Part shown: positions 1-64,000 of the stretch, piece by piece
How the letters are laid out: every line of letters starts with the position of its first letter
How positions within the stretch are numbered: position 1 is the first letter of the stretch
Assembly (NCBI GenBank): GCA_947626745.1
Contig: CANQTF010000012.1
Coordinates: forward strand, 1 to 64,000
DNA: 64,000 bases
From: an uncultured Lachnospiraceae bacterium
GTDB lineage: Bacteria; Bacillota; Clostridia; Lachnospirales; Lachnospiraceae
Direction of reading: 5' to 3'
The notes under the pieces: model-generated
What the model saw: only the letters and a program-made list of their open reading frames with translations
What the model was told of the DNA's origin: nothing
Databases searched by the model: none
Program-made: the position numbers and the translations under genes

Positions 1-56
<56 letters not shown>

Positions 57-195
57 ATATCTTCCTTTTACTTCGTTTAATCCGGTCACAAGACAACCTT
101 TGGCTTTCTTGTTCTTCCGTCTTTACGTTCTGAAATCCATTTTTTCTCTTGAATTTTCAGGGTCGCATTACTGTTTATTTGTCAAGGTACTTCCT

Positions 196-215
196 GTTGC
201 CGTCTCAGCGGCAAC
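196..215 (-). other. Hairpin in rRNA leader
   Basis: A perfect 7-bp inverted repeat (GTTGCCG / CGGCAAC) with a 6-base loop lies between the second rRNA promoter and the 16S start. It would form a hairpin in the leader transcript, which may contribute to processing or antitermination. The function is inferred from position only. Confidence 0.5.
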
Positions 216-221
216 TTTGAC

Positions 222-250
222 ATGATATCACACCGTCTCAGCTTTGTCAA
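222..250 (-). promoter_or_regulatory. rRNA operon promoter P2
   Basis: On the minus strand, a perfect -35 TTGACA (245-250), a 17-base spacer and a -10 TATCAT (222-227) face the 16S gene. It is a near copy of the upstream P1 promoter: both share the TTGACAAA start of the -35 region, a CGGTRTGA motif in the spacer and TATCAT. Tandem promoters are usual for rRNA operons. Confidence 0.85.
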
Positions 251-266
251 CAGCTTTACGAGACCT

Positions 267-302
267 CCCACCCCAAAATCCCTAAATTTAGGGTGGGTTT
301 TT
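267..302. terminator. Hairpin between rRNA promoters, terminator-like on plus strand
   Basis: CCCACCC (267-273) pairs with GGGTGGG (291-297) and is followed by TTTTT on the plus strand. Inside it is a perfect 14-base palindrome, CCCTAAATTTAGGG (280-293), so two alternative foldings are possible. No plus-strand gene lies upstream within the window. It sits in the initially transcribed region of P1, so it may instead act in the rRNA leader. Confidence 0.45.
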
Positions 303-332
303 ATGATATCATACCGCCTCGTCGTTTGTCAA
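303..332 (-). promoter_or_regulatory. rRNA operon promoter P1
   Basis: On the minus strand, -35 TTGACA (327-332), an 18-base spacer and -10 TATCAT (303-308) point to the 16S gene. It closely resembles P2 in sequence. The rest of the interval 333-519 holds no recognisable gene. Confidence 0.8.
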
Positions 333-519
333 CAAGCATACCCCAAAAAGATTTTTAAGCCAAGGTTTTGTGCAATTGACAGCCGAATCGTGTTTTGCTA
401 TGCTGAAAATGAATTCAAACATTAGGGGAATCATATATTCTGCATTTCAGATATAGAGAAGCGGAAAAATTATGGAGAACATCGACAGCTGAACGTTAGA
501 CATGGAGTGTCGGGAGAGC

Positions 520-1092
520 ATGAACAGCGCAGAGAAAGATAACGGCAGAAAAACCGGATCGGCAGAATATAAAAGGATATACGCAAAAAGCGCACTGTTG
601 GTGTGCCTGATATTTATGATACCAATCGTCACATGTCTTCTTTGGGGAATCTATAAGATAGTAGAGCGCAATACAGCTGACAGTATCGGCTTGATAGCCT
701 TATTCATCTACTTTCTTCTGGTGAATGGGTATGCCGGATTCTGTCAAGGTTCCCACTGGATCAAATACGGAAACGGAAAAGTCGTCGTCAGGCGTGTCAG
801 CAAAGAGTGCGTCAATGACAGACCGGTGGGGAAATGGAAGAAAAGAGAGGATACCTTTTTCTTGGAAGAGATAGAGACCTACGGGCTGTCGAGGAAGGTT
901 CTCGGTCATGATCTGGAACGCCATTTCTGCACAAGCTACAAGAATCTGTCGCTGGAGTGCTTTTTCAGGCTGAAAAGCGGAAAGATGATAGGGTGTTCGA
1001 TAGAATTTTATCCGCGCAGGGATATGAAGGCTTTTTTCACATATTTATACGAAAAGACCGGCATCCCGCTTCAGGAGGAAAGGGCTTCCTGA
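520..1092 (+). CDS. Small two-TM membrane protein of unknown function
   Basis: I do not recognise a named family. The protein (190 aa) has a charged N-terminus, two hydrophobic segments at about residues 24-48 and 58-78, then a soluble C-terminal domain of about 100 residues predicted to face the cytoplasm, rich in beta-forming and basic residues. This layout resembles small PH-like (YcxB/bPH type) membrane proteins, but the similarity is only architectural. The ATG at 520 is preferred over an in-frame ATG at 502 because a GGGAG motif lies just upstream of 520. It stands alone on the plus strand, between the rRNA promoters and the tRNAs. Confidence 0.7.
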   Translation: MNSAEKDNGRKTGSAEYKRIYAKSALLVCLIFMIPIVTCLLWGIYKIVERNTADSIGLIALFIYFLLVNGYAGFCQGSHWIKYGNGKVVVRRVSKECVNDRPVGKWKKREDTFFLEEIETYGLSRKVLGHDLERHFCTSYKNLSLECFFRLKSGKMIGCSIEFYPRRDMKAFFTYLYEKTGIPLQEERAS

Positions 1093-1135
1093 GAGGGAGC
1101 GGAATCGAGAGGCGATAACGCCGGGAAACAAAGGA

Positions 1136-1165
1136 GGGAGGCTGCTTCTCTGCGAAGTGCCTCCC
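1136..1165 (-). terminator. Terminator hairpin after serine tRNA genes
   Basis: GGGAGGC (1136-1142) pairs with GCCTCCC (1159-1165), and an inner CTTC/GAAG stem extends the hairpin. On the minus strand it is followed by TCCTTTGTTT, which suits termination of the tRNA transcript. On the plus strand it lies just past the small membrane protein gene, so it may serve both directions. Confidence 0.6.
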
Positions 1166-1201
1166 TTATAAAATCCTTTGCGCCTGTCTCTTGGCGGTAA
1201 A

Positions 1202-1291
1202 CGGAGAAGGAGGGATTTGAACCCTCGCGCCGCTATTAACGACCTGCACCCTTTCCAGGGGTGTCCCTTCAGCCATCTTGGGTACTTCTCC
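1202..1291 (-). tRNA. tRNA-Ser (anticodon GGA)
   Basis: On the minus strand the acceptor arms GGAGAAG and CTTCTCC pair with discriminator G. The anticodon loop CTGGAAA gives anticodon GGA (complement of 1254-1256), reading serine UCC/UCU codons. A long variable arm (GCAGGTCGTTAATAGCGGC) is typical of class II tRNAs. The T arm has GGTTCAAATCC. The 3' CCA is not encoded. Confidence 0.95.
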
Positions 1292-1418
1292 ATACATAGC
1301 TCAATCACAATATGCCATATGATGATTTTGGAAACCCAGAACTCCATGAACTCTTAAGACGATCTTTAAAATCGCTTGCAGAGCGGTCTGCCCTGCTTCA
1401 TGAAGAGGAAGTTTCGAG

Positions 1419-1504
1419 CGGAGAGGGTGGGATTCGAACCCACGCGCCCTTGCGGACAAACGGTTTTCAAGACCGCCTCGTTATGACCACTTCGATACCT
1501 CTCC
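1419..1504 (-). tRNA. tRNA-Ser (anticodon UGA)
   Basis: On the minus strand the acceptor arms GGAGAGG and CCTCTCC pair with discriminator G. The loop CTTGAAA gives anticodon UGA (complement of 1467-1469), reading UCA/UCG serine codons. The long variable arm confirms a serine class II tRNA. It lies upstream of tRNA-Ser(GGA) on the same strand and is probably cotranscribed. The CCA end is not encoded. Confidence 0.95.
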
Positions 1505-1667
1505 GGGTCTTAAACACACTTCCACAGATACCGAAAACGTTCGCTGTTACAAATCAGTCTCCGCGGTCAGCGCAAGAAATATTCTAACAAAAATGGATTG
1601 CAGTGTCAACCTATTTGCCAAAAAATTTGCACAAAATCCTGCTGTCCAAAACAACAGAAGGCTTACT

Positions 1668-2547
1668 TTACGTCATTTTGAACGAAACGGCTAATATATC
1701 TTTTGTTTCCATCAGGCGTAAAATCGTAAAATCGTTTTGTTCCAAAAGATATTTCAGCGAATCTGCCGTAAAAAAGTTTATATGTTCTTTCATCGGCATA
1801 AAAGGTCCTTTTTTCTGTTGAAAATAATATTTTGCCAATCGTAAGATATTATAATTCGGATCAAATAGCAATCTCAAATTCTTAAAAATAGAAAATCTAT
1901 TTCCTTTCACAAACGGATTTTCATCTGGCACTTCAACATAGTAAATTGTGCTTGGATTCCCAATCTCTTTTAATTTTACCAATATTTCCAATGGACTCGT
2001 TACATGTTCCAAAAGCATATTACACATGATAAAATCAAAACTATGCTTTTTGAGTTCTTCATAATCTGTTATTCCTATGACTCCGTCAATCGGTGCAACT
2101 CCTGAAATATCGAAAACATATTTTCCCTCAGTTCCAAGTTCATTGTAGAATGTCCGACCTTCATTTCCACCATAATCCAAAGCAACTTTAACGCCCTGCT
2201 TCATATGAGACGGCATGCAGTATTTTATCATCTCATGCTGTTGCCGCAATCTCTTTTTACTACCCTGAAGTGACGCATTTACCTTGGCAGTATACCAACA
2301 CTCATACTTTTCTCTGATCTTTTGATAATTTTCATCTCTGTAATTCTTGTACAGCTCGTAGTCTTCTTTTTCATTAAATCTATAATCATAAAAGGCGAAC
2401 GTACAATGTCTGCAATAGCAAAGCTTCGTTTTATAGTTTTCTCCCCCCCCCTGCCGCGAACTTCGGACTGATTCTCGCCATAACAAAATCCGAAACAACT
2501 GTGTCTATCATCTCTAAATCTGTACTTCCACACAAAATACACTTCAT
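1668..2547 (-). pseudogene. SAM-dependent methyltransferase with N-terminal zinc motif, frameshifted at a G9 tract
   Basis: The natural start is the ATG at 2547, preceded by AAGGAG at good spacing. Translation gives CILC (Cys3, Cys6), runs into nine G bases at 2443-2451 and stops at 2431 after 38 codons. Removing one G (or adding two) joins it to the long downstream frame, giving about 292 aa. That product has a second Cys group (CYCRHC near 43-48), completing a zinc-binding N-terminus, then a class I SAM domain with a D-x-G-x-x-G motif (ALDYGGNEG) and FDFIMCNMLLEHV. This is the layout of methyltransferases found in glycan and antibiotic clusters. Either it is switched off by phase variation, or it is a real pseudogene, or the tract was miscounted. 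Base use is more AT-rich than the neighbours to the right. Confidence 0.8.
2443..2451 (-). repeat. G9 homopolymer inside methyltransferase gene
   Basis: Nine consecutive C on the plus strand (G on the coding strand). With eight G the two halves of the methyltransferase gene are in one frame; with nine they are not. See the entry for the gene. Confidence 0.9.
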
Positions 2548-2698
2548 TTTCTTTGTCTCCTTATCCTGATATGATTCGTTGAATCCAAGTGCCTTCCTTT
2601 AGACTCCAAATCCACAAAACTCTCTCAATACTAATACCATAATATCGTATCGGATGGCAAGCATTATGCGCCTTTTTCTAAAAAAATTTACACCGCAA

Positions 2699-3955
2699 TT
2701 ACCGCCGCACCCATACGTCGATCTCGTCGTCAGCCGGCGGTTCAAACAAACCCGCAAACTTTGCGGCAAGCGCATCGTCGATCAGGTATGCTTCCGTTTC
2801 TCCTGCCAGCACCATATGATTTCTCCGGTCTATCTGCTCTTTCCAGAGGCCGTCTGCAATATCGATATAATGAAACTCGCATGCGATGCCGCGTCTTTGA
2901 TAATATTCTCTCGCAGCGGCGCGCTTTTGTCTTGTCCAGAATCCCCAGTCCAAGATCACGCAATGACCGCTTTTGACGATCTCGACGGATTTTTCAAACA
3001 AATAGCGCTGTATGCGCTCTGTGTATTCGTCATGCTTTTCCCCCGCATAGAGTCCAAAAACCGCGAGCATGATCTCGTCCACGGAGAGCAGGACTGCGTT
3101 GTGTTCGCTGCGCAGATTTTCCGCATAGGTGCTTTTGCCGCTGCAGATCCTGCCGCATATCAGAAAGACCTTCACCGCTTCCTGCCGTCGGTCGAGCCGG
3201 TCTTCCAGAAGCGCCTCCGCCACCGTCATATCCTCCGGCGTGGTGATCTTGATATTCTCATAGGATCCCTGCACCAGCTTCACGGGAACGTCCGTAAAAG
3301 CCTCCACCGCCATGGCATCGTCCGTGATGCGGCGTTTCGGCGCAGCCGTATCCTCCTGTTCCGCATCTGTTTCACCGTGCTGCAGCATCATCTTTTCATA
3401 GGCCTCCGTGATCAACCGCGTCTCGAACACCTGCGGCGTCTGGATCTGCCACAGCGTACTCCGGTCGGGCGTCTGCACGGCGAAGCCGTCACGGTCCGCT
3501 ACCTTGACGGTGTCCTTCACCGGCACGGCAGCCACACAGGCCCTGTACATGCGCGCCGCTTCATAGCATCGCTGCAGGATCTCTTCCGTCAGGAAGGGTC
3601 TTGCGCCGTCATGGATAAAAACATAGCCGTCTCCGTCAGATGTCTGCATGTTTCCGTCAGCGATAAACCGCAGCGCCTGATACACGGAATCGTACCGCTC
3701 GGCCCCGCCCGCCACAACGGCCGCGATCTTGCAAAATCCGTACCGCTCCACGATTTCTTCTTTTACATAAGAAATATCCTCCGCTCCGGTGACGAGGACA
3801 CAGTCATCAATGACAGAGGATTCTTCTATCGCATGCAGGGCATACCAGATCAGCGGTCTGCCGCACAGGTCCATATACTGTTTTGCCACATCGCTCTTCA
3901 TGCGGCTGCCGCTCCCGGCCGCCAGCACGATCGCGGTACATCTTTTTCTATCCAT
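2699..3955 (-). CDS. ispD: IspD-type cytidylyltransferase fused to a P-loop kinase-like domain
   Basis: Residues 1 to about 252 match 2-C-methyl-D-erythritol 4-phosphate cytidylyltransferase: the CTP-binding IVLAAGSGSRM, then VFIHDGARPF, PVKDTVK, QTPQVF and the ITTPEDM ending. This enzyme makes CDP-methylerythritol in the MEP isoprenoid pathway; close relatives (TarI type) make CDP-ribitol. Residues about 261-418 add a second domain with a Walker A motif GRICSGKST (268-276) and a later DWGFW segment, like AAA_33/zeta-toxin-type small-molecule kinases. Normal IspD is about 230 aa, so the fusion is unusual. It ends upstream of the methyltransferase and its start abuts tsaD by 4 bases, suggesting cotranscription. 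Whether the role is isoprenoid or glycan synthesis is open. Confidence 0.85.
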   Translation of the reverse strand: MDRKRCTAIVLAAGSGSRMKSDVAKQYMDLCGRPLIWYALHAIEESSVIDDCVLVTGAEDISYVKEEIVERYGFCKIAAVVAGGAERYDSVYQALRFIADGNMQTSDGDGYVFIHDGARPFLTEEILQRCYEAARMYRACVAAVPVKDTVKVADRDGFAVQTPDRSTLWQIQTPQVFETRLITEAYEKMMLQHGETDAEQEDTAAPKRRITDDAMAVEAFTDVPVKLVQGSYENIKITTPEDMTVAEALLEDRLDRRQEAVKVFLICGRICSGKSTYAENLRSEHNAVLLSVDEIMLAVFGLYAGEKHDEYTERIQRYLFEKSVEIVKSGHCVILDWGFWTRQKRAAAREYYQRRGIACEFHYIDIADGLWKEQIDRRNHMVLAGETEAYLIDDALAAKFAGLFEPPADDEIDVWVRR

Positions 3956-3959
3956 ATCC

Positions 3960-5000
3960 CTACACTCTCTCGCCCAGCTTCAGATTCGGCACGGCGTTGA
4001 GATCATATCCGTGCCGCACGCCGTTCCGATACTCGTAATATGCCGCAGCGCCGATCATCGCCGCATTGTCGGTACACAGAACGGGCGACGGGCGATAGAA
4101 CGCGATGCCTCTTTTTTCGCACTCCTCCGTCAAGGCCTGTCTGAGCGCCGAGTTGGAAGCCACGCCGCCGGCAATGGCAAATTTTTTCATGCCGCACTCC
4201 TGCACCGCCTGCATGGAATGTTCCACCAGAACGTCCACCACCGCTTTCTGAAAAGAGGCGGCGATATCCGCCTGACAGATCGCGATCCCTTTCATCTCGC
4301 AGGAATTGATATAGTTAAGCACCGCGGATTTCAGGCCGCTGAAGCTGAAATCGTACACTGCGCCCGCGACTTTCGCCCGGGGAAATTTCACGGCGTCCGG
4401 ATCTCCTTCCCCAGAGACTTTGTCGATCTTTGGGCCGCCGGGATAACCGAGGCCGATCGCCCGCGCGACCTTGTCAAAAGCCTCCCCCGCCGCATCGTCT
4501 CTGGTCCGTCCGAGGATCTCGTAGCGCCCGTAGTCCATGACTTTCACCAAATGAGAATGTCCGCCTGATACGACCAGACAGACAAAGGGCGGTTCCAATT
4601 CTTTGCTTTCGATATAATTTGCGCTGATGTGTCCTTCGATGTGGTGTACGCCGATCAGGGGAATGCCCGTCGCAAAGCTGATCGCCTTGGCGGCTGACAC
4701 ACCGACGAGAAGCGCCCCCACGAGTCCGGGCCCGTAAGTCACCGCTATGGCGTCCATATCGCCAAGCTCCATACCCGCCGTTCGCAGCGCCTCACCGATC
4801 ACCTGATCGATCCGCTCAATATGCTTGCGCGAAGCAATCTCCGGCACCACGCCGCCGTACAGGGTGTGCAGATCGATCTGTGAGGATATGATATTGGAAA
4901 GGACTTCCCGCCCGTTCCTGACGACCGCGGCCGCCGTCTCGTCACAGGAACTCTCTATGGCGAGTATCGTTATATTTTCTTCTCCGCACGTTTTCTCCAT
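3960..5000 (-). CDS. tsaD: tRNA threonylcarbamoyladenosine transferase TsaD
   Basis: The protein (346 aa, normal length) begins with [16 protein letters not shown], the ASKHA phosphate-binding region, followed by the metal-binding HIERI region and [13 protein letters not shown] with its paired histidines, and later VSGGHSHL and [13 protein letters not shown]. TsaD works with TsaB and TsaE to place the threonylcarbamoyl group on A37 of ANN-decoding tRNAs in the cytoplasm. tsaB-rimI and tsaE lie upstream on the same strand, so the complete t6A transfer machinery apart from TsaC is encoded here. Confidence 0.97.
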
Positions 5001-5024
5001 GTGCCGTCCGTGCCTTTCTGTCCG

Positions 5025-5594
5025 TCAATCCGTTACAGGCTGCCAGCCGTATATCTTCCAGTGTTCGTTCTCGTCCTTGCGCAGCACGAATTCCTGCATG
5101 GCAGAGACCGTGCCGCTCGTTCCGCGCTTCACGTTAAAGGTGCAGTACAGTCTGCTGCAGACGTATCCGTTCTCCACGAATTCCTCCACGTCAACGCTGG
5201 CGGACAGCACATAACCCGATATCGTACACTTGTCTTCCTTCATGCCGGCGATCTCGTTTTGCAGATCGGTCAGATAATCTTCCTGCGACTTGTTCGCAAT
5301 CAGCTCGTCGTCATAGATGCCCTTGATCTTCTCTGCCAGCTGCAGCAGCTCTTCGTCCGAATATTCCTCATTGTAGAAGCATTTGGTGATGTCCGCAAAA
5401 TACTTCACCACTTCCTTGGGTGTGGGCGGATAGTTTCTCTCCAGATCCCGCGACAGGACTTTCTGTACCGCCGTGGACTCCACATCTTTCTCCGCCAGTT
5501 CTGCCCTGCGGTGCAAGGATACGGCGACTCCCGCGATGACCGCCGCAAGGATCACGCCGATGACAACAATACCGATCACATTGGAACGTTTCAT
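5025..5594 (-). CDS. Membrane-anchored extracellular protein of unknown function
   Basis: The 189-aa protein has one N-terminal membrane anchor (residues about 6-26) followed by an external domain, mainly helical in the first half and beta-rich in the second, ending with HWKIYGWQPV. Such proteins are common in Lachnospiraceae next to tsaD, and are usually given only a DUF name; I do not know the function. It sits between rnz and tsaD on the same strand with short gaps, so it is likely cotranscribed. Confidence 0.75.
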   Translation of the reverse strand: MKRSNVIGIVVIGVILAAVIAGVAVSLHRRAELAEKDVESTAVQKVLSRDLERNYPPTPKEVVKYFADITKCFYNEEYSDEELLQLAEKIKGIYDDELIANKSQEDYLTDLQNEIAGMKEDKCTISGYVLSASVDVEEFVENGYVCSRLYCTFNVKRGTSGTVSAMQEFVLRKDENEHWKIYGWQPVTD

Positions 5595-5640
5595 AACCTG
5601 TCAGCTCCTTCCCGTTTTCATGAATATCCGCGCTGTCTTC

Positions 5641-6552
5641 TCACGCTTCTTCAAACACAAGCTCCGTGCTTCTGCCGTCCTTCGCGGCCACTGCGTTCGG
5701 GAAGATCTTGCGCACGGCCTGCATATATTCCTCCGGCCGGATGAGCGAGGGACTGTAATGCGTCAGCCACAGCTCCTTCACCGCAGCCTTTCTGGCAAGC
5801 TCCGCCGCCTCATAGAGCGTCATGTGTTTATATTCTCTCGCCTTCTTCAGCTTCTCCGGCTCCCCGTACATTCCTTCGCAGATAAAAAGATCCGCACCCG
5901 CGGCATGCCGCACGATGCTCTCCGTCGGTCTGGTGTCCGTGCAGTACGTCACTTTCAGTCCCTTGCGCGGCTCCCCCAGCACCATGTCAGGAGTAAATGT
6001 TCCTTCCTCTGTCTCTATTATCTCACCTTTTTGCAGACGATTCCAGTAATTTCTCGGAATTTTGAGTTTTTCCGCCTTGCCGACGTCAAACCTGCCGGCG
6101 CGCTCCACGACGATATCATAGCCGTAGCAGAGCACATTGTGATTCACCTTGTACGCCTCGATGCGAAAACCGTCAAAGGCGATCGTCTGCTCCGCCTCCG
6201 TAAGCTCCAGACACCTGATCTCAAAGGGAAGCTCCGGTGCGATCACCCGCAGCGCGCTCACCACTTTCGCAAGCCCCTTCGGTCCTATGAGGAGCAACGG
6301 CTCCGTGCGCTCGGCATTCCCCATCGTCAAAAGCATTCCCGGCAGCCCGCTGATGTGGTCCGCATGGTAATGCGTAAAACAGATGATCCCGATCGGTTTC
6401 GGACTCCACCCCTTTTCTTTCATCGCGATCTGTGTGCCTTCGCCGCAGTCGATCAATATGCTTGTCCCGTTATACCGCGCCATCAGCGAGGTAAGCCATC
6501 TGTGCGGCAGCGGCATCATGCCGCCCGTACCCAATAAGCAGATATCTAACAT
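5641..6552 (-). CDS. rnz: Ribonuclease Z
   Basis: This 303-aa metallo-beta-lactamase-fold enzyme carries the zinc motif THYHADHISGLPG (His61, His63, Asp65, His66), the opening LGTGGMMP and later HMTLYEAAELA and LTHYSPS, all typical of RNase Z. It cuts the 3' trailer of tRNA precursors that lack an encoded CCA, which fits the two CCA-less serine tRNA genes in this window. It is part of the tRNA-modification neighbourhood with tsaB, tsaD and tsaE. Confidence 0.93.
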   Translation of the reverse strand: MLDICLLGTGGMMPLPHRWLTSLMARYNGTSILIDCGEGTQIAMKEKGWSPKPIGIICFTHYHADHISGLPGMLLTMGNAERTEPLLLIGPKGLAKVVSALRVIAPELPFEIRCLELTEAEQTIAFDGFRIEAYKVNHNVLCYGYDIVVERAGRFDVGKAEKLKIPRNYWNRLQKGEIIETEEGTFTPDMVLGEPRKGLKVTYCTDTRPTESIVRHAAGADLFICEGMYGEPEKLKKAREYKHMTLYEAAELARKAAVKELWLTHYSPSLIRPEEYMQAVRKIFPNAVAAKDGRSTELVFEEA

Positions 6553-6582
6553 ATGTGCTCCTATTCCATGTGCCGGAATCGC

Positions 6583-6825
6583 TCAGAGCAGTTCCTTTCG
6601 CTCCCACTCTTCTGCCGGGATCGAAAAACCTTCGGTCATCTTCCGATAACAGTCCTCACACAGATCGAACCTGTGGCTGAGACCGTCCTTCGTTCCGAAA
6701 AAGCCGAAATCATGCTCCACGTGAATGCATTCCTCTTTCAGGAATCCGTTTTCCACCGCCAGCTCTTTCCCACAACAGTTGCAAGCTGCCCGGATCAATT
6801 CTTTTTTTTCTGAATAAACGCGCAT
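6583..6825 (-). CDS. Small four-cysteine zinc-ribbon-like protein
   Basis: The 80-aa protein contains two cysteine pairs, CNCC near residue 15 and CEDC near residue 56, with a GFFGTKDGLSHRFDLCEDCY segment between and after them. This suggests a structural zinc site. A good AGGAGG-type site (TACAGGAGG on the coding strand) precedes the start at 6825. It lies between tsaB-rimI and rnz on the same strand. I do not recognise a characterised family. Confidence 0.7.
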   Translation of the reverse strand: MRVYSEKKELIRAACNCCGKELAVENGFLKEECIHVEHDFGFFGTKDGLSHRFDLCEDCYRKMTEGFSIPAEEWERKELL

Positions 6826-6915
6826 GACAAACCTCCTGTAATGTTACCGCTTCCGCTATGTCTCATTCTATCAGACAGAGGGTGTAACAACAGTGGTAAT
6901 TGTTCCATACACTAC

Positions 6916-8097
6916 CTATCTCTTCCAGAAGATCACGGCGTCTTCCGCCGGCTTCTCATAGAAGCCGGGGCGTATCCCCTCCGACACGAAGCCGAGTTTC
7001 TCATACACATGAATGGCCGGGGCGTTGCTCACCCTGACCTCCAAGGTGTATGCCGACAGTCCTTCCCGTCTGCCCTCTTCCATGAGATGTGCGAGCATCG
7101 CCGTGCCGATGCCTTGGTTTCTCGCCTCGGGCGCGATCACAACGTTGGTGATATTTCCCTCGCCCGCGATCATCAGGACGCCGCAGCCTCCCAAGAGCCG
7201 GCCGTCCCGCTCCGCCACATAATATCTGGCGTCCTCTTTGCCTATCATCTCCAGAAAAGAGTCCGCCGACCACGGCATGGAAAAGGCTTCCTCCTCAAGT
7301 CTGCTGATATACGGCACGTCCTCCGGCGTCATTCTGCGGAATGTGACATTCTGCGCTCCCAACGCATTTTGTTCCTTCGCCCGACGCTCGTTCTCCTCCC
7401 GCCGCTCCCGCTCCGCCTGGGACAGCCGCAGATACTCCGGCACATACGCCTCTCCGCTCACGGCCCTGCCCTGCGCATAGTACAGGCCGCCGAGAACGGC
7501 GATCGCCGCCGCAGACTGTCTGTTTCGATGTGCCGGCGCTGCAGAGTACGGCACGCGCATCACCTCCGCCATGCGCTCCCGAAAGACCGGTATGCCGTCC
7601 CCCGTGAATATGACTTTTCTTCCCAAGCGGTTCAGCGCCTCCGCGATCTCGTCAAAGGCAGCCGCACAGGCTTCCTTTATGACGCGCATGTCATATCCCT
7701 TATCTCCATATGTAAACTCATAAATACCCGTATATACCTGACTTCTCCGTGCGTCCATAATGGGGCACACCAAAGCGTCTGTGCCGTACATCTGGTAGGC
7801 AAGCCCGTCGAGTGTGGGCACGGGAACAATCGGCTTTTGCAGCGCAAAAGCAAGTCCCTTGGCGGTCGCCGATCCGATCCGCAGCCCTGTAAAGGACCCC
7901 GGCCCCGCCGCCACCGCAATGGCGTCCACCGTTGACAGATCGAGCTCCACCATGTCTCTGATTGCCTCCAACATAGGTAAGAGTGTCTGCGAGTGTGTCT
8001 TTTTATATTGTATGGTGTACTCCGCGATTAAATTATCATCTTCTGCCAGCGCTGCAGATGCCACCAGTCCCGAACTGTCCAACGCCAATATTTTCAT
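6916..8097 (-). CDS. tsaB: TsaB fused to RimI-type N-acetyltransferase
   Basis: Residues 1 to about 225 are TsaB, the inactive TsaD paralogue that scaffolds t6A synthesis: ILALDSSG at the start and AGPGSFTGLRIG (64-75). A charged linker (about 226-248) leads to a GNAT domain from residue 251 to 393 that resembles RimI, the acetyltransferase of ribosomal protein S18 N-termini, with the acetyl-CoA motif RNQGIGTAML and VSNAPAIHVYEKLGF near the end. The two genes are commonly adjacent; a single fused protein occurs in some clostridia. Lies downstream of tsaE. Confidence 0.93.
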   Translation of the reverse strand: MKILALDSSGLVASAALAEDDNLIAEYTIQYKKTHSQTLLPMLEAIRDMVELDLSTVDAIAVAAGPGSFTGLRIGSATAKGLAFALQKPIVPVPTLDGLAYQMYGTDALVCPIMDARRSQVYTGIYEFTYGDKGYDMRVIKEACAAAFDEIAEALNRLGRKVIFTGDGIPVFRERMAEVMRVPYSAAPAHRNRQSAAAIAVLGGLYYAQGRAVSGEAYVPEYLRLSQAERERREENERRAKEQNALGAQNVTFRRMTPEDVPYISRLEEEAFSMPWSADSFLEMIGKEDARYYVAERDGRLLGGCGVLMIAGEGNITNVVIAPEARNQGIGTAMLAHLMEEGRREGLSAYTLEVRVSNAPAIHVYEKLGFVSEGIRPGFYEKPAEDAVIFWKR

Positions 8098-8160
8098 GAT
8101 CCTACAGCCTCGCTATCCACTGCGTTTCCCAAGCTTTTCCTGCCGCGGCATGCTCCCGCC

Positions 8161-8598
8161 TTATGCCGTCCTGCACTCCTCGACCGTGATCTTACGGTAA
8201 TCGAACCCCTTGCCTGGATCTTTGTCGATCGTGATCCTTGTGTATGCGGGCGGCAGGATATCTTCGATCAGATCCGCCCACTCGATCATGCAGACGCCTT
8301 CCCCATAGAAATAATCCTCGTAACCGATCTCGTCCATCTCTTCCACGCCGCCGATCCGGTACACATCGAAATGATAAAGAGGAAGGCGGCCCTCGTCATA
8401 GATCTGTACAATGGTAAAAGTCGGACTGCTGATCGCTTCCTCTATCCCAAGTCCCGCCGCAAAGCCCTGCGTCAGAACGGTCTTGCCTGCGCCCAAGCCG
8501 CCGACCAGCGTATAGATATCTCCCGCCTTCGCGCGGATACCGATCTGTCTGCCGAGCTCATAAGTCTCCTCGGCGCTGTTAGTTTCTGTCACTTTCAT
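8161..8598 (-). CDS. tsaE: t6A biosynthesis ATPase TsaE
   Basis: The 145-aa protein has a Walker A motif GGLGAGKT (33-40), the SSPTF motif and LYHFDVYR followed by a WAD motif (EWADLIE), all characteristic of TsaE. It is the ATPase that drives turnover in the TsaB-TsaD-TsaE complex in the cytoplasm. First of the tRNA-modification genes in this minus-strand run, directly downstream of a YcxB-like gene. Confidence 0.96.
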   Translation of the reverse strand: MKVTETNSAEETYELGRQIGIRAKAGDIYTLVGGLGAGKTVLTQGFAAGLGIEEAISSPTFTIVQIYDEGRLPLYHFDVYRIGGVEEMDEIGYEDYFYGEGVCMIEWADLIEDILPPAYTRITIDKDPGKGFDYRKITVEECRTA

Positions 8599-8619
8599 GC
8601 TTTTCCCCGTCTCATGCGC

Positions 8620-9099
8620 TCAGCCTCTGATCTTCACCTTTTTCGGCGGCATATGCGTGGATATGATCTCAATCACCTTATACTTGCCGTCGCCCAGATC
8701 CTTTTTGGGAAAGATACAGGCATTGGTGGGCGTCGTGTACACCACGATACTGCCGCGCGTGGAGACGGCCTTCACCATACCCTCCCAGCCCATCTGCTCC
8801 GTCACGTCGTCCTGCGACACGGCGATGCCCTCATCGGACAGGCGGTAATGGAGGGGCTTTCTGAACGCCGGCGTATTGAGCGCCTGCTGTCTGGATCTGA
8901 GAAAGAGCGTCCACGGAAGATAGAGCAGGATCACTGCGCCGATGATCAGGCAGACCGGCTGCCTGTTTGACGCAAAAAGAACAAGCATCAGCACACCCAC
9001 GAGCGAGCCCATGATGCCCGGCAGACTGCTGTACGTGTGGTGCAGCATATAATCGTATAAAATATTTGCAGTGATCTTGACATCGAATTCGATTTCCAT
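8620..9099 (-). CDS. YcxB-like membrane protein
   Basis: The product (159 aa) starts MEIEFDVKIT, has two close membrane segments at about residues 30-48 and 52-70 and ends in a beta-rich cytoplasmic domain (YRLSDEGIAVS, IVVYTTPTNACIFPKKDL). This is the YcxB-like C-terminal domain arrangement. The ATG at 9099 is preferred over one at 9153 because AAGGGAG lies about ten bases upstream. Function unknown. It is the first gene after a terminator hairpin and may open the tsaE-tsaB-rnz-tsaD-ispD transcription unit. Confidence 0.75.
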   Translation of the reverse strand: MEIEFDVKITANILYDYMLHHTYSSLPGIMGSLVGVLMLVLFASNRQPVCLIIGAVILLYLPWTLFLRSRQQALNTPAFRKPLHYRLSDEGIAVSQDDVTEQMGWEGMVKAVSTRGSIVVYTTPTNACIFPKKDLGDGKYKVIEIISTHMPPKKVKIRG

Positions 9100-9210
9100 A
9101 AGGAGACTGCTCCCTTCGCGCCGAACCTCTCCGCGGCGTTCTGTGTACGTCATGTCGTCTTTCGGTACGTTTCCTTCCCGGCACGACAGGAAATGATTCC
9201 CTACTCATAG

Positions 9211-9235
9211 AAAGCACCTACGACGTAGGTGCTTT
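9211..9235. terminator. Bidirectional terminator hairpin
   Basis: A perfect 11-bp stem AAAGCACCTAC / GTAGGTGCTTT with a GAC loop lies between the BlaR-like gene and the YcxB-like gene. It has T-runs on the plus side and a short one on the minus side, so it most likely ends the blaI-blaR transcript. Confidence 0.75.
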
Positions 9236-9295
9236 TGCCTTACTCTCTATTATACTGAAATTCCCAAGAAGTGCAAGTGGAAGAAAGCTTTCCTC

Positions 9296-11059
9296 TTAAT
9301 ATCCCTGCCAGAACGCCGGAACGACCCAGACCTCCCTGCTTGCAAAACCCGCATCCTGCACCGAAGCGTCATCCGCCCCTCCGTCTGTCTCAGCCGAATA
9401 CGCCTCCTCCCGCGCCGTATAAGTCTCCGTGGCGCCGTCAAAATTTGCGTCGTAGGCGGGAATGCGGACCTGACTGCCGTCCGCAAAGGTATAGACCACG
9501 ACCGTCTCCCCATCCGAGCTGCGGTACGCCAGCCCACTCTCGCCGCCCGTCAGATTCAGTATCCACGGCACTGCCGTCTGGGGCTCTCTGTAGACCGCAT
9601 GATAGTCCCGGCCGCCCGTTTCCTCGCCATATGCCGTCTGCTCATTGATCGCATCCACGAACCCGCGCCGCACATAGTCCGTAAAGCCGTATCCGTCTCT
9701 GTCCGGCCAGTAGTATGCCTCTTCGAACTGCTCCGCCGTAGCGATGCTGTCCAGCCACGTAAGCTCACTCTCTGCCGCCCGCCAGCCTTCCGCCGTCTCC
9801 TGCAGGGTGAGCCGCTCCTTCCACACCGTGATGTGCGGGTCGGAGGTCCACGCATAGTACCAGATATCCGCCTGTGTGTTGTCTTGCCCGTCTGCAGACT
9901 CCTCTATCACAAAACGATACTCGTCAGGCCAAGGACTGGAAAAGCCGAAGGTGTACCCGCCTTCCGTCCGATCCAGTTCTACGATATTGGCATGAGCCGC
10001 CGCCTCGTCGGTATACAGGCTGACAAGCGCATCCCCGTCTCTGGCACAGAACGCCTCGGCATAGGCCGTGACGAACTGCAGCTGCTCCTCCGTCGCCTCG
10101 TCTGCGCGCGCCGGATTCACTGCCAGGCCCAGCAGGACCGCACACAAAAGAAGCGCCACGGCCGCTGCTGCCGCGGCCGTCCTCTTTTTGCAGTGTAATA
10201 GGTGTCTGATCCTGCTCTTCACCGCATTCTCCCCGAAAGCGATAGGGCAGCAGCCGCTATTTCGATCCGCGCAGGACAGCGATAAAAGCGCCTCGGAATA
10301 CGCTCTGCGCACCCCATAACCAAGCCGCGCAAGCACCGCCTCGTCGCAGGACATCTCCATATCCGTTTCCGCCAGTCTGTATGCCAGCCAGACGAAGGGG
10401 TTGAACCAATGCAGACACACGGCGCCCCAGGCCAACAGCTTCCACAGATAATCTCTGCGCGCGATGTGAACGCGCTCGTGCGTCAGCACAAGCTGCCGCT
10501 CCCCGTCCTCCATTCCCACAGGCAGATAGATACGCGGTCGCAAGAGTCCGAATACGACCGGCGTGCCAAGCCCTGCGACAGTATAGACGCCGTCTTCTTC
10601 CGGCACTGCCCGGGAAAGGGAGCGCCGAAAACGGCGCGCCGTCCACATGCTGTACGATACGGCCGCGGTCACTCCCGCGAGCCATACATAGCCGCCCACG
10701 CGGAAAAAAAGGTCGGCCCGCCCGGCCTCCGCAGACAGCTCGGTCGTCTCGGACACGGCAGTAGACAGCGCTCCGTCCGCAGCTTCCGGCCCATGCCGCG
10801 TGACGGTGTCCCTCTGTGAATATCCGTCCCCCGCAATGCCCGCCGCGGAAAAAGGTTCGGGATCCACCCTGAGAAGGCTGAATGCGCCCGTCACCGTGAC
10901 CGGACACAGCAGACGGAACAGCACGACGCTCCACAGCAAATAGGAAAATATCTTGGGCTGTCTGCGCAGCAGCAAACGCAGCAGGATCACCGCTCCAATA
11001 CAGTAGGTCGCCATGAGGCTCCTGTTGCAGAGCTTCATAAAGATCAGACCGATGCTCAT
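9296..11059 (-). CDS. BlaR1-family M56 metallopeptidase sensor
   Basis: The N-terminal half (to about residue 310) is a membrane M56 peptidase with several TM helices and the zinc motif HERVH (HExxH, in LTHERVHIARRDYL), followed by EMSCDEAVL, as in BlaR1/MecR1. The C-terminal half after a TM segment (AAAAAAVALLLCAVLLGLAV) is an extracellular domain of about 270 residues that is not the penicillin-binding domain of true BlaR1, so the signal is unlikely to be a classical beta-lactam. It overlaps the BlaI-like repressor gene by 4 bases. The expected role is to sense a cell-envelope signal and inactivate the repressor by proteolysis. Confidence 0.88.
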   Translation of the reverse strand: MSIGLIFMKLCNRSLMATYCIGAVILLRLLLRRQPKIFSYLLWSVVLFRLLCPVTVTGAFSLLRVDPEPFSAAGIAGDGYSQRDTVTRHGPEAADGALSTAVSETTELSAEAGRADLFFRVGGYVWLAGVTAAVSYSMWTARRFRRSLSRAVPEEDGVYTVAGLGTPVVFGLLRPRIYLPVGMEDGERQLVLTHERVHIARRDYLWKLLAWGAVCLHWFNPFVWLAYRLAETDMEMSCDEAVLARLGYGVRRAYSEALLSLSCADRNSGCCPIAFGENAVKSRIRHLLHCKKRTAAAAAAVALLLCAVLLGLAVNPARADEATEEQLQFVTAYAEAFCARDGDALVSLYTDEAAAHANIVELDRTEGGYTFGFSSPWPDEYRFVIEESADGQDNTQADIWYYAWTSDPHITVWKERLTLQETAEGWRAAESELTWLDSIATAEQFEEAYYWPDRDGYGFTDYVRRGFVDAINEQTAYGEETGGRDYHAVYREPQTAVPWILNLTGGESGLAYRSSDGETVVVYTFADGSQVRIPAYDANFDGATETYTAREEAYSAETDGGADDASVQDAGFASREVWVVPAFWQGY

Positions 11060-11427
11060 AACTCTTCCTCCGTAAAATCGTCTATCAGTTTCTTGATCTC
11101 CGCCGCCTGTTTCGGCGACAGCTTTTTCCCGCCCATAAAAGCCGTCAGGAAACGCGGGATCGAACCGTCGAAGGAATCCTCCACGAACTCCCTGCTCTTG
11201 TGGCCGTAAAATCCCTCTCTTGTGATCAGAGATGTGACCGTGGCATTCTCATTCTGAAAGATCCCCCTGTCGCACAGTTTCCTGAGCACCGTGTAGGTGG
11301 TCGATTTCTTCCACGCAAATTCTTTTTCACACAGCTTCACAAGCTCCGGCGAGGCGATCGGCTCCCTCTCCCAGATCAGATCCGCGAAACGCGCTTCCAG
11401 CTTGGCCAGCTTATACTCTCTCATCAT
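11056..11427 (-). CDS. BlaI/MecI/CopY-family transcriptional repressor
   Basis: The 123-aa protein has the family's winged helix: ADLIWEREPIASPELVKLCEKE, then WKKSTTYTVLRKLCDRGIF (recognition helix region) and a C-terminal dimerisation helix pair. Two ATGs are adjacent (11427 and 11424), behind AAGGGAG. It is the first gene of a two-gene operon with the BlaR1-like sensor and is preceded by a doubled operator overlapping its own promoter, so autorepression relieved by the sensor is likely. The regulated target beyond this pair is unknown. Confidence 0.92.
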   Translation of the reverse strand: MMREYKLAKLEARFADLIWEREPIASPELVKLCEKEFAWKKSTTYTVLRKLCDRGIFQNENATVTSLITREGFYGHKSREFVEDSFDGSIPRFLTAFMGGKKLSPKQAAEIKKLIDDFTEEEL

Positions 11428-11476
11428 GCTCTCCCTTCCGAAAATATTTTTCCCGTGTCAACGCACTGTTCGTCTG

Positions 11477-11534
11477 GTCTATTAGTGATAGACTCTTTTT
11501 CTATGAGTCTATCACTAATAGACCCGCATGTCAA
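11477..11534 (-). promoter_or_regulatory. blaI-like promoter with double dyad operator
   Basis: Two 19-bp arms (11477-11495 and 11505-11523) form a perfect inverted repeat. Each arm contains its own imperfect dyad, TCTAT-TAGTG-ATAGA. A minus-strand promoter, TTGACA (11529-11534), 17-base spacer and TAGACT (11506-11511), overlaps the right arm. The layout, two repressor sites on one promoter, matches BlaI/MecI-type regulation. Confidence 0.85.
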
Positions 11535-11570
11535 CAAACAATCTGCTCCTTCACAGTTATCTTTTTGCTC

Positions 11571-12872
11571 CTAGTATACCTTTTTATCCAGCCCCATCCG
11601 CACGATGATCTCTTGGATCTTACGGTACACAAGCTGTTCGTCCACAGTCAGGAGCTGTCCGTGCTCCAGCGTCACTTTTCCGTCGATGATGACCGTATCG
11701 ACCTCCGAGCCGTTGGCGGAGTAGGAAAGCGCCGCGATCAGATTGTTTCTGGGCGTGAGAGACGGCGTGTTCAGATCAAGGATCGCCAGATCGGCCTTCT
11801 TGCCGACCTCGATGCTGCCGATCTCCCGCTCCATGCCGAGCGCCTTCGCCCCGTTGATCGTGGCGATACGAAAGCCTTCTTTGGCGCTGACGCATTGAGG
11901 CGTCTTGCCCGTTCCCTTATGGATCAGCGTGAGCAGACTCAGCTCGTGGAACATATTCAGGCAGTTGTTGCTGGCAGCGCCGTCCGTGCCGAGGCATACG
12001 TTGATGCCCTTCTCCAGCATCCTGCCGACGGGCGCAAAGCCGTTGCCGAGCTTCATGTTGCTGGCGGGATTCGTCACCACGCTGACATTTTTCCTCTTCA
12101 GGATATCCATATCCGCCTCGTCGATCTGTACGCAGTGCGCCGCTACCGCCGGCACGTCGAACAGGCCGCATCTGTCTGCCAGTTCAATGGGACTGCAGCC
12201 GTACTTTTCGCGGATCTGCCCGATTTCGCTCTCGCTCTCCGACAGGTGCATGTGGATCCCCATACCGTTCTTCTTCGCCTCGTCTGCGACGATCTTAAGG
12301 TACGCTTCGTCGCAGGTGTAGGGCGCGTGCGGCCCTAAGACAAAGGAGAGCCTGTCACAGTCCCTGGCCGCGTCCCGCTCCTCGTACGCCTGTCGAAGCC
12401 GCATCTGCCCGCCTTCATCGCTGCCGCTTCCCACCAGCCCTCTGCTGATCACGGCGCGCATGCCCGTCTCCCTGACCGCTCTGGTGGTCTGATGAATATT
12501 CATCTGCATATCGTTAAAACAGGTCGTGCCGCTCTTCATCATCTCGATGATCGCCAGATTCGCGCCCCAGTAGGTATCCTCGTCCGTCATCTGCTGCTCG
12601 ATCGGATCGATCGTGCCGAACAGCCAGTCCATAAAGGACAGATCGTCGGCAACATTGCGCATGAAAGACATATAGGAATGGGTGTGGCAGTTGATCAGAC
12701 CCGGTATCACCAGCCTGTCCGTGCCGTCGATCGCCTTATCCTCGCAAAATCCCGACGGTCTCTGCCCGATCCCCGCGATCCTGTCTTTCTCGATATAAAT
12801 ATCCGTCTCCCGTATCACGTCCTCCGCTCCCTGCGGCAGGACTGCCAACGCGCTCTTGATGATGATACCCAT
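11571..12872 (-). CDS. mtaD: Amidohydrolase, 5'-methylthioadenosine/S-adenosylhomocysteine deaminase-like
   Basis: The 433-aa protein is an amidohydrolase-fold deaminase: metal motif HTHSYMSF, the substrate-site GPHAPYTC, HMHLSESESEIGQ, HCVQI and GTDGAASNNCLNMF. This set is characteristic of MtaD-type enzymes that deaminate 5'-methylthioadenosine, S-adenosylhomocysteine or related adenosines; the exact substrate cannot be told from sequence. It would act in the cytoplasm in SAM by-product salvage. It is flanked by unrelated genes and appears to be a single transcription unit. Confidence 0.88.
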   Translation of the reverse strand: MGIIIKSALAVLPQGAEDVIRETDIYIEKDRIAGIGQRPSGFCEDKAIDGTDRLVIPGLINCHTHSYMSFMRNVADDLSFMDWLFGTIDPIEQQMTDEDTYWGANLAIIEMMKSGTTCFNDMQMNIHQTTRAVRETGMRAVISRGLVGSGSDEGGQMRLRQAYEERDAARDCDRLSFVLGPHAPYTCDEAYLKIVADEAKKNGMGIHMHLSESESEIGQIREKYGCSPIELADRCGLFDVPAVAAHCVQIDEADMDILKRKNVSVVTNPASNMKLGNGFAPVGRMLEKGINVCLGTDGAASNNCLNMFHELSLLTLIHKGTGKTPQCVSAKEGFRIATINGAKALGMEREIGSIEVGKKADLAILDLNTPSLTPRNNLIAALSYSANGSEVDTVIIDGKVTLEHGQLLTVDEQLVYRKIQEIIVRMGLDKKVY

Positions 12873-12989
12873 AATATATTTCCTCCTGATCGACGCCGTA
12901 TGACTGCGTTTATAGCCGTGAGCCTATAAGCCGAAATGCTCCCGTTCTCTTGTAGTGTATCATATCTTGCGGCGCTTGACCAGCTTATC

Positions 12990-14321
12990 TCACTCCTCCG
13001 CCGGTCTGACCGCGGCCCCGTTTTCCAGTTCCTTCGTGGAGGAAGCGATCACAAGGCTGTCGCCGTCCAGCGCGCTCTCCACTGCGGCCCAGCTGTCGTT
13101 CTGATCAATGATCTTCACGTTGATCTGTGACGCATAGTACTCTTTGCCGAGAATGCCGTCGCGCTCCTGCGCCACGTAGACGTAGCTTCTGGCGTTCACG
13201 GTATACACCGCCTCCGCCGGCACGCAGCAGGGCTGTTTTTCCCCGCTTTTTGCACAGCGCAGTTCACCGGATATCCCCGGCGTTCCCACTCCTTCGGGAA
13301 GATCGATATAGACATCGTAACTGCCCGGCACGGAGTCGCTTTCCGCCAGATAGTCCACTGTCATTTCCTTTTCCCTGCTGCCGTCCAGCTTCAGTGTCAC
13401 GGTATCGTGCAAGCCGATATATTTTTTCTGTTCCTGCGAAATGACCGTCTTGAAGCGGCAGGGCACGGAATCGTCCGAGAGCAGCATGGCCGCGGAATCG
13501 GAAGTCCGGCCGCCGATGCTCACGTAAATATCCGTCACCAGACCGCCCTGCTGTGCATAGATCTGCCCTCCCGCGTCTGCGATCGCCTGGAAACGGTCCA
13601 GCTCCTCCTGCAAGGCGCCCAGCTCAAGACGGCTCACCTCCAGCGAGGCGTCCTCGGCATCCGGCGCGGTGGTATCCTCCACTCTGCGCTCCGCCTCCTT
13701 CATCGCTTCGTCCCGCTGCCATCTGGCATCTGCCTCCGCATATGCCGCCTGTTGCAGCGCTTCCGAGAGCGCTTCCTCCGAATATCCGTCGTCCCCGTCT
13801 CCTTCCATCTGCTCTTCCACCTTACTGATCTCATTCGCCGCCCGCCCTACGAGCGTATCCTCGCGTCTGGCCGTCGCGTCGTAGTCCTCTCTGGCCCGCT
13901 GCTCGTCCAACGCTTTCTGTTGTCGGGCCAACTCTTCGTTGCGCTCGGCCGCGCCGATCTGCGCCTGCAGTTTGGCTATCGCCGTCCGCCTCTCCTCTAT
14001 GATATCCTGCAGATCCTCCGTATCCACCGTAAAAACGACGTCGCCTTCCTCCACGCTGTCGCCCGCCTGCACCGTCAGACTCTCGACCCGCAGACCGCTC
14101 ACCGTCGTCACCGGTTTCTTGTCGCCCGCCACCACGATACCGTCTGTCTGCACGATGTGCTCTATATATTTCTGCTCGGCCGACACCGTGCTGACGATCG
14201 GCAGCCGAGAACTGTAGATACTCTTGGAGATCACCGTACACAGCCACATGAGTCCCAGAAAAACGAAAAACGCCGTTATGATCTTCTTTTTCCTTCTGTT
14301 TTCCAATATCGATCCCTCCAC
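12990..14321 (-). CDS. HlyD/RND-adaptor-like membrane fusion protein
   Basis: One N-terminal membrane anchor (residues about 14-34) is followed by a half lipoyl-like beta segment, a long helical hairpin rich in Glu, Arg and Ala (about 100-250, coiled coil) and the returning beta-barrel part. This is the topology of efflux adaptor proteins that in Gram-positives work with ABC exporters. Here it follows two importer-type sugar permease genes with only a 12-base gap, an odd pairing, and no ATPase is nearby. Confidence 0.8.
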   Translation of the reverse strand: MEGSILENRRKKKIITAFFVFLGLMWLCTVISKSIYSSRLPIVSTVSAEQKYIEHIVQTDGIVVAGDKKPVTTVSGLRVESLTVQAGDSVEEGDVVFTVDTEDLQDIIEERRTAIAKLQAQIGAAERNEELARQQKALDEQRAREDYDATARREDTLVGRAANEISKVEEQMEGDGDDGYSEEALSEALQQAAYAEADARWQRDEAMKEAERRVEDTTAPDAEDASLEVSRLELGALQEELDRFQAIADAGGQIYAQQGGLVTDIYVSIGGRTSDSAAMLLSDDSVPCRFKTVISQEQKKYIGLHDTVTLKLDGSREKEMTVDYLAESDSVPGSYDVYIDLPEGVGTPGISGELRCAKSGEKQPCCVPAEAVYTVNARSYVYVAQERDGILGKEYYASQINVKIIDQNDSWAAVESALDGDSLVIASSTKELENGAAVRPAEE

Positions 14322-14333
14322 TCTATCCGCGCC

Positions 14334-15209
14334 TTACTCTTTCAGTCCCGAAAAGACAATGCCCTGCTCCAAATAATCCTGCCCCCAGACAAAGACAAAC
14401 ACCGCCGGGATCAGCGTGATGACCGACGCTGCAAAGGCGTTTCCCGCCTGCTGCCATGTGATCTCCGGCAGGTACAGGGACAGCGGCCACAGTGATTTAT
14501 CCTCCAGAAAAGCCATAGGCTGCTCCATCATGTTCCAGTACTCCAGAAAACCCAGCACCACGGCCGACAGCAGCCCGCTCTTGCCGAGAGGCAGCCCGAT
14601 ACTCAGAAAGATACGGCGCTCCGACGCCCCGTCGATCCGCGCCGCCTCAAACAGCTGCGCCGGGATTGCCCGAAATCCCCCGTAGACAAGGAACACCGGC
14701 AGCGTCGAAAAGACGGCCGGCAGGATCACGGCCAAATGCGTATCCAGCATATGCAGCCGGTTCAGCACGAGATAACTCGAAAGCATCGTCACCTGAAAGG
14801 GCAGGAGCATCAGCACGATATAGAGGGTAAACAATGCCCTGCCGCCCCTGACCTGATACACCGCAAACGCCCATGCCGCAGGGACTCCCACCGCAAGCTG
14901 TCCCGCCAGTATACAGACCACCAGCCTGACGGAATTCCAGAACAGCACAAAAAACTGCGGCGTCATAAAAAGCAGTTTTCCGTAGTGGGCAAATGTGGGG
15001 TAATCGGGTATGGCCTTCCAGCTGACAAACGCCGCATCGTCGGAAAAGACCGGCGCCAGATGCTGCTGCAGCTCCCCGCCGCTCATCACGGAGCCGGTTA
15101 TCAGAAGAAAGATCGGCAGACAGACCAGAACGGTCGGCAGCAGGATCAGCAGAAACGCCGCGCCCCGCTTGATATCACGAAGATGGAATTTTATGTATGG
15201 CAGCTTCAT
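14334..15209 (-). CDS. Carbohydrate-type ABC transporter permease (MalG/UgpE-like)
   Basis: The 291-aa protein has six predicted TM segments and the cytoplasmic EAA loop FEAARIDGASERRIFLSIGLPLGKSG, which contacts the ATPase in type I importers. Sequence type is the MalG/CUT1 class. It is cotranscribed with the second permease and the adaptor. The solute-binding protein and ATPase that normally complete such a transporter are absent from the window. Confidence 0.9.
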   Translation of the reverse strand: MKLPYIKFHLRDIKRGAAFLLILLPTVLVCLPIFLLITGSVMSGGELQQHLAPVFSDDAAFVSWKAIPDYPTFAHYGKLLFMTPQFFVLFWNSVRLVVCILAGQLAVGVPAAWAFAVYQVRGGRALFTLYIVLMLLPFQVTMLSSYLVLNRLHMLDTHLAVILPAVFSTLPVFLVYGGFRAIPAQLFEAARIDGASERRIFLSIGLPLGKSGLLSAVVLGFLEYWNMMEQPMAFLEDKSLWPLSLYLPEITWQQAGNAFAASVITLIPAVFVFVWGQDYLEQGIVFSGLKE

Positions 15210-15277
15210 TGTGATCCTCCTTTTCTATGTGTGCTGTCCGTTACGTCAGAGGACGGCGTTCGCAAGATCCTCTCTCC

Positions 15278-16165
15278 CTACATGTCCCGGCTGTCCCACA
15301 GCCGCTGCAGCAGCATGATCACAGCGAACAGGAACCCGCCGACACAGACGGTAGCGGCAGCCATTTTGTCAAAATCCAGATTGACGAACCAGTTATTGAA
15401 CAGATGCTGCAGCAGATACATATCCTGTACCGGATAGGAGCCGGCCACCAGATAAGCCTCCCTGTATATCTTGAAAGAATTCAGAAAAGAGAGTATCACG
15501 ATCGTGTAGAGACTCCCTTTCAGATTCGGGAGCACGATCCGAAAAAAGCACTGGCTCTCGGAAGCGCCGTCCGCTCTCGCCGCTTCCAGAAGTTCATTCG
15601 GGATCCCCAGAATGCCGGCCAGCCACAAAACGATCGTGTAGCCCACATTTTTCCAAATATAGCTGAACACCAATACCCAGAAGGCGGCCTTCGTCCCCAG
15701 AAGATCCGTCTGCACCTCGCCCCACAGTCCGCTCCATTCGCCGAGCCGGGTCAGCAGGAGGTTCAAAAATCCCCGGCGGCAGAAAACGATCTTCCACACG
15801 ATAACGATAGTCGCCGTCGGCATCGCCAGCGGAAACAGGTACAAAGATTTGATGACCCCGGCGCTCTTGAACCGGCTGACCGGATAAGCGATCATCAGCC
15901 CGATCACAACAAGGAGCGGTATGCACACCAGCGTAAACCGCAGAGTATTCCCGACCGCCAGCCGAAAAGCCTGATTGCCAAAGACGGTCGCATAGTTTCC
16001 GAATCCCACAAACCGCCCCGTCACCACCGTGCGGAAGGACCGTTCAAATACGTCCAGAAACGGCAGCAACACAAACACAAGCACCCCCAGTATACTGGGG
16101 GTGAGAAACAGAAAGAAAGTCCGCGTGTCTTTACGACTTTTCGCGCCGGATCTGCGTATTTTCAT
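15278..16165 (-). CDS. Carbohydrate-type ABC transporter permease (MalF/UgpA-like)
   Basis: Six TM segments are predicted and the EAA loop reads LLEAARADGASESQCFFRIVLPNLKGS. It pairs with the MalG-type permease downstream as a CUT1-class heterodimer. The ATG at 16165 is chosen over one at 16210 because GGAGGAGAAGG lies just upstream. First gene of the permease-permease-adaptor operon. The substrate is unknown. Confidence 0.9.
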   Translation of the reverse strand: MKIRRSGAKSRKDTRTFFLFLTPSILGVLVFVLLPFLDVFERSFRTVVTGRFVGFGNYATVFGNQAFRLAVGNTLRFTLVCIPLLVVIGLMIAYPVSRFKSAGVIKSLYLFPLAMPTATIVIVWKIVFCRRGFLNLLLTRLGEWSGLWGEVQTDLLGTKAAFWVLVFSYIWKNVGYTIVLWLAGILGIPNELLEAARADGASESQCFFRIVLPNLKGSLYTIVILSFLNSFKIYREAYLVAGSYPVQDMYLLQHLFNNWFVNLDFDKMAAATVCVGGFLFAVIMLLQRLWDSRDM

Positions 16166-16281
16166 AATTCCTTCTCCTCCGGTCCGCTGCCCGTTACATC
16201 TATAGGCCAATCGTTGATCTACGGTATCATCATATCAAGTTTTTCTCTAAAGAATCTCTAAAAGCGCGTGCCGTCCGCTGC

Positions 16282-17028
16282 TCACCGTTTTGCCGGGAAC
16301 TGCGCGCCCTTTAAGATCGGGCTGAGCGGTTTATAGATCAGCATGGTGACGACCGACGCCGCCACGCTCTTGATGATATTGAGCGGCGCCACCGCAAAGC
16401 ACACGAAGGTCGTGACGCTGTGGATATTGTCGTTAATCTCAGACCCCATGGCGATGATCTCTTCAAGCGGCATGCCGTACAGCGACGCGAAAGCCGGCAG
16501 CAGATAGACGCCGTTGAAAGCCGTGCCGAACACCGTCATGATGACGCCGCCCGCCACGCAGGAAAGCGCCGCCCTTTTCTTCGTCTTCTTACACATATAG
16601 ATGATCGATGCCGGCAGCACCAGACTGCACCCGATCACAAAATTTGCCAGATCTCCCACGAACGCCGTGCTCGTGCCTTTAAAGACCAATTTCAGCAGTA
16701 TCTTGCAGAACTCGATCATCACCCCCGCCACCGGGCCGAAAGCGAACGCCCCCACAAGCGCAGGGATCTCGCTGAAGTCCAGCTTATAGAAACCGGGCGC
16801 CAGAAAAACAATGGGAAAATCCAAAATGTGCAGCACCACCGCGATGGCCGAGAACAGGCCGATCATCGCGATCTTTCTGGTACTTAAAATGCGCTCCCTG
16901 ACACCGTCCCGCTTATACACATACTTCTCCGCCGCATAGGCGATCAGGAACAGCCCCACCGCCACCACGAGACACACCAACACGAAGATCACATTGTCCT
17001 TGATGCTCTGCCATAATCCGTTACTCAT
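16282..17028 (-). CDS. ribU: ECF transporter S component, riboflavin type (RibU)
   Basis: The 248-aa integral membrane protein has about six TM segments, the ECF S-component start RKIAMIGLFSAIAVVLHI, and the riboflavin-type LDFSEIPALVGAFAFGPVAGV. RibU binds riboflavin at the membrane and works with the EcfA/T energy-coupling module. An FMN riboswitch with a terminator precedes it, which settles the vitamin. An in-frame ATG at 17163 must be ignored because it lies inside the terminator hairpin. The ATG at 17028 has GGAGG ten bases upstream. Confidence 0.93.
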   Translation of the reverse strand: MSNGLWQSIKDNVIFVLVCLVVAVGLFLIAYAAEKYVYKRDGVRERILSTRKIAMIGLFSAIAVVLHILDFPIVFLAPGFYKLDFSEIPALVGAFAFGPVAGVMIEFCKILLKLVFKGTSTAFVGDLANFVIGCSLVLPASIIYMCKKTKKRAALSCVAGGVIMTVFGTAFNGVYLLPAFASLYGMPLEEIIAMGSEINDNIHSVTTFVCFAVAPLNIIKSVAASVVTMLIYKPLSPILKGAQFPAKR

Positions 17029-17134
17029 GTTACTCTTTTCCTCCATTCCGAAGCGCCCTGCATGCAGCGCTTCTGTCATAAATTTGTCGGAAAAAGCCCT
17101 CGATCCTTTGTCGTGCCGAAAATTTTCATACGAC

Positions 17135-17161
17135 AAAAAAGCCCCGAAAATCTTTCGGGGC
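17135..17161 (-). terminator. Intrinsic terminator of FMN riboswitch
   Basis: GCCCCGAAA / TTTCGGGGC (17141-17161) forms a 9-bp stem with a 3-base loop, followed by six T on the minus strand. It lies between the FMN aptamer and ribU and forms the expression platform that stops transcription when FMN is bound. Confidence 0.92.
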
Positions 17162-17213
17162 ATTCATGCAAAAGAAACAGCTTCCGTAATGCGTACACAC
17201 GAAATGCTGCCTT

Positions 17214-17384
17214 TTCTTCTCTCATCCAGACTGTACTGTCGGTTTTGGAATCACACCAAATCAGCCGAAGCAATAACCGCTTCTCTGTCATGTACACTTA
17301 CGGCACATATACAGGTCTGCCGGATCATACTGCCCCGGGTCGCGGACTATACCGCCGGTAGGGAATTGCACCCGACCCCGAAGA
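17214..17384 (-). promoter_or_regulatory. FMN riboswitch (RFN element)
   Basis: On the minus strand the RFN core is complete: CTTCGGGGTCGGGTGCAATT, CCCTACCGGCGGTA, the central hairpins, GATTTGGTGTGATTCCAAAACC and the closing GACAGTACAGTCTGGATGAG. It precedes the ribU gene and a terminator, so flavin sufficiency should switch ribU off. Confidence 0.97.
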
Positions 17385-17412
17385 ACTTTTTCTTTATTTT
17401 ATTACTATAGGG

Positions 17413-17441
17413 AGTATACACCCTGACGGTGAATTATGCAA
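17413..17441 (-). promoter_or_regulatory. Promoter of the FMN riboswitch-ribU transcript
   Basis: On the minus strand -35 TTGCAT (17436-17441), a 17-base spacer and -10 TATACT (17413-17418) lie about 30 bases before the RFN element. The -35 box overlaps the last codons of the upstream XRE regulator gene. Confidence 0.75.
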
Positions 17442-17793
17442 GAGGTGTTTTGTGCTCCCTCCCCTCATCCTTTTTGCTGTGAATAAATTCCGAGAAGGAC
17501 AGGATCATGTCTTTTTCGTCCATAGATGACGCCTCCCACAAGTTGTTCAGGCGCTCCGTCTTAGCCTGCGCTGTTGAGCCTTCAGGATTTTCCCTCAATA
17601 ACGAATCGATCGGCACATGAAAGCACTGAGCCAAAAGCTCCAGTTTCTCCAGTGTGACGGCCCGCTCACCGCGCTCGATAAATCCGACGTAGGTGGTGGA
17701 TACGTCGATATACGCCGCGACCTGTTCCTGAGTCATTCTATGTCGTATACGTTCCTCTCTGAGTCGTCTTCCAAGTACCTTCCTATCTATCAA
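17434..17793 (-). CDS. XRE-family HTH transcriptional regulator
   Basis: The 119-aa protein has an HTH_3 domain at residues about 8-62 (LREERIRHRMTQEQVAAYI, VSTTYVGFIERGERAVTLEKL), then a short helical tail. The second helix-turn-helix half binds DNA in this family. The target is unknown. It starts 47 bases past the flippase gene on the same strand, so it may be the last gene of the surface-glycan cluster and could regulate it. Confidence 0.88.
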   Translation of the reverse strand: MIDRKVLGRRLREERIRHRMTQEQVAAYIDVSTTYVGFIERGERAVTLEKLELLAQCFHVPIDSLLRENPEGSTAQAKTERLNNLWEASSMDEKDMILSFSEFIHSKKDEGREHKTPLA

Positions 17794-17840
17794 TACCGAT
17801 CATTCCTTTCGCCATCGTATCTCCGTTTTTACATTATTTT

Positions 17841-19124
17841 TTAAATGTCTGCTTTTCCCTTGATCCTTATCGCTAACAGAATCGCAAATATGAAAGCCAG
17901 CCCGCTGACCAGTATCGTATAAATCCAAGAAGCTCCGTCAATTCCCCATCGCCGTACAAATAAAGGCGACAGAAAAAAAGCCAAAACCGCTATCAGGAAA
18001 TATCCTCCTATCAAGTCCTGCTGGCATCGCAGTATCGTCAGCAAAATATTGATAAAACCAGACAGAGCCAACATGCCGCTTCCGACAAGCAGTATCAGCA
18101 ATTCTACTTTAAAAGATCGCAGATCCGTGTGATACAGCAACGATAAAAACGGTATACCAAGCAGATACGCACCGATCAAAACGCTCATTGTGATTGCAAA
18201 TATAAGAAATATTTGTCTGACCGCACGGCGAATAAATAATTCATGGCGTCCCTCATTCCAGTCTGCCGCAAGAGACGGCAGAATCGGCTGATAGAGAAAA
18301 CTATTCAGCAACCCGACAACCAGAATCGGCATAGAGATAAACCCGTAATATGCTTGCATCTCCTGTGGCAGATACGCATCAATCGCATATTTGGATGCAT
18401 TGGCAAGATAAAAAGAAAGAAAGCCCGCCGCAAACGGTCCCATGCAGTCCCACAATAGATTCATAGTTGTCCGAAAAGAAAAACCTGTCTTCTCCCACCG
18501 AAATATACTCATTACCGCGCGATTCATCAATACAGATGTGACAGTGCTAACCGCTACTGCCGCTATAGAAGACATCAAAAGATTACCGCCTAAAATCAAC
18601 AGTATACATAAACAGACAACACTCAGGAGTTGTCTTGTAAACGTAAGTTTTGCCCCTACATCCAATCTGCCCTGCTGCTGATAGAACGCGGTAAAGACAT
18701 CTTCCGCAGCATCTACCGTCCTCATCAGACAGATAATCAGCATGACCGCAATCTTATACGCATGATAGCCGTTGCACACATATCCATATATGACATACAA
18801 TACACTCAACACATTCATCGCAGCACAGGTCATCACGCGCGATCCCAAATAGTCTGAAAAACGGTAATGTCCAAGCGTATCCGTTACCTGATAGCTTCGC
18901 ATGCCATAACTCCCCACCGTAAAAAAGAGCGCTGCAGACGCATAGGCAATCGTAAAAATTCCCGTTTCTTCCATCCCGACAGTTCTAGTAAGCGTCATCA
19001 GGATCAGCACCGACTGCCCTGCGTTGAGCATTCCGGACAGTGTATTCCATATATAACTTTTTTTTGGCATATCCACCTCAGCACCAACCATAAATCTTTT
19101 CAGGCAGTCTGTCAGATTTCTCAT
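17841..19124 (-). CDS. Polysaccharide flippase (Wzx/MATE-type)
   Basis: The 427-aa integral membrane protein has about twelve TM segments and the layout of the polysaccharide-exporter superfamily (for example LSGMLNAGQSVLILMTLTRT near the N-terminus). Wzx-type flippases move undecaprenol-linked oligosaccharides to the outer face of the membrane. Alternative starts are ATGs at residues 12 and 19; none has a clearly better ribosome binding site, so the longest is given. It fits as the export step of the glycan cluster extending to 38046. Confidence 0.87.
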   Translation of the reverse strand: MRNLTDCLKRFMVGAEVDMPKKSYIWNTLSGMLNAGQSVLILMTLTRTVGMEETGIFTIAYASAALFFTVGSYGMRSYQVTDTLGHYRFSDYLGSRVMTCAAMNVLSVLYVIYGYVCNGYHAYKIAVMLIICLMRTVDAAEDVFTAFYQQQGRLDVGAKLTFTRQLLSVVCLCILLILGGNLLMSSIAAVAVSTVTSVLMNRAVMSIFRWEKTGFSFRTTMNLLWDCMGPFAAGFLSFYLANASKYAIDAYLPQEMQAYYGFISMPILVVGLLNSFLYQPILPSLAADWNEGRHELFIRRAVRQIFLIFAITMSVLIGAYLLGIPFLSLLYHTDLRSFKVELLILLVGSGMLALSGFINILLTILRCQQDLIGGYFLIAVLAFFLSPLFVRRWGIDGASWIYTILVSGLAFIFAILLAIRIKGKADI

Positions 19125-19175
19125 GTATTTCCACTGTTTCCTTCGCTAATATAACCTCAAAATCACTTATACACA

Positions 19176-19219
19176 AAATTCCCAACACAAGATCATCTCA
19201 TATCTCACATTGGGAATTT
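19176..19219. repeat. 10-bp inverted repeat between flippase and repeat-protein genes
   Basis: AAATTCCCAA (19176-19185) and TTGGGAATTT (19210-19219) are perfect inverted repeats with a 24-base gap, in the 148-base interval between the coiled-coil gene and the flippase gene. It could be a weak hairpin or an operator. No T-run follows on the minus strand, so a simple terminator is unlikely. Confidence 0.5.
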
Positions 19220-19272
19220 ATCGAATCACTGTTTTATTTTCTGCTTACATCCTCTGCGCTACTGCATCCTCT

Positions 19273-20196
19273 CTAGCCCTGCATTTGCTGCAGCGCCTCG
19301 CTGTGTCCGGAAACAACGCTTTTCAAAACAACAATATCTGCCGCCATCTCATCTATCTGCTCCGTTCGGTTTATATATCTCTCAAAAGTATCCAGATAGC
19401 ACGACTCAATCGTATTCAGTTTCGGTATCACGCCATTTTCAAGCTGCACGACTCTGACATAACGCATATCGTTTTCCAGATGATCCAAGCGTGGCATTAC
19501 GTTATTCTCCAACTGCTCTTCTCTCACGTAATGCATATCCTCTTCCAGATGATCTAAGCGCGGTATCATGTCATGCATGCCATTTTCCAGATGATCCAGT
19601 CGCGGCATCACATTATTCTCTAGCTGTTCTTCTCTCACGTAATGCATATCTTCTTCCAGATGATCTAAGCGCGGTATCATGTCATGCATGCCATTTTCCA
19701 GATGATCCAGCCGCGGCATTACATTATTCTCCAGCTGCTCTTCTCTCACGTAACGCATATCCTCTTCCAGATGATCCAGTCGCGGCATCACATTATTCTC
19801 CAGCTGTTCTTCTCTCACGTAATGCATATCTTCTTCCAGATGATCCAGTCGCGGCATTACGTTATTCTCCAACTGCTCTTCTCTCACGTAACGCATATCC
19901 TCTTCCAGATGATCCAGTCGCGGCATTACATTATTCTCTAGTTGCTCTTCTCTCACGTAACGCATATCCTCTTCCAGATGATCCAAGCGTGGTATTACGT
20001 TATTCTCTAATTGCTCTTCTCTCACGTAATGCATATCCTCTTCCAGATGATCCACTCTCGCATCCAATCCGTCCAGTCTGTCATAAATCGGCTGCAGCTT
20101 CTCATCAAACTTCTGCTCCAATTTCTCTTCCAGTTTCTCTTCCAATTTTTCATCCAGCAAATCCGATATTGCCGAAAGCATTTCTTGGTCTACCAT
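19273..20196 (-). CDS. Coiled-coil protein with tandem 23-residue repeats
   Basis: The 307-aa acidic protein begins with EKLEEKLEEKLEQKFDEKL (charged helix), then ten repeats from residue 48 to 259, and a unique C-terminus. The main unit is 23 residues, ldHLEEDMRYVREEQLENNV plus MPR. Two shortened 14-residue units (LDHLENGMHDMIPR) are interspersed. Repeat units are almost identical, showing recent expansion. No signal peptide or TM is seen, so it is cytoplasmic. AGGAGG precedes the start. Function unknown; a long parallel coiled coil such as a scaffold or length-setting protein is a guess. Related Lachnospiraceae proteins share the N-terminus but not this repeat. Confidence 0.8.
   Translation of the reverse strand: MVDQEMLSAISDLLDEKLEEKLEEKLEQKFDEKLQPIYDRLDGLDARVDHLEEDMHYVREEQLENNVIPRLDHLEEDMRYVREEQLENNVMPRLDHLEEDMRYVREEQLENNVMPRLDHLEEDMHYVREEQLENNVMPRLDHLEEDMRYVREEQLENNVMPRLDHLENGMHDMIPRLDHLEEDMHYVREEQLENNVMPRLDHLENGMHDMIPRLDHLEEDMHYVREEQLENNVMPRLDHLENDMRYVRVVQLENGVIPKLNTIESCYLDTFERYINRTEQIDEMAADIVVLKSVVSGHSEALQQMQG
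19420..20055 (-). repeat. Tandem repeat array, 69-bp and 42-bp units in a coding region
   Basis: Eight 69-bp units and two 42-bp units follow each other without gaps. All lengths are multiples of three, so gain or loss of a unit keeps the frame. Order: five long, one short, one long, one short, two long units (the last diverged). Near-identity of the units predicts length variation between strains. Confidence 0.9.
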
Positions 20197-20223
20197 CTTT
20201 TTCCTCCTTTGATGTGACGCCGA

Positions 20224-20383
20224 CGGAAAGAGTCGCTTTCCGCCGCATATACAATAGTATCATGAAATTTTGGCGAAAAGCCGGACACCGAGATAATCGG
20301 TGTATCGCACTCGAATTTAAGAATGTACTGTGCGAGAATCAATTTCATGTTTTTACTCTATCACACCAAACAGGAGAATGCAA
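20224..20383 (-). promoter_or_regulatory. Leader and possible promoter of the repeat-protein gene
   Basis: The 346-base gap 20197-20542 has no gene. On the minus strand a plausible promoter is TTGCAT (20378-20383), 17-base spacer, TAGAGT (20355-20360). The transcript leader would hold two perfect 7-bp hairpins: ACACCGA/TCGGTGT (20285-20303) and CGGAAAG/CTTTCCG (20224-20242). This suggests the repeat protein and the genes after it have their own promoter. Confidence 0.45.
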
Positions 20384-20542
20384 GTTAAATTTAAATTTAA
20401 TTGAAACGTTTTTTCGTTTATCTCCAAATTCCGCTGTAAGATATGAAATTGCCAAGGTGCTATGCTGTTACTATTGTTCCGCCTTCGGTTTTACATACAG
20501 CATATCCACTGGTAATCTGCGTCAGCCATGATACTATGTTGA

Positions 20543-21721
20543 TCACCGAATCGCATTCAGAACATCCGTCGGACGTGCCGGGCGTACCAGTTCGAAACCG
20601 GTATCTTCCGAGTACAGATAAACACTAGGCAAATCTCTGCTGAGGAACAAGTACATAGATTCCGTCACGGAATATGCGCCAATATCATGGAAAACCAGCA
20701 CATCTCCAAGCCGTACATCTGTAAGAGGGAACTGCTTTAATAAAAGATCTCCCGTCGTACAAAGCGCACCGTAAACCATATATTTATCCGTTTCGCCGTT
20801 TCTATCCGGCATCTGCTCGACGCGAGGAGTGCGCATAGCCATAGTTTGACCATAATAATTTACATGATTGATTCCACCATTGACTATGCAAATCCTCCTT
20901 CCTTCAATTTCTTTGATATCCACCACAGAAGTGACATATGTACCGCATCCGGCCGCAATAAACCGCCCCATTTCCAATGTAATTTCCCCACGGAAACGCA
21001 TACCTTCCAAAATCCGTTTTAATTCCAAAAGCTGTGTTTCGCTTTCATCTTCCTCATTTGTAAAATAAGAGACATAAAGCCCAGGACCGTATTCAAGTTC
21101 CTGCACATAAAATCCATATTTTTCCATCAATTCAGTACAATATGCGTCCAGCATCTGCAATTCCTGCTCAATCTGTCTCAATTTCTTTTTCTGTGTTCCG
21201 GAAAACATCTGTATCCCTTTAATGCGTAAATATTTGCACGTTGTTTCTTTTCTGACAATTTCTTCCAACGTTTCCCGATCTACGCCAAACTGATTCCCGC
21301 CACAGTTTAAGCGAATCAAAATGGGCAGTTTTTTCCCTGTTTTTACGGCACATTCCTTCAGCAATTCAAATTGTGTACGAGACTCCACAGTATAAGTGAT
21401 TTTATCTCCGTACACTTCGACCGTCCGAATGGTATCCATCGGATTCTTATAAACGCCGGAAAGTACGACTTTACTCATATCCGCCCCATTCCGTTCACAA
21501 ATCCGAAATTCCCCAGGAGAGCAGACTTCAAATTTATCTACGATCCCGCTAAGCGCCTGCACCAGAAAAGGATTCGCTTTCATGGCATAACAGACTGCCG
21601 CTTTGTCTTCCAAGATATTTTGTATCTGCTGTATCCGGCTGCATAAAACATCCGTATCAAAAATGTAAGACGGCGTAACCTCATGATTTTCAAGAAAAGC
21701 TTTTAATATATCACGATCCAA
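20543..21721 (-). CDS. PLP-dependent decarboxylase, DAP/ornithine decarboxylase (fold III) type
   Basis: The 392-aa protein has the N-terminal alanine-racemase-like barrel with the PLP lysine in CYAMKAN (Lys48), CSPGEFRIC, NCGGNQFGVD and the C-terminal MVYGALCTTGDLL motif with the substrate-binding CTTGD, FHDIGAYSV. Family members decarboxylate diaminopimelate, ornithine/lysine or carrier-bound amino acids (BtrK in butirosin synthesis acts on glutamyl-carrier protein). Here it lies 34 bases downstream of an adenylating enzyme and near three carrier-protein genes, so a carrier-bound substrate is a reasonable inference. Gene order does not support a lysine-pathway role. Confidence 0.85.
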   Translation of the reverse strand: MDRDILKAFLENHEVTPSYIFDTDVLCSRIQQIQNILEDKAAVCYAMKANPFLVQALSGIVDKFEVCSPGEFRICERNGADMSKVVLSGVYKNPMDTIRTVEVYGDKITYTVESRTQFELLKECAVKTGKKLPILIRLNCGGNQFGVDRETLEEIVRKETTCKYLRIKGIQMFSGTQKKKLRQIEQELQMLDAYCTELMEKYGFYVQELEYGPGLYVSYFTNEEDESETQLLELKRILEGMRFRGEITLEMGRFIAAGCGTYVTSVVDIKEIEGRRICIVNGGINHVNYYGQTMAMRTPRVEQMPDRNGETDKYMVYGALCTTGDLLLKQFPLTDVRLGDVLVFHDIGAYSVTESMYLFLSRDLPSVYLYSEDTGFELVRPARPTDVLNAIR

Positions 21722-21755
21722 AATTATTCACCTCCCATAGACGCTGTACTCCTAT

Positions 21756-23276
21756 TTATTTGTTCCTATATAATTCCATCAATTGCTTTCTGTCAATTTT
21801 TCCGTTTTTGTTTAAAGGCATCTCTTCTACCCTGATCAAAACATTCGGGTGCATAAAATCCGGAAGTTTTCTTGAAATACGCTGAATCAAACCTTTTTCA
21901 TCCAGCCCTTCTCCCTGGTAAAATGAGACAATCTTGCCGCGCTCCTCGTCATAAATGGTACAGGCACGTACAATCTCTTCGTTTTCTCCGATAGCAATGT
22001 CGATCTCACTCAGCTCGATCCGATGTCCCATATGCTTGATCTGGAAGTCCTTCCTAGAATGGAAATACAACTCTCCGTTTTCGCCATATGCACCCAAATC
22101 ACCCGTGCGGTAAATCATCTCCAGATACTTTGTATTCAGTGGATTCTGCACAAACACTTTATCCGTCTGCTCCCAATTGTTATAATATCCAAGTGCCAGA
22201 GCTGTTCCGGAAACACAGATCTCACCCTGTTGTCCTGTGTCCGTCACCAGACAATCCTCTTCATCCAGCAGAAATACCTTTTCATTGGGAAAGGGACCCC
22301 CGATGGGCAGCGTCTCACTGTTATCAAATTCTCTGTCAATAATGTAATAAGTGCAGTTGCATGTGATCTCCGTCGGACCGTACAGATTAACATATATGGC
22401 ATTCGGGATATTACGCTTCCACTCGTTCAGATGCTTCACAGGCATTACCTCTCCGCTGAACATGATCTTGCGCAAAGCAGAAGGAACTTTATACCTGAAC
22501 GCTTTCAATGTGGTTAAAATACACAGCGCCGAGACAGCCCATATAATAACCGTAACCTGCCTGTCGCAAAGAAAATCCAGCAGTTTTTTCGGCAGTGAAA
22601 AATATGTCCTTGGAATAATCTGCATCGTTGCGCCCATTCTGAGGGTAGAATAGATGTCTTTTACAGAGACATCAAAGTCAAAAGGGGCCTGATTGCCAAT
22701 GACATCTTCCTCTCCTATCTCAAAAATCTCAGTAAAACACTCGATAAAATCAATCACCGACCTGTGGCTGACACAAACACCCTTTGGCACTCCTGTCGAA
22801 CCGGATGTAAACATAACATACAGAGGATCGATATCCAACGTCAGCCGCCGAATCTCAGCCAAGGAATCCTCGTCAATCTCCGCAGCGCTTATTTCCTCAA
22901 AAAGCAGGCATTTCCCCGAAAAATCGATTTTTTCTACGCATTCCTTCTGCTCTTCCTCCCTGCAGATCAGAACCTCAGCCTCGAGGGTAGCCAGAATCTG
23001 GTGCAGACGAAACGCAGGCTGCTTGACGTCTAAAACCGTATAGCCACAGCCGGCATAAACGATACCCATGAACGCGGCGATGGCCTCCACACTTTTTTCC
23101 ATAAACACAGGGATGATATCCCCCTTCTTCACGGCCGGCGCCAGAAAACTGCCGATCCGCTTAGCCCTGTCAAGCAGTTCGCGGTATGTATAACTTTTAT
23201 CCTTATCCGCAACGGCTATCTTGTCCGGGAATCTATCCGCGCTGTTTTCCAACCATTGAATGATATTATTCTGCAT
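21756..23276 (-). CDS. Amino acid adenylation enzyme (NRPS A-domain/DltA-like)
   Basis: The 506-aa stand-alone AMP-binding enzyme has the phosphate-binding loop FTSGSTGVPKG (156-166), LYGPTEITC, YRTGDLG and the catalytic C-terminal lysine in NKNGKIDR (Lys493). Size and motifs fit DltA-like aminoacyl-carrier-protein ligases and single-domain NRPS adenylation enzymes. It would activate an amino or other carboxylic acid with ATP and load it on the phosphopantetheine arm of a carrier, most likely the DltC-like one at 29322-29549. No DltB or DltD partner is present, so it is not a standard D-alanylation operon. Confidence 0.88.
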   Translation of the reverse strand: MQNNIIQWLENSADRFPDKIAVADKDKSYTYRELLDRAKRIGSFLAPAVKKGDIIPVFMEKSVEAIAAFMGIVYAGCGYTVLDVKQPAFRLHQILATLEAEVLICREEEQKECVEKIDFSGKCLLFEEISAAEIDEDSLAEIRRLTLDIDPLYVMFTSGSTGVPKGVCVSHRSVIDFIECFTEIFEIGEEDVIGNQAPFDFDVSVKDIYSTLRMGATMQIIPRTYFSLPKKLLDFLCDRQVTVIIWAVSALCILTTLKAFRYKVPSALRKIMFSGEVMPVKHLNEWKRNIPNAIYVNLYGPTEITCNCTYYIIDREFDNSETLPIGGPFPNEKVFLLDEEDCLVTDTGQQGEICVSGTALALGYYNNWEQTDKVFVQNPLNTKYLEMIYRTGDLGAYGENGELYFHSRKDFQIKHMGHRIELSEIDIAIGENEEIVRACTIYDEERGKIVSFYQGEGLDEKGLIQRISRKLPDFMHPNVLIRVEEMPLNKNGKIDRKQLMELYRNK

Positions 23277-23308
23277 AATCCCAAGCCTTTCTCTTTTTAT
23301 TGCTATCT

Positions 23309-23905
23309 TTATATCTCAAATTTCTTCAGCAGCCCACCCTCTCCATGGCCTGGGCAGACATACAATTCTCCGGACAGGCCCGCGAGCCATGGCTTTGTGA
23401 TCTCCTCATACTTCCGGCGGTTTCCACCCGGCAGTTTGGTGATGATCCTGTCTTCCTTCAGCAGCGTATCTCCCGTAAACAGCAATTTTCTATCCATCAC
23501 GATACAGATGCTTCCCGGCGAGTGACCGGGCGTCTCCCGCATTTCCAATATATGTCCCTGCCATGTAAAGGTATCGTGACCCTCGAAGGTGTCCGTAGCC
23601 TCGCAGGTATAGGGCTGTGTCTTTTGGCTGTACTTCTGCTGGTGTCTGCCTATCATCAACGCGTCATAATATCTGGACATATTCTTCCTGTCGTCCGTCA
23701 GGCACGCCGCGCACGCCGCAGAGCAGACCACCCTACAGGGATATCGCTGTTTCAGCCAGTTGACCCCGGAGATGTGATCGTAATGCTCATGGGTGAGCAG
23801 GATAGTAAGCTGCTTTACCCTCATGTCATCCAATACGGCAAGGGCGCGTTCCGCAACGCAGGGATCCACAGCAAGCGCCTGATTGCCTTCGATAAGAAGG
23901 TACAT
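23309..23905 (-). CDS. MBL-fold metal hydrolase, probably truncated at its 5' end
   Basis: The 198-aa protein has the zinc motif THEHYDHISG, then ETPGHSPGSIC, FTGDTL and CPGHGEG, the glyoxalase-II-like subfamily. The only ATG (23905) lacks a ribosome binding site. The frame stays open upstream to about 23985 and encodes FPFLPIDSRM, which looks like the missing first beta strand. Upstream sequence belongs to a remnant of another gene (MBOAT), so the gene has probably lost its own start in a rearrangement. It may be translated from the internal ATG, or by readthrough from the upstream gene, or be inactive. Role unknown; thioester hydrolysis is possible given its neighbours. Confidence 0.7.
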   Translation of the reverse strand: MYLLIEGNQALAVDPCVAERALAVLDDMRVKQLTILLTHEHYDHISGVNWLKQRYPCRVVCSAACAACLTDDRKNMSRYYDALMIGRHQQKYSQKTQPYTCEATDTFEGHDTFTWQGHILEMRETPGHSPGSICIVMDRKLLFTGDTLLKEDRIITKLPGGNRRKYEEITKPWLAGLSGELYVCPGHGEGGLLKKFEI

Positions 23906-23941
23906 TCTGGAGTCGATGGGGAGGAATGGGAAGATTTCTAA

Positions 23942-24103
23942 TAAGGCCGCAAAGGAAAGTAGATAGCGTCGTAAACAGCAGATAAAAAATCAACTTCCAT
24001 CCCGCGCACAAATAAAAGAAATAGCTAGAAATAAGCAATACAATCCATTGGTACTTCTTTGGTATACAAAAATAAATACAGGCAACCGCCGTGATAAAGA
24101 AAA
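23942..24103 (-). pseudogene. Remnant of an MBOAT O-acyltransferase (N-terminal part)
   Basis: On the minus strand a frame without a start reads FFITAVACIYFCIPKKY, QWIVLLISSYFFYLCAGW, KLIFYLLFTTLSTFLCGL. This is the characteristic first two TM segments of MBOAT proteins (DltB/AlgI type). Its first dozen residues and everything after the second TM are missing; it runs directly into the MBL gene in another frame. It marks one side of a deletion. Confidence 0.7.
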
Positions 24104-24316
24104 ATGTTTCTTGGCATAGATAGACAGCCGGAGAATGCGGTCGCGCTGGTCGATAATATGAATCAGGAAATTACATATGGTGGACTATGTGAGATGTGTT
24201 CAAAGGATAAGGATGCGATTCCGAAACATTCTGTGGTTTTTATTTTGTGCAGAAATACGGTTGGCGCAGTTGCAAGTTACATATCATGTCTTGAAAATGG
24301 AATAATCCCGCTTTTA
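24104..24316 (+). pseudogene. Remnant of an acyl-activating (AMP-binding) enzyme, N-terminal part
   Basis: Plus-strand frame starting at ATG 24104 reads RQPENAVALVDN, ITYGGLCEMCSKDK, VVFILCRNTVGAVASYISC, LENGIIPLLL. This matches the first 70 residues of AMP-dependent acyl synthetases of the kind that often accompany KASIII and carrier proteins in glycan clusters. The similarity stops exactly where the stop codon of the opposing KASIII gene begins; the rest of the enzyme is gone. Confidence 0.7.
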
Positions 24317-25357
24317 TTATTTATCCATTATGTCATCATAATAAGAATTTACATGAATAATCTCCATAACAGCTTCCTGCCTAATATACAAATCGCTCAC
24401 TCCCCAAGACAACCCTATTCCGAATCCAACAGCCAAAATATGCAGATTTGTTCTTTTCACTTTCGTCCACAAGGTATCTGCTATTGTAAGTGGGATTGAG
24501 GAACTGTTCGTATTTCCATATCTGCTTATGACAATCGGCACTTTTTCTTTATCAAATTTACATTTTTTTATGATGCGCTGCACGATTGATGTATTAGCCT
24601 GATGTAAGGCAATCAAATCAAAATCCTCGTTTTGATATCTCGTCTTATCCATAAATTCTTCAATAGATTTCGGAATCTCTATCGTTGAAAACGCAAAGAC
24701 ATCAATACCTTCCATCTCCACATAAGCATTCTCACTTTCAGGATGCCTGTATCCGTTGCCTTCCATAAAAATAGTTTTGTATCGACTCCCATCCGAATTC
24801 AGTAGAAAATGCATGCTGTTAGCAACAGAATCTTTTTCAAGTGCAATGGCAGCCCCCACGTCTCCAAACAATAAATTAGTGGTATTATTCGGCCTGACTG
24901 CCCGACTACTCATATCGCCGCACATCAAAATCGCTCTTTCAATATCCATATTTTCCATAAGAGAACCCAACACAGCCATTCCGTATATGAAGCCAGAACA
25001 TCCCAGATTAATATCCAACGTCATACAGGACATGGGGAGAGAGAGCCTCTTTTGCAATATGCTTGTCGTAGATGGTCTTCCATAATCAAACGCATGTGTC
25101 GTCAGAACAATAGCACCGATACTTTTCCGTTCCCATTGCAATTTTTCTATCAACCTATCTGCTGCCGAGCAGCACAAATCGGAAATAGTCTGTTTTCCTT
25201 TCACACGATATGTTTGTTCCACTCCCGTCTGCTCTTTCACTCTAGTCAGAGTTTCCCAATCAAACTGTTTTATATGTTCTTCCGTTCGAATACAGTTATC
25301 AGGCAATGCACATACAATTCCCTTTATTTCAACTTTTTTAATCTGCCCAAAGGCCAT
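24317..25357 (-). CDS. 3-oxoacyl-ACP synthase III-like condensing enzyme (A)
   Basis: The 346-aa thiolase-fold enzyme has the KASIII triad: Cys120 in INLGCSGFIYG, His252 in ALHQANTSIV and Asn282 in YGNTNSSSIPL, plus GIGLSWG near the end. Such enzymes condense an acyl-CoA with malonyl-ACP, or transfer acyl groups in natural-product pathways. It is 30-40 percent like the second KASIII gene by eye and clearly AT-richer. It lacks the usual fabD/fabF neighbours, so it belongs to a dedicated pathway rather than housekeeping fatty acid synthesis. Confidence 0.9.
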   Translation of the reverse strand: MAFGQIKKVEIKGIVCALPDNCIRTEEHIKQFDWETLTRVKEQTGVEQTYRVKGKQTISDLCCSAADRLIEKLQWERKSIGAIVLTTHAFDYGRPSTTSILQKRLSLPMSCMTLDINLGCSGFIYGMAVLGSLMENMDIERAILMCGDMSSRAVRPNNTTNLLFGDVGAAIALEKDSVANSMHFLLNSDGSRYKTIFMEGNGYRHPESENAYVEMEGIDVFAFSTIEIPKSIEEFMDKTRYQNEDFDLIALHQANTSIVQRIIKKCKFDKEKVPIVISRYGNTNSSSIPLTIADTLWTKVKRTNLHILAVGFGIGLSWGVSDLYIRQEAVMEIIHVNSYYDDIMDK

Positions 25358-25423
25358 TTTTCAATAATCTCCTTCTTTTCAAAACATTACCTATCAAGGT
25401 CTTTACTCAACAACTCCCCAAAC

Positions 25424-26296
25424 TTATCTTCTCTCCAAAAACCACTCTTCCATGACCCGGCCTTCCCAAATCCAACCCGATTTTTTGTGATATTTTACAG
25501 ACTCTTTATTTCCTCGCATCACCCAACCGTATTCTTCACCAATATTATTCTCCTCTGCATATTTCATCGCCGAATAGTTGAACAACATCACAATTCCATA
25601 TGTCTTTTGATACTCTTTCTTGATCGCATACCACCCTCCTATGCGTCCGTTTTCTGCATCAAAATAATGCGCGGCGCAGAGATTCCCATTCAGATCCAAA
25701 ACACCTTCCAAGCGCCCATCCCGGATCGCCTCCCCGTACTCTTCCGGAGAATGATAAGACAACTGATAGTATGGTATACAATCTATGTTCTTCTGAAATT
25801 CCAATAGCTGCTCCACCTCATTTGGCAAAAGCGTTCGAAATGTCAGATGACTTTCGTCCAACAGCCTTAAGATATGTTTCACTAAAGGCTCAATTTTTTT
25901 CTTATTTGCAGTCCGATCCTCAACAATATAGTCCATAGTATCCTTTAGGATAAAACCGACCTCTTCCAGCCAACTTGCCATTTCCGATTCTTTAGCAGTC
26001 CTTTCATTCCTGTATAACAGTTGCGTCAAAAGCAACTTGTCTTTTTTTTCAATTTTCTTATCTCTCTTTGTTCCACCTGAAAGGTCTGCGTGGAAATAAC
26101 ATCGATAATGACTCTCCTCATCGGAATAAAAAACAATTCCGTTTTCCAGTTTTTCATAGTAAAGCCGCCCTAAATCTATATATCTGCGTATCTCGTCAAG
26201 AAACATGTAGGAATTGGTGACAAGTCTCCTCCCGCATTTCTCTTTGGTTTCGGCAAGCAGTTCTTTATACCTGTCCAGACTCTCTACTTTATCCAT
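25424..26296 (-). CDS. GNAT-like acyltransferase
   Basis: The 290-aa protein has a C-terminal half that resembles a GNAT fold: beta strands around LEGVLDLNGNLCAAHYF and GRIGGWYAIKKEYQKTYGIV, then NKESVKYHKKSGWIWEGRVM, the usual last helix-strand. The N-terminal half is a second domain of unclear type. No TM is seen. Its place between two KASIII genes suggests it transfers an acyl group from a carrier protein or CoA to an acceptor such as an aminosugar. This is inference; sequence support for GNAT is moderate. AT-rich like the preceding gene. Confidence 0.65.
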   Translation of the reverse strand: MDKVESLDRYKELLAETKEKCGRRLVTNSYMFLDEIRRYIDLGRLYYEKLENGIVFYSDEESHYRCYFHADLSGGTKRDKKIEKKDKLLLTQLLYRNERTAKESEMASWLEEVGFILKDTMDYIVEDRTANKKKIEPLVKHILRLLDESHLTFRTLLPNEVEQLLEFQKNIDCIPYYQLSYHSPEEYGEAIRDGRLEGVLDLNGNLCAAHYFDAENGRIGGWYAIKKEYQKTYGIVMLFNYSAMKYAEENNIGEEYGWVMRGNKESVKYHKKSGWIWEGRVMEEWFLERR

Positions 26297-26314
26297 ATAC
26301 TCTCCTCTCCGTTC

Positions 26315-27409
26315 TTACATATCTTCCGGTGAATTGATCAGGCCATCTTCAAAATAATCATCCGTTTCTATAACCGGATAAATATCGTCTGCCTCTATCA
26401 TCGCAGAGGCCACGCCCCATGATAACCCGACACCAAACCCGCAAAGCAGCAAATTTAACTTTCGACCTGTTTCCTTTCCATAGGTTTCATTGATAGCCAA
26501 TGGAATCGACGCCACAGAGGTGTTTCCGTATTGATCCAGCACGACAGGCACTTTTTCTCTGTCCGCCTTGATCTTTCTGATAATCTGTTTCAGAATATAA
26601 CTGTTCGCCTGATGCAGCATCACCGCGTCATAATCATTGATGTCGTGATGTTGACTCTCTATATAGTCCTTTATGGCTCTCGGCACCTCTGAAAGCGTAA
26701 AATAAAACACCTCTTGACCGTTCATATTCCCGTTATACAGAGTTCTGACATTTCCATCCGCCCACTCCATAGGTTCATGGGACGCCCGCATATTGCGATA
26801 GCCCCCCCCCGGTACGATAATCGCTTTAAAGCCGCTGCCGTCCGTGCGCAGCATGCCGCTGATCTCGGATTCTTCCTGCGTTTTTTCCAAGAGCATGGCG
26901 CTGCCCGCCTCGCCCATGAGCATGACGATAGATCTGTCCTCCGGATAGCCGATCCGTCGTGAGGATTCTCCCACAACCACCAGCGCTTTCGTCTGATCCG
27001 ATGCTGACAACGCTGCACAGGCCGTCATGAGACCATAGACGAATCCGGAACAGCCAAGGCCAATGTCCATCGCGGCACATTCCTTAGACAGCCCCAGTCG
27101 ATGCTGCAGGACGCATGCCGTCGCAGGCTTCACATAATCAAAGGAGTGGGACACAAAGAAAAGTAATCCTATCTCATCTCTGTCGATTCCCTTTTCCGTC
27201 AACAGCTTTTCCGCCGCCGCGCAGCCCAGATCCGATGCTGTCTGCTTTTCATGCGTCTCCCGCAGCTGCTCGATGCCGGTCATCTTCTTATACCGCTCGA
27301 TCGTTTCGATGCCAAATTTGGGGATATAATCATCCACCTTCACCACTTTCGTAGGGACTGCGCTGGCAATTCCGGATATTTTGATTCCCCGATAGCTGAA
27401 ATAAGCCAT
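26315..27409 (-). CDS. 3-oxoacyl-ACP synthase III-like condensing enzyme (B)
   Basis: The 364-aa protein (start at 27409, behind GGAGG) has Cys120 in IGLGCSGFVYG, His266 in MLHQANSYIL and Asn296 in YGNTSVASIPL, so all three catalytic residues are present. A G9 tract codes for Pro-Gly-Gly-Gly (200-203) in VPGGGYRN; in this sequence the frame is intact. It is GC-richer than KASIII (A), so the two are not a simple recent duplication. It would supply the condensation step of the carrier-bound acyl chain. Confidence 0.92.
   Translation of the reverse strand: MAYFSYRGIKISGIASAVPTKVVKVDDYIPKFGIETIERYKKMTGIEQLRETHEKQTASDLGCAAAEKLLTEKGIDRDEIGLLFFVSHSFDYVKPATACVLQHRLGLSKECAAMDIGLGCSGFVYGLMTACAALSASDQTKALVVVGESSRRIGYPEDRSIVMLMGEAGSAMLLEKTQEESEISGMLRTDGSGFKAIIVPGGGYRNMRASHEPMEWADGNVRTLYNGNMNGQEVFYFTLSEVPRAIKDYIESQHHDINDYDAVMLHQANSYILKQIIRKIKADREKVPVVLDQYGNTSVASIPLAINETYGKETGRKLNLLLCGFGVGLSWGVASAMIEADDIYPVIETDDYFEDGLINSPEDM
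26802..26810 (-). repeat. G9 homopolymer inside KASIII (B) gene
   Basis: Nine C on the plus strand (G on the coding strand), coding for the Gly-Gly-Gly of the enzyme. The gene is in frame at nine. A one-base change would truncate the protein near residue 200. Confidence 0.9.
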
Positions 27410-27438
27410 GATATATTCCTCCGTTTCTATTTGATCCG

Positions 27439-28197
27439 TCAACAAGACGTGCTCCCGCCGTCAACAGACACGGAAGTCCCCGTCATATGCTTTGCGGCAT
27501 CCGACAGTAGAAAAACAACTGCGTTTGCTATGTCTTCCGGCTCTGCAATACCCAGATACTGCCTTTTCATTCTGCTCTGTGCATATTCAGACATAGCCAG
27601 CTGCTCTTTCCAGGATTCATACATTTCCGTTTTTACCCAAGATGGCCTTACCGTATTGATCCTAATATGCTTCTCTCCCAGTTCGACGGCCATGCTCCGA
27701 GAAGCAGCATCCATAGCCGCCTTTGACGCGCAGTAGGCGGTTTTGCCTTTGCTGCCAAACAGGGACGCGGCCGACGATATCCCTACGATACTCAGTCCGG
27801 AGTTGTGATATTTCTTTTTGGACAGTACTCTGATCATTTCGACATAGCCGAAAAAATTGACGTCCAAAATTTCCTTTATTTTCGCGTAGGTAGTGTTTTT
27901 CAACGGAAGCGTTGTTCCCACTCCCGCGCTGTATACCGCGCCGTCAAACGGGCCGCTCTCCTCTACCGTCTCCTCTATGACAGCCTCCACGCACTCCGGA
28001 TGCGACAAATCCATTCTTCTGTAACAGGCTCTCTCTCCAATCTCCCGGCAGACCGCCGCCAATTTCTCCTCATTCCGGGCTGCCAGAACGCATTGTGCGC
28101 CCACCTCGGCTGCCAAAACCGCAACTGCTCTTCCTATGCCCGATGAGGCTCCAACAATTAAAATCCGTTTTCCCTGCAGATCAACGATCGGCTCCAT
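27439..28197 (-). CDS. SDR-family oxidoreductase (FabG-like) 1
   Basis: The 252-aa protein has the Rossmann motif VGASSGIGRA, a serine near GISSAAS, the catalytic YCASK and INTVRPSWVKT. Classical SDR of FabG type that would reduce a 3-ketoacyl thioester with NADPH, or oxidise a sugar. The ATG at 28197 has a GGGAG site upstream, better than the one at 28242. It is adjacent to a second SDR and two carrier-protein genes. Confidence 0.9.
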   Translation of the reverse strand: MEPIVDLQGKRILIVGASSGIGRAVAVLAAEVGAQCVLAARNEEKLAAVCREIGERACYRRMDLSHPECVEAVIEETVEESGPFDGAVYSAGVGTTLPLKNTTYAKIKEILDVNFFGYVEMIRVLSKKKYHNSGLSIVGISSAASLFGSKGKTAYCASKAAMDAASRSMAVELGEKHIRINTVRPSWVKTEMYESWKEQLAMSEYAQSRMKRQYLGIAEPEDIANAVVFLLSDAAKHMTGTSVSVDGGSTSC

Positions 28198-28288
28198 CCG
28201 CCAACTCCCTTCCCTTATATCAACGAAAATCTTAACTATCACGAAACGTCCGGCAAAGGAAGGGCTGTTGTTCTGACAGACTCCTTAA

Positions 28289-29041
28289 TCAGCAGATCCG
28301 GCCGCCGTCCATTTCCAGATTTGCTCCGGTAATGAACTTTGCGGCGTCCGACAGGAGAAACGCGATCATATTCGCAATATCGATCGGCTCTCCCGGCCCC
28401 ATGAGTTGGTTGATCTTCAACTCCCCGAACACTTCATAGCCCTGCTGCAGCATTCTGGTGTTGACCATACCGGGCATCACACTGTTCACCCGGATTTTTT
28501 TCTTTGCCAGTTCCTTCGACATGGCCACAACCGACGCGTTTATGGCGGCCTTGCTGGCCGCGTAGGCGATCTGCCCCCTGTCGGCGGCTATCGCAGACAT
28601 GGAAGATACGGCAACGATACTTCCCCCGTTGTGATTCTTCCTAAAGGAATATTGCCTCGCCAGTTCCACAAAGGAATAGAAATTTGTCCGCATAAGCAGT
28701 TCCAGCAGATCGCAGTTCAGGTTTTTGATCGGCATTCTCACGCTGATTCCCGCGCAGTGTACCAGACCGTCCAGTTTCTTACCGTCGAAACCCACAGCCT
28801 CCTCGACAAGTCCCGCGATCCCGTCCGGTTGTGACAGGTCACATGTTATGAAATAGTGTTTTTTTCCACCCCCCCCCTCGGGCATATTCCCGAGGGTTTC
28901 CGTCAGGGCATTCTCATCCCGTCCGGTCAGCACCACGCTCGCGCCCATGCTTCCCAACAGCATGGCAGTCTCCCGTCCGATGCCGGAGGACGCGCCGGTG
29001 ACCAGTATCTTCCTGCCGGACAAGTCGATAATATTTTTCAC
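28289..29041 (-). CDS. SDR-family oxidoreductase (FabG-like) 2
   Basis: The 250-aa protein carries VTGASSGIGRE, AVSSMSA, catalytic YAASK and VNSVMPGMVNT; C-terminal GANLEMDGG is typical for FabG. An unusual glycine loop (residues 56-59) is encoded by a G9 tract after residue 54. It probably reduces a carrier-bound ketoacyl group. Two SDRs side by side may act on different chain lengths or one on a sugar. Confidence 0.9.
   Translation of the reverse strand: MKNIIDLSGRKILVTGASSGIGRETAMLLGSMGASVVLTGRDENALTETLGNMPEGGGGKKHYFITCDLSQPDGIAGLVEEAVGFDGKKLDGLVHCAGISVRMPIKNLNCDLLELLMRTNFYSFVELARQYSFRKNHNGGSIVAVSSMSAIAADRGQIAYAASKAAINASVVAMSKELAKKKIRVNSVMPGMVNTRMLQQGYEVFGELKINQLMGPGEPIDIANMIAFLLSDAAKFITGANLEMDGGRIC
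28869..28877 (-). repeat. G9 homopolymer inside SDR 2 gene
   Basis: Nine C on the plus strand (G on the coding strand), coding for a Gly-rich loop (residues 56-59). In frame as sequenced. Slippage would end the protein after about 60 residues. Confidence 0.9.
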
Positions 29042-29066
29042 AATACAACTCTCCCATTCACAGTTC

Positions 29067-29285
29067 CTACTGCATCAGCCCCAACAGATCGTTGACCGTG
29101 CCGCACGCTTTGAGCTGGGCGGCCGTGATCAGCTTACCGAAATGCTCGTCCACCATGGCGACGAAACTCAGATACGCCATGGAATCCCACTCTTCGATAC
29201 CGGAAAGATCCGTCTCCGGCGTCAGCGTACCTGCATCCAACTCCAGTTCCTCTTCAATCAACGCAATCTTTTCTTCAACCGTCAT
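29067..29285 (-). CDS. Acyl carrier protein 1
   Basis: The 72-aa acidic protein has the phosphopantetheine site IEEWDSMAYL with Ser35 and the four-helix ACP pattern. Its motif WDSM differs from FabF-cycle AcpP (DSL), so it is a dedicated carrier. Its paralogue at 31234 shares the EEKIALLEE start and the same serine position. Confidence 0.9.
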   Translation of the reverse strand: MTVEEKIALIEEELELDAGTLTPETDLSGIEEWDSMAYLSFVAMVDEHFGKLITAAQLKACGTVNDLLGLMQ

Positions 29286-29321
29286 TTTCGTTTTCTCCTT
29301 CCTATACCCAGACTATAGTTC

Positions 29322-29549
29322 TCATTCATCCAACAATTTTTGGATCAGGCTGTAGATCGCTTCCACAGAGTTGAAATTTTCCTCTACGATCTCTTCCACG
29401 GGGATGTCGATTTCATACGCCTCGTTCAATTCAGCCACCAGCGTGATGACATCAAAGGAATCCAGCACGCCGCTGTCGATCAGGTCTGTTTTCCCCTCGT
29501 ACACGACGCCCGGTTTTACCTCCTGCAGAATCTTCATCAGTTTTTCCAT
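29322..29549 (-). CDS. Carrier protein 2, DltC-like
   Basis: The 75-aa protein has LIDSGVLDSFDVITLV with attachment Ser31. The ILQEVKPG start and LDSFD site resemble D-alanyl carrier proteins and peptidyl carriers, unlike carriers 1 and 3. It is therefore the best candidate partner for the adenylating enzyme at 21756-23276. Confidence 0.88.
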   Translation of the reverse strand: MEKLMKILQEVKPGVVYEGKTDLIDSGVLDSFDVITLVAELNEAYEIDIPVEEIVEENFNSVEAIYSLIQKLLDE

Positions 29550-29651
29550 CGTTGCTCTCCTTTCCGCATATGCATAAAATGTTAATGCTATCTTTGAAAA
29601 GCCCGAAAATTCAGAGCTTTCTCAAAAACCGACCTCGTTCTTGTACAGACA

Positions 29652-31214
29652 TCACAGCGGGATATTCCCATGATATCTGTCACGGCGTTTCCGATGTTTC
29701 TTTTCCAGAGCCTTCAGCGCGCTGCAGAGCTTTTCCCTTGTTTCCTCCGGCAGGATGATCTCGTCAATGAAGCCGTTGGAGGCCGAAATATATGGACTTA
29801 TGAATTTATCGCGGTATTCCTGCACCAGTTTTTCTTTCTCACCCGCCGGATCCTCAGCTTGTGCCAGCCTTTTGGCATATACGATGCTGACGGCGCCTTC
29901 TTCTCCCATCACCGCCAGCTCCGCGATTGGCCATGCATAGACGAGATCAGCCCCCATTCCCTTGCTGTTCATGGCGATATAAGCGCCTCCGTAGGCCTTG
30001 CGCAGAATCAGGGTTATCTTCGGCACGTCCGCCTCGGAAAACGCGTACAGCAGCTTCGCCCCGTGTCGGATGATCCCTTTATGTTCCTGCTCCACGCTCG
30101 GCCAGAATCCGGGAACATCTGCAAGAACGATCAGCGGTATCCCGAAACAATCGCAAAAACGGACAAATCTGGCCGCCTTGTCACTGGAATCGGCATCCAG
30201 TGATCCTGCCAACACAGCCGGCTGGTTCGCAACGATGCCGCATACCTTTCCGTCCATTTTGGCAAACGCAATCACAATATTTCCGGCAAAATCCTTCTGT
30301 ATCTCAAGAACACTTCCCTGATCGGCCAGACAGGATATCACTTTCCGAATGTCATAAGGCAGCTTTTTATTGTCCGGTACGCACTCCTCCAGAAACCTTC
30401 CGACAGACCTGTTTGACGGACAGGATCTCCGGACGGTCTCCTCTTCCGCTCGTTTTCTGCCGTTATGATCCGGCAGATATTCCAGAAGCTTCCTCACGCC
30501 CTGCAGACAGCTTGCATCGTCCGGATACGTAAAGTGAGCCACACCACTGATTTCACTATGTACCTTGGCTCCGCCCAGTTCTTCCGTACCGACCTTGGTG
30601 CCGGTCACGGAATCGATCACCTTGGGGCCGGTTACAAACATATAGCTTGTTCGTTCTACCATAAAGATAAAATCGCAGATTGCGGGCGAATAGCATGCCC
30701 CGCCCGCGCAGGGTCCCATAATAACGGCGATCTGCGGAATAATTCCCGATGCTCTGGTATTCCTCAGAAAAATGCCGCTGTATCCGTTCAGCGAGCAGAC
30801 GCCTTCCTCGATTCTCGCGCCGCCGCTGTCATTGACCATAATAAACGGAACGCGCATCTCGAGTGCCATGTCCATAATGTCGATGATCTTGCGGGAATGA
30901 TATTCTCCCAGTGTACCGCCATGCACCGTAAAATCCTCCACTGCGACACAGACACATCTTCCGTCGATCTCGCCGTAACCGGTCACGACCCCGTCTCCCG
31001 GAATATGCCTCGTCGGTAGACAGATGTCGCGTTCATGGCTCTGCAGGAGCGTGTTGACTTCCGTAAAAGTGCCCTTGTCAAACAGGATCTCAATCCTCTC
31101 CCTGGCCGTAAGCTTACCCTGTGCATGCTGTCTGGCGATGCGTGCGTCGCCGCCGCCCGCATAGGCCTCTTTCCTCTTGTTCAGTAATTCTTCCCTGTAC
31201 CGCTTTTCCCACAT
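29652..31214 (-). CDS. Acyl-CoA carboxylase carboxyltransferase subunit (MmdA/PccB-like)
   Basis: The 520-aa protein has the two crotonase-fold halves of decarboxylase/carboxylase beta chains: LTARERIEILFD near the start, SGGARIEEG, GPCAGGACYSPA, and in the second half IADVPGFWPS (here VLADVPGFWP) and RKAYGGAYIAMNSK. Related enzymes transfer CO2 between biotin and propionyl-, acetyl- or other acyl-CoA, or decarboxylate them. Neither biotin carboxylase nor biotin carrier protein is encoded here, so it must borrow them or act as a decarboxylase/CoA-type transferase. It lies between carrier proteins 2 and 3. Confidence 0.88.
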   Translation of the reverse strand: MWEKRYREELLNKRKEAYAGGGDARIARQHAQGKLTARERIEILFDKGTFTEVNTLLQSHERDICLPTRHIPGDGVVTGYGEIDGRCVCVAVEDFTVHGGTLGEYHSRKIIDIMDMALEMRVPFIMVNDSGGARIEEGVCSLNGYSGIFLRNTRASGIIPQIAVIMGPCAGGACYSPAICDFIFMVERTSYMFVTGPKVIDSVTGTKVGTEELGGAKVHSEISGVAHFTYPDDASCLQGVRKLLEYLPDHNGRKRAEEETVRRSCPSNRSVGRFLEECVPDNKKLPYDIRKVISCLADQGSVLEIQKDFAGNIVIAFAKMDGKVCGIVANQPAVLAGSLDADSSDKAARFVRFCDCFGIPLIVLADVPGFWPSVEQEHKGIIRHGAKLLYAFSEADVPKITLILRKAYGGAYIAMNSKGMGADLVYAWPIAELAVMGEEGAVSIVYAKRLAQAEDPAGEKEKLVQEYRDKFISPYISASNGFIDEIILPEETREKLCSALKALEKKHRKRRDRYHGNIPL

Positions 31215-31233
31215 GGCGGCTTACTCCTTTTCC

Positions 31234-31452
31234 CTACTGTAAAGCATTCAGGATATCCTCTACGGTTATGAAGGAATTGATCCTCTCTCCGGTCAGCTTC
31301 ACGCCAAATTCATCTTCCGCCATCACCATAAGCGACAGTTTCGTCATAGAATCATAGCCGGGGATCTCGTCCAGCCGCATCGCCGGCGACAGCCCTCTGT
31401 CGTCGGCTTCCAGAACTTCTTCCAACAATGCTATTTTTTTCTCTTCAGACAC
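31234..31452 (-). CDS. Acyl carrier protein 3
   Basis: The 72-aa protein has the attachment motif IPGYDSMTKL with Ser35. It is a paralogue of carrier 1 by length and start. It lies 18 bases after the GT2-PglD gene and 19 before the carboxyltransferase gene, within one operon. Confidence 0.88.
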   Translation of the reverse strand: MSEEKKIALLEEVLEADDRGLSPAMRLDEIPGYDSMTKLSLMVMAEDEFGVKLTGERINSFITVEDILNALQ

Positions 31453-31469
31453 TTCTCTCTCCCATACCT

Positions 31470-33071
31470 CTACAACACGATACGATGCGCCGGATTACCC
31501 AGTACATGTGTGCCCGCTTTCACCTTCCAGAACACCATACTCCCCGGAGCGACCGTTGCCTTATCCTCTATCTTCATGTGTGCGCTGAGAAACGAACAGG
31601 CGCCCACCATGACTTCCTCTCCGATCTCACAGTATCCGGAAACCTGCGCACGCGGCATCAGGACCGTGTAATCCCCTGTTTTCACATGGTGGCCCAGCGC
31701 CGGCCCGTTTAAGAAACAGCCTTTCCCGAGACTCACATTCACGGACACATTGCTCAGCCTGGTAATCACGCATCCGTTTCCTACGGAGGACGTCGGCGGT
31801 ATCACTACCGCAGGATGGATCAGTGTTTCAAAGCGCACCCCTTCCGCCTCCATCTCCTCTTGGATCCTTCGCCTTGCCGCAGGCTGGCCAACCGTACAGA
31901 CACAGTACACTTCTTCCTTATGCTCCAGCAGCCAACCGGTATCGCCGAGAAGCGGATAGCCGTTGACGGACACACCCTCCTGATAATAGGCGGCATCCAC
32001 CACAAACCCTACCAAGCGATAAGTCTGGTGTGCTGCGTTGATCTGCTCCACCAGATAAGCCGTCTCGGCCCCCATCCCACCCGCTCCGTAGAGGACGAGC
32101 TGTTTTAAACACTCCGGATTCTGCTCTTTAGGCCTCTCCTCCGGCGCCTCGCCGCTGTCAACGATATAACGCGGAAGCCCTTGTTCCAGATATAGGATCC
32201 GCCAGACATATTCGCCCAGAATCACGAACGCAGCAAAAAAGAGGGCGGCGAACAAACACAGCAGCATACACAGAAGACCGATCCCCGTGCCGAAATCATC
32301 TCCGGACGCGGCGCAGAACGCCAAGCGGATGAGAAAAGAAACAGTCATAACGCCGCTTAGGGCTGCGGGAATCAAAAATATCCGCAGCGGAAACCGAGAA
32401 TAGTTCACAAAAACGCCCGACATTACATGAAATCTTTTTCTCCATGTATATCCTGATTTCCCGATTTTTCTGGCCTTTCTCTCGTACTCAACCGTTTTGA
32501 AACGGTATCCCGGCCACAGGACGCTAAGCTGCATGAAAGCGTTCGGCACATCGATTTGTCTGTATGTCTCGGCGACCTCTCTGTCCATAAGCCAGAAATC
32601 AAATCCGCCCGCCGGATAGTTCCGGTCAATCAGCTTGCGGATCAGCTTATGTGCCAGCTTGGAGGCCGCCTTCGAGAGTCCTCTTTCCTGACGGCTCTTT
32701 CTGGTGCCTATGACTAGCTTATACCCCTGCTCCCAATATCGCAGCATGTCCGCAAATAACTCGAACGGATCCTGCAGATCTGCGGAGATCACGCCGATCA
32801 CATCGCCCTTTGCAATGGCTACGCCGCACTTTACAGCGCTTCCCTGCCCGAAATTTCTGGTAAATCTGGCCGTGCGGATCCGTTCCGGATATTTCCGCCT
32901 GTATTCCTCCATTACCTGCCAGGAATGATCCGGAGAGCCGTCGCATACCAAGATCAATTCCGTATCGTAATCCGGAAACAGCTTCAGATGCTCTAGCATA
33001 TAAGGCAGGGTAACGGGAAGGTTTTTTTCATTTCCATATACCGGTATGACAACAGAGAATTTCTTTTTCAT
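31470..33071 (-). CDS. GT2 glycosyltransferase fused to PglD-like sugar acyltransferase
   Basis: Residues 1 to about 310 are a GT2 enzyme with SVVIPVYGNEKNLPVTLPYM, SADLQDP (DxD-like) and two C-terminal TM segments (about 225-300), as in polyprenyl-phosphate sugar transferases. From residue 323 the protein continues as a PglD/NeuD-type acyltransferase: Rossmann-like VLYGAGGMGAETAY, then a left-handed beta helix (ETLIHPAVVIPPTSSVGNG, catalytic-type GHH near 460). PglD enzymes acylate 4-amino sugars. The fusion couples sugar transfer and aminosugar acylation at the membrane, which fits the DegT aminotransferase upstream. Confidence 0.9.
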   Translation of the reverse strand: MKKKFSVVIPVYGNEKNLPVTLPYMLEHLKLFPDYDTELILVCDGSPDHSWQVMEEYRRKYPERIRTARFTRNFGQGSAVKCGVAIAKGDVIGVISADLQDPFELFADMLRYWEQGYKLVIGTRKSRQERGLSKAASKLAHKLIRKLIDRNYPAGGFDFWLMDREVAETYRQIDVPNAFMQLSVLWPGYRFKTVEYERKARKIGKSGYTWRKRFHVMSGVFVNYSRFPLRIFLIPAALSGVMTVSFLIRLAFCAASGDDFGTGIGLLCMLLCLFAALFFAAFVILGEYVWRILYLEQGLPRYIVDSGEAPEERPKEQNPECLKQLVLYGAGGMGAETAYLVEQINAAHQTYRLVGFVVDAAYYQEGVSVNGYPLLGDTGWLLEHKEEVYCVCTVGQPAARRRIQEEMEAEGVRFETLIHPAVVIPPTSSVGNGCVITRLSNVSVNVSLGKGCFLNGPALGHHVKTGDYTVLMPRAQVSGYCEIGEEVMVGACSFLSAHMKIEDKATVAPGSMVFWKVKAGTHVLGNPAHRIVL

Positions 33072-33091
33072 CCTTCCGTTTTCCTTTCCCT

Positions 33092-34561
33092 CTATCCGGC
33101 CAGAAATCTGTAGAACACACTCTCTCCGGTATCCACGGATTCATAAACGTTTCCCAGTACCCTGTCCGTTCCGACCGACTCCGACAGCGTCTGCTGTCCC
33201 GAAGAAGTATAGATACGCTCCGTTTCACTGATCGTCCTTTTGATCTCATGCATCGGCGTGACGGCTCCCGCCGTCAGCACAGCCAGAAGAAACAGGAAAG
33301 AAAGCCATTTTCTCCCCAGCAGAGAACGTTCCAGCGCATCCGTCACATAGAGATACAGGAGGATGAGGGCCGGAATACTTGCCCGCATACAGAAATTGTC
33401 TCCGCCGTACACATTCAGGACGGGACACAGGCACAACCAAGCCAGCAGCACATACAGAAGGGGATTTCTCTTCTGATAGCAATACACCGCCGCAAAAAAA
33501 CCACCCACTTCCACCAAAAGGGAAACCAGCCAGATCAGCCAGCCGCCGTTTCGCAGTTCTATCAATACGCCGTTCCCTTCGCCTCCCGGCGCCCGCAGCA
33601 GAAAAAGGCAGGACAGGATACCCACCACGCCGCCGCAGAGTACATTCTCCACGGTGATGCTGTCCCTCGCCAACCGCTTCCACCACGAAGCACGAAAACG
33701 CTTTTCACCGTAATCTCCTGCAAACATACGATAAAGACAGATCGGCACCATCCCGATGACCGGCAGGATGCAGCTTATGGCGGATACCGCCAAAAGCAGG
33801 GCAATACAGCGGTTGTCTCTCTGCAGACACAAAAGCACCGTGACCAGCCAAGCCGGAATGGCCTGATTAAAGACCCAAAAGAGCTGCGCCGTTGTACTGG
33901 TAAACTGAAACTGTGTCCACCATTCCAGATGCTGTGTAGGCTCAATCTCCGATAAGGAGATGCCGGACAGATACCAACCGACAATATCCGCACCGCTGAA
34001 GAAAATAAATACAAGCAACGGCCATATCTCGATCTTTCCTCTCAGGATGCATATCCCGTAATAAAAGAGTAAAATGCCGATATATGCCCACAGGATCTGA
34101 AAATAATACCCGCTCTGCAGTCCGAACAATTTTCCGGCCAAGGCCGGAATCAGCCAGAAACCCATGTAATAAGAATATCCTCTCGTCTGCGCTATGCCGT
34201 CTACCGTCACAGTCCGAATGACCGGCCATTTCTCTTCTACCAACATTTCAAACATGGCGTTACGCCAAACATGATCTTCATTCTGAAACGCTATCCCGCC
34301 GATGCCTGAAACGGCAACCCAGAAAAGCAAAATCAACGAAATCCAACACAGCCTCTGCCGTTCTTCGGCGCTCCACCGGCGACCGGTCCTTTCCGGCATT
34401 TTGCGAAGCATCCCACAGAACCCGCCTCCCGTACACACAACCGCGGGAACCGCATACAGCGGTTTGAGCCAGCCCAATGCAAAGACAAAAAACGGAAGAA
34501 AAAGATATAGATAAGCCGCTGCAAAATACCAATTTTTATCTGCTGTCTTCTTTACGTTCAT
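33092..34561 (-). CDS. Polytopic membrane protein, probable glycan polymerase or GT-C enzyme
   Basis: The 489-aa protein has about ten to eleven TM segments and large loops. No sure family motif is visible; size and position fit a GT-C glycosyltransferase or a Wzy-type polymerase, with the C-terminal soluble tail (ISETERIYTSSGQQ) outside. The downstream GT2-PglD gene follows after 20 bases and the upstream DegT gene ends 3 bases earlier, so the genes are cotranscribed. Confidence 0.7.
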   Translation of the reverse strand: MNVKKTADKNWYFAAAYLYLFLPFFVFALGWLKPLYAVPAVVCTGGGFCGMLRKMPERTGRRWSAEERQRLCWISLILLFWVAVSGIGGIAFQNEDHVWRNAMFEMLVEEKWPVIRTVTVDGIAQTRGYSYYMGFWLIPALAGKLFGLQSGYYFQILWAYIGILLFYYGICILRGKIEIWPLLVFIFFSGADIVGWYLSGISLSEIEPTQHLEWWTQFQFTSTTAQLFWVFNQAIPAWLVTVLLCLQRDNRCIALLLAVSAISCILPVIGMVPICLYRMFAGDYGEKRFRASWWKRLARDSITVENVLCGGVVGILSCLFLLRAPGGEGNGVLIELRNGGWLIWLVSLLVEVGGFFAAVYCYQKRNPLLYVLLAWLCLCPVLNVYGGDNFCMRASIPALILLYLYVTDALERSLLGRKWLSFLFLLAVLTAGAVTPMHEIKRTISETERIYTSSGQQTLSESVGTDRVLGNVYESVDTGESVFYRFLAG

Positions 34562-34564
34562 ATC

Positions 34565-35683
34565 TCACCGTCGAATCTGTTCAAGGATAATATCGCAGAT
34601 CCTGTCTACCTCCTCACAGGTAATATCCGAATAACATGGCAGCGTCAGGATACGTTCGGAGACATATTTTGCCACCGGAACATCCGCTCGAAGCCCAAGA
34701 TCCTTGCAGCAGCCAAAATCACTGGTCAACGGATAAAAATATTTTCTTGCAAAGACGGAATGCCGCTTTAACGCATCGGCAATTCCGTCCCTGCCGATCC
34801 CGAGTTTCTCCTCTTCAAAAAGCACCGGGAAATACGTATAATTATATTTTATGTTCTCCTTCTCGCGGCAGAGACGCACGCCTTCTATTCCTTCCAGTCG
34901 TTTGCGGTAGCGCCTTACCGCCAGCTTCCGATTCCCGATATATTCTTCCAGATGCCGCAGGTTGCAAAGCCCCATCGCCGCGTGCATTTCCGACATCTTG
35001 GCGTTGGTTCCGATATACGGATATTCTTCCGTCCCCGTCACCTGTCCGAACTGCCGCATACTCGACAAGAACTCATCCAGCGCGTCGTTCGCAAAGGTGA
35101 GACACCCGCCCTCCACCGTATGGAATACCTTAGTCGCATTGAAGCTGAAAGCGGACATATCACCAAACCGTGCCACGCTGATCCCCTGCCAGGTCTCCCC
35201 AAACGCATGTGCCGCATCATACAAGACCTTCAGACCGCGCCGGTCTGCGATCTCCTGAATCCTCTCCACATCACAGATATTACCGTAAACGTGTACGGGA
35301 AGAATCGCACTCGTCCTGTCGTTGATCAACCCTTCCAGCTTATCGCAGTCAATGGTATAATCATCCTCTCTAATATCGCAGAATACCGGAACCAGACCGC
35401 ATCTCAAAATAGCCTGTGTGGTGGAGGCGAAAGTAAACGGCGTAGTAATCACCTCGCCCGTTAAACCCATGGCTGTCAGTCCCATCTCGAGCGACAGGTG
35501 CCCGTTTGCCATCAGAGACACATGGGCTACATCCAGATAGGCTTCCAGCTCCTCCTGAAGCTGCCTGTGTTTAGGCCCGGTATGTGTCAGGATCCTGCTC
35601 TCCCAAATGTCCTCCAGCATTTTTCTATATTCTTCCAGCGGAGGCATGGATGGTCTTGCGACGAGGATCGGTCTTTCATTCAT
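34565..35683 (-). CDS. DegT/DnrJ/EryC1/StrS sugar aminotransferase
   Basis: The PLP enzyme (372 aa from the ATG at 35683) has MANGHLSLEMGLTAMG, VLYDAAHAFGE, the PLP-lysine region SFNATKVFHTVEGG (Lys) and KMSEMHAAMGL. It would add an amino group to a nucleotide-linked keto-sugar. Start: the ATG at 35683 overlaps the stop of the SH3 gene (ATGAATGA) and has AAGGATGG upstream; in-frame ATGs at 35695 and 35776 lack that. Its product would be the natural acceptor for the PglD-like and GNAT-like acyltransferases. Confidence 0.92.
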   Translation of the reverse strand: MNERPILVARPSMPPLEEYRKMLEDIWESRILTHTGPKHRQLQEELEAYLDVAHVSLMANGHLSLEMGLTAMGLTGEVITTPFTFASTTQAILRCGLVPVFCDIREDDYTIDCDKLEGLINDRTSAILPVHVYGNICDVERIQEIADRRGLKVLYDAAHAFGETWQGISVARFGDMSAFSFNATKVFHTVEGGCLTFANDALDEFLSSMRQFGQVTGTEEYPYIGTNAKMSEMHAAMGLCNLRHLEEYIGNRKLAVRRYRKRLEGIEGVRLCREKENIKYNYTYFPVLFEEEKLGIGRDGIADALKRHSVFARKYFYPLTSDFGCCKDLGLRADVPVAKYVSERILTLPCYSDITCEEVDRICDIILEQIRR

Positions 35684-36218
35684 CTCTGCTTCCATCCTTG
35701 TCAGAAACGCTTTCGCCGTCCTGCAGTTCTTCCTCTTTTTTCGTATTCCTGAATGTGGAGACGACGCCGACCCCAAAGATTGCCAGCACCAACACAGCGC
35801 CCACGATCCCCCAGATCAAAGAGGTCCGCTTCTGTTTCGCGGCCAGTTCAGCCTCTTCTATGAGCCGCTGCTCTTCCGCCGCCACATCGCCCATCTCCTG
35901 CTCCAGATTCGCCAATTCCTCCTCGGCATATACTTCAAGCATGTCACTCTCCACATAGCCTTCCAGTCCTTGGTAGAGCACCCTGCTCCATGTGCCGTCG
36001 TCACTTTCCACAATAACGGCTGTTCCGGCCTGAAGTCTGCCGATCACAGCGGAATCAGCAGCCGCCTCTTCCTTTATTTCCGTGTCTGCAGTCACCTCAT
36101 ACAGAATACCTACCATATTCCCATCTGCGGCATGCACCTGCGCTCCTGCCGTACCAATCATGCACAGGGCGGCCGCGGCAAATCCGAGTCCTTTCAGTCT
36201 CTTTATCAACTTTTCCAT
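35676..36218 (-). CDS. Secreted SH3-domain protein with C-terminal membrane anchor
   Basis: The 180-aa protein has a signal peptide (residues 1 to about 30, ending AQVHA), a bacterial SH3 domain (about 33-90, ILYEVTADTEIKEEAAADS ... GYVESDMLEVYA), a charged helix and one TM segment near residues 133-155, then a short acidic tail. Extracellular SH3b domains bind cell-wall peptides or glycans. The ATG at 36218 is chosen for its AGGGAG site. It overlaps the aminotransferase start by 8 bases, so the genes are coupled. Confidence 0.82.
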   Translation of the reverse strand: MEKLIKRLKGLGFAAAALCMIGTAGAQVHAADGNMVGILYEVTADTEIKEEAAADSAVIGRLQAGTAVIVESDDGTWSRVLYQGLEGYVESDMLEVYAEEELANLEQEMGDVAAEEQRLIEEAELAAKQKRTSLIWGIVGAVLVLAIFGVGVVSTFRNTKKEEELQDGESVSDKDGSRDE

Positions 36219-36234
36219 CCCGTTCTCCCTCTTC

Positions 36235-38046
36235 CTAATCATTATATAGAATCGTGAAATGCCCGTAGGTATCTTCATGCGCATACCGATCGGCCCATTT
36301 CACGGCATATTCATCATCAAAAGCAAAAATCAGAATATCATCCGCCGATATCTCTCCGTCACAATCTCCCGGCTCCGTCCTGCCTTTCATGACCTGTATA
36401 TCCATATCCCTGCCCATAAATTGCAGGATACCGATATAGGCCGGTCGGCAGCTGTCCATATAAATCACATCTCGATCCTCCCCGTCGCAAAGCGAGACGA
36501 TCCTGTCGGCCACCCGCGTGTCACGAAACGCCGCATTCTTAAAGGGCATCAGATATAAATTATCCGCGTGGACCGCCAACGCCAATTCCGCCACTGCCAG
36601 TAAAGTCATCAGATAATGTCTTCCTGTGTGGCTGCGGCAGAGAAAGAGCAGCAGCATCACCGACAACGTGAGAAGTTCGCCAAAGAACCATGCTCCCGCA
36701 TAGAACCGGCTCAGCGTATATCCTTCCGGCCTGTACAGATAACTGATTCCCACCATGAAATATCCGAGATACTTCTCCGTCCCCGTGTGCGTGATCTGCC
36801 GTACGACCAAAAAGAGCACCGCCGCGTGCAGTATTGCTATGATACCCGTCACAGCCATTGCCCGTCTCCGCTCCGCCTTCCACATCGCAGCAAAGCCCAC
36901 GGTCATCACAAAGGGAACGACCAGTTCGCCGTATCTGCCGTAAGTGTAATCATCCACCTCCCCTATTTGCAAAAGATGGATGGAAGCAATGATAAGCTGC
37001 GTCACAACAGTCAGAATAAGAAAACCTGCCATCTCCGCCCGCGCCGTTCCATCTGCATTCGCCGCAGCACTGCCTCCTGTCTCTCCAAGCGTCTGCTCTG
37101 TTTTCCGCAGCTTTGCGTCTGATCTGCAAAAGAGCGGCGATACATATCGTATCAGGGCATAAAACCCCCAATAAAACAGCCCGAACGTCGCCAATCCCAG
37201 ATATAGTATTCCGCCAAGCAACGTGACGATCAGGTCATAAAACCCTTTGCCCGTACAGACATAGCCGAGTTTGGCAAATTGCCCGCTGTAGTCGTTATCC
37301 GCCGCAAGCGCAGGATCGATGCTTCCGTATACATGGGAGAAAGTATAGTCTTTCATATATACGGCTATAGACATCGACAGCACTGTGATCCCCAGAATCA
37401 CAGAAAAATGCCATTTTTTCTCTCCCCGTAAAATATGCATTGCCAGCACACCCGCCGCAGAAACCAAAATGCCCGCCGTTCGCATATGAACACTGTAGGC
37501 ATACAGCATCGTCAGCAGAAGAAGAATCAGCACAGACAACTTTTCCTCTGTCAGATACCGGTACAGCAGATATCCGGTTACGGTGTACAGAAACAGCAAC
37601 AGCGTCTCTGTCATGGTCATCTGTGCATAGAACAGATTCCATGGAACCGAGATCGTGAGCGCCGCAAACAACGATACCGGCACAGCGCGGTCAGGTATCA
37701 TCTTCCTCACCGTACAGACCAGAAAAAAATACGCAGCAACGAGTAATGCATAATTAATACTCACGGCGATCCTGTACGCCAGAACCGCGTCTCTGCACAG
37801 CCGGAAGATCGGAAACAGGATCAGCCCGTATCCGTAAGAAAAGTACGGTCCCAATGAGGTGATGTCCGACCAGTCATATCCGGCTGTCCATGCCGCACAG
37901 GACCAGTAGGCAAACTCATCCGGGAAGATCAGGAAACCGTATATACTTCCTATCTCCAACATGCCGAAGGAAACCACAGCCGCCAGTACCGGAATGCTCT
38001 GCCTCTGATCCTCTCTTCCCATCGTCCATCCGTTTCCCGTCTTCAT
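36235..38046 (-). CDS. Polytopic GT-C-type glycosyltransferase
   Basis: The 603-aa membrane protein has about 11-12 TM segments and, in its first extracytoplasmic loop, FPDEFAYW (41-48), where the acidic pair Asp43-Glu44 is placed as in ArnT/PMT-type GT-C enzymes that use polyprenyl-phosphate sugars. An alternative start is the ATG at residue 9. It opens the minus-strand glycan cluster; a G9 tract and hairpin lie 60 bases upstream. Confidence 0.8.
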   Translation of the reverse strand: MKTGNGWTMGREDQRQSIPVLAAVVSFGMLEIGSIYGFLIFPDEFAYWSCAAWTAGYDWSDITSLGPYFSYGYGLILFPIFRLCRDAVLAYRIAVSINYALLVAAYFFLVCTVRKMIPDRAVPVSLFAALTISVPWNLFYAQMTMTETLLLFLYTVTGYLLYRYLTEEKLSVLILLLLTMLYAYSVHMRTAGILVSAAGVLAMHILRGEKKWHFSVILGITVLSMSIAVYMKDYTFSHVYGSIDPALAADNDYSGQFAKLGYVCTGKGFYDLIVTLLGGILYLGLATFGLFYWGFYALIRYVSPLFCRSDAKLRKTEQTLGETGGSAAANADGTARAEMAGFLILTVVTQLIIASIHLLQIGEVDDYTYGRYGELVVPFVMTVGFAAMWKAERRRAMAVTGIIAILHAAVLFLVVRQITHTGTEKYLGYFMVGISYLYRPEGYTLSRFYAGAWFFGELLTLSVMLLLFLCRSHTGRHYLMTLLAVAELALAVHADNLYLMPFKNAAFRDTRVADRIVSLCDGEDRDVIYMDSCRPAYIGILQFMGRDMDIQVMKGRTEPGDCDGEISADDILIFAFDDEYAVKWADRYAHEDTYGHFTILYND

Positions 38047-38092
38047 ATGTTCCGTGCTGCCTTTTCCGTTTTTCCTGCTTTTTACAAAATAC

Positions 38093-38114
38093 GGGGGAGC
38101 TCATGCCCCCCCCC
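38093..38114 (-). terminator. G/C-rich hairpin containing a C9 (G9) tract
   Basis: Nine C (38106-38114) can pair with GGGGG at 38093-38097, forming a hairpin with a loop AGCTCATG. On the plus strand TTTTT follows the C run. It lies between the secreted-protein gene and the cluster. It may be the terminator of the 38149 gene, or a length-variable leader of the cluster. Confidence 0.55.
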
Positions 38115-38115
38115 T

Positions 38116-38144
38116 TTTTAATATAAAATTTTTGCAGACGTCAA
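38116..38144 (-). promoter_or_regulatory. Possible promoter of the glycan cluster
   Basis: On the minus strand -35 TTGACG (38139-38144) is followed after 17 bases by TTAAAA (38116-38121), or after 15 bases by TATTAA. It overlaps the end of the secreted-protein gene and would place the G9 tract in the first transcribed bases of the cluster. Weak match; listed as a possibility. Confidence 0.3.
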
Positions 38145-38148
38145 ACCG

Positions 38149-38829
38149 TTACTTCGCCACGATGCCGTAGGTGCCCAAACCTGCCTTAACGGCGAACGTA
38201 ACCGTCTTCGGTGAGCTGTCCTGATCATTCAGGATCGTAACCACGCCGCCCGGCTGTACGCATACGATAGAATAGGTCTTGGACGTGTCGGCGTTCTTCG
38301 GAAGTCCGACTACCATACCTGCACTGCCGTTAGAGAGGGAGATCAGCTTGCCGTTCTCCTTCGCGCCCAGCGTTACGTTGATTGCCGTGACAACCTGTCC
38401 GCCAAGGGACTCTGCCGCCGCATTGACGCAGTTCATTGCCAGATTGCTCTTCTTTGCGTCGGTGTCAAAGGCAATGACATAAGGTGTCTGGCTGCCGGTC
38501 AGACCAAGACTTGCCTTTACCTCCGCAAGAGGTGTCGTAACAGCCACACCCTGCAGCGTATTTACTTTGATAGCGCCCGCTATGGTGTTTCTTACGGCTG
38601 TGCCTGCTACGGATACATTGCCGTTAGCAGATACGAAGCTGACCGCCGGTGCTGCGGGTTCGCTCTCCTCTGCTTCTGTCTGCGTATCCACTGTAGCAAT
38701 CTCTTCTTTGCCTTTGCTGCCTCCGCTTCCTTCACTACCCGAAGCGGCGCAGACCGACAGCGTGGAGCCGACCAGCATTGTCGCAATAAGCGCTGTGGTC
38801 AGCAACTTCTTGATACTTTTGCTTTTCAT
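38149..38829 (-). CDS. Secreted protein of unknown function
   Basis: The 226-aa product starts at ATG 38829 behind AGGAGG. It has a signal peptide (MKSKSIKKLLTTALIATMLV ... CAA), a Ser/Gly/Glu-rich linker and a beta-rich domain (from about residue 65) with VNAAAESLGGQVVTAINVTL and GTYGIVAK at the end. No membrane anchor or sortase signal follows. Lachnospiraceae encode many such secreted proteins. A strong promoter and two operator-like repeats lie upstream, next to a divergent XRE regulator. Confidence 0.8.
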   Translation of the reverse strand: MKSKSIKKLLTTALIATMLVGSTLSVCAASGSEGSGGSKGKEEIATVDTQTEAEESEPAAPAVSFVSANGNVSVAGTAVRNTIAGAIKVNTLQGVAVTTPLAEVKASLGLTGSQTPYVIAFDTDAKKSNLAMNCVNAAAESLGGQVVTAINVTLGAKENGKLISLSNGSAGMVVGLPKNADTSKTYSIVCVQPGGVVTILNDQDSSPKTVTFAVKAGLGTYGIVAK

Positions 38830-38869
38830 AAGCTCTCCTCCTTTTGGAATTAGTTTATTTTCAGCATGC

Positions 38870-38914
38870 ATTATAACATCTATAGATATAATATGCAATA
38901 TCTATTGATATAAT
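38870..38914 (-). promoter_or_regulatory. Promoter and paired operator repeats between divergent genes
   Basis: On the minus strand TTGCAT (38893-38898), 17 bases, TATAAT (38870-38875) form a near-consensus promoter for the secreted protein. Two 15-base direct repeats, ATCTATAGATATAAT (38878-38892) and ATCTATTGATATAAT (38900-38914), 22 bases apart (two helical turns), overlap it. The second repeat also holds a plus-strand TATAAT that could serve the XRE gene. Confidence 0.75.
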
Positions 38915-38964
38915 TTTCTACGAAAAAAATTGCTACCCTATCTTTAAAAAGAGGATTGTGCGAG

Positions 38965-39285
38965 ATGAACAAAAAAGTTTACGATTATGATGTAGGCAAG
39001 AGAATTACTTATTTTAGAACGCAGAAAAATTATTCGGTCAACAAACTTGCAAACATGTCAGGAATTTCACAGAGTTTCCTCAGAGATGTCGAACTCGGTA
39101 AGAAGAACATTACCGTTGAATATCTTTCTTATATCTGCTACGCCTTAGACATTACTCTGGCAGATTTTTTCAGCGACAGTCTGAGGGATCAAATATCCGT
39201 CGATCCTATCGTGTCTAAAATCTTTCAGCTCACAGACAAACAACGCAGCACCTTACTCGCCTTTTTAGACTCCATGAGCAAGTAA
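38965..39285 (+). CDS. XRE-family HTH regulator (divergent)
   Basis: The 106-aa protein starts at ATG 38965 with GAGG upstream (a TTG at 38956 is less likely). It has an HTH_3 domain (VGKRITYFRTQKNYSVNKLANMS; ISQSFLRDVELGKKNITVEYL) and a helical C-terminus. The divergent arrangement over the two 15-base repeats suggests it represses the secreted-protein gene and itself. It is one of few plus-strand genes in this half. Confidence 0.88.
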   Translation: MNKKVYDYDVGKRITYFRTQKNYSVNKLANMSGISQSFLRDVELGKKNITVEYLSYICYALDITLADFFSDSLRDQISVDPIVSKIFQLTDKQRSTLLAFLDSMSK

Positions 39286-39413
39286 AATGCTGCGTATTCC
39301 TTATGGCTGTAGTTTGAAAAACACAACGTCGTGTCTGTCGGTTTTCCCGTTTTTCCCCAATACAAATACATGAAACTTTATTTAACCTACAAACCCCAAA
39401 ATATCAAAAGGCA

Positions 39414-41441
39414 TCATTTTCCTTTCACCGTATCCGATTGAAATGTCAGCGTATACTCGATCTCATGAGGCGTACTCATCGCCACCGTGTCTCCAATCAC
39501 GATAAGTTCTGTATCTAACGCCGCCACAGGGATCTCAAACACGGAATTGCCGCCCTTGCTGACAGGCAGGTACTTCTCGCCGTCCACGATCATGTAATCG
39601 TAGTTGGGGCTGTTCCACTCCACTCTGGCCGTCATCCTGCCGTCCTCGACGGTGAGCTCCGCGGGGGAGAGAAGCCGGGCCTTGCCGCTGCCGCCCGCAA
39701 AAGTAAATTCGATCTTGTACGTACCGTCCGCGAGATCGCCCGTCTCATCTTTCGCGCTGCCCGTATCCTTGCCCTGTCCGCCGTTTTCGTTCGTACCGTT
39801 CCCCGGCATCGGATTTTCCGCACCGTCCTGTCCGGAAACGCCGGACACGCTGACCTTGTGATCGTACCACGTGCCTTTCTTGCCGAGGATCGCCAGATCA
39901 AACTCCGTATCGAGCGACGGCACCGGCACATCGAAGCCGTACACCTCCTCTGTTGTACCGTCCGCATAGACCACCGTGTCCGTCGTTGGCTCCAGAACCT
40001 TTGCCCCCTCCTTCTCCGCGTCCGCCGCAAGCCCCGGGTAAAGGTTCACGATATTTTTGGAACTGAGCGAGATATGGATCGTCATCTCCCCGTCCTGCAC
40101 CGTCAAGGTGCCTTTGCCGTCATAGGCCTCGTTCACCTTGAACATACTGCTGTCAGTCTGAAATTCTGCCGTATATACGCCGTCCGTCACCGCAGTACCC
40201 GGCAGTTTTGTCTGCTGTCCCTGCAGCGCGGAGGCCGCCGCCGTGTGCGCCACATAGATGTCCTGAATCGCCGGGATCGCGCCCAGACCCGCGATCTGCG
40301 TCTCCACACTGTCAAAGCAGCCGGAAGCCTCGAACCTGCTGACCCACGAATCCGTATCTTCCCCCGCCATATCGTTGTTGGCATGATCGCCCGCCACTAC
40401 CATCAGCGGCCGCAGGATCACCTTCTTATAGCCCGTCTGCGCAACCGTTTCTATCACTGCCTCGCAGGAAGTCTCCTCCGGCTCGCCTTCCACCGTGCCG
40501 ATAAATACGTTGGTGCAGCCCAGCTCGGTCATCTGGGTCTGCATCTGGCTGTAGGACACCTTGGCCGCATGGGACGTACCGTGTCCCATAAGTACGAATG
40601 CGGTACCGTCCTCCCGTGCCGCCGCAAGACTTTCATAACCCGCTTCTTTGGCCGCCGCCTCCGTGACCGCCAGCGCCACCGCCTCCTTATCCGCATTGAC
40701 CGCGGCCGCATCTGCGCCCACTTCACCGAGTAACGGCTCCGCGATCTTCACCGACTCGAATCGATCCAGATAAGCGCCAACCGCGTCCATCAGCTCGTCG
40801 TACTCTGCGCCGTGCATCAGGTGGGTAGGCTGCACGATCAAATTTTTCACGCCGTTTGCCGCCGCGCGCTCCAGCGCCTGATCCATATTGTCGATAAACT
40901 CCCCGTCGCGCGCCTGTATATGGTTGATGATGATCTGCGCCGTGAAAGCCCTTCTGACCGACCAGTCCGGATTTGCCGCCGCGATCGCGTCTTCGATCCC
41001 TTTGATATCGCTGACACGACTGTCATTAAAGGAAGTGCCGAAACTCACCACAAGGATCTCGTTTTCCCCGATATCGTCCTGATTGCGCGGATCGTCCCGA
41101 GAGGCATCTCCCGTATCCCTTCCGAAATAATCCGGATCGGCAAACTCGCCGGACACCAGTTCCTTCTGTGCGTCCGTCAGCGCGTCCCACGCCGCCTTGG
41201 CCTCTGCACACTGGGCGTCCGTCTCATCTGTCCGCTGCTGTACATAGATCGCATCGATCAGCGCGGCCACCTCGTCCGCCGCAGCCTGATCCGACACGGC
41301 ATCCGCGCCGGCCTCGTCTCCTTCCGTCTGCGCAGCGCTTCCCTGTGTCTGCGCCGCCTCCTCCGTACCGCTGCAGCCCGCCAAAAGTACGGCGCACGCC
41401 AGCGATCCCGCCAATAAGATCCCGATACTTTTTTTCTTCAT
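39414..41441 (-). CDS. cbiK: Surface lipoprotein with CbiK chelatase domain and two NEAT-like modules
   Basis: The 675-aa product starts at ATG 41441 (GGAGGG upstream) with a lipoprotein signal, LLAGCS (lipid Cys23). Residues about 126-385 are a CbiK-type sirohydrochlorin cobaltochelatase: VVSFGTSFNDSR, QPTHLMHG, VLMGHGTSH (metal-binding His) and VAGDHANNDMAGED. Two beta-sandwich modules follow at about 395-510 and 555-675 (DGVYTAEFQ, VEDGRMTARVEWNS) resembling NEAT/iron-transport-associated domains. This places a tetrapyrrole chelatase outside the cell, attached to the membrane. A cobalamin riboswitch controls it. The role may be binding or metal loading of environmental tetrapyrroles rather than cobalamin synthesis itself. 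Confidence 0.88.
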   Translation of the reverse strand: MKKKSIGILLAGSLACAVLLAGCSGTEEAAQTQGSAAQTEGDEAGADAVSDQAAADEVAALIDAIYVQQRTDETDAQCAEAKAAWDALTDAQKELVSGEFADPDYFGRDTGDASRDDPRNQDDIGENEILVVSFGTSFNDSRVSDIKGIEDAIAAANPDWSVRRAFTAQIIINHIQARDGEFIDNMDQALERAAANGVKNLIVQPTHLMHGAEYDELMDAVGAYLDRFESVKIAEPLLGEVGADAAAVNADKEAVALAVTEAAAKEAGYESLAAAREDGTAFVLMGHGTSHAAKVSYSQMQTQMTELGCTNVFIGTVEGEPEETSCEAVIETVAQTGYKKVILRPLMVVAGDHANNDMAGEDTDSWVSRFEASGCFDSVETQIAGLGAIPAIQDIYVAHTAAASALQGQQTKLPGTAVTDGVYTAEFQTDSSMFKVNEAYDGKGTLTVQDGEMTIHISLSSKNIVNLYPGLAADAEKEGAKVLEPTTDTVVYADGTTEEVYGFDVPVPSLDTEFDLAILGKKGTWYDHKVSVSGVSGQDGAENPMPGNGTNENGGQGKDTGSAKDETGDLADGTYKIEFTFAGGSGKARLLSPAELTVEDGRMTARVEWNSPNYDYMIVDGEKYLPVSKGGNSVFEIPVAALDTELIVIGDTVAMSTPHEIEYTLTFQSDTVKGK

Positions 41442-41559
41442 AATGTCCCTCCGTAGTATGTGTAAAATAGCCGCAAGCCGAGACACGTATTGCGGCTTGC
41501 GCCCGCTATCGCGGCCTTTGCCGGATCGACAGACAAACCGGCGGCTTGGCTCATTGTAC

Positions 41560-41603
41560 AAAAAAATCCCCTGCCGCAGCTCTCACGCCGCTGCGGCAAA
41601 GGA
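41560..41603 (-). terminator. Terminator of cobalamin riboswitch
   Basis: On the minus strand CCTTTGCCGCAGC pairs with GCTGCGGCAGGGG and is followed by ATTTTTTT. It lies between the cobalamin aptamer and the cbiK-like gene, so it is the expected expression platform. A second hairpin, AGCCGCAA/TTGCGGCT, lies closer to the gene. Confidence 0.85.
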
Positions 41604-41707
41604 TCGACACACGAAAAACAGGCAGAACGCTCCCGCGCTGTACACGGAATGTCCGCTGTTCCAAACGTACGACCAATGACTCGTGGCCTGAGACTGTTGT
41701 CTCCGTA

Positions 41708-41942
41708 CCGGCCATCGGCAGGTTTCCTGACTTACAGATCGCCATGTGACGTCGCCTTCCCGCGAAGTAAATCCGCTATGCGGATTAACTTCTGAAGCTT
41801 ATTCCGCTTCCCAGTGGCTGTGTTTTCCACACAGACGGCACACTCCCTGTTTACAGTGACGAGTTCGTGCAGGACTTGCACCTGCTTCCCTTTTACCCGC
41901 TGCCGCCGGAAGAGGCTCCGGCACAGCGGCACCGACCGCCTA
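41708..41942 (-). promoter_or_regulatory. Cobalamin riboswitch
   Basis: On the minus strand the conserved blocks occur in order: GGGAAGCAGGTGCAAGTCCT, the GCCACTGGGAAG core, GGGAAGGCG and AGTCAGGAAACCTGCC (B12 box). It precedes a terminator and the cbiK-like lipoprotein gene, so that gene should be off when cobalamin is plentiful. Confidence 0.97.
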
Positions 41943-41961
41943 TTCAGTTATCACGGTGACT

Positions 41962-41990
41962 ATCATAGCACAGACCGCTCCTCTCGTCAA
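41962..41990 (-). promoter_or_regulatory. Promoter of the cobalamin-riboswitch transcript
   Basis: On the minus strand -35 TTGACG (41985-41990), 17-base spacer and -10 TATGAT (41962-41967) lie just before the aptamer. Confidence 0.8.
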
Positions 41991-42067
41991 TCCGCGGCAT
42001 GCATACGCATGCACGCCGAAAAACGCCTTGCGGCCGCATCTTTTTCTCGAAAATACCGCGAGGGCCG

Positions 42068-42337
42068 CTATCCTTCCCGTCTGCGCGCGGTCTCAATGAC
42101 GCCCCCGATGTGTTCCAGCACATACGCATAACCGCCCTCTCTGTGGGGGATATCGCAATCCGTGCAGTCCTTGATCCCCTTGTCCGTATAGCGGAAGCCG
42201 CCGCCGCACTGATCGCCCAGCGCATAGAGCGGACAGTAGCAGAACAGACAGTTAAAATCCTCCGTGTTCTCCGATCGGTGGCAGGGAAAGTATTGACACG
42301 ATCGGTTGCTGAAATATCTTGCGCTGTCTTCCTTCAT
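42068..42337 (-). CDS. Cysteine-rich small-domain protein
   Basis: The 89-aa protein has about nine cysteines, with CQYFPCHRSE, NCLFCYCPLYALGDQC and DCTDCDIPH. This is the Cys-rich small domain (PF04071 type), a likely metal-binding module often found beside cobalamin genes. It begins 3 bases after tex and ends 120 bases before the cobalamin riboswitch, in keeping with a cobalamin or cobalt link. Confidence 0.8.
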   Translation of the reverse strand: MKEDSARYFSNRSCQYFPCHRSENTEDFNCLFCYCPLYALGDQCGGGFRYTDKGIKDCTDCDIPHREGGYAYVLEHIGGVIETARRREG

Positions 42338-42340
42338 GAT

Positions 42341-44716
42341 CTATCTCGCTTCCTGCTTGATCTTCATGGTCAGGCCGATGCGCTTTTTCACAAGATCCAC
42401 GGTGAGCACCTGCACGTCCACCACATCGCCGACGCTGACCGCTTCTAACGGATGCCTGATATACCTGTCCGTGATCTGGGAGATATGCACCAGACCGTCC
42501 TGATGTACGCCGATATCCACAAACGCGCCGAAGTCTATGACGTTGCGCACCGTCCCCTTCAGGATCATGCCGGGTTTCAGATCCTTCATGTCAAGCACAT
42601 CGCTCCGAAGGATCGGCGCGGGCATGTCGTCGCGCGGATCGCGCCCGGGCTTCTCCAGCTCCGTCAGGATATCCGTCAGCGTGATCTCGCCGATGCCCAG
42701 CTCCTGTGCCATTTTTTTCTTGTCCTTGATCTTCTTCTCCAGACTGCCGGCCGTCATCTCCGGCTTGTCCGACGCGCCTTTAGAAGAACCGACATTTATG
42801 TCATTATCATATTCCGGTGTCATGCCGCCCATAGCCGCCGCAAGCGCTTTTCCCATAGCGGTGTCGGTGTTGCGGATCACGATCTTCTGCTGCTGTCTTT
42901 TTTTCTCTTTCACGGGCTTCTCTTTGGCGCCCGCCGCCTTCCGCGCGGCGGCCTTTTGCTGCGCTTCCTTAACGTCCTTCATCGTCAGCCCCATTTTGTC
43001 GAGCAGCTTCATAGCCGCCTCATAGGATTCCGGATGTACGCTCGTGGCGTCTAACGGATTGTCTCCGTCCGTGATACGCAGGAAACCGGCGCACTGCTCG
43101 TATGCTTTCGGCCCTAACTTCGCCACCTTGAGAAGCTGCGCCCGATCCGTAAATCTGCCGTTCTTCTCGCGGTAGTCCACGATATTTCTGGCGATCACCT
43201 TCGTCACGCCGGAGACATACGCCAGCAGCGAAGCGGAAGCGGTATTCAAATCCACGCCCACCTTGTTCACGCTGTCCTCCACAACGCCGTTCAGCGCCTC
43301 ACTCAATTTCTTTTGATCCATATCGTGCTGATACTGTCCGACGCCGATAGATCTCGGATCGATCTTCACAAGCTCCGCCAGCGGGTCTTGCAGCCGCCGC
43401 GCGATCGACGCCGCGCTCCTCTGCCCTACGTCAAAGTTGGGGAACTCCTCCGTCGCCAGCTTGCTCGCGGAATACACCGATGCCCCCGCCTCATTGACGA
43501 TGACATACTGCACGGGCGTGTCCAGTTCTTTCAGGAGCTCCACGATAACCTGCTCGGACTCTCTGGAGGCCGTTCCGTTCCCCACGGAGATGAGGGACAC
43601 ATTGTATTTTTTGATCAGCTTTTTCAGCTCCGCCTTTGCTTCCGCCACCTTGTTTTGGGGCGCTGTGGGATAGATCACCTTCGTGTCGAGCACCTTGCCC
43701 GTCTCATCCACCACGGCCAGCTTGCAGCCTGTGCGAAAAGCCGGATCCCAGCCGAGGACGACCCTGCCCGTGATAGGCGGCTGCATGAGAAGCTGTTCCA
43801 GGTTTTTGCCGAAAACCGTGATCGCGCCGTCCTCCGCCTTCTCCGTCAGCTCGTTACGGATCTCCCGCTCGATCGCGGGCGCGATCAGCCTGTCATAGCT
43901 GTCGGCGATCACCTCTTCCAAGATCGGAGTTGTGACAGGATTGTCATTTATGATCACCTTCTTGCGAAGGTACTGCAGGATGCGCTCCGTCGGCGCTTCG
44001 ATCTTCACCACAAGATATTTCTCATTCTCACCGCGGTTGATTGCGAGCGTTCTGTGTCCCGCGACCTTTTTGACAGGTTCTTCATACTGATAATACATCT
44101 CATAGACGCTCTGCGCTTTTTCGTCCTTGGCAGCGCTCACCAGTCTGCCCTCTTCCGTGGTGATATTTCTGATATAGATACGGTAGTCCGCCTCATCGGA
44201 GATCATCTCCGCGATGATATCCTTCGCGCCCTGCAAAGCCTCCGCCGCAGTCCTGACGGCCTTCGCCTCATCCGCGTCCTCACGGATATATTTGGCCGCC
44301 TCATTCTCGATCGGCTCTGTCGTCTCCTGCGCCAGAATAAACTGCGCCAGACCGTCCAGCCCTTTTTCTTTTGCCACGCTCGCCCTCGTCTTCCGCTTCG
44401 GGCGATAGGGCCGGTACAGATCCTCCACGACCACCATCGTCTCCGCAGCCACGATACGCTCCCGCAGCTCGTCGGTCAGCTTGCCCTGTTCCTCGATGCT
44501 CTTCAGCACCTGCTCCTTCTTCTCTTCCAAATTGCGCAGATAGGTCAGGCGCTCGTCCAGAGCCCGCAGCACCTCATCGTTCAGGGAGCCCGTCATTTCC
44601 TTTCTGTATCTGGCGATAAAAGGGATCGTGTTCCCCTCGTCGATCAGCTTCACGGCAGCTTCCACCTGCCATTTTTCCACCTGCAGCTCTTCCTTCAATT
44701 TCTGTATGATATCCAT
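42341..44716 (-). CDS. tex: Transcription accessory protein Tex
   Basis: The 791-aa protein has the Tex layout: N-terminal helical region, YqgF-like domain (VVLGWDPAFRTGCKLAVVD), a helix-hairpin-helix pair (VGVDLNTASASLLAYVSGV), and a C-terminal S1 RNA-binding domain (GMILKGTVRNVIDFGAFVDIGVHQDGLVH). A Lys/Ala-rich insertion of about 100 residues precedes the S1 domain, making it longer than most Tex proteins (720-770 aa). Housekeeping nucleic-acid-binding protein of the cytoplasm. Confidence 0.95.
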   Translation of the reverse strand: MDIIQKLKEELQVEKWQVEAAVKLIDEGNTIPFIARYRKEMTGSLNDEVLRALDERLTYLRNLEEKKEQVLKSIEEQGKLTDELRERIVAAETMVVVEDLYRPYRPKRKTRASVAKEKGLDGLAQFILAQETTEPIENEAAKYIREDADEAKAVRTAAEALQGAKDIIAEMISDEADYRIYIRNITTEEGRLVSAAKDEKAQSVYEMYYQYEEPVKKVAGHRTLAINRGENEKYLVVKIEAPTERILQYLRKKVIINDNPVTTPILEEVIADSYDRLIAPAIEREIRNELTEKAEDGAITVFGKNLEQLLMQPPITGRVVLGWDPAFRTGCKLAVVDETGKVLDTKVIYPTAPQNKVAEAKAELKKLIKKYNVSLISVGNGTASRESEQVIVELLKELDTPVQYVIVNEAGASVYSASKLATEEFPNFDVGQRSAASIARRLQDPLAELVKIDPRSIGVGQYQHDMDQKKLSEALNGVVEDSVNKVGVDLNTASASLLAYVSGVTKVIARNIVDYREKNGRFTDRAQLLKVAKLGPKAYEQCAGFLRITDGDNPLDATSVHPESYEAAMKLLDKMGLTMKDVKEAQQKAAARKAAGAKEKPVKEKKRQQQKIVIRNTDTAMGKALAAAMGGMTPEYDNDINVGSSKGASDKPEMTAGSLEKKIKDKKKMAQELGIGEITLTDILTELEKPGRDPRDDMPAPILRSDVLDMKDLKPGMILKGTVRNVIDFGAFVDIGVHQDGLVHISQITDRYIRHPLEAVSVGDVVDVQVLTVDLVKKRIGLTMKIKQEAR

Positions 44717-44741
44717 AGCTTCCTCCGTCTTATCAGAAGAA

Positions 44742-44769
44742 GAGTGACCTGCCGTTTAACAGATCACTC
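44742..44769. terminator. Terminator-like hairpin between response regulator and tex
   Basis: GAGTGACCTG (44742-44751) and CAGATCACTC (44760-44769) form a 10-bp stem with one G-U pair; T-rich bases follow on both sides. It probably ends the kinase-regulator transcript. Confidence 0.55.
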
Positions 44770-44780
44770 CTGTTTTCTCC

Positions 44781-45173
44781 TTATCCCCACAGGGAGTCAC
44801 TCAATATCTTCTCTATCTTTTCCAACAGCACACGTTCCACGATCGGCTTCACCGCGTAATCCTTCGCCCCGTAAGAAAAGGCCTTCATCACGGCGTCCTT
44901 GTCGCTGTTGGACGTCAGGAAAATGACCGGCGGCACATTGGTATCCGCATACAGCTTCTTGATCTGCAGCAGAAGCTGATAGCCGTTGATCTCCGGCATC
45001 TCCACATCCAGAATGATCAGATCCGGTCTGTCGGGCTGCTTTTGGTTCAGATATTCCAGCGCCCGGCTTCCTTTGGAGAACGGCATAACTTCATAGTTCT
45101 TTCCCAATAGATTCATCAGCATCTTCAAAACGATTGAACTGTCGTCCACTGCCATGATCAGCTTTTTGTTCAT
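44781..45173 (-). CDS. Single-domain response regulator
   Basis: The 130-aa CheY-like receiver has the acidic pair in MAVDDSS, phospho-acceptor Asp in LIILDVEMPEING, the Thr/Ser in FLTSNSD and Lys in AVKPI. It has no output domain, so it probably relays phosphate with the Hpt domain of the hybrid kinase just upstream. Confidence 0.92.
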   Translation of the reverse strand: MNKKLIMAVDDSSIVLKMLMNLLGKNYEVMPFSKGSRALEYLNQKQPDRPDLIILDVEMPEINGYQLLLQIKKLYADTNVPPVIFLTSNSDKDAVMKAFSYGAKDYAVKPIVERVLLEKIEKILSDSLWG

Positions 45174-45237
45174 CTTTCTCTTCCTCCCTGCTTCTCACAT
45201 CATATTTTTGAGACAGGCGTTTGCGAAACGCCGCCTT

Positions 45238-48200
45238 TTATGAGCCGCTCAATATTTCAATGGCCTTGTCTTCGTCAAACTCTTCCTCTATGGCAAGCAG
45301 CGCGTCCCGCAGCTTCTCATGCATCGCCGGCTCCAGCGGTTTTTCCAGCCAAGACTTGAGCCGCTCCGTCGCCTGGGGCGTCTGGAATTCGTCTAACAGC
45401 TTCCTGATCGCTTCCAGTTCTTCCGCCGGCACATCCACCGTCTCACCGCCGCTCACCGCGGCATATTTCTCCGGCGCGTCTTCCCGATACTCATGGTAGA
45501 AGACGTCAAAGCTGCGTCTGCATTTTTCCCATTCCTCCGCCAGTTCTTCCCAGTGCTCCTTTGCGTACGCAAGCTGGCCTCCCTTTCCTGCCTTTTCATG
45601 CAAAAAGGCGATATCCGCCAGCCGATCCGCGCCCAGCGTACGGGCGTTGCCCTTGAGAGCGTGGGCCTGTATCCCGTAATCGGCCATATTTTCGGCCTCC
45701 AAAAATCCCTTCAGGTTCTGTTCCTGCTGCTCTTTCCCCTTCAAAAACATCTCCATCAGATCCAGATAAACGTCTCTGTTTCCTCCGGCGTAGGAAAGAC
45801 CCTGCCGGATGGAAATGCCCTCTTTCAGATACCGCTCTTCCTGCTCCTCTGTGACGGCTCCGTCGCCGCCTTCTCCTTCCGGCCCCTCTTTCTCCTCTTC
45901 CGCGACCGTCTCTCCGACGTCTTCTCCGCACCGGATCAGTTCCTCCGGCAGGTATTCACGGACCATCTTTTCCAGAAGCTCTCCCTCAATGGGCTTTGAC
46001 AGGAAATTCTCAAACCCTTCCTGCAGATACATTTCCTTCGCGCCCACGATAGCGTTGGCGGTCAGCACGATGACCGGCGTATCCTTGTTGGGAGAATCGG
46101 CATCCTTGCGCATCTCGTGTAACGTCTGGATACCGTCCATCTCCGGCATCATATGATCCATAAAGATAATATGATACTTTTCTTTCTGCACCAGCGCAAG
46201 GCACGCCCGGCCGGAATCCGCCGTGTCGATCTGCACCTTCGTCCGTTTCAAGAGAGCCTGGAACACAGCCAGATTCATGGCGTTGTCGTCCACCACCAGC
46301 ACCTTGGCCTCCGGCGCTTCAAAGATCTGCTTTTGGGTATCGACCTCCGTTCGGTGCTTCTTCTGTATCTCCTCAAAGCTCCCGACCGGCGTCTCCTCCA
46401 CGATCGTCTGGGGAATCGTTACGGTAAAGGTGGAACCCTCCCCGTAAACGCTGTCCACCTGCATTTTTCCTTCCATCAGATTCAGCAGCGACATGGTAAT
46501 GTTCATTCCCAGACCGGTGCCTTCTATCCTGCGGTTCTTCTCCGCATCCAGACGCTTAAACTCCTCAAACAGCTTCCCGATATCCTCCTTGCGGATACCG
46601 ATGCCCGTATCCTTCACGGACACGGTCAGCGCCAGCTTTTTGTCCGATACTTTCTCGTAGGATACCTTCATCTTCACACTGCCCTGAGGCGTGTACTTTA
46701 CGGCGTTCGTCAGCAGATTGGTTATGATCTGTTTGATCCGCAGATCGTCGCCGTAGAGTCCGGCCGGCATTTCCGGCTCCACCTCAAACGTGATGGCAAG
46801 CCCCTTTTCCTGCGCCCGCAGACAGATCACGTTCCACAGATCCAGCACCAGCTCGCCCAAATCATATTCCACCGGCACGATCTCCATTTTGCCCGACTCG
46901 ATCTTGGACATATCCAGAATATCATTGATCAGAAACAGCAGCGTCTTTCCCGAGCTCTGGATGTTTTCCGCATAGGTGAGAAGCTGGCTGTCGTTGCATT
47001 CCCGCAGGATCATCTCGTTCATGCCCAGCACCGCGTTGATGGGCGTACGGATCTCATGGGACATGTTCGAGAGGAACAGGGATTTGGCCTGTTCGGCCCG
47101 GATAGCGGAAGCCGCCATTTCCCGCAAGTCGTCGTTGGCCTTCTGCTGCCACTGGATCATCCTGTTCATAACCAGATTGATCCCCACGATGCACACGCCG
47201 AACAGGACAAAGAAAAGCACCGTATGTTCCAGAACATTGCCGTAGATGCTCCACCAGTTCTTCACCACGAACAGCCGGAAACCGGAGACATTTTCCTCCA
47301 GAGAGGAGCCCACCTTCAGTTTGCCGTCGAAATCCGTAAAGGTCACCATGCCGTCTTCACTGTAGAACTTGTCGTAAACAAGATCATGAATGTTGACGGG
47401 ATTGTCGTCGGAAAATTCATAGGCGGAATTGGGATGGTCGATGATCAGCCCGTTTTTGTCCACCAGAAAGGCGTAGCCCTGCTCCGAATAACTCTCGCCC
47501 AGAATATTCGTCAGCACATCCAGATAAAAGTCGATCGCAAACACCCCGTAAAACTCTCCCTGTTCCGACTGCACCACCTTGGAAAAGGTAATGCAGTATT
47601 CGCCGGTACGGGCGTCATAATAAGGCTCCGTGATATTGAAATCCTCCGCCGTCAAAGCGCCGGTGTACCACACCCGCTCTTCCTCCACATAGTCTTCCTC
47701 CGGCACCCAGCCGTTGTTCATCACCATCGGATGCCCGTGCGCGAACTGCGGATTGGCGATATAGGTGGCGGAAATCTTCGGATAATGCTTGGTGATATCA
47801 TCCAGAAATTTTACCATGCCCTCATAGCTGTCCAGCAGCTCCGGTTTCGCCACCACCACGTTTTCAAACATATCCAGAATACTTTTCTGCTCCAGGATCC
47901 AGTCGCCCACCGCATAATTGTATTTCAGGACCTCATCTTCCATCTTGATGCGGCTCTCGTTGATGTTCATCCGGGCGCAGATCACAATGGTCGCAAGCAT
48001 GGCGATCACCAGAATGACCGTGATGCCGGCCTGGAACTTCCGCTGATTCGCGGCCGTGATATCGTTCTGCTGCCCCTCTTCTTTCCCTGTCTGCCGCCTC
48101 TCGTCTCTTTGCCGTTTCTTCTCCTCCTGCAGACTCTGTTTCTTCTGCCGCAGCCCCGGCAGTACAAAATAAACCGCAGCTGCCACCGCGATCAGGAATA

Positions 48201-49086
48201 CGGTGAGCAGGACGCCGCGCAAGAGCAGCATGTAGCTGTCCTGATACAGCTCTCGGCTGCTGACGCTGCACATCAGATACCAGCCGTTCTCCGTTTTGCT
48301 GCAAAAGATAGTGCTGGGGCCGTTCTTGCTGCTCTTTAACGATATATTTGCCTCATCGGAAGCGACGGCCCGCAAAAACGCATCCCGGTATTCGGGCAGC
48401 ACGACGGAGAGCTTCTTCCCCACCATAGCGGGATCGGAATAGCCGACGATCACTTCGTTGGAATCCACGATCAGCGCCTCGCCGTATCCGTCGCCGGCAA
48501 GCTCCTTCACAAATTCCTGAATCTCCGATACGCTGTAATCCATGGCGGCGATGGTCACGCCGTCGCTCAGTACCTTTCCCACGGTATAGCACATATTATC
48601 CGTAAACGCATCGTCATAGGCGGGGGAAAAATAGACCTCTCCCTTGGGCGTCGCCTGCAGACCCCGGTACCAGGCCCGATCCTGCAGCACATAGTCAGGC
48701 GGCGTCATCATGCCGGATATCCATACCTCGCCGTCCACCACGCAGAACACGTTCAGGCACAGCCCGCCGGAGGAATCGTATTCCAATTCCTTCTGCTGCG
48801 TCAGAAAATGCCGGATCTCTTCCTCGCCGGCGCCCTCCTGCATCAGAGCCTCCAGATCTGTGCCCAGCCGTTCCAGCACGTTCTCCGAGCGGGTCAGCGA
48901 TCTTTGATAATTGGCCGCAATATTCTGCACCCGCATCCTGCCGATCTGTTCCGCCTGTTCAGAGGCAATGCGGTATGTCAGCACCATATTCAACAGTAAG
49001 ATGCCCGCCGCAAGCGCAGCCGCCGTCACCACAAATTTCCGGCCGTTCAGTCTGTTTGCCCGTTTCTTCTGCTTATCCATTCCCAA
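45238..49086 (-). CDS. Large hybrid histidine kinase with two Cache sensor regions
   Basis: The 1282-aa protein contains, in order: TM, a first dCache-like extracellular domain (about 40-290), TM, a charged linker, TM (about 358-380), a second Cache-like domain (about 385-610, with YISATYIA, DARTGEYCITFSKVV), TM (about 620-640), HisKA with NMSHEIRTPINAVLG (His near 675), HATPase (GIGIRKEDIGKLFEEF, GTGLGMN), REC domain (VLVVDDNAMN near 930, phospho-site IFMDHMMPEMDG) and Hpt (HALKGNARTLG near 1143). The repeat of the sensor half suggests fusion of two kinase sensor modules. Cache domains usually bind small ligands such as amino acids. Confidence 0.92.
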   Translation of the reverse strand: MGMDKQKKRANRLNGRKFVVTAAALAAGILLLNMVLTYRIASEQAEQIGRMRVQNIAANYQRSLTRSENVLERLGTDLEALMQEGAGEEEIRHFLTQQKELEYDSSGGLCLNVFCVVDGEVWISGMMTPPDYVLQDRAWYRGLQATPKGEVYFSPAYDDAFTDNMCYTVGKVLSDGVTIAAMDYSVSEIQEFVKELAGDGYGEALIVDSNEVIVGYSDPAMVGKKLSVVLPEYRDAFLRAVASDEANISLKSSKNGPSTIFCSKTENGWYLMCSVSSRELYQDSYMLLLRGVLLTVFLIAVAAAVYFVLPGLRQKKQSLQEEKKRQRDERRQTGKEEGQQNDITAANQRKFQAGITVILVIAMLATIVICARMNINESRIKMEDEVLKYNYAVGDWILEQKSILDMFENVVVAKPELLDSYEGMVKFLDDITKHYPKISATYIANPQFAHGHPMVMNNGWVPEEDYVEEERVWYTGALTAEDFNITEPYYDARTGEYCITFSKVVQSEQGEFYGVFAIDFYLDVLTNILGESYSEQGYAFLVDKNGLIIDHPNSAYEFSDDNPVNIHDLVYDKFYSEDGMVTFTDFDGKLKVGSSLEENVSGFRLFVVKNWWSIYGNVLEHTVLFFVLFGVCIVGINLVMNRMIQWQQKANDDLREMAASAIRAEQAKSLFLSNMSHEIRTPINAVLGMNEMILRECNDSQLLTYAENIQSSGKTLLFLINDILDMSKIESGKMEIVPVEYDLGELVLDLWNVICLRAQEKGLAITFEVEPEMPAGLYGDDLRIKQIITNLLTNAVKYTPQGSVKMKVSYEKVSDKKLALTVSVKDTGIGIRKEDIGKLFEEFKRLDAEKNRRIEGTGLGMNITMSLLNLMEGKMQVDSVYGEGSTFTVTIPQTIVEETPVGSFEEIQKKHRTEVDTQKQIFEAPEAKVLVVDDNAMNLAVFQALLKRTKVQIDTADSGRACLALVQKEKYHIIFMDHMMPEMDGIQTLHEMRKDADSPNKDTPVIVLTANAIVGAKEMYLQEGFENFLSKPIEGELLEKMVREYLPEELIRCGEDVGETVAEEEKEGPEGEGGDGAVTEEQEERYLKEGISIRQGLSYAGGNRDVYLDLMEMFLKGKEQQEQNLKGFLEAENMADYGIQAHALKGNARTLGADRLADIAFLHEKAGKGGQLAYAKEHWEELAEEWEKCRRSFDVFYHEYREDAPEKYAAVSGGETVDVPAEELEAIRKLLDEFQTPQATERLKSWLEKPLEPAMHEKLRDALLAIEEEFDEDKAIEILSGS

Positions 49087-49167
49087 TGTCCTTTACCGTC
49101 TCTCTTCGCTTTCTCTCAGCCGGTCTCCTTTGCCCCGGTCATGCCGAAAAGCATTTTTCGCCGCCTC

Positions 49168-49560
49168 TTATGCCTGATCCGTCTGCTGACGAGTCTGTTC
49201 CAAGGTATGCCTTACCCGCTGCAGCAAAACTTCCGGCACAAAAGGCTTTCTGATAAAATCCACGGCGCCGGCCTGCAGACCCTTTTCCTCCGTCTCACCG
49301 TCGTCGTCCGCCGTCAGAAAAATCACGGGAATATCTGCGGTGGCGCTGTCGGCCCGAATGGCGGCGATGGTCTCAAATCCGTCCATTCCGGGCATATGTA
49401 CATCCAACAGTATCAGATCCGGACGATTAAACTTCAAAAATTTAACGGCCGACTCCCCCGATTTCACACAGCTTACCCGCATGCCTTCCTCTCCCAGAAT
49501 GCGGTTTGCCATCGCCAGATTCGCCGCATTGTCATCCACAACCAAAATCCAAATATCCAC
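49168..49560 (-). CDS. Single-domain response regulator
   Basis: The 129-aa receiver has ILVVDDNAANL, phospho-Asp in LILLDVHMPGMDG, FLTADDD and RKPFVPEVL. A GTG start at 49560 is preferred over the ATG at 49590 because AGGGGG precedes it. It is the first gene of the operon regulator-kinase-regulator and may be the phosphate source or sink for the hybrid kinase. Confidence 0.88.
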   Translation of the reverse strand: MDIWILVVDDNAANLAMANRILGEEGMRVSCVKSGESAVKFLKFNRPDLILLDVHMPGMDGFETIAAIRADSATADIPVIFLTADDDGETEEKGLQAGAVDFIRKPFVPEVLLQRVRHTLEQTRQQTDQA

Positions 49561-49623
49561 TTGCTTCCCCCTTGGTCTTCTTTCTATCATTTGATAAACC
49601 GTAACTTGATAAAAACCGAAGCT

Positions 49624-49653
49624 ATTATAACATATGAAAAATATGCTTGTCCA
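49624..49653 (-). promoter_or_regulatory. Promoter of the regulator-kinase operon
   Basis: On the minus strand -35 TGGACA (49648-49653), 18-base spacer, -10 TATAAT (49624-49629), about 65 bases before the GTG start. Confidence 0.65.
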
Positions 49654-49752
49654 TGTTTATTCGCATATCGATCGTATTTTGCGCCGGATCACCTGCATTT
49701 TTTGTGTGCCGCCATGTGCAGAATGCGATCGGGCAGACGAAGATCCCTAAAT

Positions 49753-49792
49753 GATGCAACTTTGATGCAGTTATGATACAACTTTGATGCAA
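49753..49792 (+). promoter_or_regulatory. Direct repeats upstream of a lipoprotein gene
   Basis: GATGCAACTTTGATGCAG (49753-49770) and GATACAACTTTGATGCAA (49775-49792) are near-identical 18-base repeats with a 22-base period. A TATGAT at 49801-49806 without a good -35 lies just downstream, so they may be activator sites for the lipoprotein-LysM operon. Confidence 0.5.
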
Positions 49793-49838
49793 TCGTGGTG
49801 TATGATTTTTATAAAATCCGCCAAGGAGGACCCTGCCC

Positions 49839-50780
49839 ATGCATACGAACGAAAAACGGCATGCCCGTAAGAAACACCGGGCGCCCCTGCGCATTATCCT
49901 GCTCTCCGCCGCAGCTGCACTGTGTGTCTGCGGCTGCTCCCCAAAGGGCTGCGAGAATTACACGGTACAGATGAAACAGCACTTCGTGGAGTACTCCGAC
50001 GAGTACGACTACTGGGACGTGCTCACGGTGGAATATCCGCAGCTTACGGATACGGAGGCCGCATGGGCGGACACGGTAAACACACGGCTCTACGACACGG
50101 CCATGGACAGAGTAAACTACTGGCATCTGTCGCCGAACGAAGAGGTACAGGCATTTCAGCGAGAGCGCTTTTCTATCTTCTGCAGCGACGTGTCCTGCAG
50201 CGTTCCTTTTCACAGCCAATACCTGCTCAGCGCAGATTACCGCGAGCTCTACTCGGCGGGCAATCCCCTCTGGTATACCAGTCAGACCGAACGGACGCTG
50301 AATCTCGACCTTACCACGGGCGAGGTATACGAGCTGGCTGACATCCTCCGTATCGACGAGGCATTTATACAGCTGTGGTGCAGGGCCGCGGGGACAAAAT
50401 ACGGCGATGCCTTCGAGGGTACGAAAGCGGAGACGGCGCTCTTTCTCTCTTGGTTTTTGAACGAAGATGAAGAGACCAAAGAGCTGTACGACTTGCACAC
50501 CTTCTTCTATCCCACCGGACAGGACAGCTTCGTGATCGGGTTTGCCTATGACCCAAAACCTGCCGCCGTCAGCGCTGCCGCGACGGGACCGCAGGACGAT
50601 ACCTACTGTGTGGAGCTTGCAGCCGCCGCCCTCACACCGTTCCGGACAGATTCGCCGTTTTGGGACAAGTATGACGATTCGGAGGAGACAGGCCAAATCG
50701 CGGCATGCGAAAACAAACAGGAAAACCTTTGGCTGGGGAAAGGAGCGAGTGTATGGGATTACTGGGACGAACAACGTTAG
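49839..50780 (+). CDS. Secreted lipoprotein, DUF3298/RsiV-like
   Basis: The 313-aa protein starts behind AAGGAGG with a lipoprotein signal: basic N-terminus, hydrophobic core and VCGCSP (lipid Cys near residue 33). The extracellular domain (YPQLTD at residue 66; NLDLTTGEVYELADIL; ALFLSW) has the pattern of DUF4163/DUF3298 proteins such as RsiV, which bind lysozyme in Bacillus; similarity is only by eye. A LysM gene overlaps its end, indicating an envelope role. Confidence 0.72.
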   Translation: MHTNEKRHARKKHRAPLRIILLSAAAALCVCGCSPKGCENYTVQMKQHFVEYSDEYDYWDVLTVEYPQLTDTEAAWADTVNTRLYDTAMDRVNYWHLSPNEEVQAFQRERFSIFCSDVSCSVPFHSQYLLSADYRELYSAGNPLWYTSQTERTLNLDLTTGEVYELADILRIDEAFIQLWCRAAGTKYGDAFEGTKAETALFLSWFLNEDEETKELYDLHTFFYPTGQDSFVIGFAYDPKPAAVSAAATGPQDDTYCVELAAAALTPFRTDSPFWDKYDDSEETGQIAACENKQENLWLGKGASVWDYWDEQR

Positions 50781-51736
50781 CCGTCTCTGCCGCCACACTT
50801 CTGCTGGCATATCCGTCTGTCACGGCGCTGGCATCGAAAACGGAGCTGATCCGTATAGACGAAGCTGCGCCCTACACGGTACAGCCGGGAGATTCCCTGT
50901 GGACGATCGCAGAAAGGCAGCTCGGGGACGCATACAGGTATCCGGAGCTGGCGGATCTAAACAGCGGCATCATAAGCGATCCCGATCGCATCTACCCCGA
51001 TATGACTCTGCTGCTGCCCGCCGAACGGATCTGGCTCGTCAACAATGAACTGCAGATGCCGATGGGCGATTACAGCTTTGCCGTTCCCTTCGGCATGCAC
51101 GTCTCCTGCCTGAGTCCCAGTCCGGCCAAGTATGCGCCGGACGGCGGCGCCTCCGCCAACTTCACGCTGACGGACACGGACGGGGTGAACTTCATCGCCT
51201 GTCTGGTACAGGACAGGGACGATCGGCTTGCGCAAAGCATTTCGGACTGGGAGTCGTGCTGTCAGACTATCCGCAGCTATGCCGCGGCCGAATACCGGGA
51301 TACGGTGTCGGAGCTTTCCTTTGAGCATTATCGGACGTTGACGGGCGAAGACGTCTGCCTGTTCTCCTATGTCTACCGGCTCGATCTGGCGCAGTACGGG
51401 CATCCCATCGTCATTCCCATCGACGTGTGCATGGGCATCCACCTCACCGATCACATACAGGCGCAGTTTCTGGGCGTCTCGATCGACGCCGACGATATGC
51501 GTTCTCAGGTACGCATCGCCGCCGGCAGCTTCACGGAGCTTGCCGCACCGGACGCGCCCCTCGCCGAAACCGACAATATGGCCATACTGCCCGCCTATTC
51601 TTGGGAAGTCTCCGGCATGTTCGACCCTTTCCCGTGGGTGGCGCAGTTCTACGACGAGACGAGCCGGGAAGCCTTTGACATTCCCGCCGAACAGAGTCTG
51701 CGGGACAGATTCCTGCACAACACCGAAAAGCCGTAA
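50753..51736 (+). CDS. Secreted LysM-domain protein
   Basis: Start at ATG 50753 (AAGGAG upstream), overlapping the lipoprotein gene by 28 bases. The 327-aa protein has a signal peptide (LAVSAATLLLAYPSVTALA), one LysM domain (about 40-90, YTVQPGDSLWTIAERQLG), then a beta-rich domain of about 200 residues (FAVPFGMHVSCLSPSPAKYA) of unknown fold. LysM binds GlcNAc of peptidoglycan. Translationally coupled to the preceding lipoprotein. Confidence 0.85.
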   Translation: MGLLGRTTLAVSAATLLLAYPSVTALASKTELIRIDEAAPYTVQPGDSLWTIAERQLGDAYRYPELADLNSGIISDPDRIYPDMTLLLPAERIWLVNNELQMPMGDYSFAVPFGMHVSCLSPSPAKYAPDGGASANFTLTDTDGVNFIACLVQDRDDRLAQSISDWESCCQTIRSYAAAEYRDTVSELSFEHYRTLTGEDVCLFSYVYRLDLAQYGHPIVIPIDVCMGIHLTDHIQAQFLGVSIDADDMRSQVRIAAGSFTELAAPDAPLAETDNMAILPAYSWEVSGMFDPFPWVAQFYDETSREAFDIPAEQSLRDRFLHNTEKP

Positions 51737-51773
51737 CCGCGCTCGGTCTTTTCGCATAAGCAGAATAAACAGA

Positions 51774-51909
51774 GCAGGGCAGCGCCGGCGTCCTTCTGAC
51801 AGACGCGCTTTCGCTCGACTCCGCACATAACGGCACTAAGTTCGCCATTACCTCACTAAGTGCCGATGTGCTCCAACGGTCTGTCTAAAGGACGCCGGCG
51901 CTGCCCTGC
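51774..51909. repeat. 136-bp foldback element with 21-bp perfect terminal inverted repeats
   Basis: GCAGGGCAGCGCCGGCGTCC plus T at 51774-51794 is exactly complementary to 51889-51909. Inside are further inverted pairs: GACAGAC/GTCTGTC, GCACAT/ATGTGC and CGGCACT/AGTGCCG. The whole element can fold into one long hairpin. No ORF. It lies between two plus-strand genes. It could be a MITE, an integrated small structured RNA or a very strong hairpin; I see no second copy in this window. Confidence 0.7.
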
Positions 51910-52005
51910 CCGATATGCCATAGGCGCAATACGATTAGGTCTGGTATTTTCAGCGGGATGATGCTATAATATTTTTAATAGGCACACAACTTTTTTGAAA
52001 ACGAT

Positions 52006-52566
52006 ATGGCATATGAGGCAATGATCGATATGATGAACGCAATCGGCAGTTTCTATGACAACTACACAGCCGGCAGAATGCCGGAAAGCTATGCGGCCGA
52101 CACCGGACACGCGGGCGCGCAGACGGACGAAACGTCCGCAGAGAAGCCGGAGATCATCCGCAATCCCGGAGAATCCACGAAAAAACAGGCCGGGCGCAAG
52201 TCCTCTCCGGCCGAGTGCGAGACCTGCAAGAACCGCAAATATCAGGACGGTTCCGACGAGAACGTGTCCTTCAAGTCTGCGGCGCACATCGACCCCAACG
52301 CGGCGGCCGCGCGCGTGCGCAGCCACGAGCAGGAACATGTGAACAACGCATACAAGAAAGCGGCGCAGAACAACGGCGAAGTCGTTTCCTGCAGCGTGGC
52401 GATCCACACGGCCGTCTGTCCCGAGTGCGGGCGCACCTATGTGTCTGGCGGCACGACTTCCACCCAGATCAGATACTTCAACGAGGAGAATCCTTATCAG
52501 AAAGACATGAAAGCAGCCGACGCGGCGAGCAAATACCGCGGCATGAATCTGGACACCGGATTTTGA
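52006..52566 (+). CDS. Small putative metalloprotease-like protein (SprA-related)
   Basis: The 186-aa protein has a low-complexity N-terminus, CETCKNRKYQDGSDENVSF and the possible zinc site VRSHEQEHVNNA (HEQEH), then AVCPECGRTYVSGGTT. This arrangement, Cys pairs around an HExxH, is that of the SprA-related/CJM1_0395 putative metalloprotease family. No signal peptide is evident. ATGs at 52006, 52021 and 52030 are possible starts; none has a good ribosome binding site, so the first is given. Confidence 0.72.
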   Translation: MAYEAMIDMMNAIGSFYDNYTAGRMPESYAADTGHAGAQTDETSAEKPEIIRNPGESTKKQAGRKSSPAECETCKNRKYQDGSDENVSFKSAAHIDPNAAAARVRSHEQEHVNNAYKKAAQNNGEVVSCSVAIHTAVCPECGRTYVSGGTTSTQIRYFNEENPYQKDMKAADAASKYRGMNLDTGF

Positions 52567-52570
52567 CCGC

Positions 52571-52601
52571 AAAAAAGTCAGGCTTTCGAGCCTGACTTTT
52601 T
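52571..52601. terminator. Bidirectional terminator
   Basis: AAAAAAGTCAGGCT, loop TTCG, AGCCTGACTTTTT is a perfect hairpin with A- and T-tracts on both sides, between the convergent SprA-like gene (plus) and prfB (minus). Confidence 0.93.
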
Positions 52602-52622
52602 GTATCTCCATACGTCCACACT

Positions 52623-53730
52623 TTAATTGGCGCTGATCCAGCGCAGATAAGCATTGATAAAGGGATCGAGTTCGCCGTCCAGAACGGCGTTCACGTTGCC
52701 CGTCTCTTCCTCCGTCCTGTGATCCTTCACCATCGTGTAGGGCTGCAGCACATAGGAACGTATCTGATTGCCCCAGCCGATCTCTTTGACGTCGCCTCTG
52801 ATGCCGGAGAGCTTCTCGGCATTCTCCTCCTGTTTGAGCATATACAGCTTCGCCTTTAACATCTGCATCGCCTTGTCCTTATTCTGGAACTGGCTCCGCT
52901 CGTTCTGGCATGTCACCACGATGCCCGTCGGGAAATGGGTGATGCGGATCGCCGAAGATGTCTTGTTGATGTGCTGTCCGCCCGCGCCGCTGCTTCGGTA
53001 CGTGTCGATGCGGATGTCCTCATCTTTGATCTCTACATCGAGATCCTCCTCAATGTCCGGCATCACGTCCAGCGAGACGAAAGAGGTCTGCCTCTTCCCC
53101 TGCGCGTTAAAAGGCGAGATGCGCACCAGTCTGTGTACTCCCTTCTCCGATTTCAGATAGCCGTAAGCATTTTCGCCGTTGATCTGAAAAGTCACCGACT
53201 TGATACCCGCCTCGTCGCCGTCCAGATAGTCGATCACATCTACCGTAAAACCTTTGCGTTCCGCCCACCTGGTATACATGCGGTACAGCATACCGCACCA
53301 GTCGCAGCTCTCCGTGCCGCCCGCGCCCGCGTTCAGCTTCAGGATCGCATTGTTCCTGTCGTACTCTCCTGACAGCAGCGTGCTGATACGGATATTCTCA
53401 AAAGTCTCTTTGAACTCTCTGAGTTCCTCCTCGATATCCGGTATGATAGCGGGGTCGTTGTCCTCGTACCCCATCTCGATCAGCGTCATGATATCGTCGT
53501 ACTGCCGGCTGAGGGCGTTCATCGTATCCACCGTGTCTTTCAGGCTTTTTGACTCCCGCATCTTCTGGTTGGACTTCTCCGGATCGTCCCAGAAATCCGG
53601 CGCCTGCATTTCCATCTCCAGTTCTTCGATACGCTTTGACTTATTCGCTAAGTCAAAGTGAATCCCTCACTTCCGCTAATGGCGTTTCGTAAGCCTGTAA
53701 CTCAGACTTCATGTTATCCAGTTCTACCAC
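52623..53730 (-). CDS. prfB: Peptide chain release factor 2, with programmed +1 frameshift
   Basis: The main frame (52623-53654) encodes the RF2 body with the GGQ motif (GAGGQHINKTSSAIRITH) and the SPF-type codon-recognition region (SPFNAQGKRQTSF). The N-terminus lies in another frame: GTG at 53730 behind AAGGTGA reads VVELDNMKSELQAYETPLAE, VRDSL and then TGA (53653-53655). A +1 shift at CTT-TGA-C continues as DLANKSKRIEELE in the main frame. RF2 levels thus control their own synthesis. It lies directly downstream of secA, as in many Firmicutes. Total about 368 aa. Confidence 0.95.
53652..53668 (-). other. prfB: prfB frameshift site
   Basis: On the minus strand: AGGGA (Shine-Dalgarno-like stimulator), five-base spacer, CTTTGAC. 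The in-frame TGA (53653-53655) is read through by +1 slippage on CTT when RF2 is limiting. Confidence 0.93.
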
Positions 53731-53771
53731 TTCACGTCACCTTCTTTCTTACATTTTTATAGAAATATTAT

Positions 53772-56336
53772 TTACCTTCTCCCGCAGCAGTTCTTATACT
53801 TCTTGCCGCTCCCGCAGGGACACGGATCGTTTGGATATACCTTGGCTTCCATGCGCTTTACCGGCCCCTTCTGCACGGTATCGTCCTTGTTCGTGCCGGT
53901 GACCTTAGCCACCTGCTCACGCTCCACCTTCTGCTCGATGCGGACGCGGAAGAGAAGCCTTACCGTCTCCTCCTTGATATTCTGCGTCATCTCGTCGAAC
54001 ATCTCATACCCGCTCAGCTTGTACTCCACAAGCGGATCCTTCTGTCCGTATGCCTGAAGGCCCGCGCCCTGGCGGAGCTGTTCCATATCGTCGATATGAT
54101 CCATCCACTTTCTGTCGATGACTTTTAAGAGGATCACCCGCTCGATCTCACGAATCGCCTCAGGCTCGGGGAATTCCGCTTCCTTGCTCTCGTACAGCTT
54201 GACCGCTTCCTCTTTGAGCTGCTGCTTAAGACTGTTCTTCTTCGGCTTCAGCACGCGCTCAGCCTTGAGCGGCTGCAGCGGGATCGTCGGCAAAAGCAGC
54301 GAATTCAGTTCGTTAAAATCCCAATCCTCGAAATCGGTGTCGTCGCCGATACAGATATCCACACAGTTCTCCGTAATATCGGTGATCATCTTGTAGATAG
54401 CGTCGCGCATGCTCTCGCCGTTTAAGACGCGCCGCCTCTCCTCATAGATGATCTCTCTCTGCTCATTCATGACCTGATCGTATTCAAGCAGACTCTTTCT
54501 GATGCCAAAGTTGTTGTTCTCTATCTTCTTCTGTGCCGACTCGATCGCCTTCGTCAGCGCGCTGTGCTCGATCTCCTGTCCTTCCGGAATGCCGAGCGCA
54601 TTGAACATGGCGATCATCCTGTCCGAGCCGAACAGCCGCATCAGATCGTCCTCCAGAGAGATATAGAACTTGGATTCGCCCGGATCGCCCTGACGGCCGG
54701 AACGGCCGCGGAGCTGATTGTCGATACGTCTGGACTCGTGACGTTCCGTGCCGATGATCATCAGTCCGCCGGCGGCCCGCGCCTCCTCGTCCAGCTTGAT
54801 ATCCGTACCACGGCCCGCCATGTTGGTCGCGATCGTCACTGCCCCGTGGATACCGGCATCCGCCACGATCTCCGCCTCCATCTCATGGAATTTCGCATTC
54901 AGGACCTTGTGCTCGATGCCGTTCTTTTTCAGCAGTCCGCTCAGTTCCTCGGAAGCGTCTATGTTGATCGTGCCGACCAGCACGGGCTGCCCCTTGGCGT
55001 GCGCCGCTTTCACCGCGTCCACAATGGCATGCAGCTTCTCCCGCCTCGTCTTGTACACGGCGTCCTGTCTGTCGATACGCGCGACGGGCAGATTGGTGGG
55101 GATCTCCACCACATCCATGCCGTAGATATCCCGGAATTCTTTTTCCTCCGTCAGGGCCGTACCCGTCATGCCCGCCTTTTTCTCGAATTTATTAAAGAAA
55201 TTCTGGAAGGTGATCGTCGCTAACGTCTTGCTCTCCCGCTTCACCTTCACATGCTCTTTCGCCTCGATCGCCTGATGCAGTCCGTCGGAATAACGGCGGC
55301 CCGGCATGATACGTCCGGTAAACTCATCGACGATCAGCACTTGGTCGTCCTTCACCACATAATCCTGATCGCGGAACATCAGATTGTGCGCGCGCAGCGC
55401 CAGAATGATATTATGCTGGATCTCCAGATTCTCCGGATCCGCCAGATTGTCGATCTGGAAGAACCGTTCTACCTTGGAGACGCCCTGCGCGGTCAGGTTC
55501 ACGACCTTATCCTTCTCGTTGACGATGAAATCGCCCGTCTCCTCGCGCTCCACGCCCATGATAGCGTCCATCTTGGACAGCTCTTCCATATCCTCGCCGC
55601 GGGTAAGCTGCCTCGCCAGAATATCGCACGCCTCATACAGCTTCGTGGATTTGCCGCTCTGTCCCGATATGATGAGCGGCGTGCGCGCCTCATCGATCAG
55701 CACGGAATCCACCTCGTCGATAATGGCATAATGCAGATCCCTGAGCACGAGCTGTTCCTTGTAGATGACCATATTGTCGCGCAGATAATCGAAGCCCAGC
55801 TCGTTGTTCGTCACATAGGTGATATCGCAGTTATAAGCCTCTCTTCTCTCCTCGGATTTCATATCGTTCAGAACGACGCCGACCGTGAGCCCCAGAAACT
55901 CATGCACCTGCCCCATCCACTCCGCGTCACGCTTTGCCAGATAATCGTTGACGGTGACGACATGGACGCCCTTGCCTTCCAGCGCATTCAGATACGCCGG
56001 CAAAAGACAGGTCTGCGTTTTTCCTTCACCGGTCTTCATCTCCGCGATGCGTCCCTGATGCAGGATAATGCCGCCCATCAGCTGCACACGGTAATGCTCT
56101 GTCTTGAGTACCCTTCTCGCCGCCTCCCGGACCGTCGCGTATGCCTCCGGCAAAAGGTCATCCAGTGTTTCTCCTTCCGTCAGCCTTCTCTTATATTCCT
56201 TTGTCTTGTCACGAAGCTGCTCATCCGACATCTCCATCATCGCCGGCCGCAGCTCCTCTATCTTTTTTACCAGTCCCTCGATACGCTTCAGCTCTCTCTC
56301 ACTGTGCGTCCCGAACACCTTCTGCACTAAACCCAT
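53772..56336 (-). CDS. secA: Preprotein translocase ATPase SecA
   Basis: The 854-aa protein has Walker [15 protein letters not shown]-type [17 protein letters not shown], the preprotein-crosslinking domain, and [12 protein letters not shown] and [10 protein letters not shown] of motor domain 2. The C-terminus has the zinc-binding SEC-C motif [17 protein letters not shown]. It drives protein export across the membrane with SecYEG. Confidence 0.98.
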
Positions 56337-56432
56337 GTTCTGCTCCTATTCCGTGCATCGATCCGTATATGCACTGCGCCGTGATCCTACAGGAACAGGT
56401 TATCCTTCTGTCTGTTCCCGTCAAAGCACTAG

Positions 56433-56461
56433 ATTATATTCTAACAGATTCATTCCATAAA
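56433..56461 (-). promoter_or_regulatory. Probable secA promoter
   Basis: On the minus strand -10 TATAAT (56433-56438) with a weak -35 TTTATG (56456-56461) at 17 bases, about 97 bases before secA. Confidence 0.4.
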
Positions 56462-56505
56462 TTCAACCGTTCTGAATTTCCGGCCGAAACAGGGCGAATA
56501 CCGGC

Positions 56506-56534
56506 TTGCACAGCCGCATCTGTTATTGTATAAT
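56506..56534 (+). promoter_or_regulatory. Promoter of GT-C gene
   Basis: TTGCAC (56506-56511), 17-base spacer, TATAAT (56529-56534), near consensus, 67 bases before the ATG at 56602. Confidence 0.8.
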
Positions 56535-56601
56535 CTTAGAGTGTTACCGCCGTTTCCCCGATATGCAGTATATGCCGCCCTGCGGCAAAGGAGTATCGCC
56601 A

Positions 56602-58203
56602 ATGAACCGCAAGAAGAAAAACTGCCTGTTCGCCATAGAAATACTGGCCGCAGCGCTTCTGATCATTTCTGTGAACATCGTCGCCGGCAAGGTCAACTAC
56701 GGCCTGGAGGGAGATGAAGTATTCTCCTATATTTCGTCCACCTCGATGGGCGGCTTCAAAGGCATCTGCTATCTGAACGATCAACAATGGTATGATGCGG
56801 ACTATTTCCGCAGCGCCGTGACCGCCACAGGGAACGAACGCTTCAATGTGAAGATGGTGGTCGAAAATCAGGTGATGGACACCCACCCGCCTTTGTTCTA
56901 TCTTTTTTTGAATCTGATATGTTCCGTTTTTGACGGCCGGTTCTCCAAGTGGTTCGGCATCGGCCTAAACATATTTTTCATGCTCTTTGCAGCGCTCGGC
57001 TTCTATCTGCTGCTGCAGTATTTTGTGAAAGACCGGCAGATGTCGCTGATACTGAGTACGGTCTTCTGCTGCTCTTCTCTGTCTGTCGGCATGGTCCTGT
57101 TTATCCGTATGTATGTACTGCTGATGGCTCTTGCACTCTTTCAGACATGGTATCACCTGATCATCTATGACAAAATGATGTCCGCAGACAAAGCTTCCCC
57201 GAAGGAAACCGTCAAACGATACGCAGTCCTGATCCTCCTCACCTTGGCCGGCGGGCTGACGCACTACTATTTCCTTGTATTTCAAGCGCTGATATCCGGA
57301 ATGCTTGTCATGGCTCTTATCATGCACAGGAAATATAAGAGCATACTGCACTACGGTGCTGCCATGATCGGCAGCGCCGTCATCTACATCTGCCTGTATC
57401 CCGCGTCCATCAACCATATTTTCTTCAAATACAACGGCCGGGATGCCGTGCATAAATTTCTGAAAGAGAGCAGCCTGATCGGAGATGCCGTCTCCATGAT
57501 GTCCGGCCTCAACGAAAAACTGTTTAAAGGCTGTCTGCCCTATATCGTGTGTACCCTGCTGTTGGCAACGGTCGCAGTGATCGCGGCGGCTCATGTCAGA
57601 CCCATGACGGTATTGAAGGATCCGCTTCTTCTGGCGGCGCCCGCACTGATCTATATTTACGGAATCTCCAAGGCCTCCCCCTATATCACCGTGCGCTACA
57701 TCGCGCCGGCGGCGCCTCTCCTATACGCCGCCATCATCGTGTGGGGCAAACGCCTGATCGACCCCCCCCCAGTCATATCCGTACCGCATCTTACCAGAGC
57801 GGCAAAGGCATTGCTGTGCCTCTGCCTGTTCTTTACCACCTTCTACTTTTTTGAGAAGCCCGTCAAAGACGATTATTTTGCAAACAGACAGGCCGTCGTT
57901 GATGCGCTGTCCGAAGAGGCGGACTACTGCGTCTTTGTGGGCGACGGGGTAAACTATTGGCGCATGTGGGAGGATTACGTCAATTATCCGGCGTTTCAGG
58001 GATTGTTTTTTATCAACGGCAAAGAGCAGCTCCCCATCAGCGACCAAAAGCTGCTCAGTCAGGAGAATGTGGTCATCTATATCGACCAGACCCTGAACAG
58101 CGAAGATATCTTAGACTATCTGCGCCAATATCTGCCGTTTCGTGCATACGATGTGCAGTATGAGACGAACTACACAAAGATCATCATGGCCGGCATGGGA
58201 TAA
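56602..58203 (+). CDS. Polytopic glycosyltransferase (GT-C, GT39/GT83-like)
   Basis: The 533-aa membrane protein starts at 56602 (AAGGAG). It has about ten TM segments and LEGDEVFSY (Asp38-Glu39) in the first outer loop, then HPPLFYLFLN, the two motifs of polyprenyl-phosphate-dependent GT-C enzymes. A C9 tract codes for Pro388-Pro390 in a cytoplasmic loop (RLIDPPPVISV). The C-terminal 100 residues form a soluble outer domain. It is a single gene with its own promoter, not linked to the cluster at 17.8-38 kb. The acceptor is unknown. Confidence 0.85.
   Translation: MNRKKKNCLFAIEILAAALLIISVNIVAGKVNYGLEGDEVFSYISSTSMGGFKGICYLNDQQWYDADYFRSAVTATGNERFNVKMVVENQVMDTHPPLFYLFLNLICSVFDGRFSKWFGIGLNIFFMLFAALGFYLLLQYFVKDRQMSLILSTVFCCSSLSVGMVLFIRMYVLLMALALFQTWYHLIIYDKMMSADKASPKETVKRYAVLILLTLAGGLTHYYFLVFQALISGMLVMALIMHRKYKSILHYGAAMIGSAVIYICLYPASINHIFFKYNGRDAVHKFLKESSLIGDAVSMMSGLNEKLFKGCLPYIVCTLLLATVAVIAAAHVRPMTVLKDPLLLAAPALIYIYGISKASPYITVRYIAPAAPLLYAAIIVWGKRLIDPPPVISVPHLTRAAKALLCLCLFFTTFYFFEKPVKDDYFANRQAVVDALSEEADYCVFVGDGVNYWRMWEDYVNYPAFQGLFFINGKEQLPISDQKLLSQENVVIYIDQTLNSEDILDYLRQYLPFRAYDVQYETNYTKIIMAGMG
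57762..57770 (+). repeat. C9 homopolymer inside GT-C gene
   Basis: Nine C coding Pro-Pro-Pro (388-390). The frame is intact at nine. A one-base change would remove the last 140 or so residues. Confidence 0.9.
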
Positions 58204-58218
58204 CGCCATATTCCGAAT

Positions 58219-58247
58219 TTGCTTTTTGCGCGCGGAAGTGTTACCAT
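58219..58247 (+). promoter_or_regulatory. Probable ptb-buk promoter
   Basis: TTGCTT (58219-58224), 17-base spacer, TACCAT (58242-58247), 60 bases before ptb. Confidence 0.5.
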
Positions 58248-58306
58248 TTGAAAAGAAAAATAAAATGTGAAGTGTCGTGATATCGCACTTTGGAATGGAG
58301 GACAAA

Positions 58307-59227
58307 ATGAGCAAGAGTTTTGATGACCTGTTATCGAAGGTGTCCGAGTGCAGCGTCAAGAAAGTGGCCGTTGCGGTCGCGCAGGACAGCGCCGTGCTGG
58401 AAGCGGTCGCGGCAGCGAAGAAACGCGGCATCGCCGAGGCGATCCTTGTGGGTGACGCGGACAAGATCAGGGAAGTCGCCGCATCGGACAATGTCGATAT
58501 AAGCGGTTTTGAGATCATCGACGAAAAAGATAACTACACGGCCGCCCTCAAAGCGGTCGAACTGGTACATACAGGCAAGGCCGACATGTACATGAAGGGG
58601 CTGATCGACACCAAGTCTTTCTTAAAAAGCGTACTGGACAAGGAAGTGGGGCTTCGGACCGGCAAGACTTTATCCCACGTGTGCGTGTTCGAGGTCAAGG
58701 GCATCGACCATCTGCTGTTCTTATCCGACGTCGCGTTCATGACCTATCCCACGCTGGAGGATAAAGTACACATCATCGAGAATACGGTGGAGGTCTGCCA
58801 CGCATGCGGCATTCCCAACCCCAAAGTAGCGCCTCTTGCGGCCGTCGAGGTAGTCAATCCCAAGATGCCCGTCACCGTGGAGGCGGACGAACTGACCAAG
58901 CTGTGCAGCGAAGGCAAGATCACCGGCTGCATCGTGGACGGCCCTCTCTCTCTGGATCTCGCCATCGATCCGGAGGCAGCCAAGCATAAAGGCGCGGAAG
59001 GCAGAAAGATCGTCGGCGATGCGGACGTGCTCCTCTTCCCCGATATCCACGCCGGCAATCTGGTATACAAATGTCTCGTACACACGGCCGAGGTCAAGAA
59101 CGGCAATATCCTGACCGGCACCAAGGCGCCCGTCATTCTGACTTCCCGCTCCGACGACTTCGAGACGAAAGTAAATTCCATCGCCCTCGGCGCTGTCGTT
59201 GCCGAAGCGATGTCCAAGATGAACTAA
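58307..59227 (+). CDS. ptb: Phosphate butyryltransferase
   Basis: The 306-aa enzyme (start 58307 behind GGAGG) belongs to the PTA/PTB family: [42 protein letters not shown] and the C-terminal [15 protein letters not shown]. It converts butyryl-CoA and phosphate to butyryl phosphate. Followed after 23 bases by buk, which makes butyrate and ATP. Absence of bcd/crt genes here only means they are elsewhere. Confidence 0.93.
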
Positions 59228-59250
59228 ATACAAAAACAGGGGGTATTATT

Positions 59251-60318
59251 ATGGCAGTCAAAAGTTTGATCATCAATCCCGGTTCTACCTCTACGAAGAT
59301 AGGCGTATTTGAGGACGAAACTCTCTTGTTTGAGGAGACTTTGCGCCACTCCACCGAGGAGATCGGAAAATATGCGTCCATCGTGGACCAGAAGGATTTC
59401 CGCAAGGACATCATCGTAAATCTGTTAAAAGAAAAAAATTTCGACATCAAGACCCTCAACATGGTCGTCGGCCGCGGCGGTATGTTGAAACCCATTCCCG
59501 GCGGCACTTATGAGGTGAGCGACGATCTGCTGAACGACCTCAAGATCGGCAGACAGGGACAGCACGCATCTAACTTGGGCGGTATCCTCGCGAGAGAGAT
59601 CGCGGATTCTATCGGCGTTCCCTCCTACATCGTGGACCCTGTCGTAGTGGACGAGTTAGAACCCGTTTCCCGCTATTCAGGCGTGCCCGAGCTTCCTCGG
59701 ACGAGCGTGTTCCACGCTTTGAATCAGAAGGCGGTGGCGAAACGCTACGCAAAGGAGAACGGCAAAGATTACAACGCACTGAACCTGATCGTGGTACACA
59801 TGGGCGGCGGCGTCTCCGTCGGCGCGCACAGAAAAGGCAAGGTCGTGGACGTGTTCAACGCCCTCGACGGAGACGGCGCTTTCTCCCCGGAGAGAGCCGG
59901 CGCGGTTCCCAGCGGCGCGCTCATCAGACTGTGCTTCTCCGGGCAGTATACCGAGAAGGAGGTCTACAAGAAAGTGGTCGGCGGCGGCGGCTTCAACGCA
60001 TACTGCGGCACCAACGATATGCGCGATGTGGACAAAATGGCTGACAGCGGCGATGCGAAAGCCAAGGAAGTGCGCGATGCGTTTATCCGTCAGGTAGCCA
60101 AAGACATCGGCTCTATGGCGTGCGTTCTGGAAGGCAAAGTAGACCAGATCATTGTGACCGGCGGTATCGCCTATGACAAATACGTGGTGGAGGGCCTGAA
60201 AACACAGGCCGGCTGGATCGCTCCCATGACCGTATATCCCGGCGAGGACGAACTGCTCGCTCTGGTGCAGGGCGGTCTGCGCGTATTAAACGGCGAAGAA
60301 AAAGCGATGATATACTAA
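59251..60318 (+). CDS. buk: Butyrate kinase
   Basis: The 355-aa ASKHA kinase starts at 59251 (AGGGGG upstream). It has [57 protein letters not shown] and [11 protein letters not shown]. It phosphorylates ADP with butyryl phosphate, completing the Ptb-Buk route. In-frame ATG at 59071 is inside ptb and is not used. Confidence 0.95.
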
Positions 60319-60336
60319 TAGAACAACGTGTATGCA

Positions 60337-60364
60337 AAAGCGGGGCGGATCACCGCCCCGCTTT
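60337..60364. terminator. Terminator after buk
   Basis: AAAGCGGGGCGG, loop ATCA, CCGCCCCGCTTT is a perfect hairpin 18 bases after buk, between convergent genes. Confidence 0.9.
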
Positions 60365-60403
60365 ATTGCGCTATGGAAAGACTCACGAAAGGATAACTTC
60401 GCA

Positions 60404-61591
60404 TCAATGATGAAACAGGCGGATCCCGGTGAAGCACATCGTCATACCGTACTTGTTGCACGTCTCGATCACATTGTCGTCGCGCACCGAACCGCCCGGC
60501 TGCGCCACATACTTAACGCCGCTTCTGTGCGCACGCTCGATGTTGTCCCCAAAGGGGAAGAACGCGTCAGAGCCCAGCGCCACATCCTTCAGCCGATCCA
60601 GCCAATCCCGCTTTTCCTGCGCCGTGAACACCTCGGGCTTCACTTTAAAGATCTTCTGCCATGCACCCTCGGCAAGCACGTCCATATGATCCTCACCGAT
60701 ATACAGGTCTATGGCATTGTCCCTGTCCGCGCGCCCGATGCCGTCCGCAAACTGCAGACCGAGCACCTTGGGCGACTGGCGTAAGAACCAGTTATCCGCC
60801 TTGGAGCCAGCCAGTCTGGTGCAGTGAATGCGCGACTGCTGCCCCGCGCCGATACCAATCGCCTGACCGCCCTTCACATAGCAGACGGAATTGGACTGCG
60901 TGTATTTTAAGGTGATCATGGCGATCGCCAGATCGATCTTTGCCTGTTCGGGCAGATCTTTGCACTCTGTCACAATATGATCGAAAAAGGCGTCGTCGAT
61001 CTTCAACTCATTTCGGCCCTGCTCGAAGCTGACGCCGTACACCTGCTTGACCTCGATCGGCGCCGGCGTATAGCTCTCGTCGATCTCGATCACGTTGTAT
61101 GCGCCCTTTTTCTTTGCCTTCAGTATCTCCAGCGCCTCCGGCTCATATCCCGGCGCGATCACGCCGTCCGACACCTCCCGCTTGATGATCCTTGCGGTGG
61201 CCGCATCACAGACATCGGACAGCGAGATAAAATCTCCGAACGAACTCATTCTGTCCGCGCCTCTCGCTCTCGCGTAGGCATTGGCAAGCGGCGTAAACTC
61301 CATATCCAGATCGTCTACCCAGTAGATCTTTTTCTCCACATCGGACAGGGGCAGTCCGACCGCTGCTCCCGCGGGAGAGACATGCTTGAAAGACGTCGCC
61401 GCCGGCAGTCCGGTGGCTTTCTTCAGTTCCTTCACAAGCTGCCAGCCGTTAAAAGCGTCCAGAAAATTGATATACCCCGGTCTGCCGTTCAACACCCTGA
61501 TCGGCAGGTCGCCGCCGTCCGCCATATAGATGCGCGACGGCTTCTGATTCGGGTTACAGCCGTATTTCAATTCCAGTTCGTTCATGATCAT
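60404..61591 (-). CDS. purH: AICAR formyltransferase, stand-alone
   Basis: The 395-aa enzyme starts MNELELKYGCNPNQKPSRIY (ATG at 61585 or 61591) and has ATSFKHVSPAGAAVG, the SNSVCYVKGGQAIGIGAGQQSR motif and the C-terminal GDNIERA and YVAQPGGSVRDD. It equals the formyltransferase half of bifunctional PurH, without the IMP cyclohydrolase half. The gene upstream supplies that activity as a different protein. Together they make IMP, which guaB then uses. Confidence 0.93.
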   Translation of the reverse strand: MIMNELELKYGCNPNQKPSRIYMADGGDLPIRVLNGRPGYINFLDAFNGWQLVKELKKATGLPAATSFKHVSPAGAAVGLPLSDVEKKIYWVDDLDMEFTPLANAYARARGADRMSSFGDFISLSDVCDAATARIIKREVSDGVIAPGYEPEALEILKAKKKGAYNVIEIDESYTPAPIEVKQVYGVSFEQGRNELKIDDAFFDHIVTECKDLPEQAKIDLAIAMITLKYTQSNSVCYVKGGQAIGIGAGQQSRIHCTRLAGSKADNWFLRQSPKVLGLQFADGIGRADRDNAIDLYIGEDHMDVLAEGAWQKIFKVKPEVFTAQEKRDWLDRLKDVALGSDAFFPFGDNIERAHRSGVKYVAQPGGSVRDDNVIETCNKYGMTMCFTGIRLFHH

Positions 61592-61601
61592 CCTCCGTCC
61601 A

Positions 61602-62315
61602 TTACTGATTCTTGTTCACGATCCGCGTCTCATACTTTCCGCTTGCGATCTCGATATAGCGCACGAACAGCGACACTTTATTTTCCTCATTGAGGTTCTC
61701 CCACACCGTCCTGGTGAATGCGTCGATGTCATCGTCCATCCCTATCGGCACCGGTTCGCCTTCAAAGCTGGGAAGCGGATCGCCGTCGCCGATGTATGTA
61801 TGGATAAAATGTCCTTCTCCCGGCAGCGGATTTTCATAGGCGAAGGTGAAGCGGCGGCAGGAAGCCGGATCGCCGTTGTCACTCTTCAGGATAGACATCG
61901 CATAGTTGTAACCGCCGTTTTCCACATGCATGATGCCGGATATGCGGGGCGTATAGTTGGGCGCGTCGGGCTCAAATGTCCTCGTCCTGAGCGCCTGTTC
62001 GAAAGTCTGCTGCCTGTCCATCAGCTCGTAGATAGTATCCGTCTGATCGCCGTTTGTCACAATGGTCTTGTTCCCGAGAACTCTGACAGGCGCATAGATC
62101 ACAAGGCTGGGATCTTCCAGCTTGGCCGGATCAAAGGCCTGGGTCCGTATTCCCGCGCCGTCCTCCACAAAGATGCGGTTGCGGCTGTTCGTACTCCTGC
62201 CCATGATAAAATATGCCGCAACAGCGTATTTCCCGTTCGGCGATCTGCCGATCACGATCCCGCGGCCGGGATAGCTGTTGCCCGCCAGCTCCTTTGCCAA
62301 AACTCTTTTTTTCAT
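61602..62315 (-). CDS. purO: IMP cyclohydrolase (PurO-like)
   Basis: The 237-aa protein (AGNSYPGRGIVIG, MGRSTNSRNRIF, PVRVLGNKTIVTNGDQTDTIY, TPRISGIM) belongs to the IMP cyclohydrolase family first known from archaea (PurO, PF07826) and also found in Lachnospiraceae. It closes the last ring of IMP from FAICAR. Adjacent to the lone AICAR formyltransferase (10-base gap), replacing the missing half of PurH. Confidence 0.9.
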   Translation of the reverse strand: MKKRVLAKELAGNSYPGRGIVIGRSPNGKYAVAAYFIMGRSTNSRNRIFVEDGAGIRTQAFDPAKLEDPSLVIYAPVRVLGNKTIVTNGDQTDTIYELMDRQQTFEQALRTRTFEPDAPNYTPRISGIMHVENGGYNYAMSILKSDNGDPASCRRFTFAYENPLPGEGHFIHTYIGDGDPLPSFEGEPVPIGMDDDIDAFTRTVWENLNEENKVSLFVRYIEIASGKYETRIVNKNQ

Positions 62316-62365
62316 ATCTTCTTCCTCCCATTTGAAGGGTTTAACTGCCCTAAACCCGCCATTTT

Positions 62366-63871
<1,506 letters not shown>

Positions 63872-63877
63872 TTATGT

Positions 63878-63916
63878 AAAGAATACTGCCAGTCCTCCAA
63901 CTGACAGTATTTCTTT
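63878..63916. terminator. Terminator between partial gene and guaB
   Basis: AAAGAATACTGCCAGT and ACTGACAGTATTTCTTT form a long stem with two mismatches, directly after the stop codon of the gene to the right. Confidence 0.7.
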
Positions 63917-63919
63917 GCA

Positions 63920-64000
63920 CTAATCCGTATAGACTTTGCGCGGTGCAACGCTCTGAACCGCCTTCACCATCGCTTCGTTCGGTTCGAGGATCACCTTCAC
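63920..64000 (-). CDS. C-terminal end of an unidentified protein (cut by window edge)
   Basis: The last 26 codons of a minus-strand gene are visible, ending KAVQSVAPRKVYTD before TAG at 63920-63922. A terminator follows. The family cannot be told from this fragment. Confidence 0.6.
   Translation of the reverse strand: MKVILEPNEAMVKAVQSVAPRKVYTD

Follow-up and report, generated by a model that had tools for sequence, protein, structure and literature searches.

In Pseudomonas syringae, a viosamine island made up of vioA, vioB, vioS, vioR, acp, vioT and vioM is associated, in the passages of the source cited here, with a 3-hydroxybutyryl group (PMC3927599). The genes wfpC-wfpG of Flavobacterium psychrophilum are ascribed, in the corresponding part of their account, to a 3,5-dihydroxyhexanoyl group on Qui2NAc4N, the acyl group having been observed by NMR and the gene roles having been predicted (PMC6519341). 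For vicenistatin, among the macrolactam antibiotics, the portion of the source drawn on describes the decarboxylation, by a PLP enzyme, of an amino acid loaded on a stand-alone carrier, the proteins involved being VinN, VinL and VinO (PMC11284099).

The locus compared here with these systems lies in a stretch of 64,000 nucleotides (the window) from an uncultured Lachnospiraceae bacterium, and contains the following genes:

17841..19124, minus strand: MOP-type flippase (PF01943, 34.1 bits)
20543..21721, minus strand: PLP fold-III decarboxylase with BtrK-like motifs, presumed to act on a carrier-bound amino acid (PF00278/PF02784)
21756..23276, minus strand: stand-alone amino-acid adenylating enzyme (A-enzyme), DltA-like, pocket code DVKIMSLCNK (TIGR01733, 331.9 bits, above the cut-off of 317.4)
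23309..23905, minus strand: metallo-beta-lactamase-fold hydrolase, presumed thioesterase (PF00753, 66 bits)
24317..25357, minus strand: condensing enzyme KASIII-B (PF08541/PF08545; Cys-His-Asn motifs)
25424..26296, minus strand: tandem-GNAT-like acyltransferase of the A-enzyme module (structure model and fold search)
26315..27445, minus strand: condensing enzyme KASIII-A (PF08541/PF08545; C132, H278, N308)
27439..28242, minus strand: SDR 2, FabG-like, presumed 3-ketoacyl-carrier reductase (PF13561; GASSGIG, YCASK)
28289..29041, minus strand: SDR 1, FabG-like, presumed 3-ketoacyl-carrier reductase (PF13561; GASSGIG, YAASK)
29067..29285, minus strand: carrier protein 3, KAS type (PF00550; type present in 12/12 KAS loci)
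29322..29549, minus strand: carrier protein 2, DltC-like, presumed partner of the A-enzyme and decarboxylase (PRK05087 DltC, 39.4 bits, below the cut-off of 68)
29652..31214, minus strand: MmdA/PccB-like carboxyltransferase, presumed to supply malonyl (or methylmalonyl) units (PF01039, 595.1 bits)
31234..31452, minus strand: carrier protein 1, KAS type (PF00550; DSM motif at residue 34)
31470..33071, minus strand: fusion of a GT2 polyprenyl-phosphate sugar transferase and a VioB/PglD sugar N-acyltransferase (PF00535, PF17836, Hexapep)
33092..34561, minus strand: membrane glycosyltransferase of GT-C fold, 489 aa (structure model)
34565..35776, minus strand: DegT/DesI/VioA-like sugar 4-aminotransferase (PF01041, 305.8 bits)
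36235..38046, minus strand: polytopic 603-aa protein, probable GT-C-type glycosyltransferase for outside transfer of a lipid-phosphate sugar (conserved residues)

All the enzymes named in an earlier note on this DNA are present on the minus strand between 17841 and 38046, with motifs intact wherever checked, including Cys-His-Asn in both KASIII enzymes; the hydrolase in the same run had been overlooked. Promoter-like sites were rarer than in shuffles (20 vs 26.0) and terminator-like sites commoner (26 vs 15.2), with a hairpin at 38093-38112.

With the viosamine island, as outlined in the passages cited, the window shares an aminotransferase, a VioB-type N-acyltransferase, a KASIII, a FabG-like reductase and an ACP (PMC3927599). 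It differs from that outline in having two KAS, two SDRs, three carriers, a carboxyltransferase, an A-enzyme, a decarboxylase, a GNAT and a hydrolase, and in a GT2 enzyme of lipid-phosphate type that is fused to the acyltransferase, whereas a counterpart of the methyltransferase VioM is absent from the cluster ORFs run against Pfam. Compared by composition only, the wfp genes have in common with the window two 3-ketoacyl-ACP synthases, a reductase, an ACP and a PglD-type acyltransferase, but one reductase and one ACP are named there, the sugar is UDP-linked, the product is a Wzy O-antigen, and the part of the account cited makes no mention of an A-enzyme or a decarboxylase (PMC6519341). The A-enzyme, carrier 2 and decarboxylase resemble VinN, VinL and VinO, the likeness to VinO being one of description (PMC11284099); relative to what is outlined there, the destination here would be a surface sugar, and the cluster ORFs run against Pfam include neither a second A-enzyme (VinM counterpart) nor a PF00698 protein (VinK counterpart). 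The claim that the gene set matches no known system is therefore only partly right, since its acyl part matches the viosamine island and wfpC-wfpG in composition and its A-enzyme/decarboxylase/carrier part works like VinN/VinO/VinL, while the two are combined, within our sample, in the window alone. A literature search in open-access listings found no paper on this gene set in Lachnospiraceae or on a decarboxylase of this kind in a Dlt operon, and one on aminobutanoyl sugars gave zero results.

Putative acyl-chain, sugar and export genes

The cluster contains a dedicated KASIII, FabG-like reductase and ACP of the viosamine-island type. In a tree from which one partial row was left out, and which includes only a sample of the 75 weaker KASIII-A matches, both KASIII enzymes fall outside the FabH clade (support 100/99), which holds the FabH that this genome encodes on another contig (C13); KASIII-B groups with KAS of glycan clusters at 93/89, its exact placement not being fixed. 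A reading of these enzymes as FabH was rejected on the basis of that clade and of the separate FabH. SDR 2 is 48% identical to homologues in the relative loci L037, L038 and L039. The carboxyltransferase scores 692.1 bits with TIGR01117, below the cut-off of 998.8, its nearest solved relative is a PCC beta subunit (1vrg), and homologues of 49-58% identity occur in L038, L040 and L041. The hydrolase, which has homologues in 6/12 KAS loci and 0/48 decarboxylase loci, has a 5' end without the usual start codon, and may be decaying.

By sequence, the DegT enzyme belongs with the 4-aminotransferases of VioA/DesI type, with dTDP-4-keto-6-deoxyglucose as its predicted substrate. PLP_DesI is its top NCBIfam model (265.3 bits, below the cut-off of 650), its nearest solved relative is 2po3 (DesI; E 1.9e-54), and it is 49% and 56% identical to the homologues in L037 and L042, respectively. 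Its true start is more likely the Met ca. 28 residues past the TTG start. A supply of dTDP-sugar is indicated by an RmlB encoded on contig C16 (483.2 bits; cut-off 365.1). The PglD domain of the fusion protein, for which VioB is the nearest solved structure (7txp, E 6.2e-23), is a putative VioB-type sugar N-acyltransferase; it reaches 149.3 bits with the NeuD/PglB/VioB model TIGR03570, below the cut-off of 160.8, and shares the His of the GH motif with its relatives in L038, L039 and L042, that of L037 having AH. The GT2 domain is closest, among solved structures, to sll0501 and ArnC.

The modelled structure of the 489-aa protein has a GT-C fold, and transfer from a polyprenyl-phosphate sugar is its predicted function; this reading comes from a second look with VIA, Foldseek alone giving zero matches at E<=0.001. 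The 603-aa protein, to which no Pfam family was assigned, has relatives in 17/280 family genomes, its own included, with D43, E44, E147, H187, R189 and R371 invariant, a motif that we take to be of GT-C type, and it is probably such a glycosyltransferase. The flippase is tied to the pathway by position only, no homologue having been found at E<=1e-15 across the 12 KAS loci.

Putative amino-acid-loading genes

The A-enzyme and carrier 2, an amino-acid adenylating enzyme with a stand-alone carrier, resemble the Dlt system, both being DltA- and DltC-like proteins that score below the NCBIfam cut-offs. The cluster differs from Dlt in its added decarboxylase, in the absence of an MBOAT among the cluster ORFs run against Pfam, and in the binding pocket of the A-enzyme, which has Lys at the site where three solved DltA proteins have Met, and Ser in place of Cys269, so that the Cys269 and Met pair of DltA is missing. 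Loading of D-alanine was rejected on these pocket residues. Lys or Arg occupies the same site in all the close A-enzymes of decarboxylase loci (43/43) and in none of those of KAS loci (0/5), which suggests loading of Asp or Glu followed, as in VinN/VinL/VinO, by its decarboxylation while bound to the carrier. Pocket codes differ in the A-enzymes of the five KAS loci, whose substrate is likely to be a different one. In L091 and L189, both decarboxylase loci, the sole A-enzyme is distant and sub-threshold, with 25% identity and Tyr at the site of the basic residue, and L046 has the very pocket code of the window A-enzyme with the decarboxylase absent in its 20 kb.

In the butirosin pathway, too, an amino acid is carried and decarboxylated on a stand-alone carrier. 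The likeness of the window to BtrK/BtrI comes from the match of its decarboxylase to BtrK (2j66, E 2.1e-22), with which it shares LCTxxD and GTQ, as against CE[ST]xD and G-S-Q in the aligned LysA proteins. It thus appears to be a PLP fold-III decarboxylase whose substrate motif is unlike that of LysA, and a LysA reading was rejected on these motifs, even though some LysA proteins outscore BtrK slightly.

Relatives of the GNAT share a locus with an A-enzyme in seven genomes (G108, G188, G158, G180, G129, G098 and G184), the kinship to the G188 copy being weak. A single-sequence search found it in 2/299 family genomes, its own included, and in none of the viral contigs searched. A five-row alignment found it in 30/299 family genomes; eight matches were near full length, five of them being the model's own rows, and those in the other 22 genomes were short or weak. 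With a two-row HMM (window and L046), the L042 copy was found at 7e-6, and those of L043 and L045 at 0.22 and 0.35; the latter is linked via L122 and L123, and that of L043 mainly through position.

Conservation of the two modules among relatives

KASIII-A matched 84 other genomes at E<=1e-40, of which long loci were taken for the nine best and the 75 weaker were treated as FabH-like; at least one of the latter (G098), refound via the GNAT, has a cluster KAS, so that cluster KAS genes are under-counted. A scan of genome contigs with KASIII-A gave one relative, L036 of Paenibacillus endophyticus, where three flanking ORFs run on Pfam were an S-layer-homology protein, an ABC ATPase and one without family.

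The 12 KAS loci contain an SDR (12), a KAS-type carrier (12), the hydrolase (6), PglD (4) and an MmdA-like carboxyltransferase (3) and, for the aminoacyl parts, a DltC-like carrier (6), an A-enzyme (5), the GNAT (4) and no decarboxylase. A-enzyme, DltC-like carrier and KAS share one locus in L042, L043, L045, L122 and L123. Carboxyltransferase-like ORFs of other kinds in L122 and L123, the latter AccA/AccD-like by Pfam, and a malonyl-transferase-like gene (PF00698) in L038 fit malonyl chemistry.

The decarboxylase occurs in 47/391 other genomes of the order, mostly in Dlt-like operons. Its 48 loci have an A-enzyme (43), a DltC-like carrier (44) and a DltB-like MBOAT (32), and none has a KAS. 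A-enzyme, PLP decarboxylase and DltC-like carrier form a second module beside the KAS module. Among the relatives searched the whole set is not one conserved unit, as the earlier note would have expected of a single system, although each module is conserved separately; with decarboxylase and KAS joined in 0/12 and 0/48 relative loci, the tie between them comes from one locus.

Predicted pathway and alternatives

A carrier-protein acyl or aminoacyl pathway leading to a lipid-carried 4-amino sugar, as proposed earlier, remains the best reading, in view of the likeness of the DegT enzyme to 2po3, the VioB and sll0501/ArnC matches and the GT-C model. We give a probability of about 0.5 to the reading that a custom short hydroxy-acyl group, possibly amino-acid-primed, N-acylates a 4-amino-6-deoxysugar, which is passed to a lipid phosphate and on to GT-C transferases. 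Gene content, motifs, the modelled folds of two proteins and the conservation of each module are observations, from which we infer the substrates, the sequence of reactions and the link of the aminoacyl to the chain-building steps. The DesI/VioA-like enzyme would aminate dTDP-4-keto-6-deoxyglucose from RmlB, encoded elsewhere. The A-enzyme would load a dicarboxylic amino acid, at a guess Asp or Glu, onto the DltC-like carrier, where the BtrK-like enzyme would convert it to a beta-alanyl or 4-aminobutyryl thioester. With malonyl units provided by the carboxyltransferase, starter and extender would be joined on the other carriers by one or both KASIII, and reduction of the 3-keto groups by the SDRs to hydroxyls would give a 3-hydroxy- or 3,5-dihydroxy-acyl chain, for which either acetyl-CoA or the aminoacyl carrier would be the primer. 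The amino-acyl group may be capped or transferred by the GNAT, and the metallo-hydrolase may clear stalled thioesters. The VioB/PglD domain would then acylate the 4-amino sugar, the fused GT2 domain would pass it to undecaprenyl phosphate and, after flipping, the GT-C enzymes would attach it to a polymer or protein on the outside. That the decarboxylated amino acid (beta-alanyl or 4-aminobutyryl) primes a two-step extension of type II polyketide-like kind, leaving an omega-amino hydroxylated chain N-linked to the surface deoxy-sugar, is a doubtful part of the proposal; a glycan-decorating assembly line would then draw its starter from a recruited Dlt-type module.

It is also possible, if short of even odds, that two decorations are made side by side: an acetyl-primed 3-hydroxy- or 3,5-dihydroxy-acyl group of vio/wfp type from KAS, SDR and ACP, and a separate omega-aminoacyl group from A-enzyme, decarboxylase and carrier 2, placed on another position or polymer by the GNAT or by an MBOAT elsewhere. 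The decarboxylase module stands without KAS in 48/48 loci, 32 of them with the MBOAT, and the genome has three MBOAT matches, on contigs C13, C3 and C1. Moreover, GC3 is 0.38-0.53 in the GNAT, KASIII-B, A-enzyme and decarboxylase genes and 0.56-0.71 in the upstream genes, a break that divides the blocks, so that the former may have been inserted later and serve a different purpose. On the other hand, carrier 2 belongs to the upstream block, lying between the carboxyltransferase and carrier 3, the low-GC3 block of the A-enzyme also includes KASIII-B and the GNAT, five KAS loci do hold an A-enzyme and a DltC-like carrier, and the cluster ORFs run against Pfam include no MBOAT.

Production of a small secondary metabolite, amino-acid-primed and type II polyketide-like, beside a glycan has the Vin precedent from macrolactam antibiotics, as far as the cited account goes, and a LuxE-LuxC fusion in L123 in its favour; it seems improbable given the fusion of VioB/PglD to a lipid-phosphate-type sugar transferase, the DegT enzyme and GT-C-like protein in the run, and relatives that sit with PglD (4/12) and, in L037, with Wzy_C and LytR-CpsA-Psr. 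General fatty-acid synthesis, to which the homology to FabH, FabG and ACP would point, is hardly credible, and the suspicion that the KASIII are the genome's sole FabH is refuted, since FabH is encoded separately on C13, two other carboxyltransferases are present, neither cluster KASIII is of the FabH clade, and KASIII-A has no match at E<=1e-40 in G060, the single congener searched.

The acyl part of the predicted pathway is thus known in kind from vio and wfp, and its joining with an A-enzyme/decarboxylase module was not found in the relatives examined. If the pathway is as proposed, surface glycans of Lachnospiraceae would bear custom acyl groups from small carrier-protein assembly lines like those described in Pseudomonas and Flavobacterium, and parts would be exchanged between systems. 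The comparison also brought to light Dlt-like operons with an added decarboxylase, and we predict that the bacteria that have them may attach an omega-amino acid, instead of D-alanine, to a surface polymer. Both points are relevant to the charge of the cell surface and, possibly, to immune recognition.

Gene content and layout of the cluster

The genes named in the earlier note, which had read this cluster as a carrier-protein-based acyl or aminoacyl pathway, are all present within 17841-38046, on the minus strand. A terminator-like hairpin (38093-38112) lies directly upstream of the first gene, and the intergenic distances from DegT to KASIII-B range from -7 to 102 bp, with wider gaps after KASIII-B (411 bp) and after the decarboxylase (346 bp). 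Further ORFs were absent from that list:

35676-36284, between the genes of the 603-aa membrane protein and DegT: ORF of 202 aa (SH3 ORF) that combines a bacterial SH3 domain with a membrane segment
23309-23905, minus strand: metallo-beta-lactamase-fold hydrolase
19273-20196, between the decarboxylase and flippase genes: repeat ORF

The SH3 ORF overlaps the ends of both of its neighbors as called. At the point where its homologues start, the hydrolase is missing an ATG, GTG or TTG codon; upstream, in 23906-24316, in-frame codons still look homologous by eye for about 14 residues, and a low-GC gap follows. The Leu- and Glu-rich repeat ORF, coiled-coil-like by eye, consists of tandem 69-bp units of 23 residues each (5.2 copies, 92% match) together with a 111-bp form, and looks recently expanded. 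The acyltransferase received no assignment from Pfam or NCBIfam, and its identification as a GNAT is supported by a structure model and a fold search. Of the two polytopic proteins, that of 489 aa models as a GT-C glycosyltransferase, and that of 603 aa carries an invariant DE...E...HxR pattern, which we take to be GT-C-like. Outside the cluster, 39414-41561 encodes a probable lipoprotein of 715 aa, one stretch of which is CbiK-like (cobaltochelatase model NF047852), scoring 182 bits where the cut-off is 400.

It had been considered that the condensing enzymes might be the only FabH of the genome. This is not so: FabH is encoded on another contig (C13) and clusters with other FabH proteins (support 100/99), separately from KASIII-A and KASIII-B, which group with KAS of other such clusters (14 rows, support 93/89, fork not starred). 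KASIII-A falls inside a five-row set (98/96), and the position of KASIII-B within the 14-row group is not settled by the tree. The genome also has two carboxyltransferases besides that of the cluster; the search for biotin-carrier domains gave one, near the carboxyltransferase on contig C1, and absences from this genome are weak because its completeness is only 83.5%. In the sole congener examined (G060), KASIII-A finds nothing at E<=1e-40. A housekeeping role of the cluster in fatty-acid synthesis is thus very unlikely.

The acyl module in other genomes

A search of 391 other genomes from the order with KASIII-A gave matches at E<=9.2e-53 in 9. The loci of those nine genomes, a Paenibacillus locus (L036), and L122 and L123, which were reached through the GNAT, make up the 12 KAS loci compared. 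All 12, 10 of which were selected by KAS itself, contain an SDR and a KAS-type carrier. Other components are less constant, including the hydrolase (6/12), DltC-like carrier (6/12), A-enzyme (5/12), PglD (4/12), GNAT (4/12 at E<=1e-8), MmdA-like carboxyltransferase (3/12), close DegT (2/12) and MBOAT (1/12); weaker carboxyltransferase-like ORFs also occur in L122 and L123, the latter matching ACCA and Carboxyl_trans (Pfam). At the set homology thresholds, the decarboxylase, the 489-aa and 603-aa proteins and the flippase were each found in none of the 12.

The sugar genes around the acyl core differ between loci, with an NDP-hexose 2,3-dehydratase in L042, a NeuB-type enzyme in L043, and an O-antigen-ligase family protein and a LytR-CpsA-Psr protein in L037, so that the core resembles a portable unit that belongs mainly to surface-glycan clusters. 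In Paenibacillus endophyticus (L036), genes for an S-layer-homology protein and an ABC ATPase lie upstream of those for two KAS, one ACP and one SDR, so that the acyl core is also present in Paenibacillaceae.

Meeting of the two modules

Published work provides precedents for the acyl part in the Pseudomonas syringae viosamine island (PMC3927599) and in the Flavobacterium psychrophilum wfp genes, where a two-KAS layout is predicted for 3,5-dihydroxyhexanoate (PMC6519341), and for the aminoacyl part in VinN/VinL/VinO (PMC11284099). Unlike these systems, the window holds both kinds of part in one cluster, plus its own carboxyltransferase.

An A-enzyme, a DltC-like carrier and KAS occur together in L042, L043, L045, L122 and L123, all of which also have a window-type GNAT (weakly related in L043). 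The pocket codes of their A-enzymes are unlike that of the window, and no decarboxylase was seen in them. There are thus parallels for linking an aminoacyl carrier to KAS chemistry; among the loci compared, the decarboxylated version was seen only in the window. One KAS from each (L042:4516-5583, L043:11647-12717, L045:14372-15436, L122:10611-11681, L123:9390-10460) belongs to a distinct clade (support 100/100) with the catalytic motif GC[CV]G. Pfam confirmed an Antibiotic_NAT (PF02522) family protein in L045 and L122. A LuxE-LuxC fusion (acyl-protein synthetase and acyl-CoA reductase) at L123:14362-16863 hints at an aldehyde product of that locus.

In the window, GC3 is 0.38-0.53 in the GNAT, KASIII-B, A-enzyme and decarboxylase genes and 0.56-0.71 in the upstream genes. 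This difference fits a later acquisition of the GNAT-to-decarboxylase block; the hydrolase gene inside it has a GC3 of 0.66.

Decarboxylating Dlt-like operons and their predicted substrate

Relatives of the decarboxylase at E<=1e-35 are present in 47 of the 391 other genomes, all of them covered by the 48 loci compared (L073-L092, L164-L191). These contain a DltA-like A-enzyme (43), a DltC-like carrier (44) and a DltB-like MBOAT (32), so that most are Dlt-like operons with an added BtrK-like decarboxylase, as in L074:8076-12589. An SDR occurs in one; KAS, hydrolase, carboxyltransferase and PglD were found in none of the 48.

Against solved proteins, the window PLP enzyme matches LysA (2p3e, 2.3e-26; 3n2b, 1.4e-23) and BtrK (2j66, 2.1e-22), the latter an L-glutamyl-carrier decarboxylase according to its PDB title. 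Some LysA proteins score slightly better, yet the substrate motifs LCTxxD and GTQ are of the BtrK type, two aligned LysA proteins having CE[ST]xD and G-S-Q.

The D-alanine pocket of DltA is lined by Cys-269 (PMC4176424). Compared with three solved DltA proteins, the window A-enzyme has Lys in place of Met and Ser in place of Cys; the best solved match of its pocket stretch, an L-prolyl carrier ligase, has Leu at the Lys place. Among 44 A-enzymes read in decarboxylase loci (that of L174, cut by a contig end, was left out), the Met-equivalent residue is Lys in 33 and Arg in 10, and the odd one (DLMVLCTVAK, L178) stands beside a second, Arg-type enzyme; the residue is therefore basic in 43/43 close enzymes from 42 loci (L087 gives two), these sequences being related by descent. 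L091 and L189 have distant A-enzymes only (25% identity), with Tyr at this place, and L175, L186 and L191 have none at E<=1e-5. In the five A-enzymes of KAS loci this residue is Phe, Tyr or Gln. Elsewhere, L124 has Leu, and L046 has Lys, yet no decarboxylase within its 20 kb. The basic residue could pair with a second carboxylate, from which we infer that Asp or Glu would be loaded. Ten decarboxylase-linked A-enzymes with the code IARGCSQASK or IARCLSQASK (e.g. L089:11034-12539), in which the usual Asp at 235 is missing and Arg is found at 239, may form a second specificity class. The decarboxylating Dlt-like operons predict that an omega-amino acid replaces D-alanine on a surface polymer.
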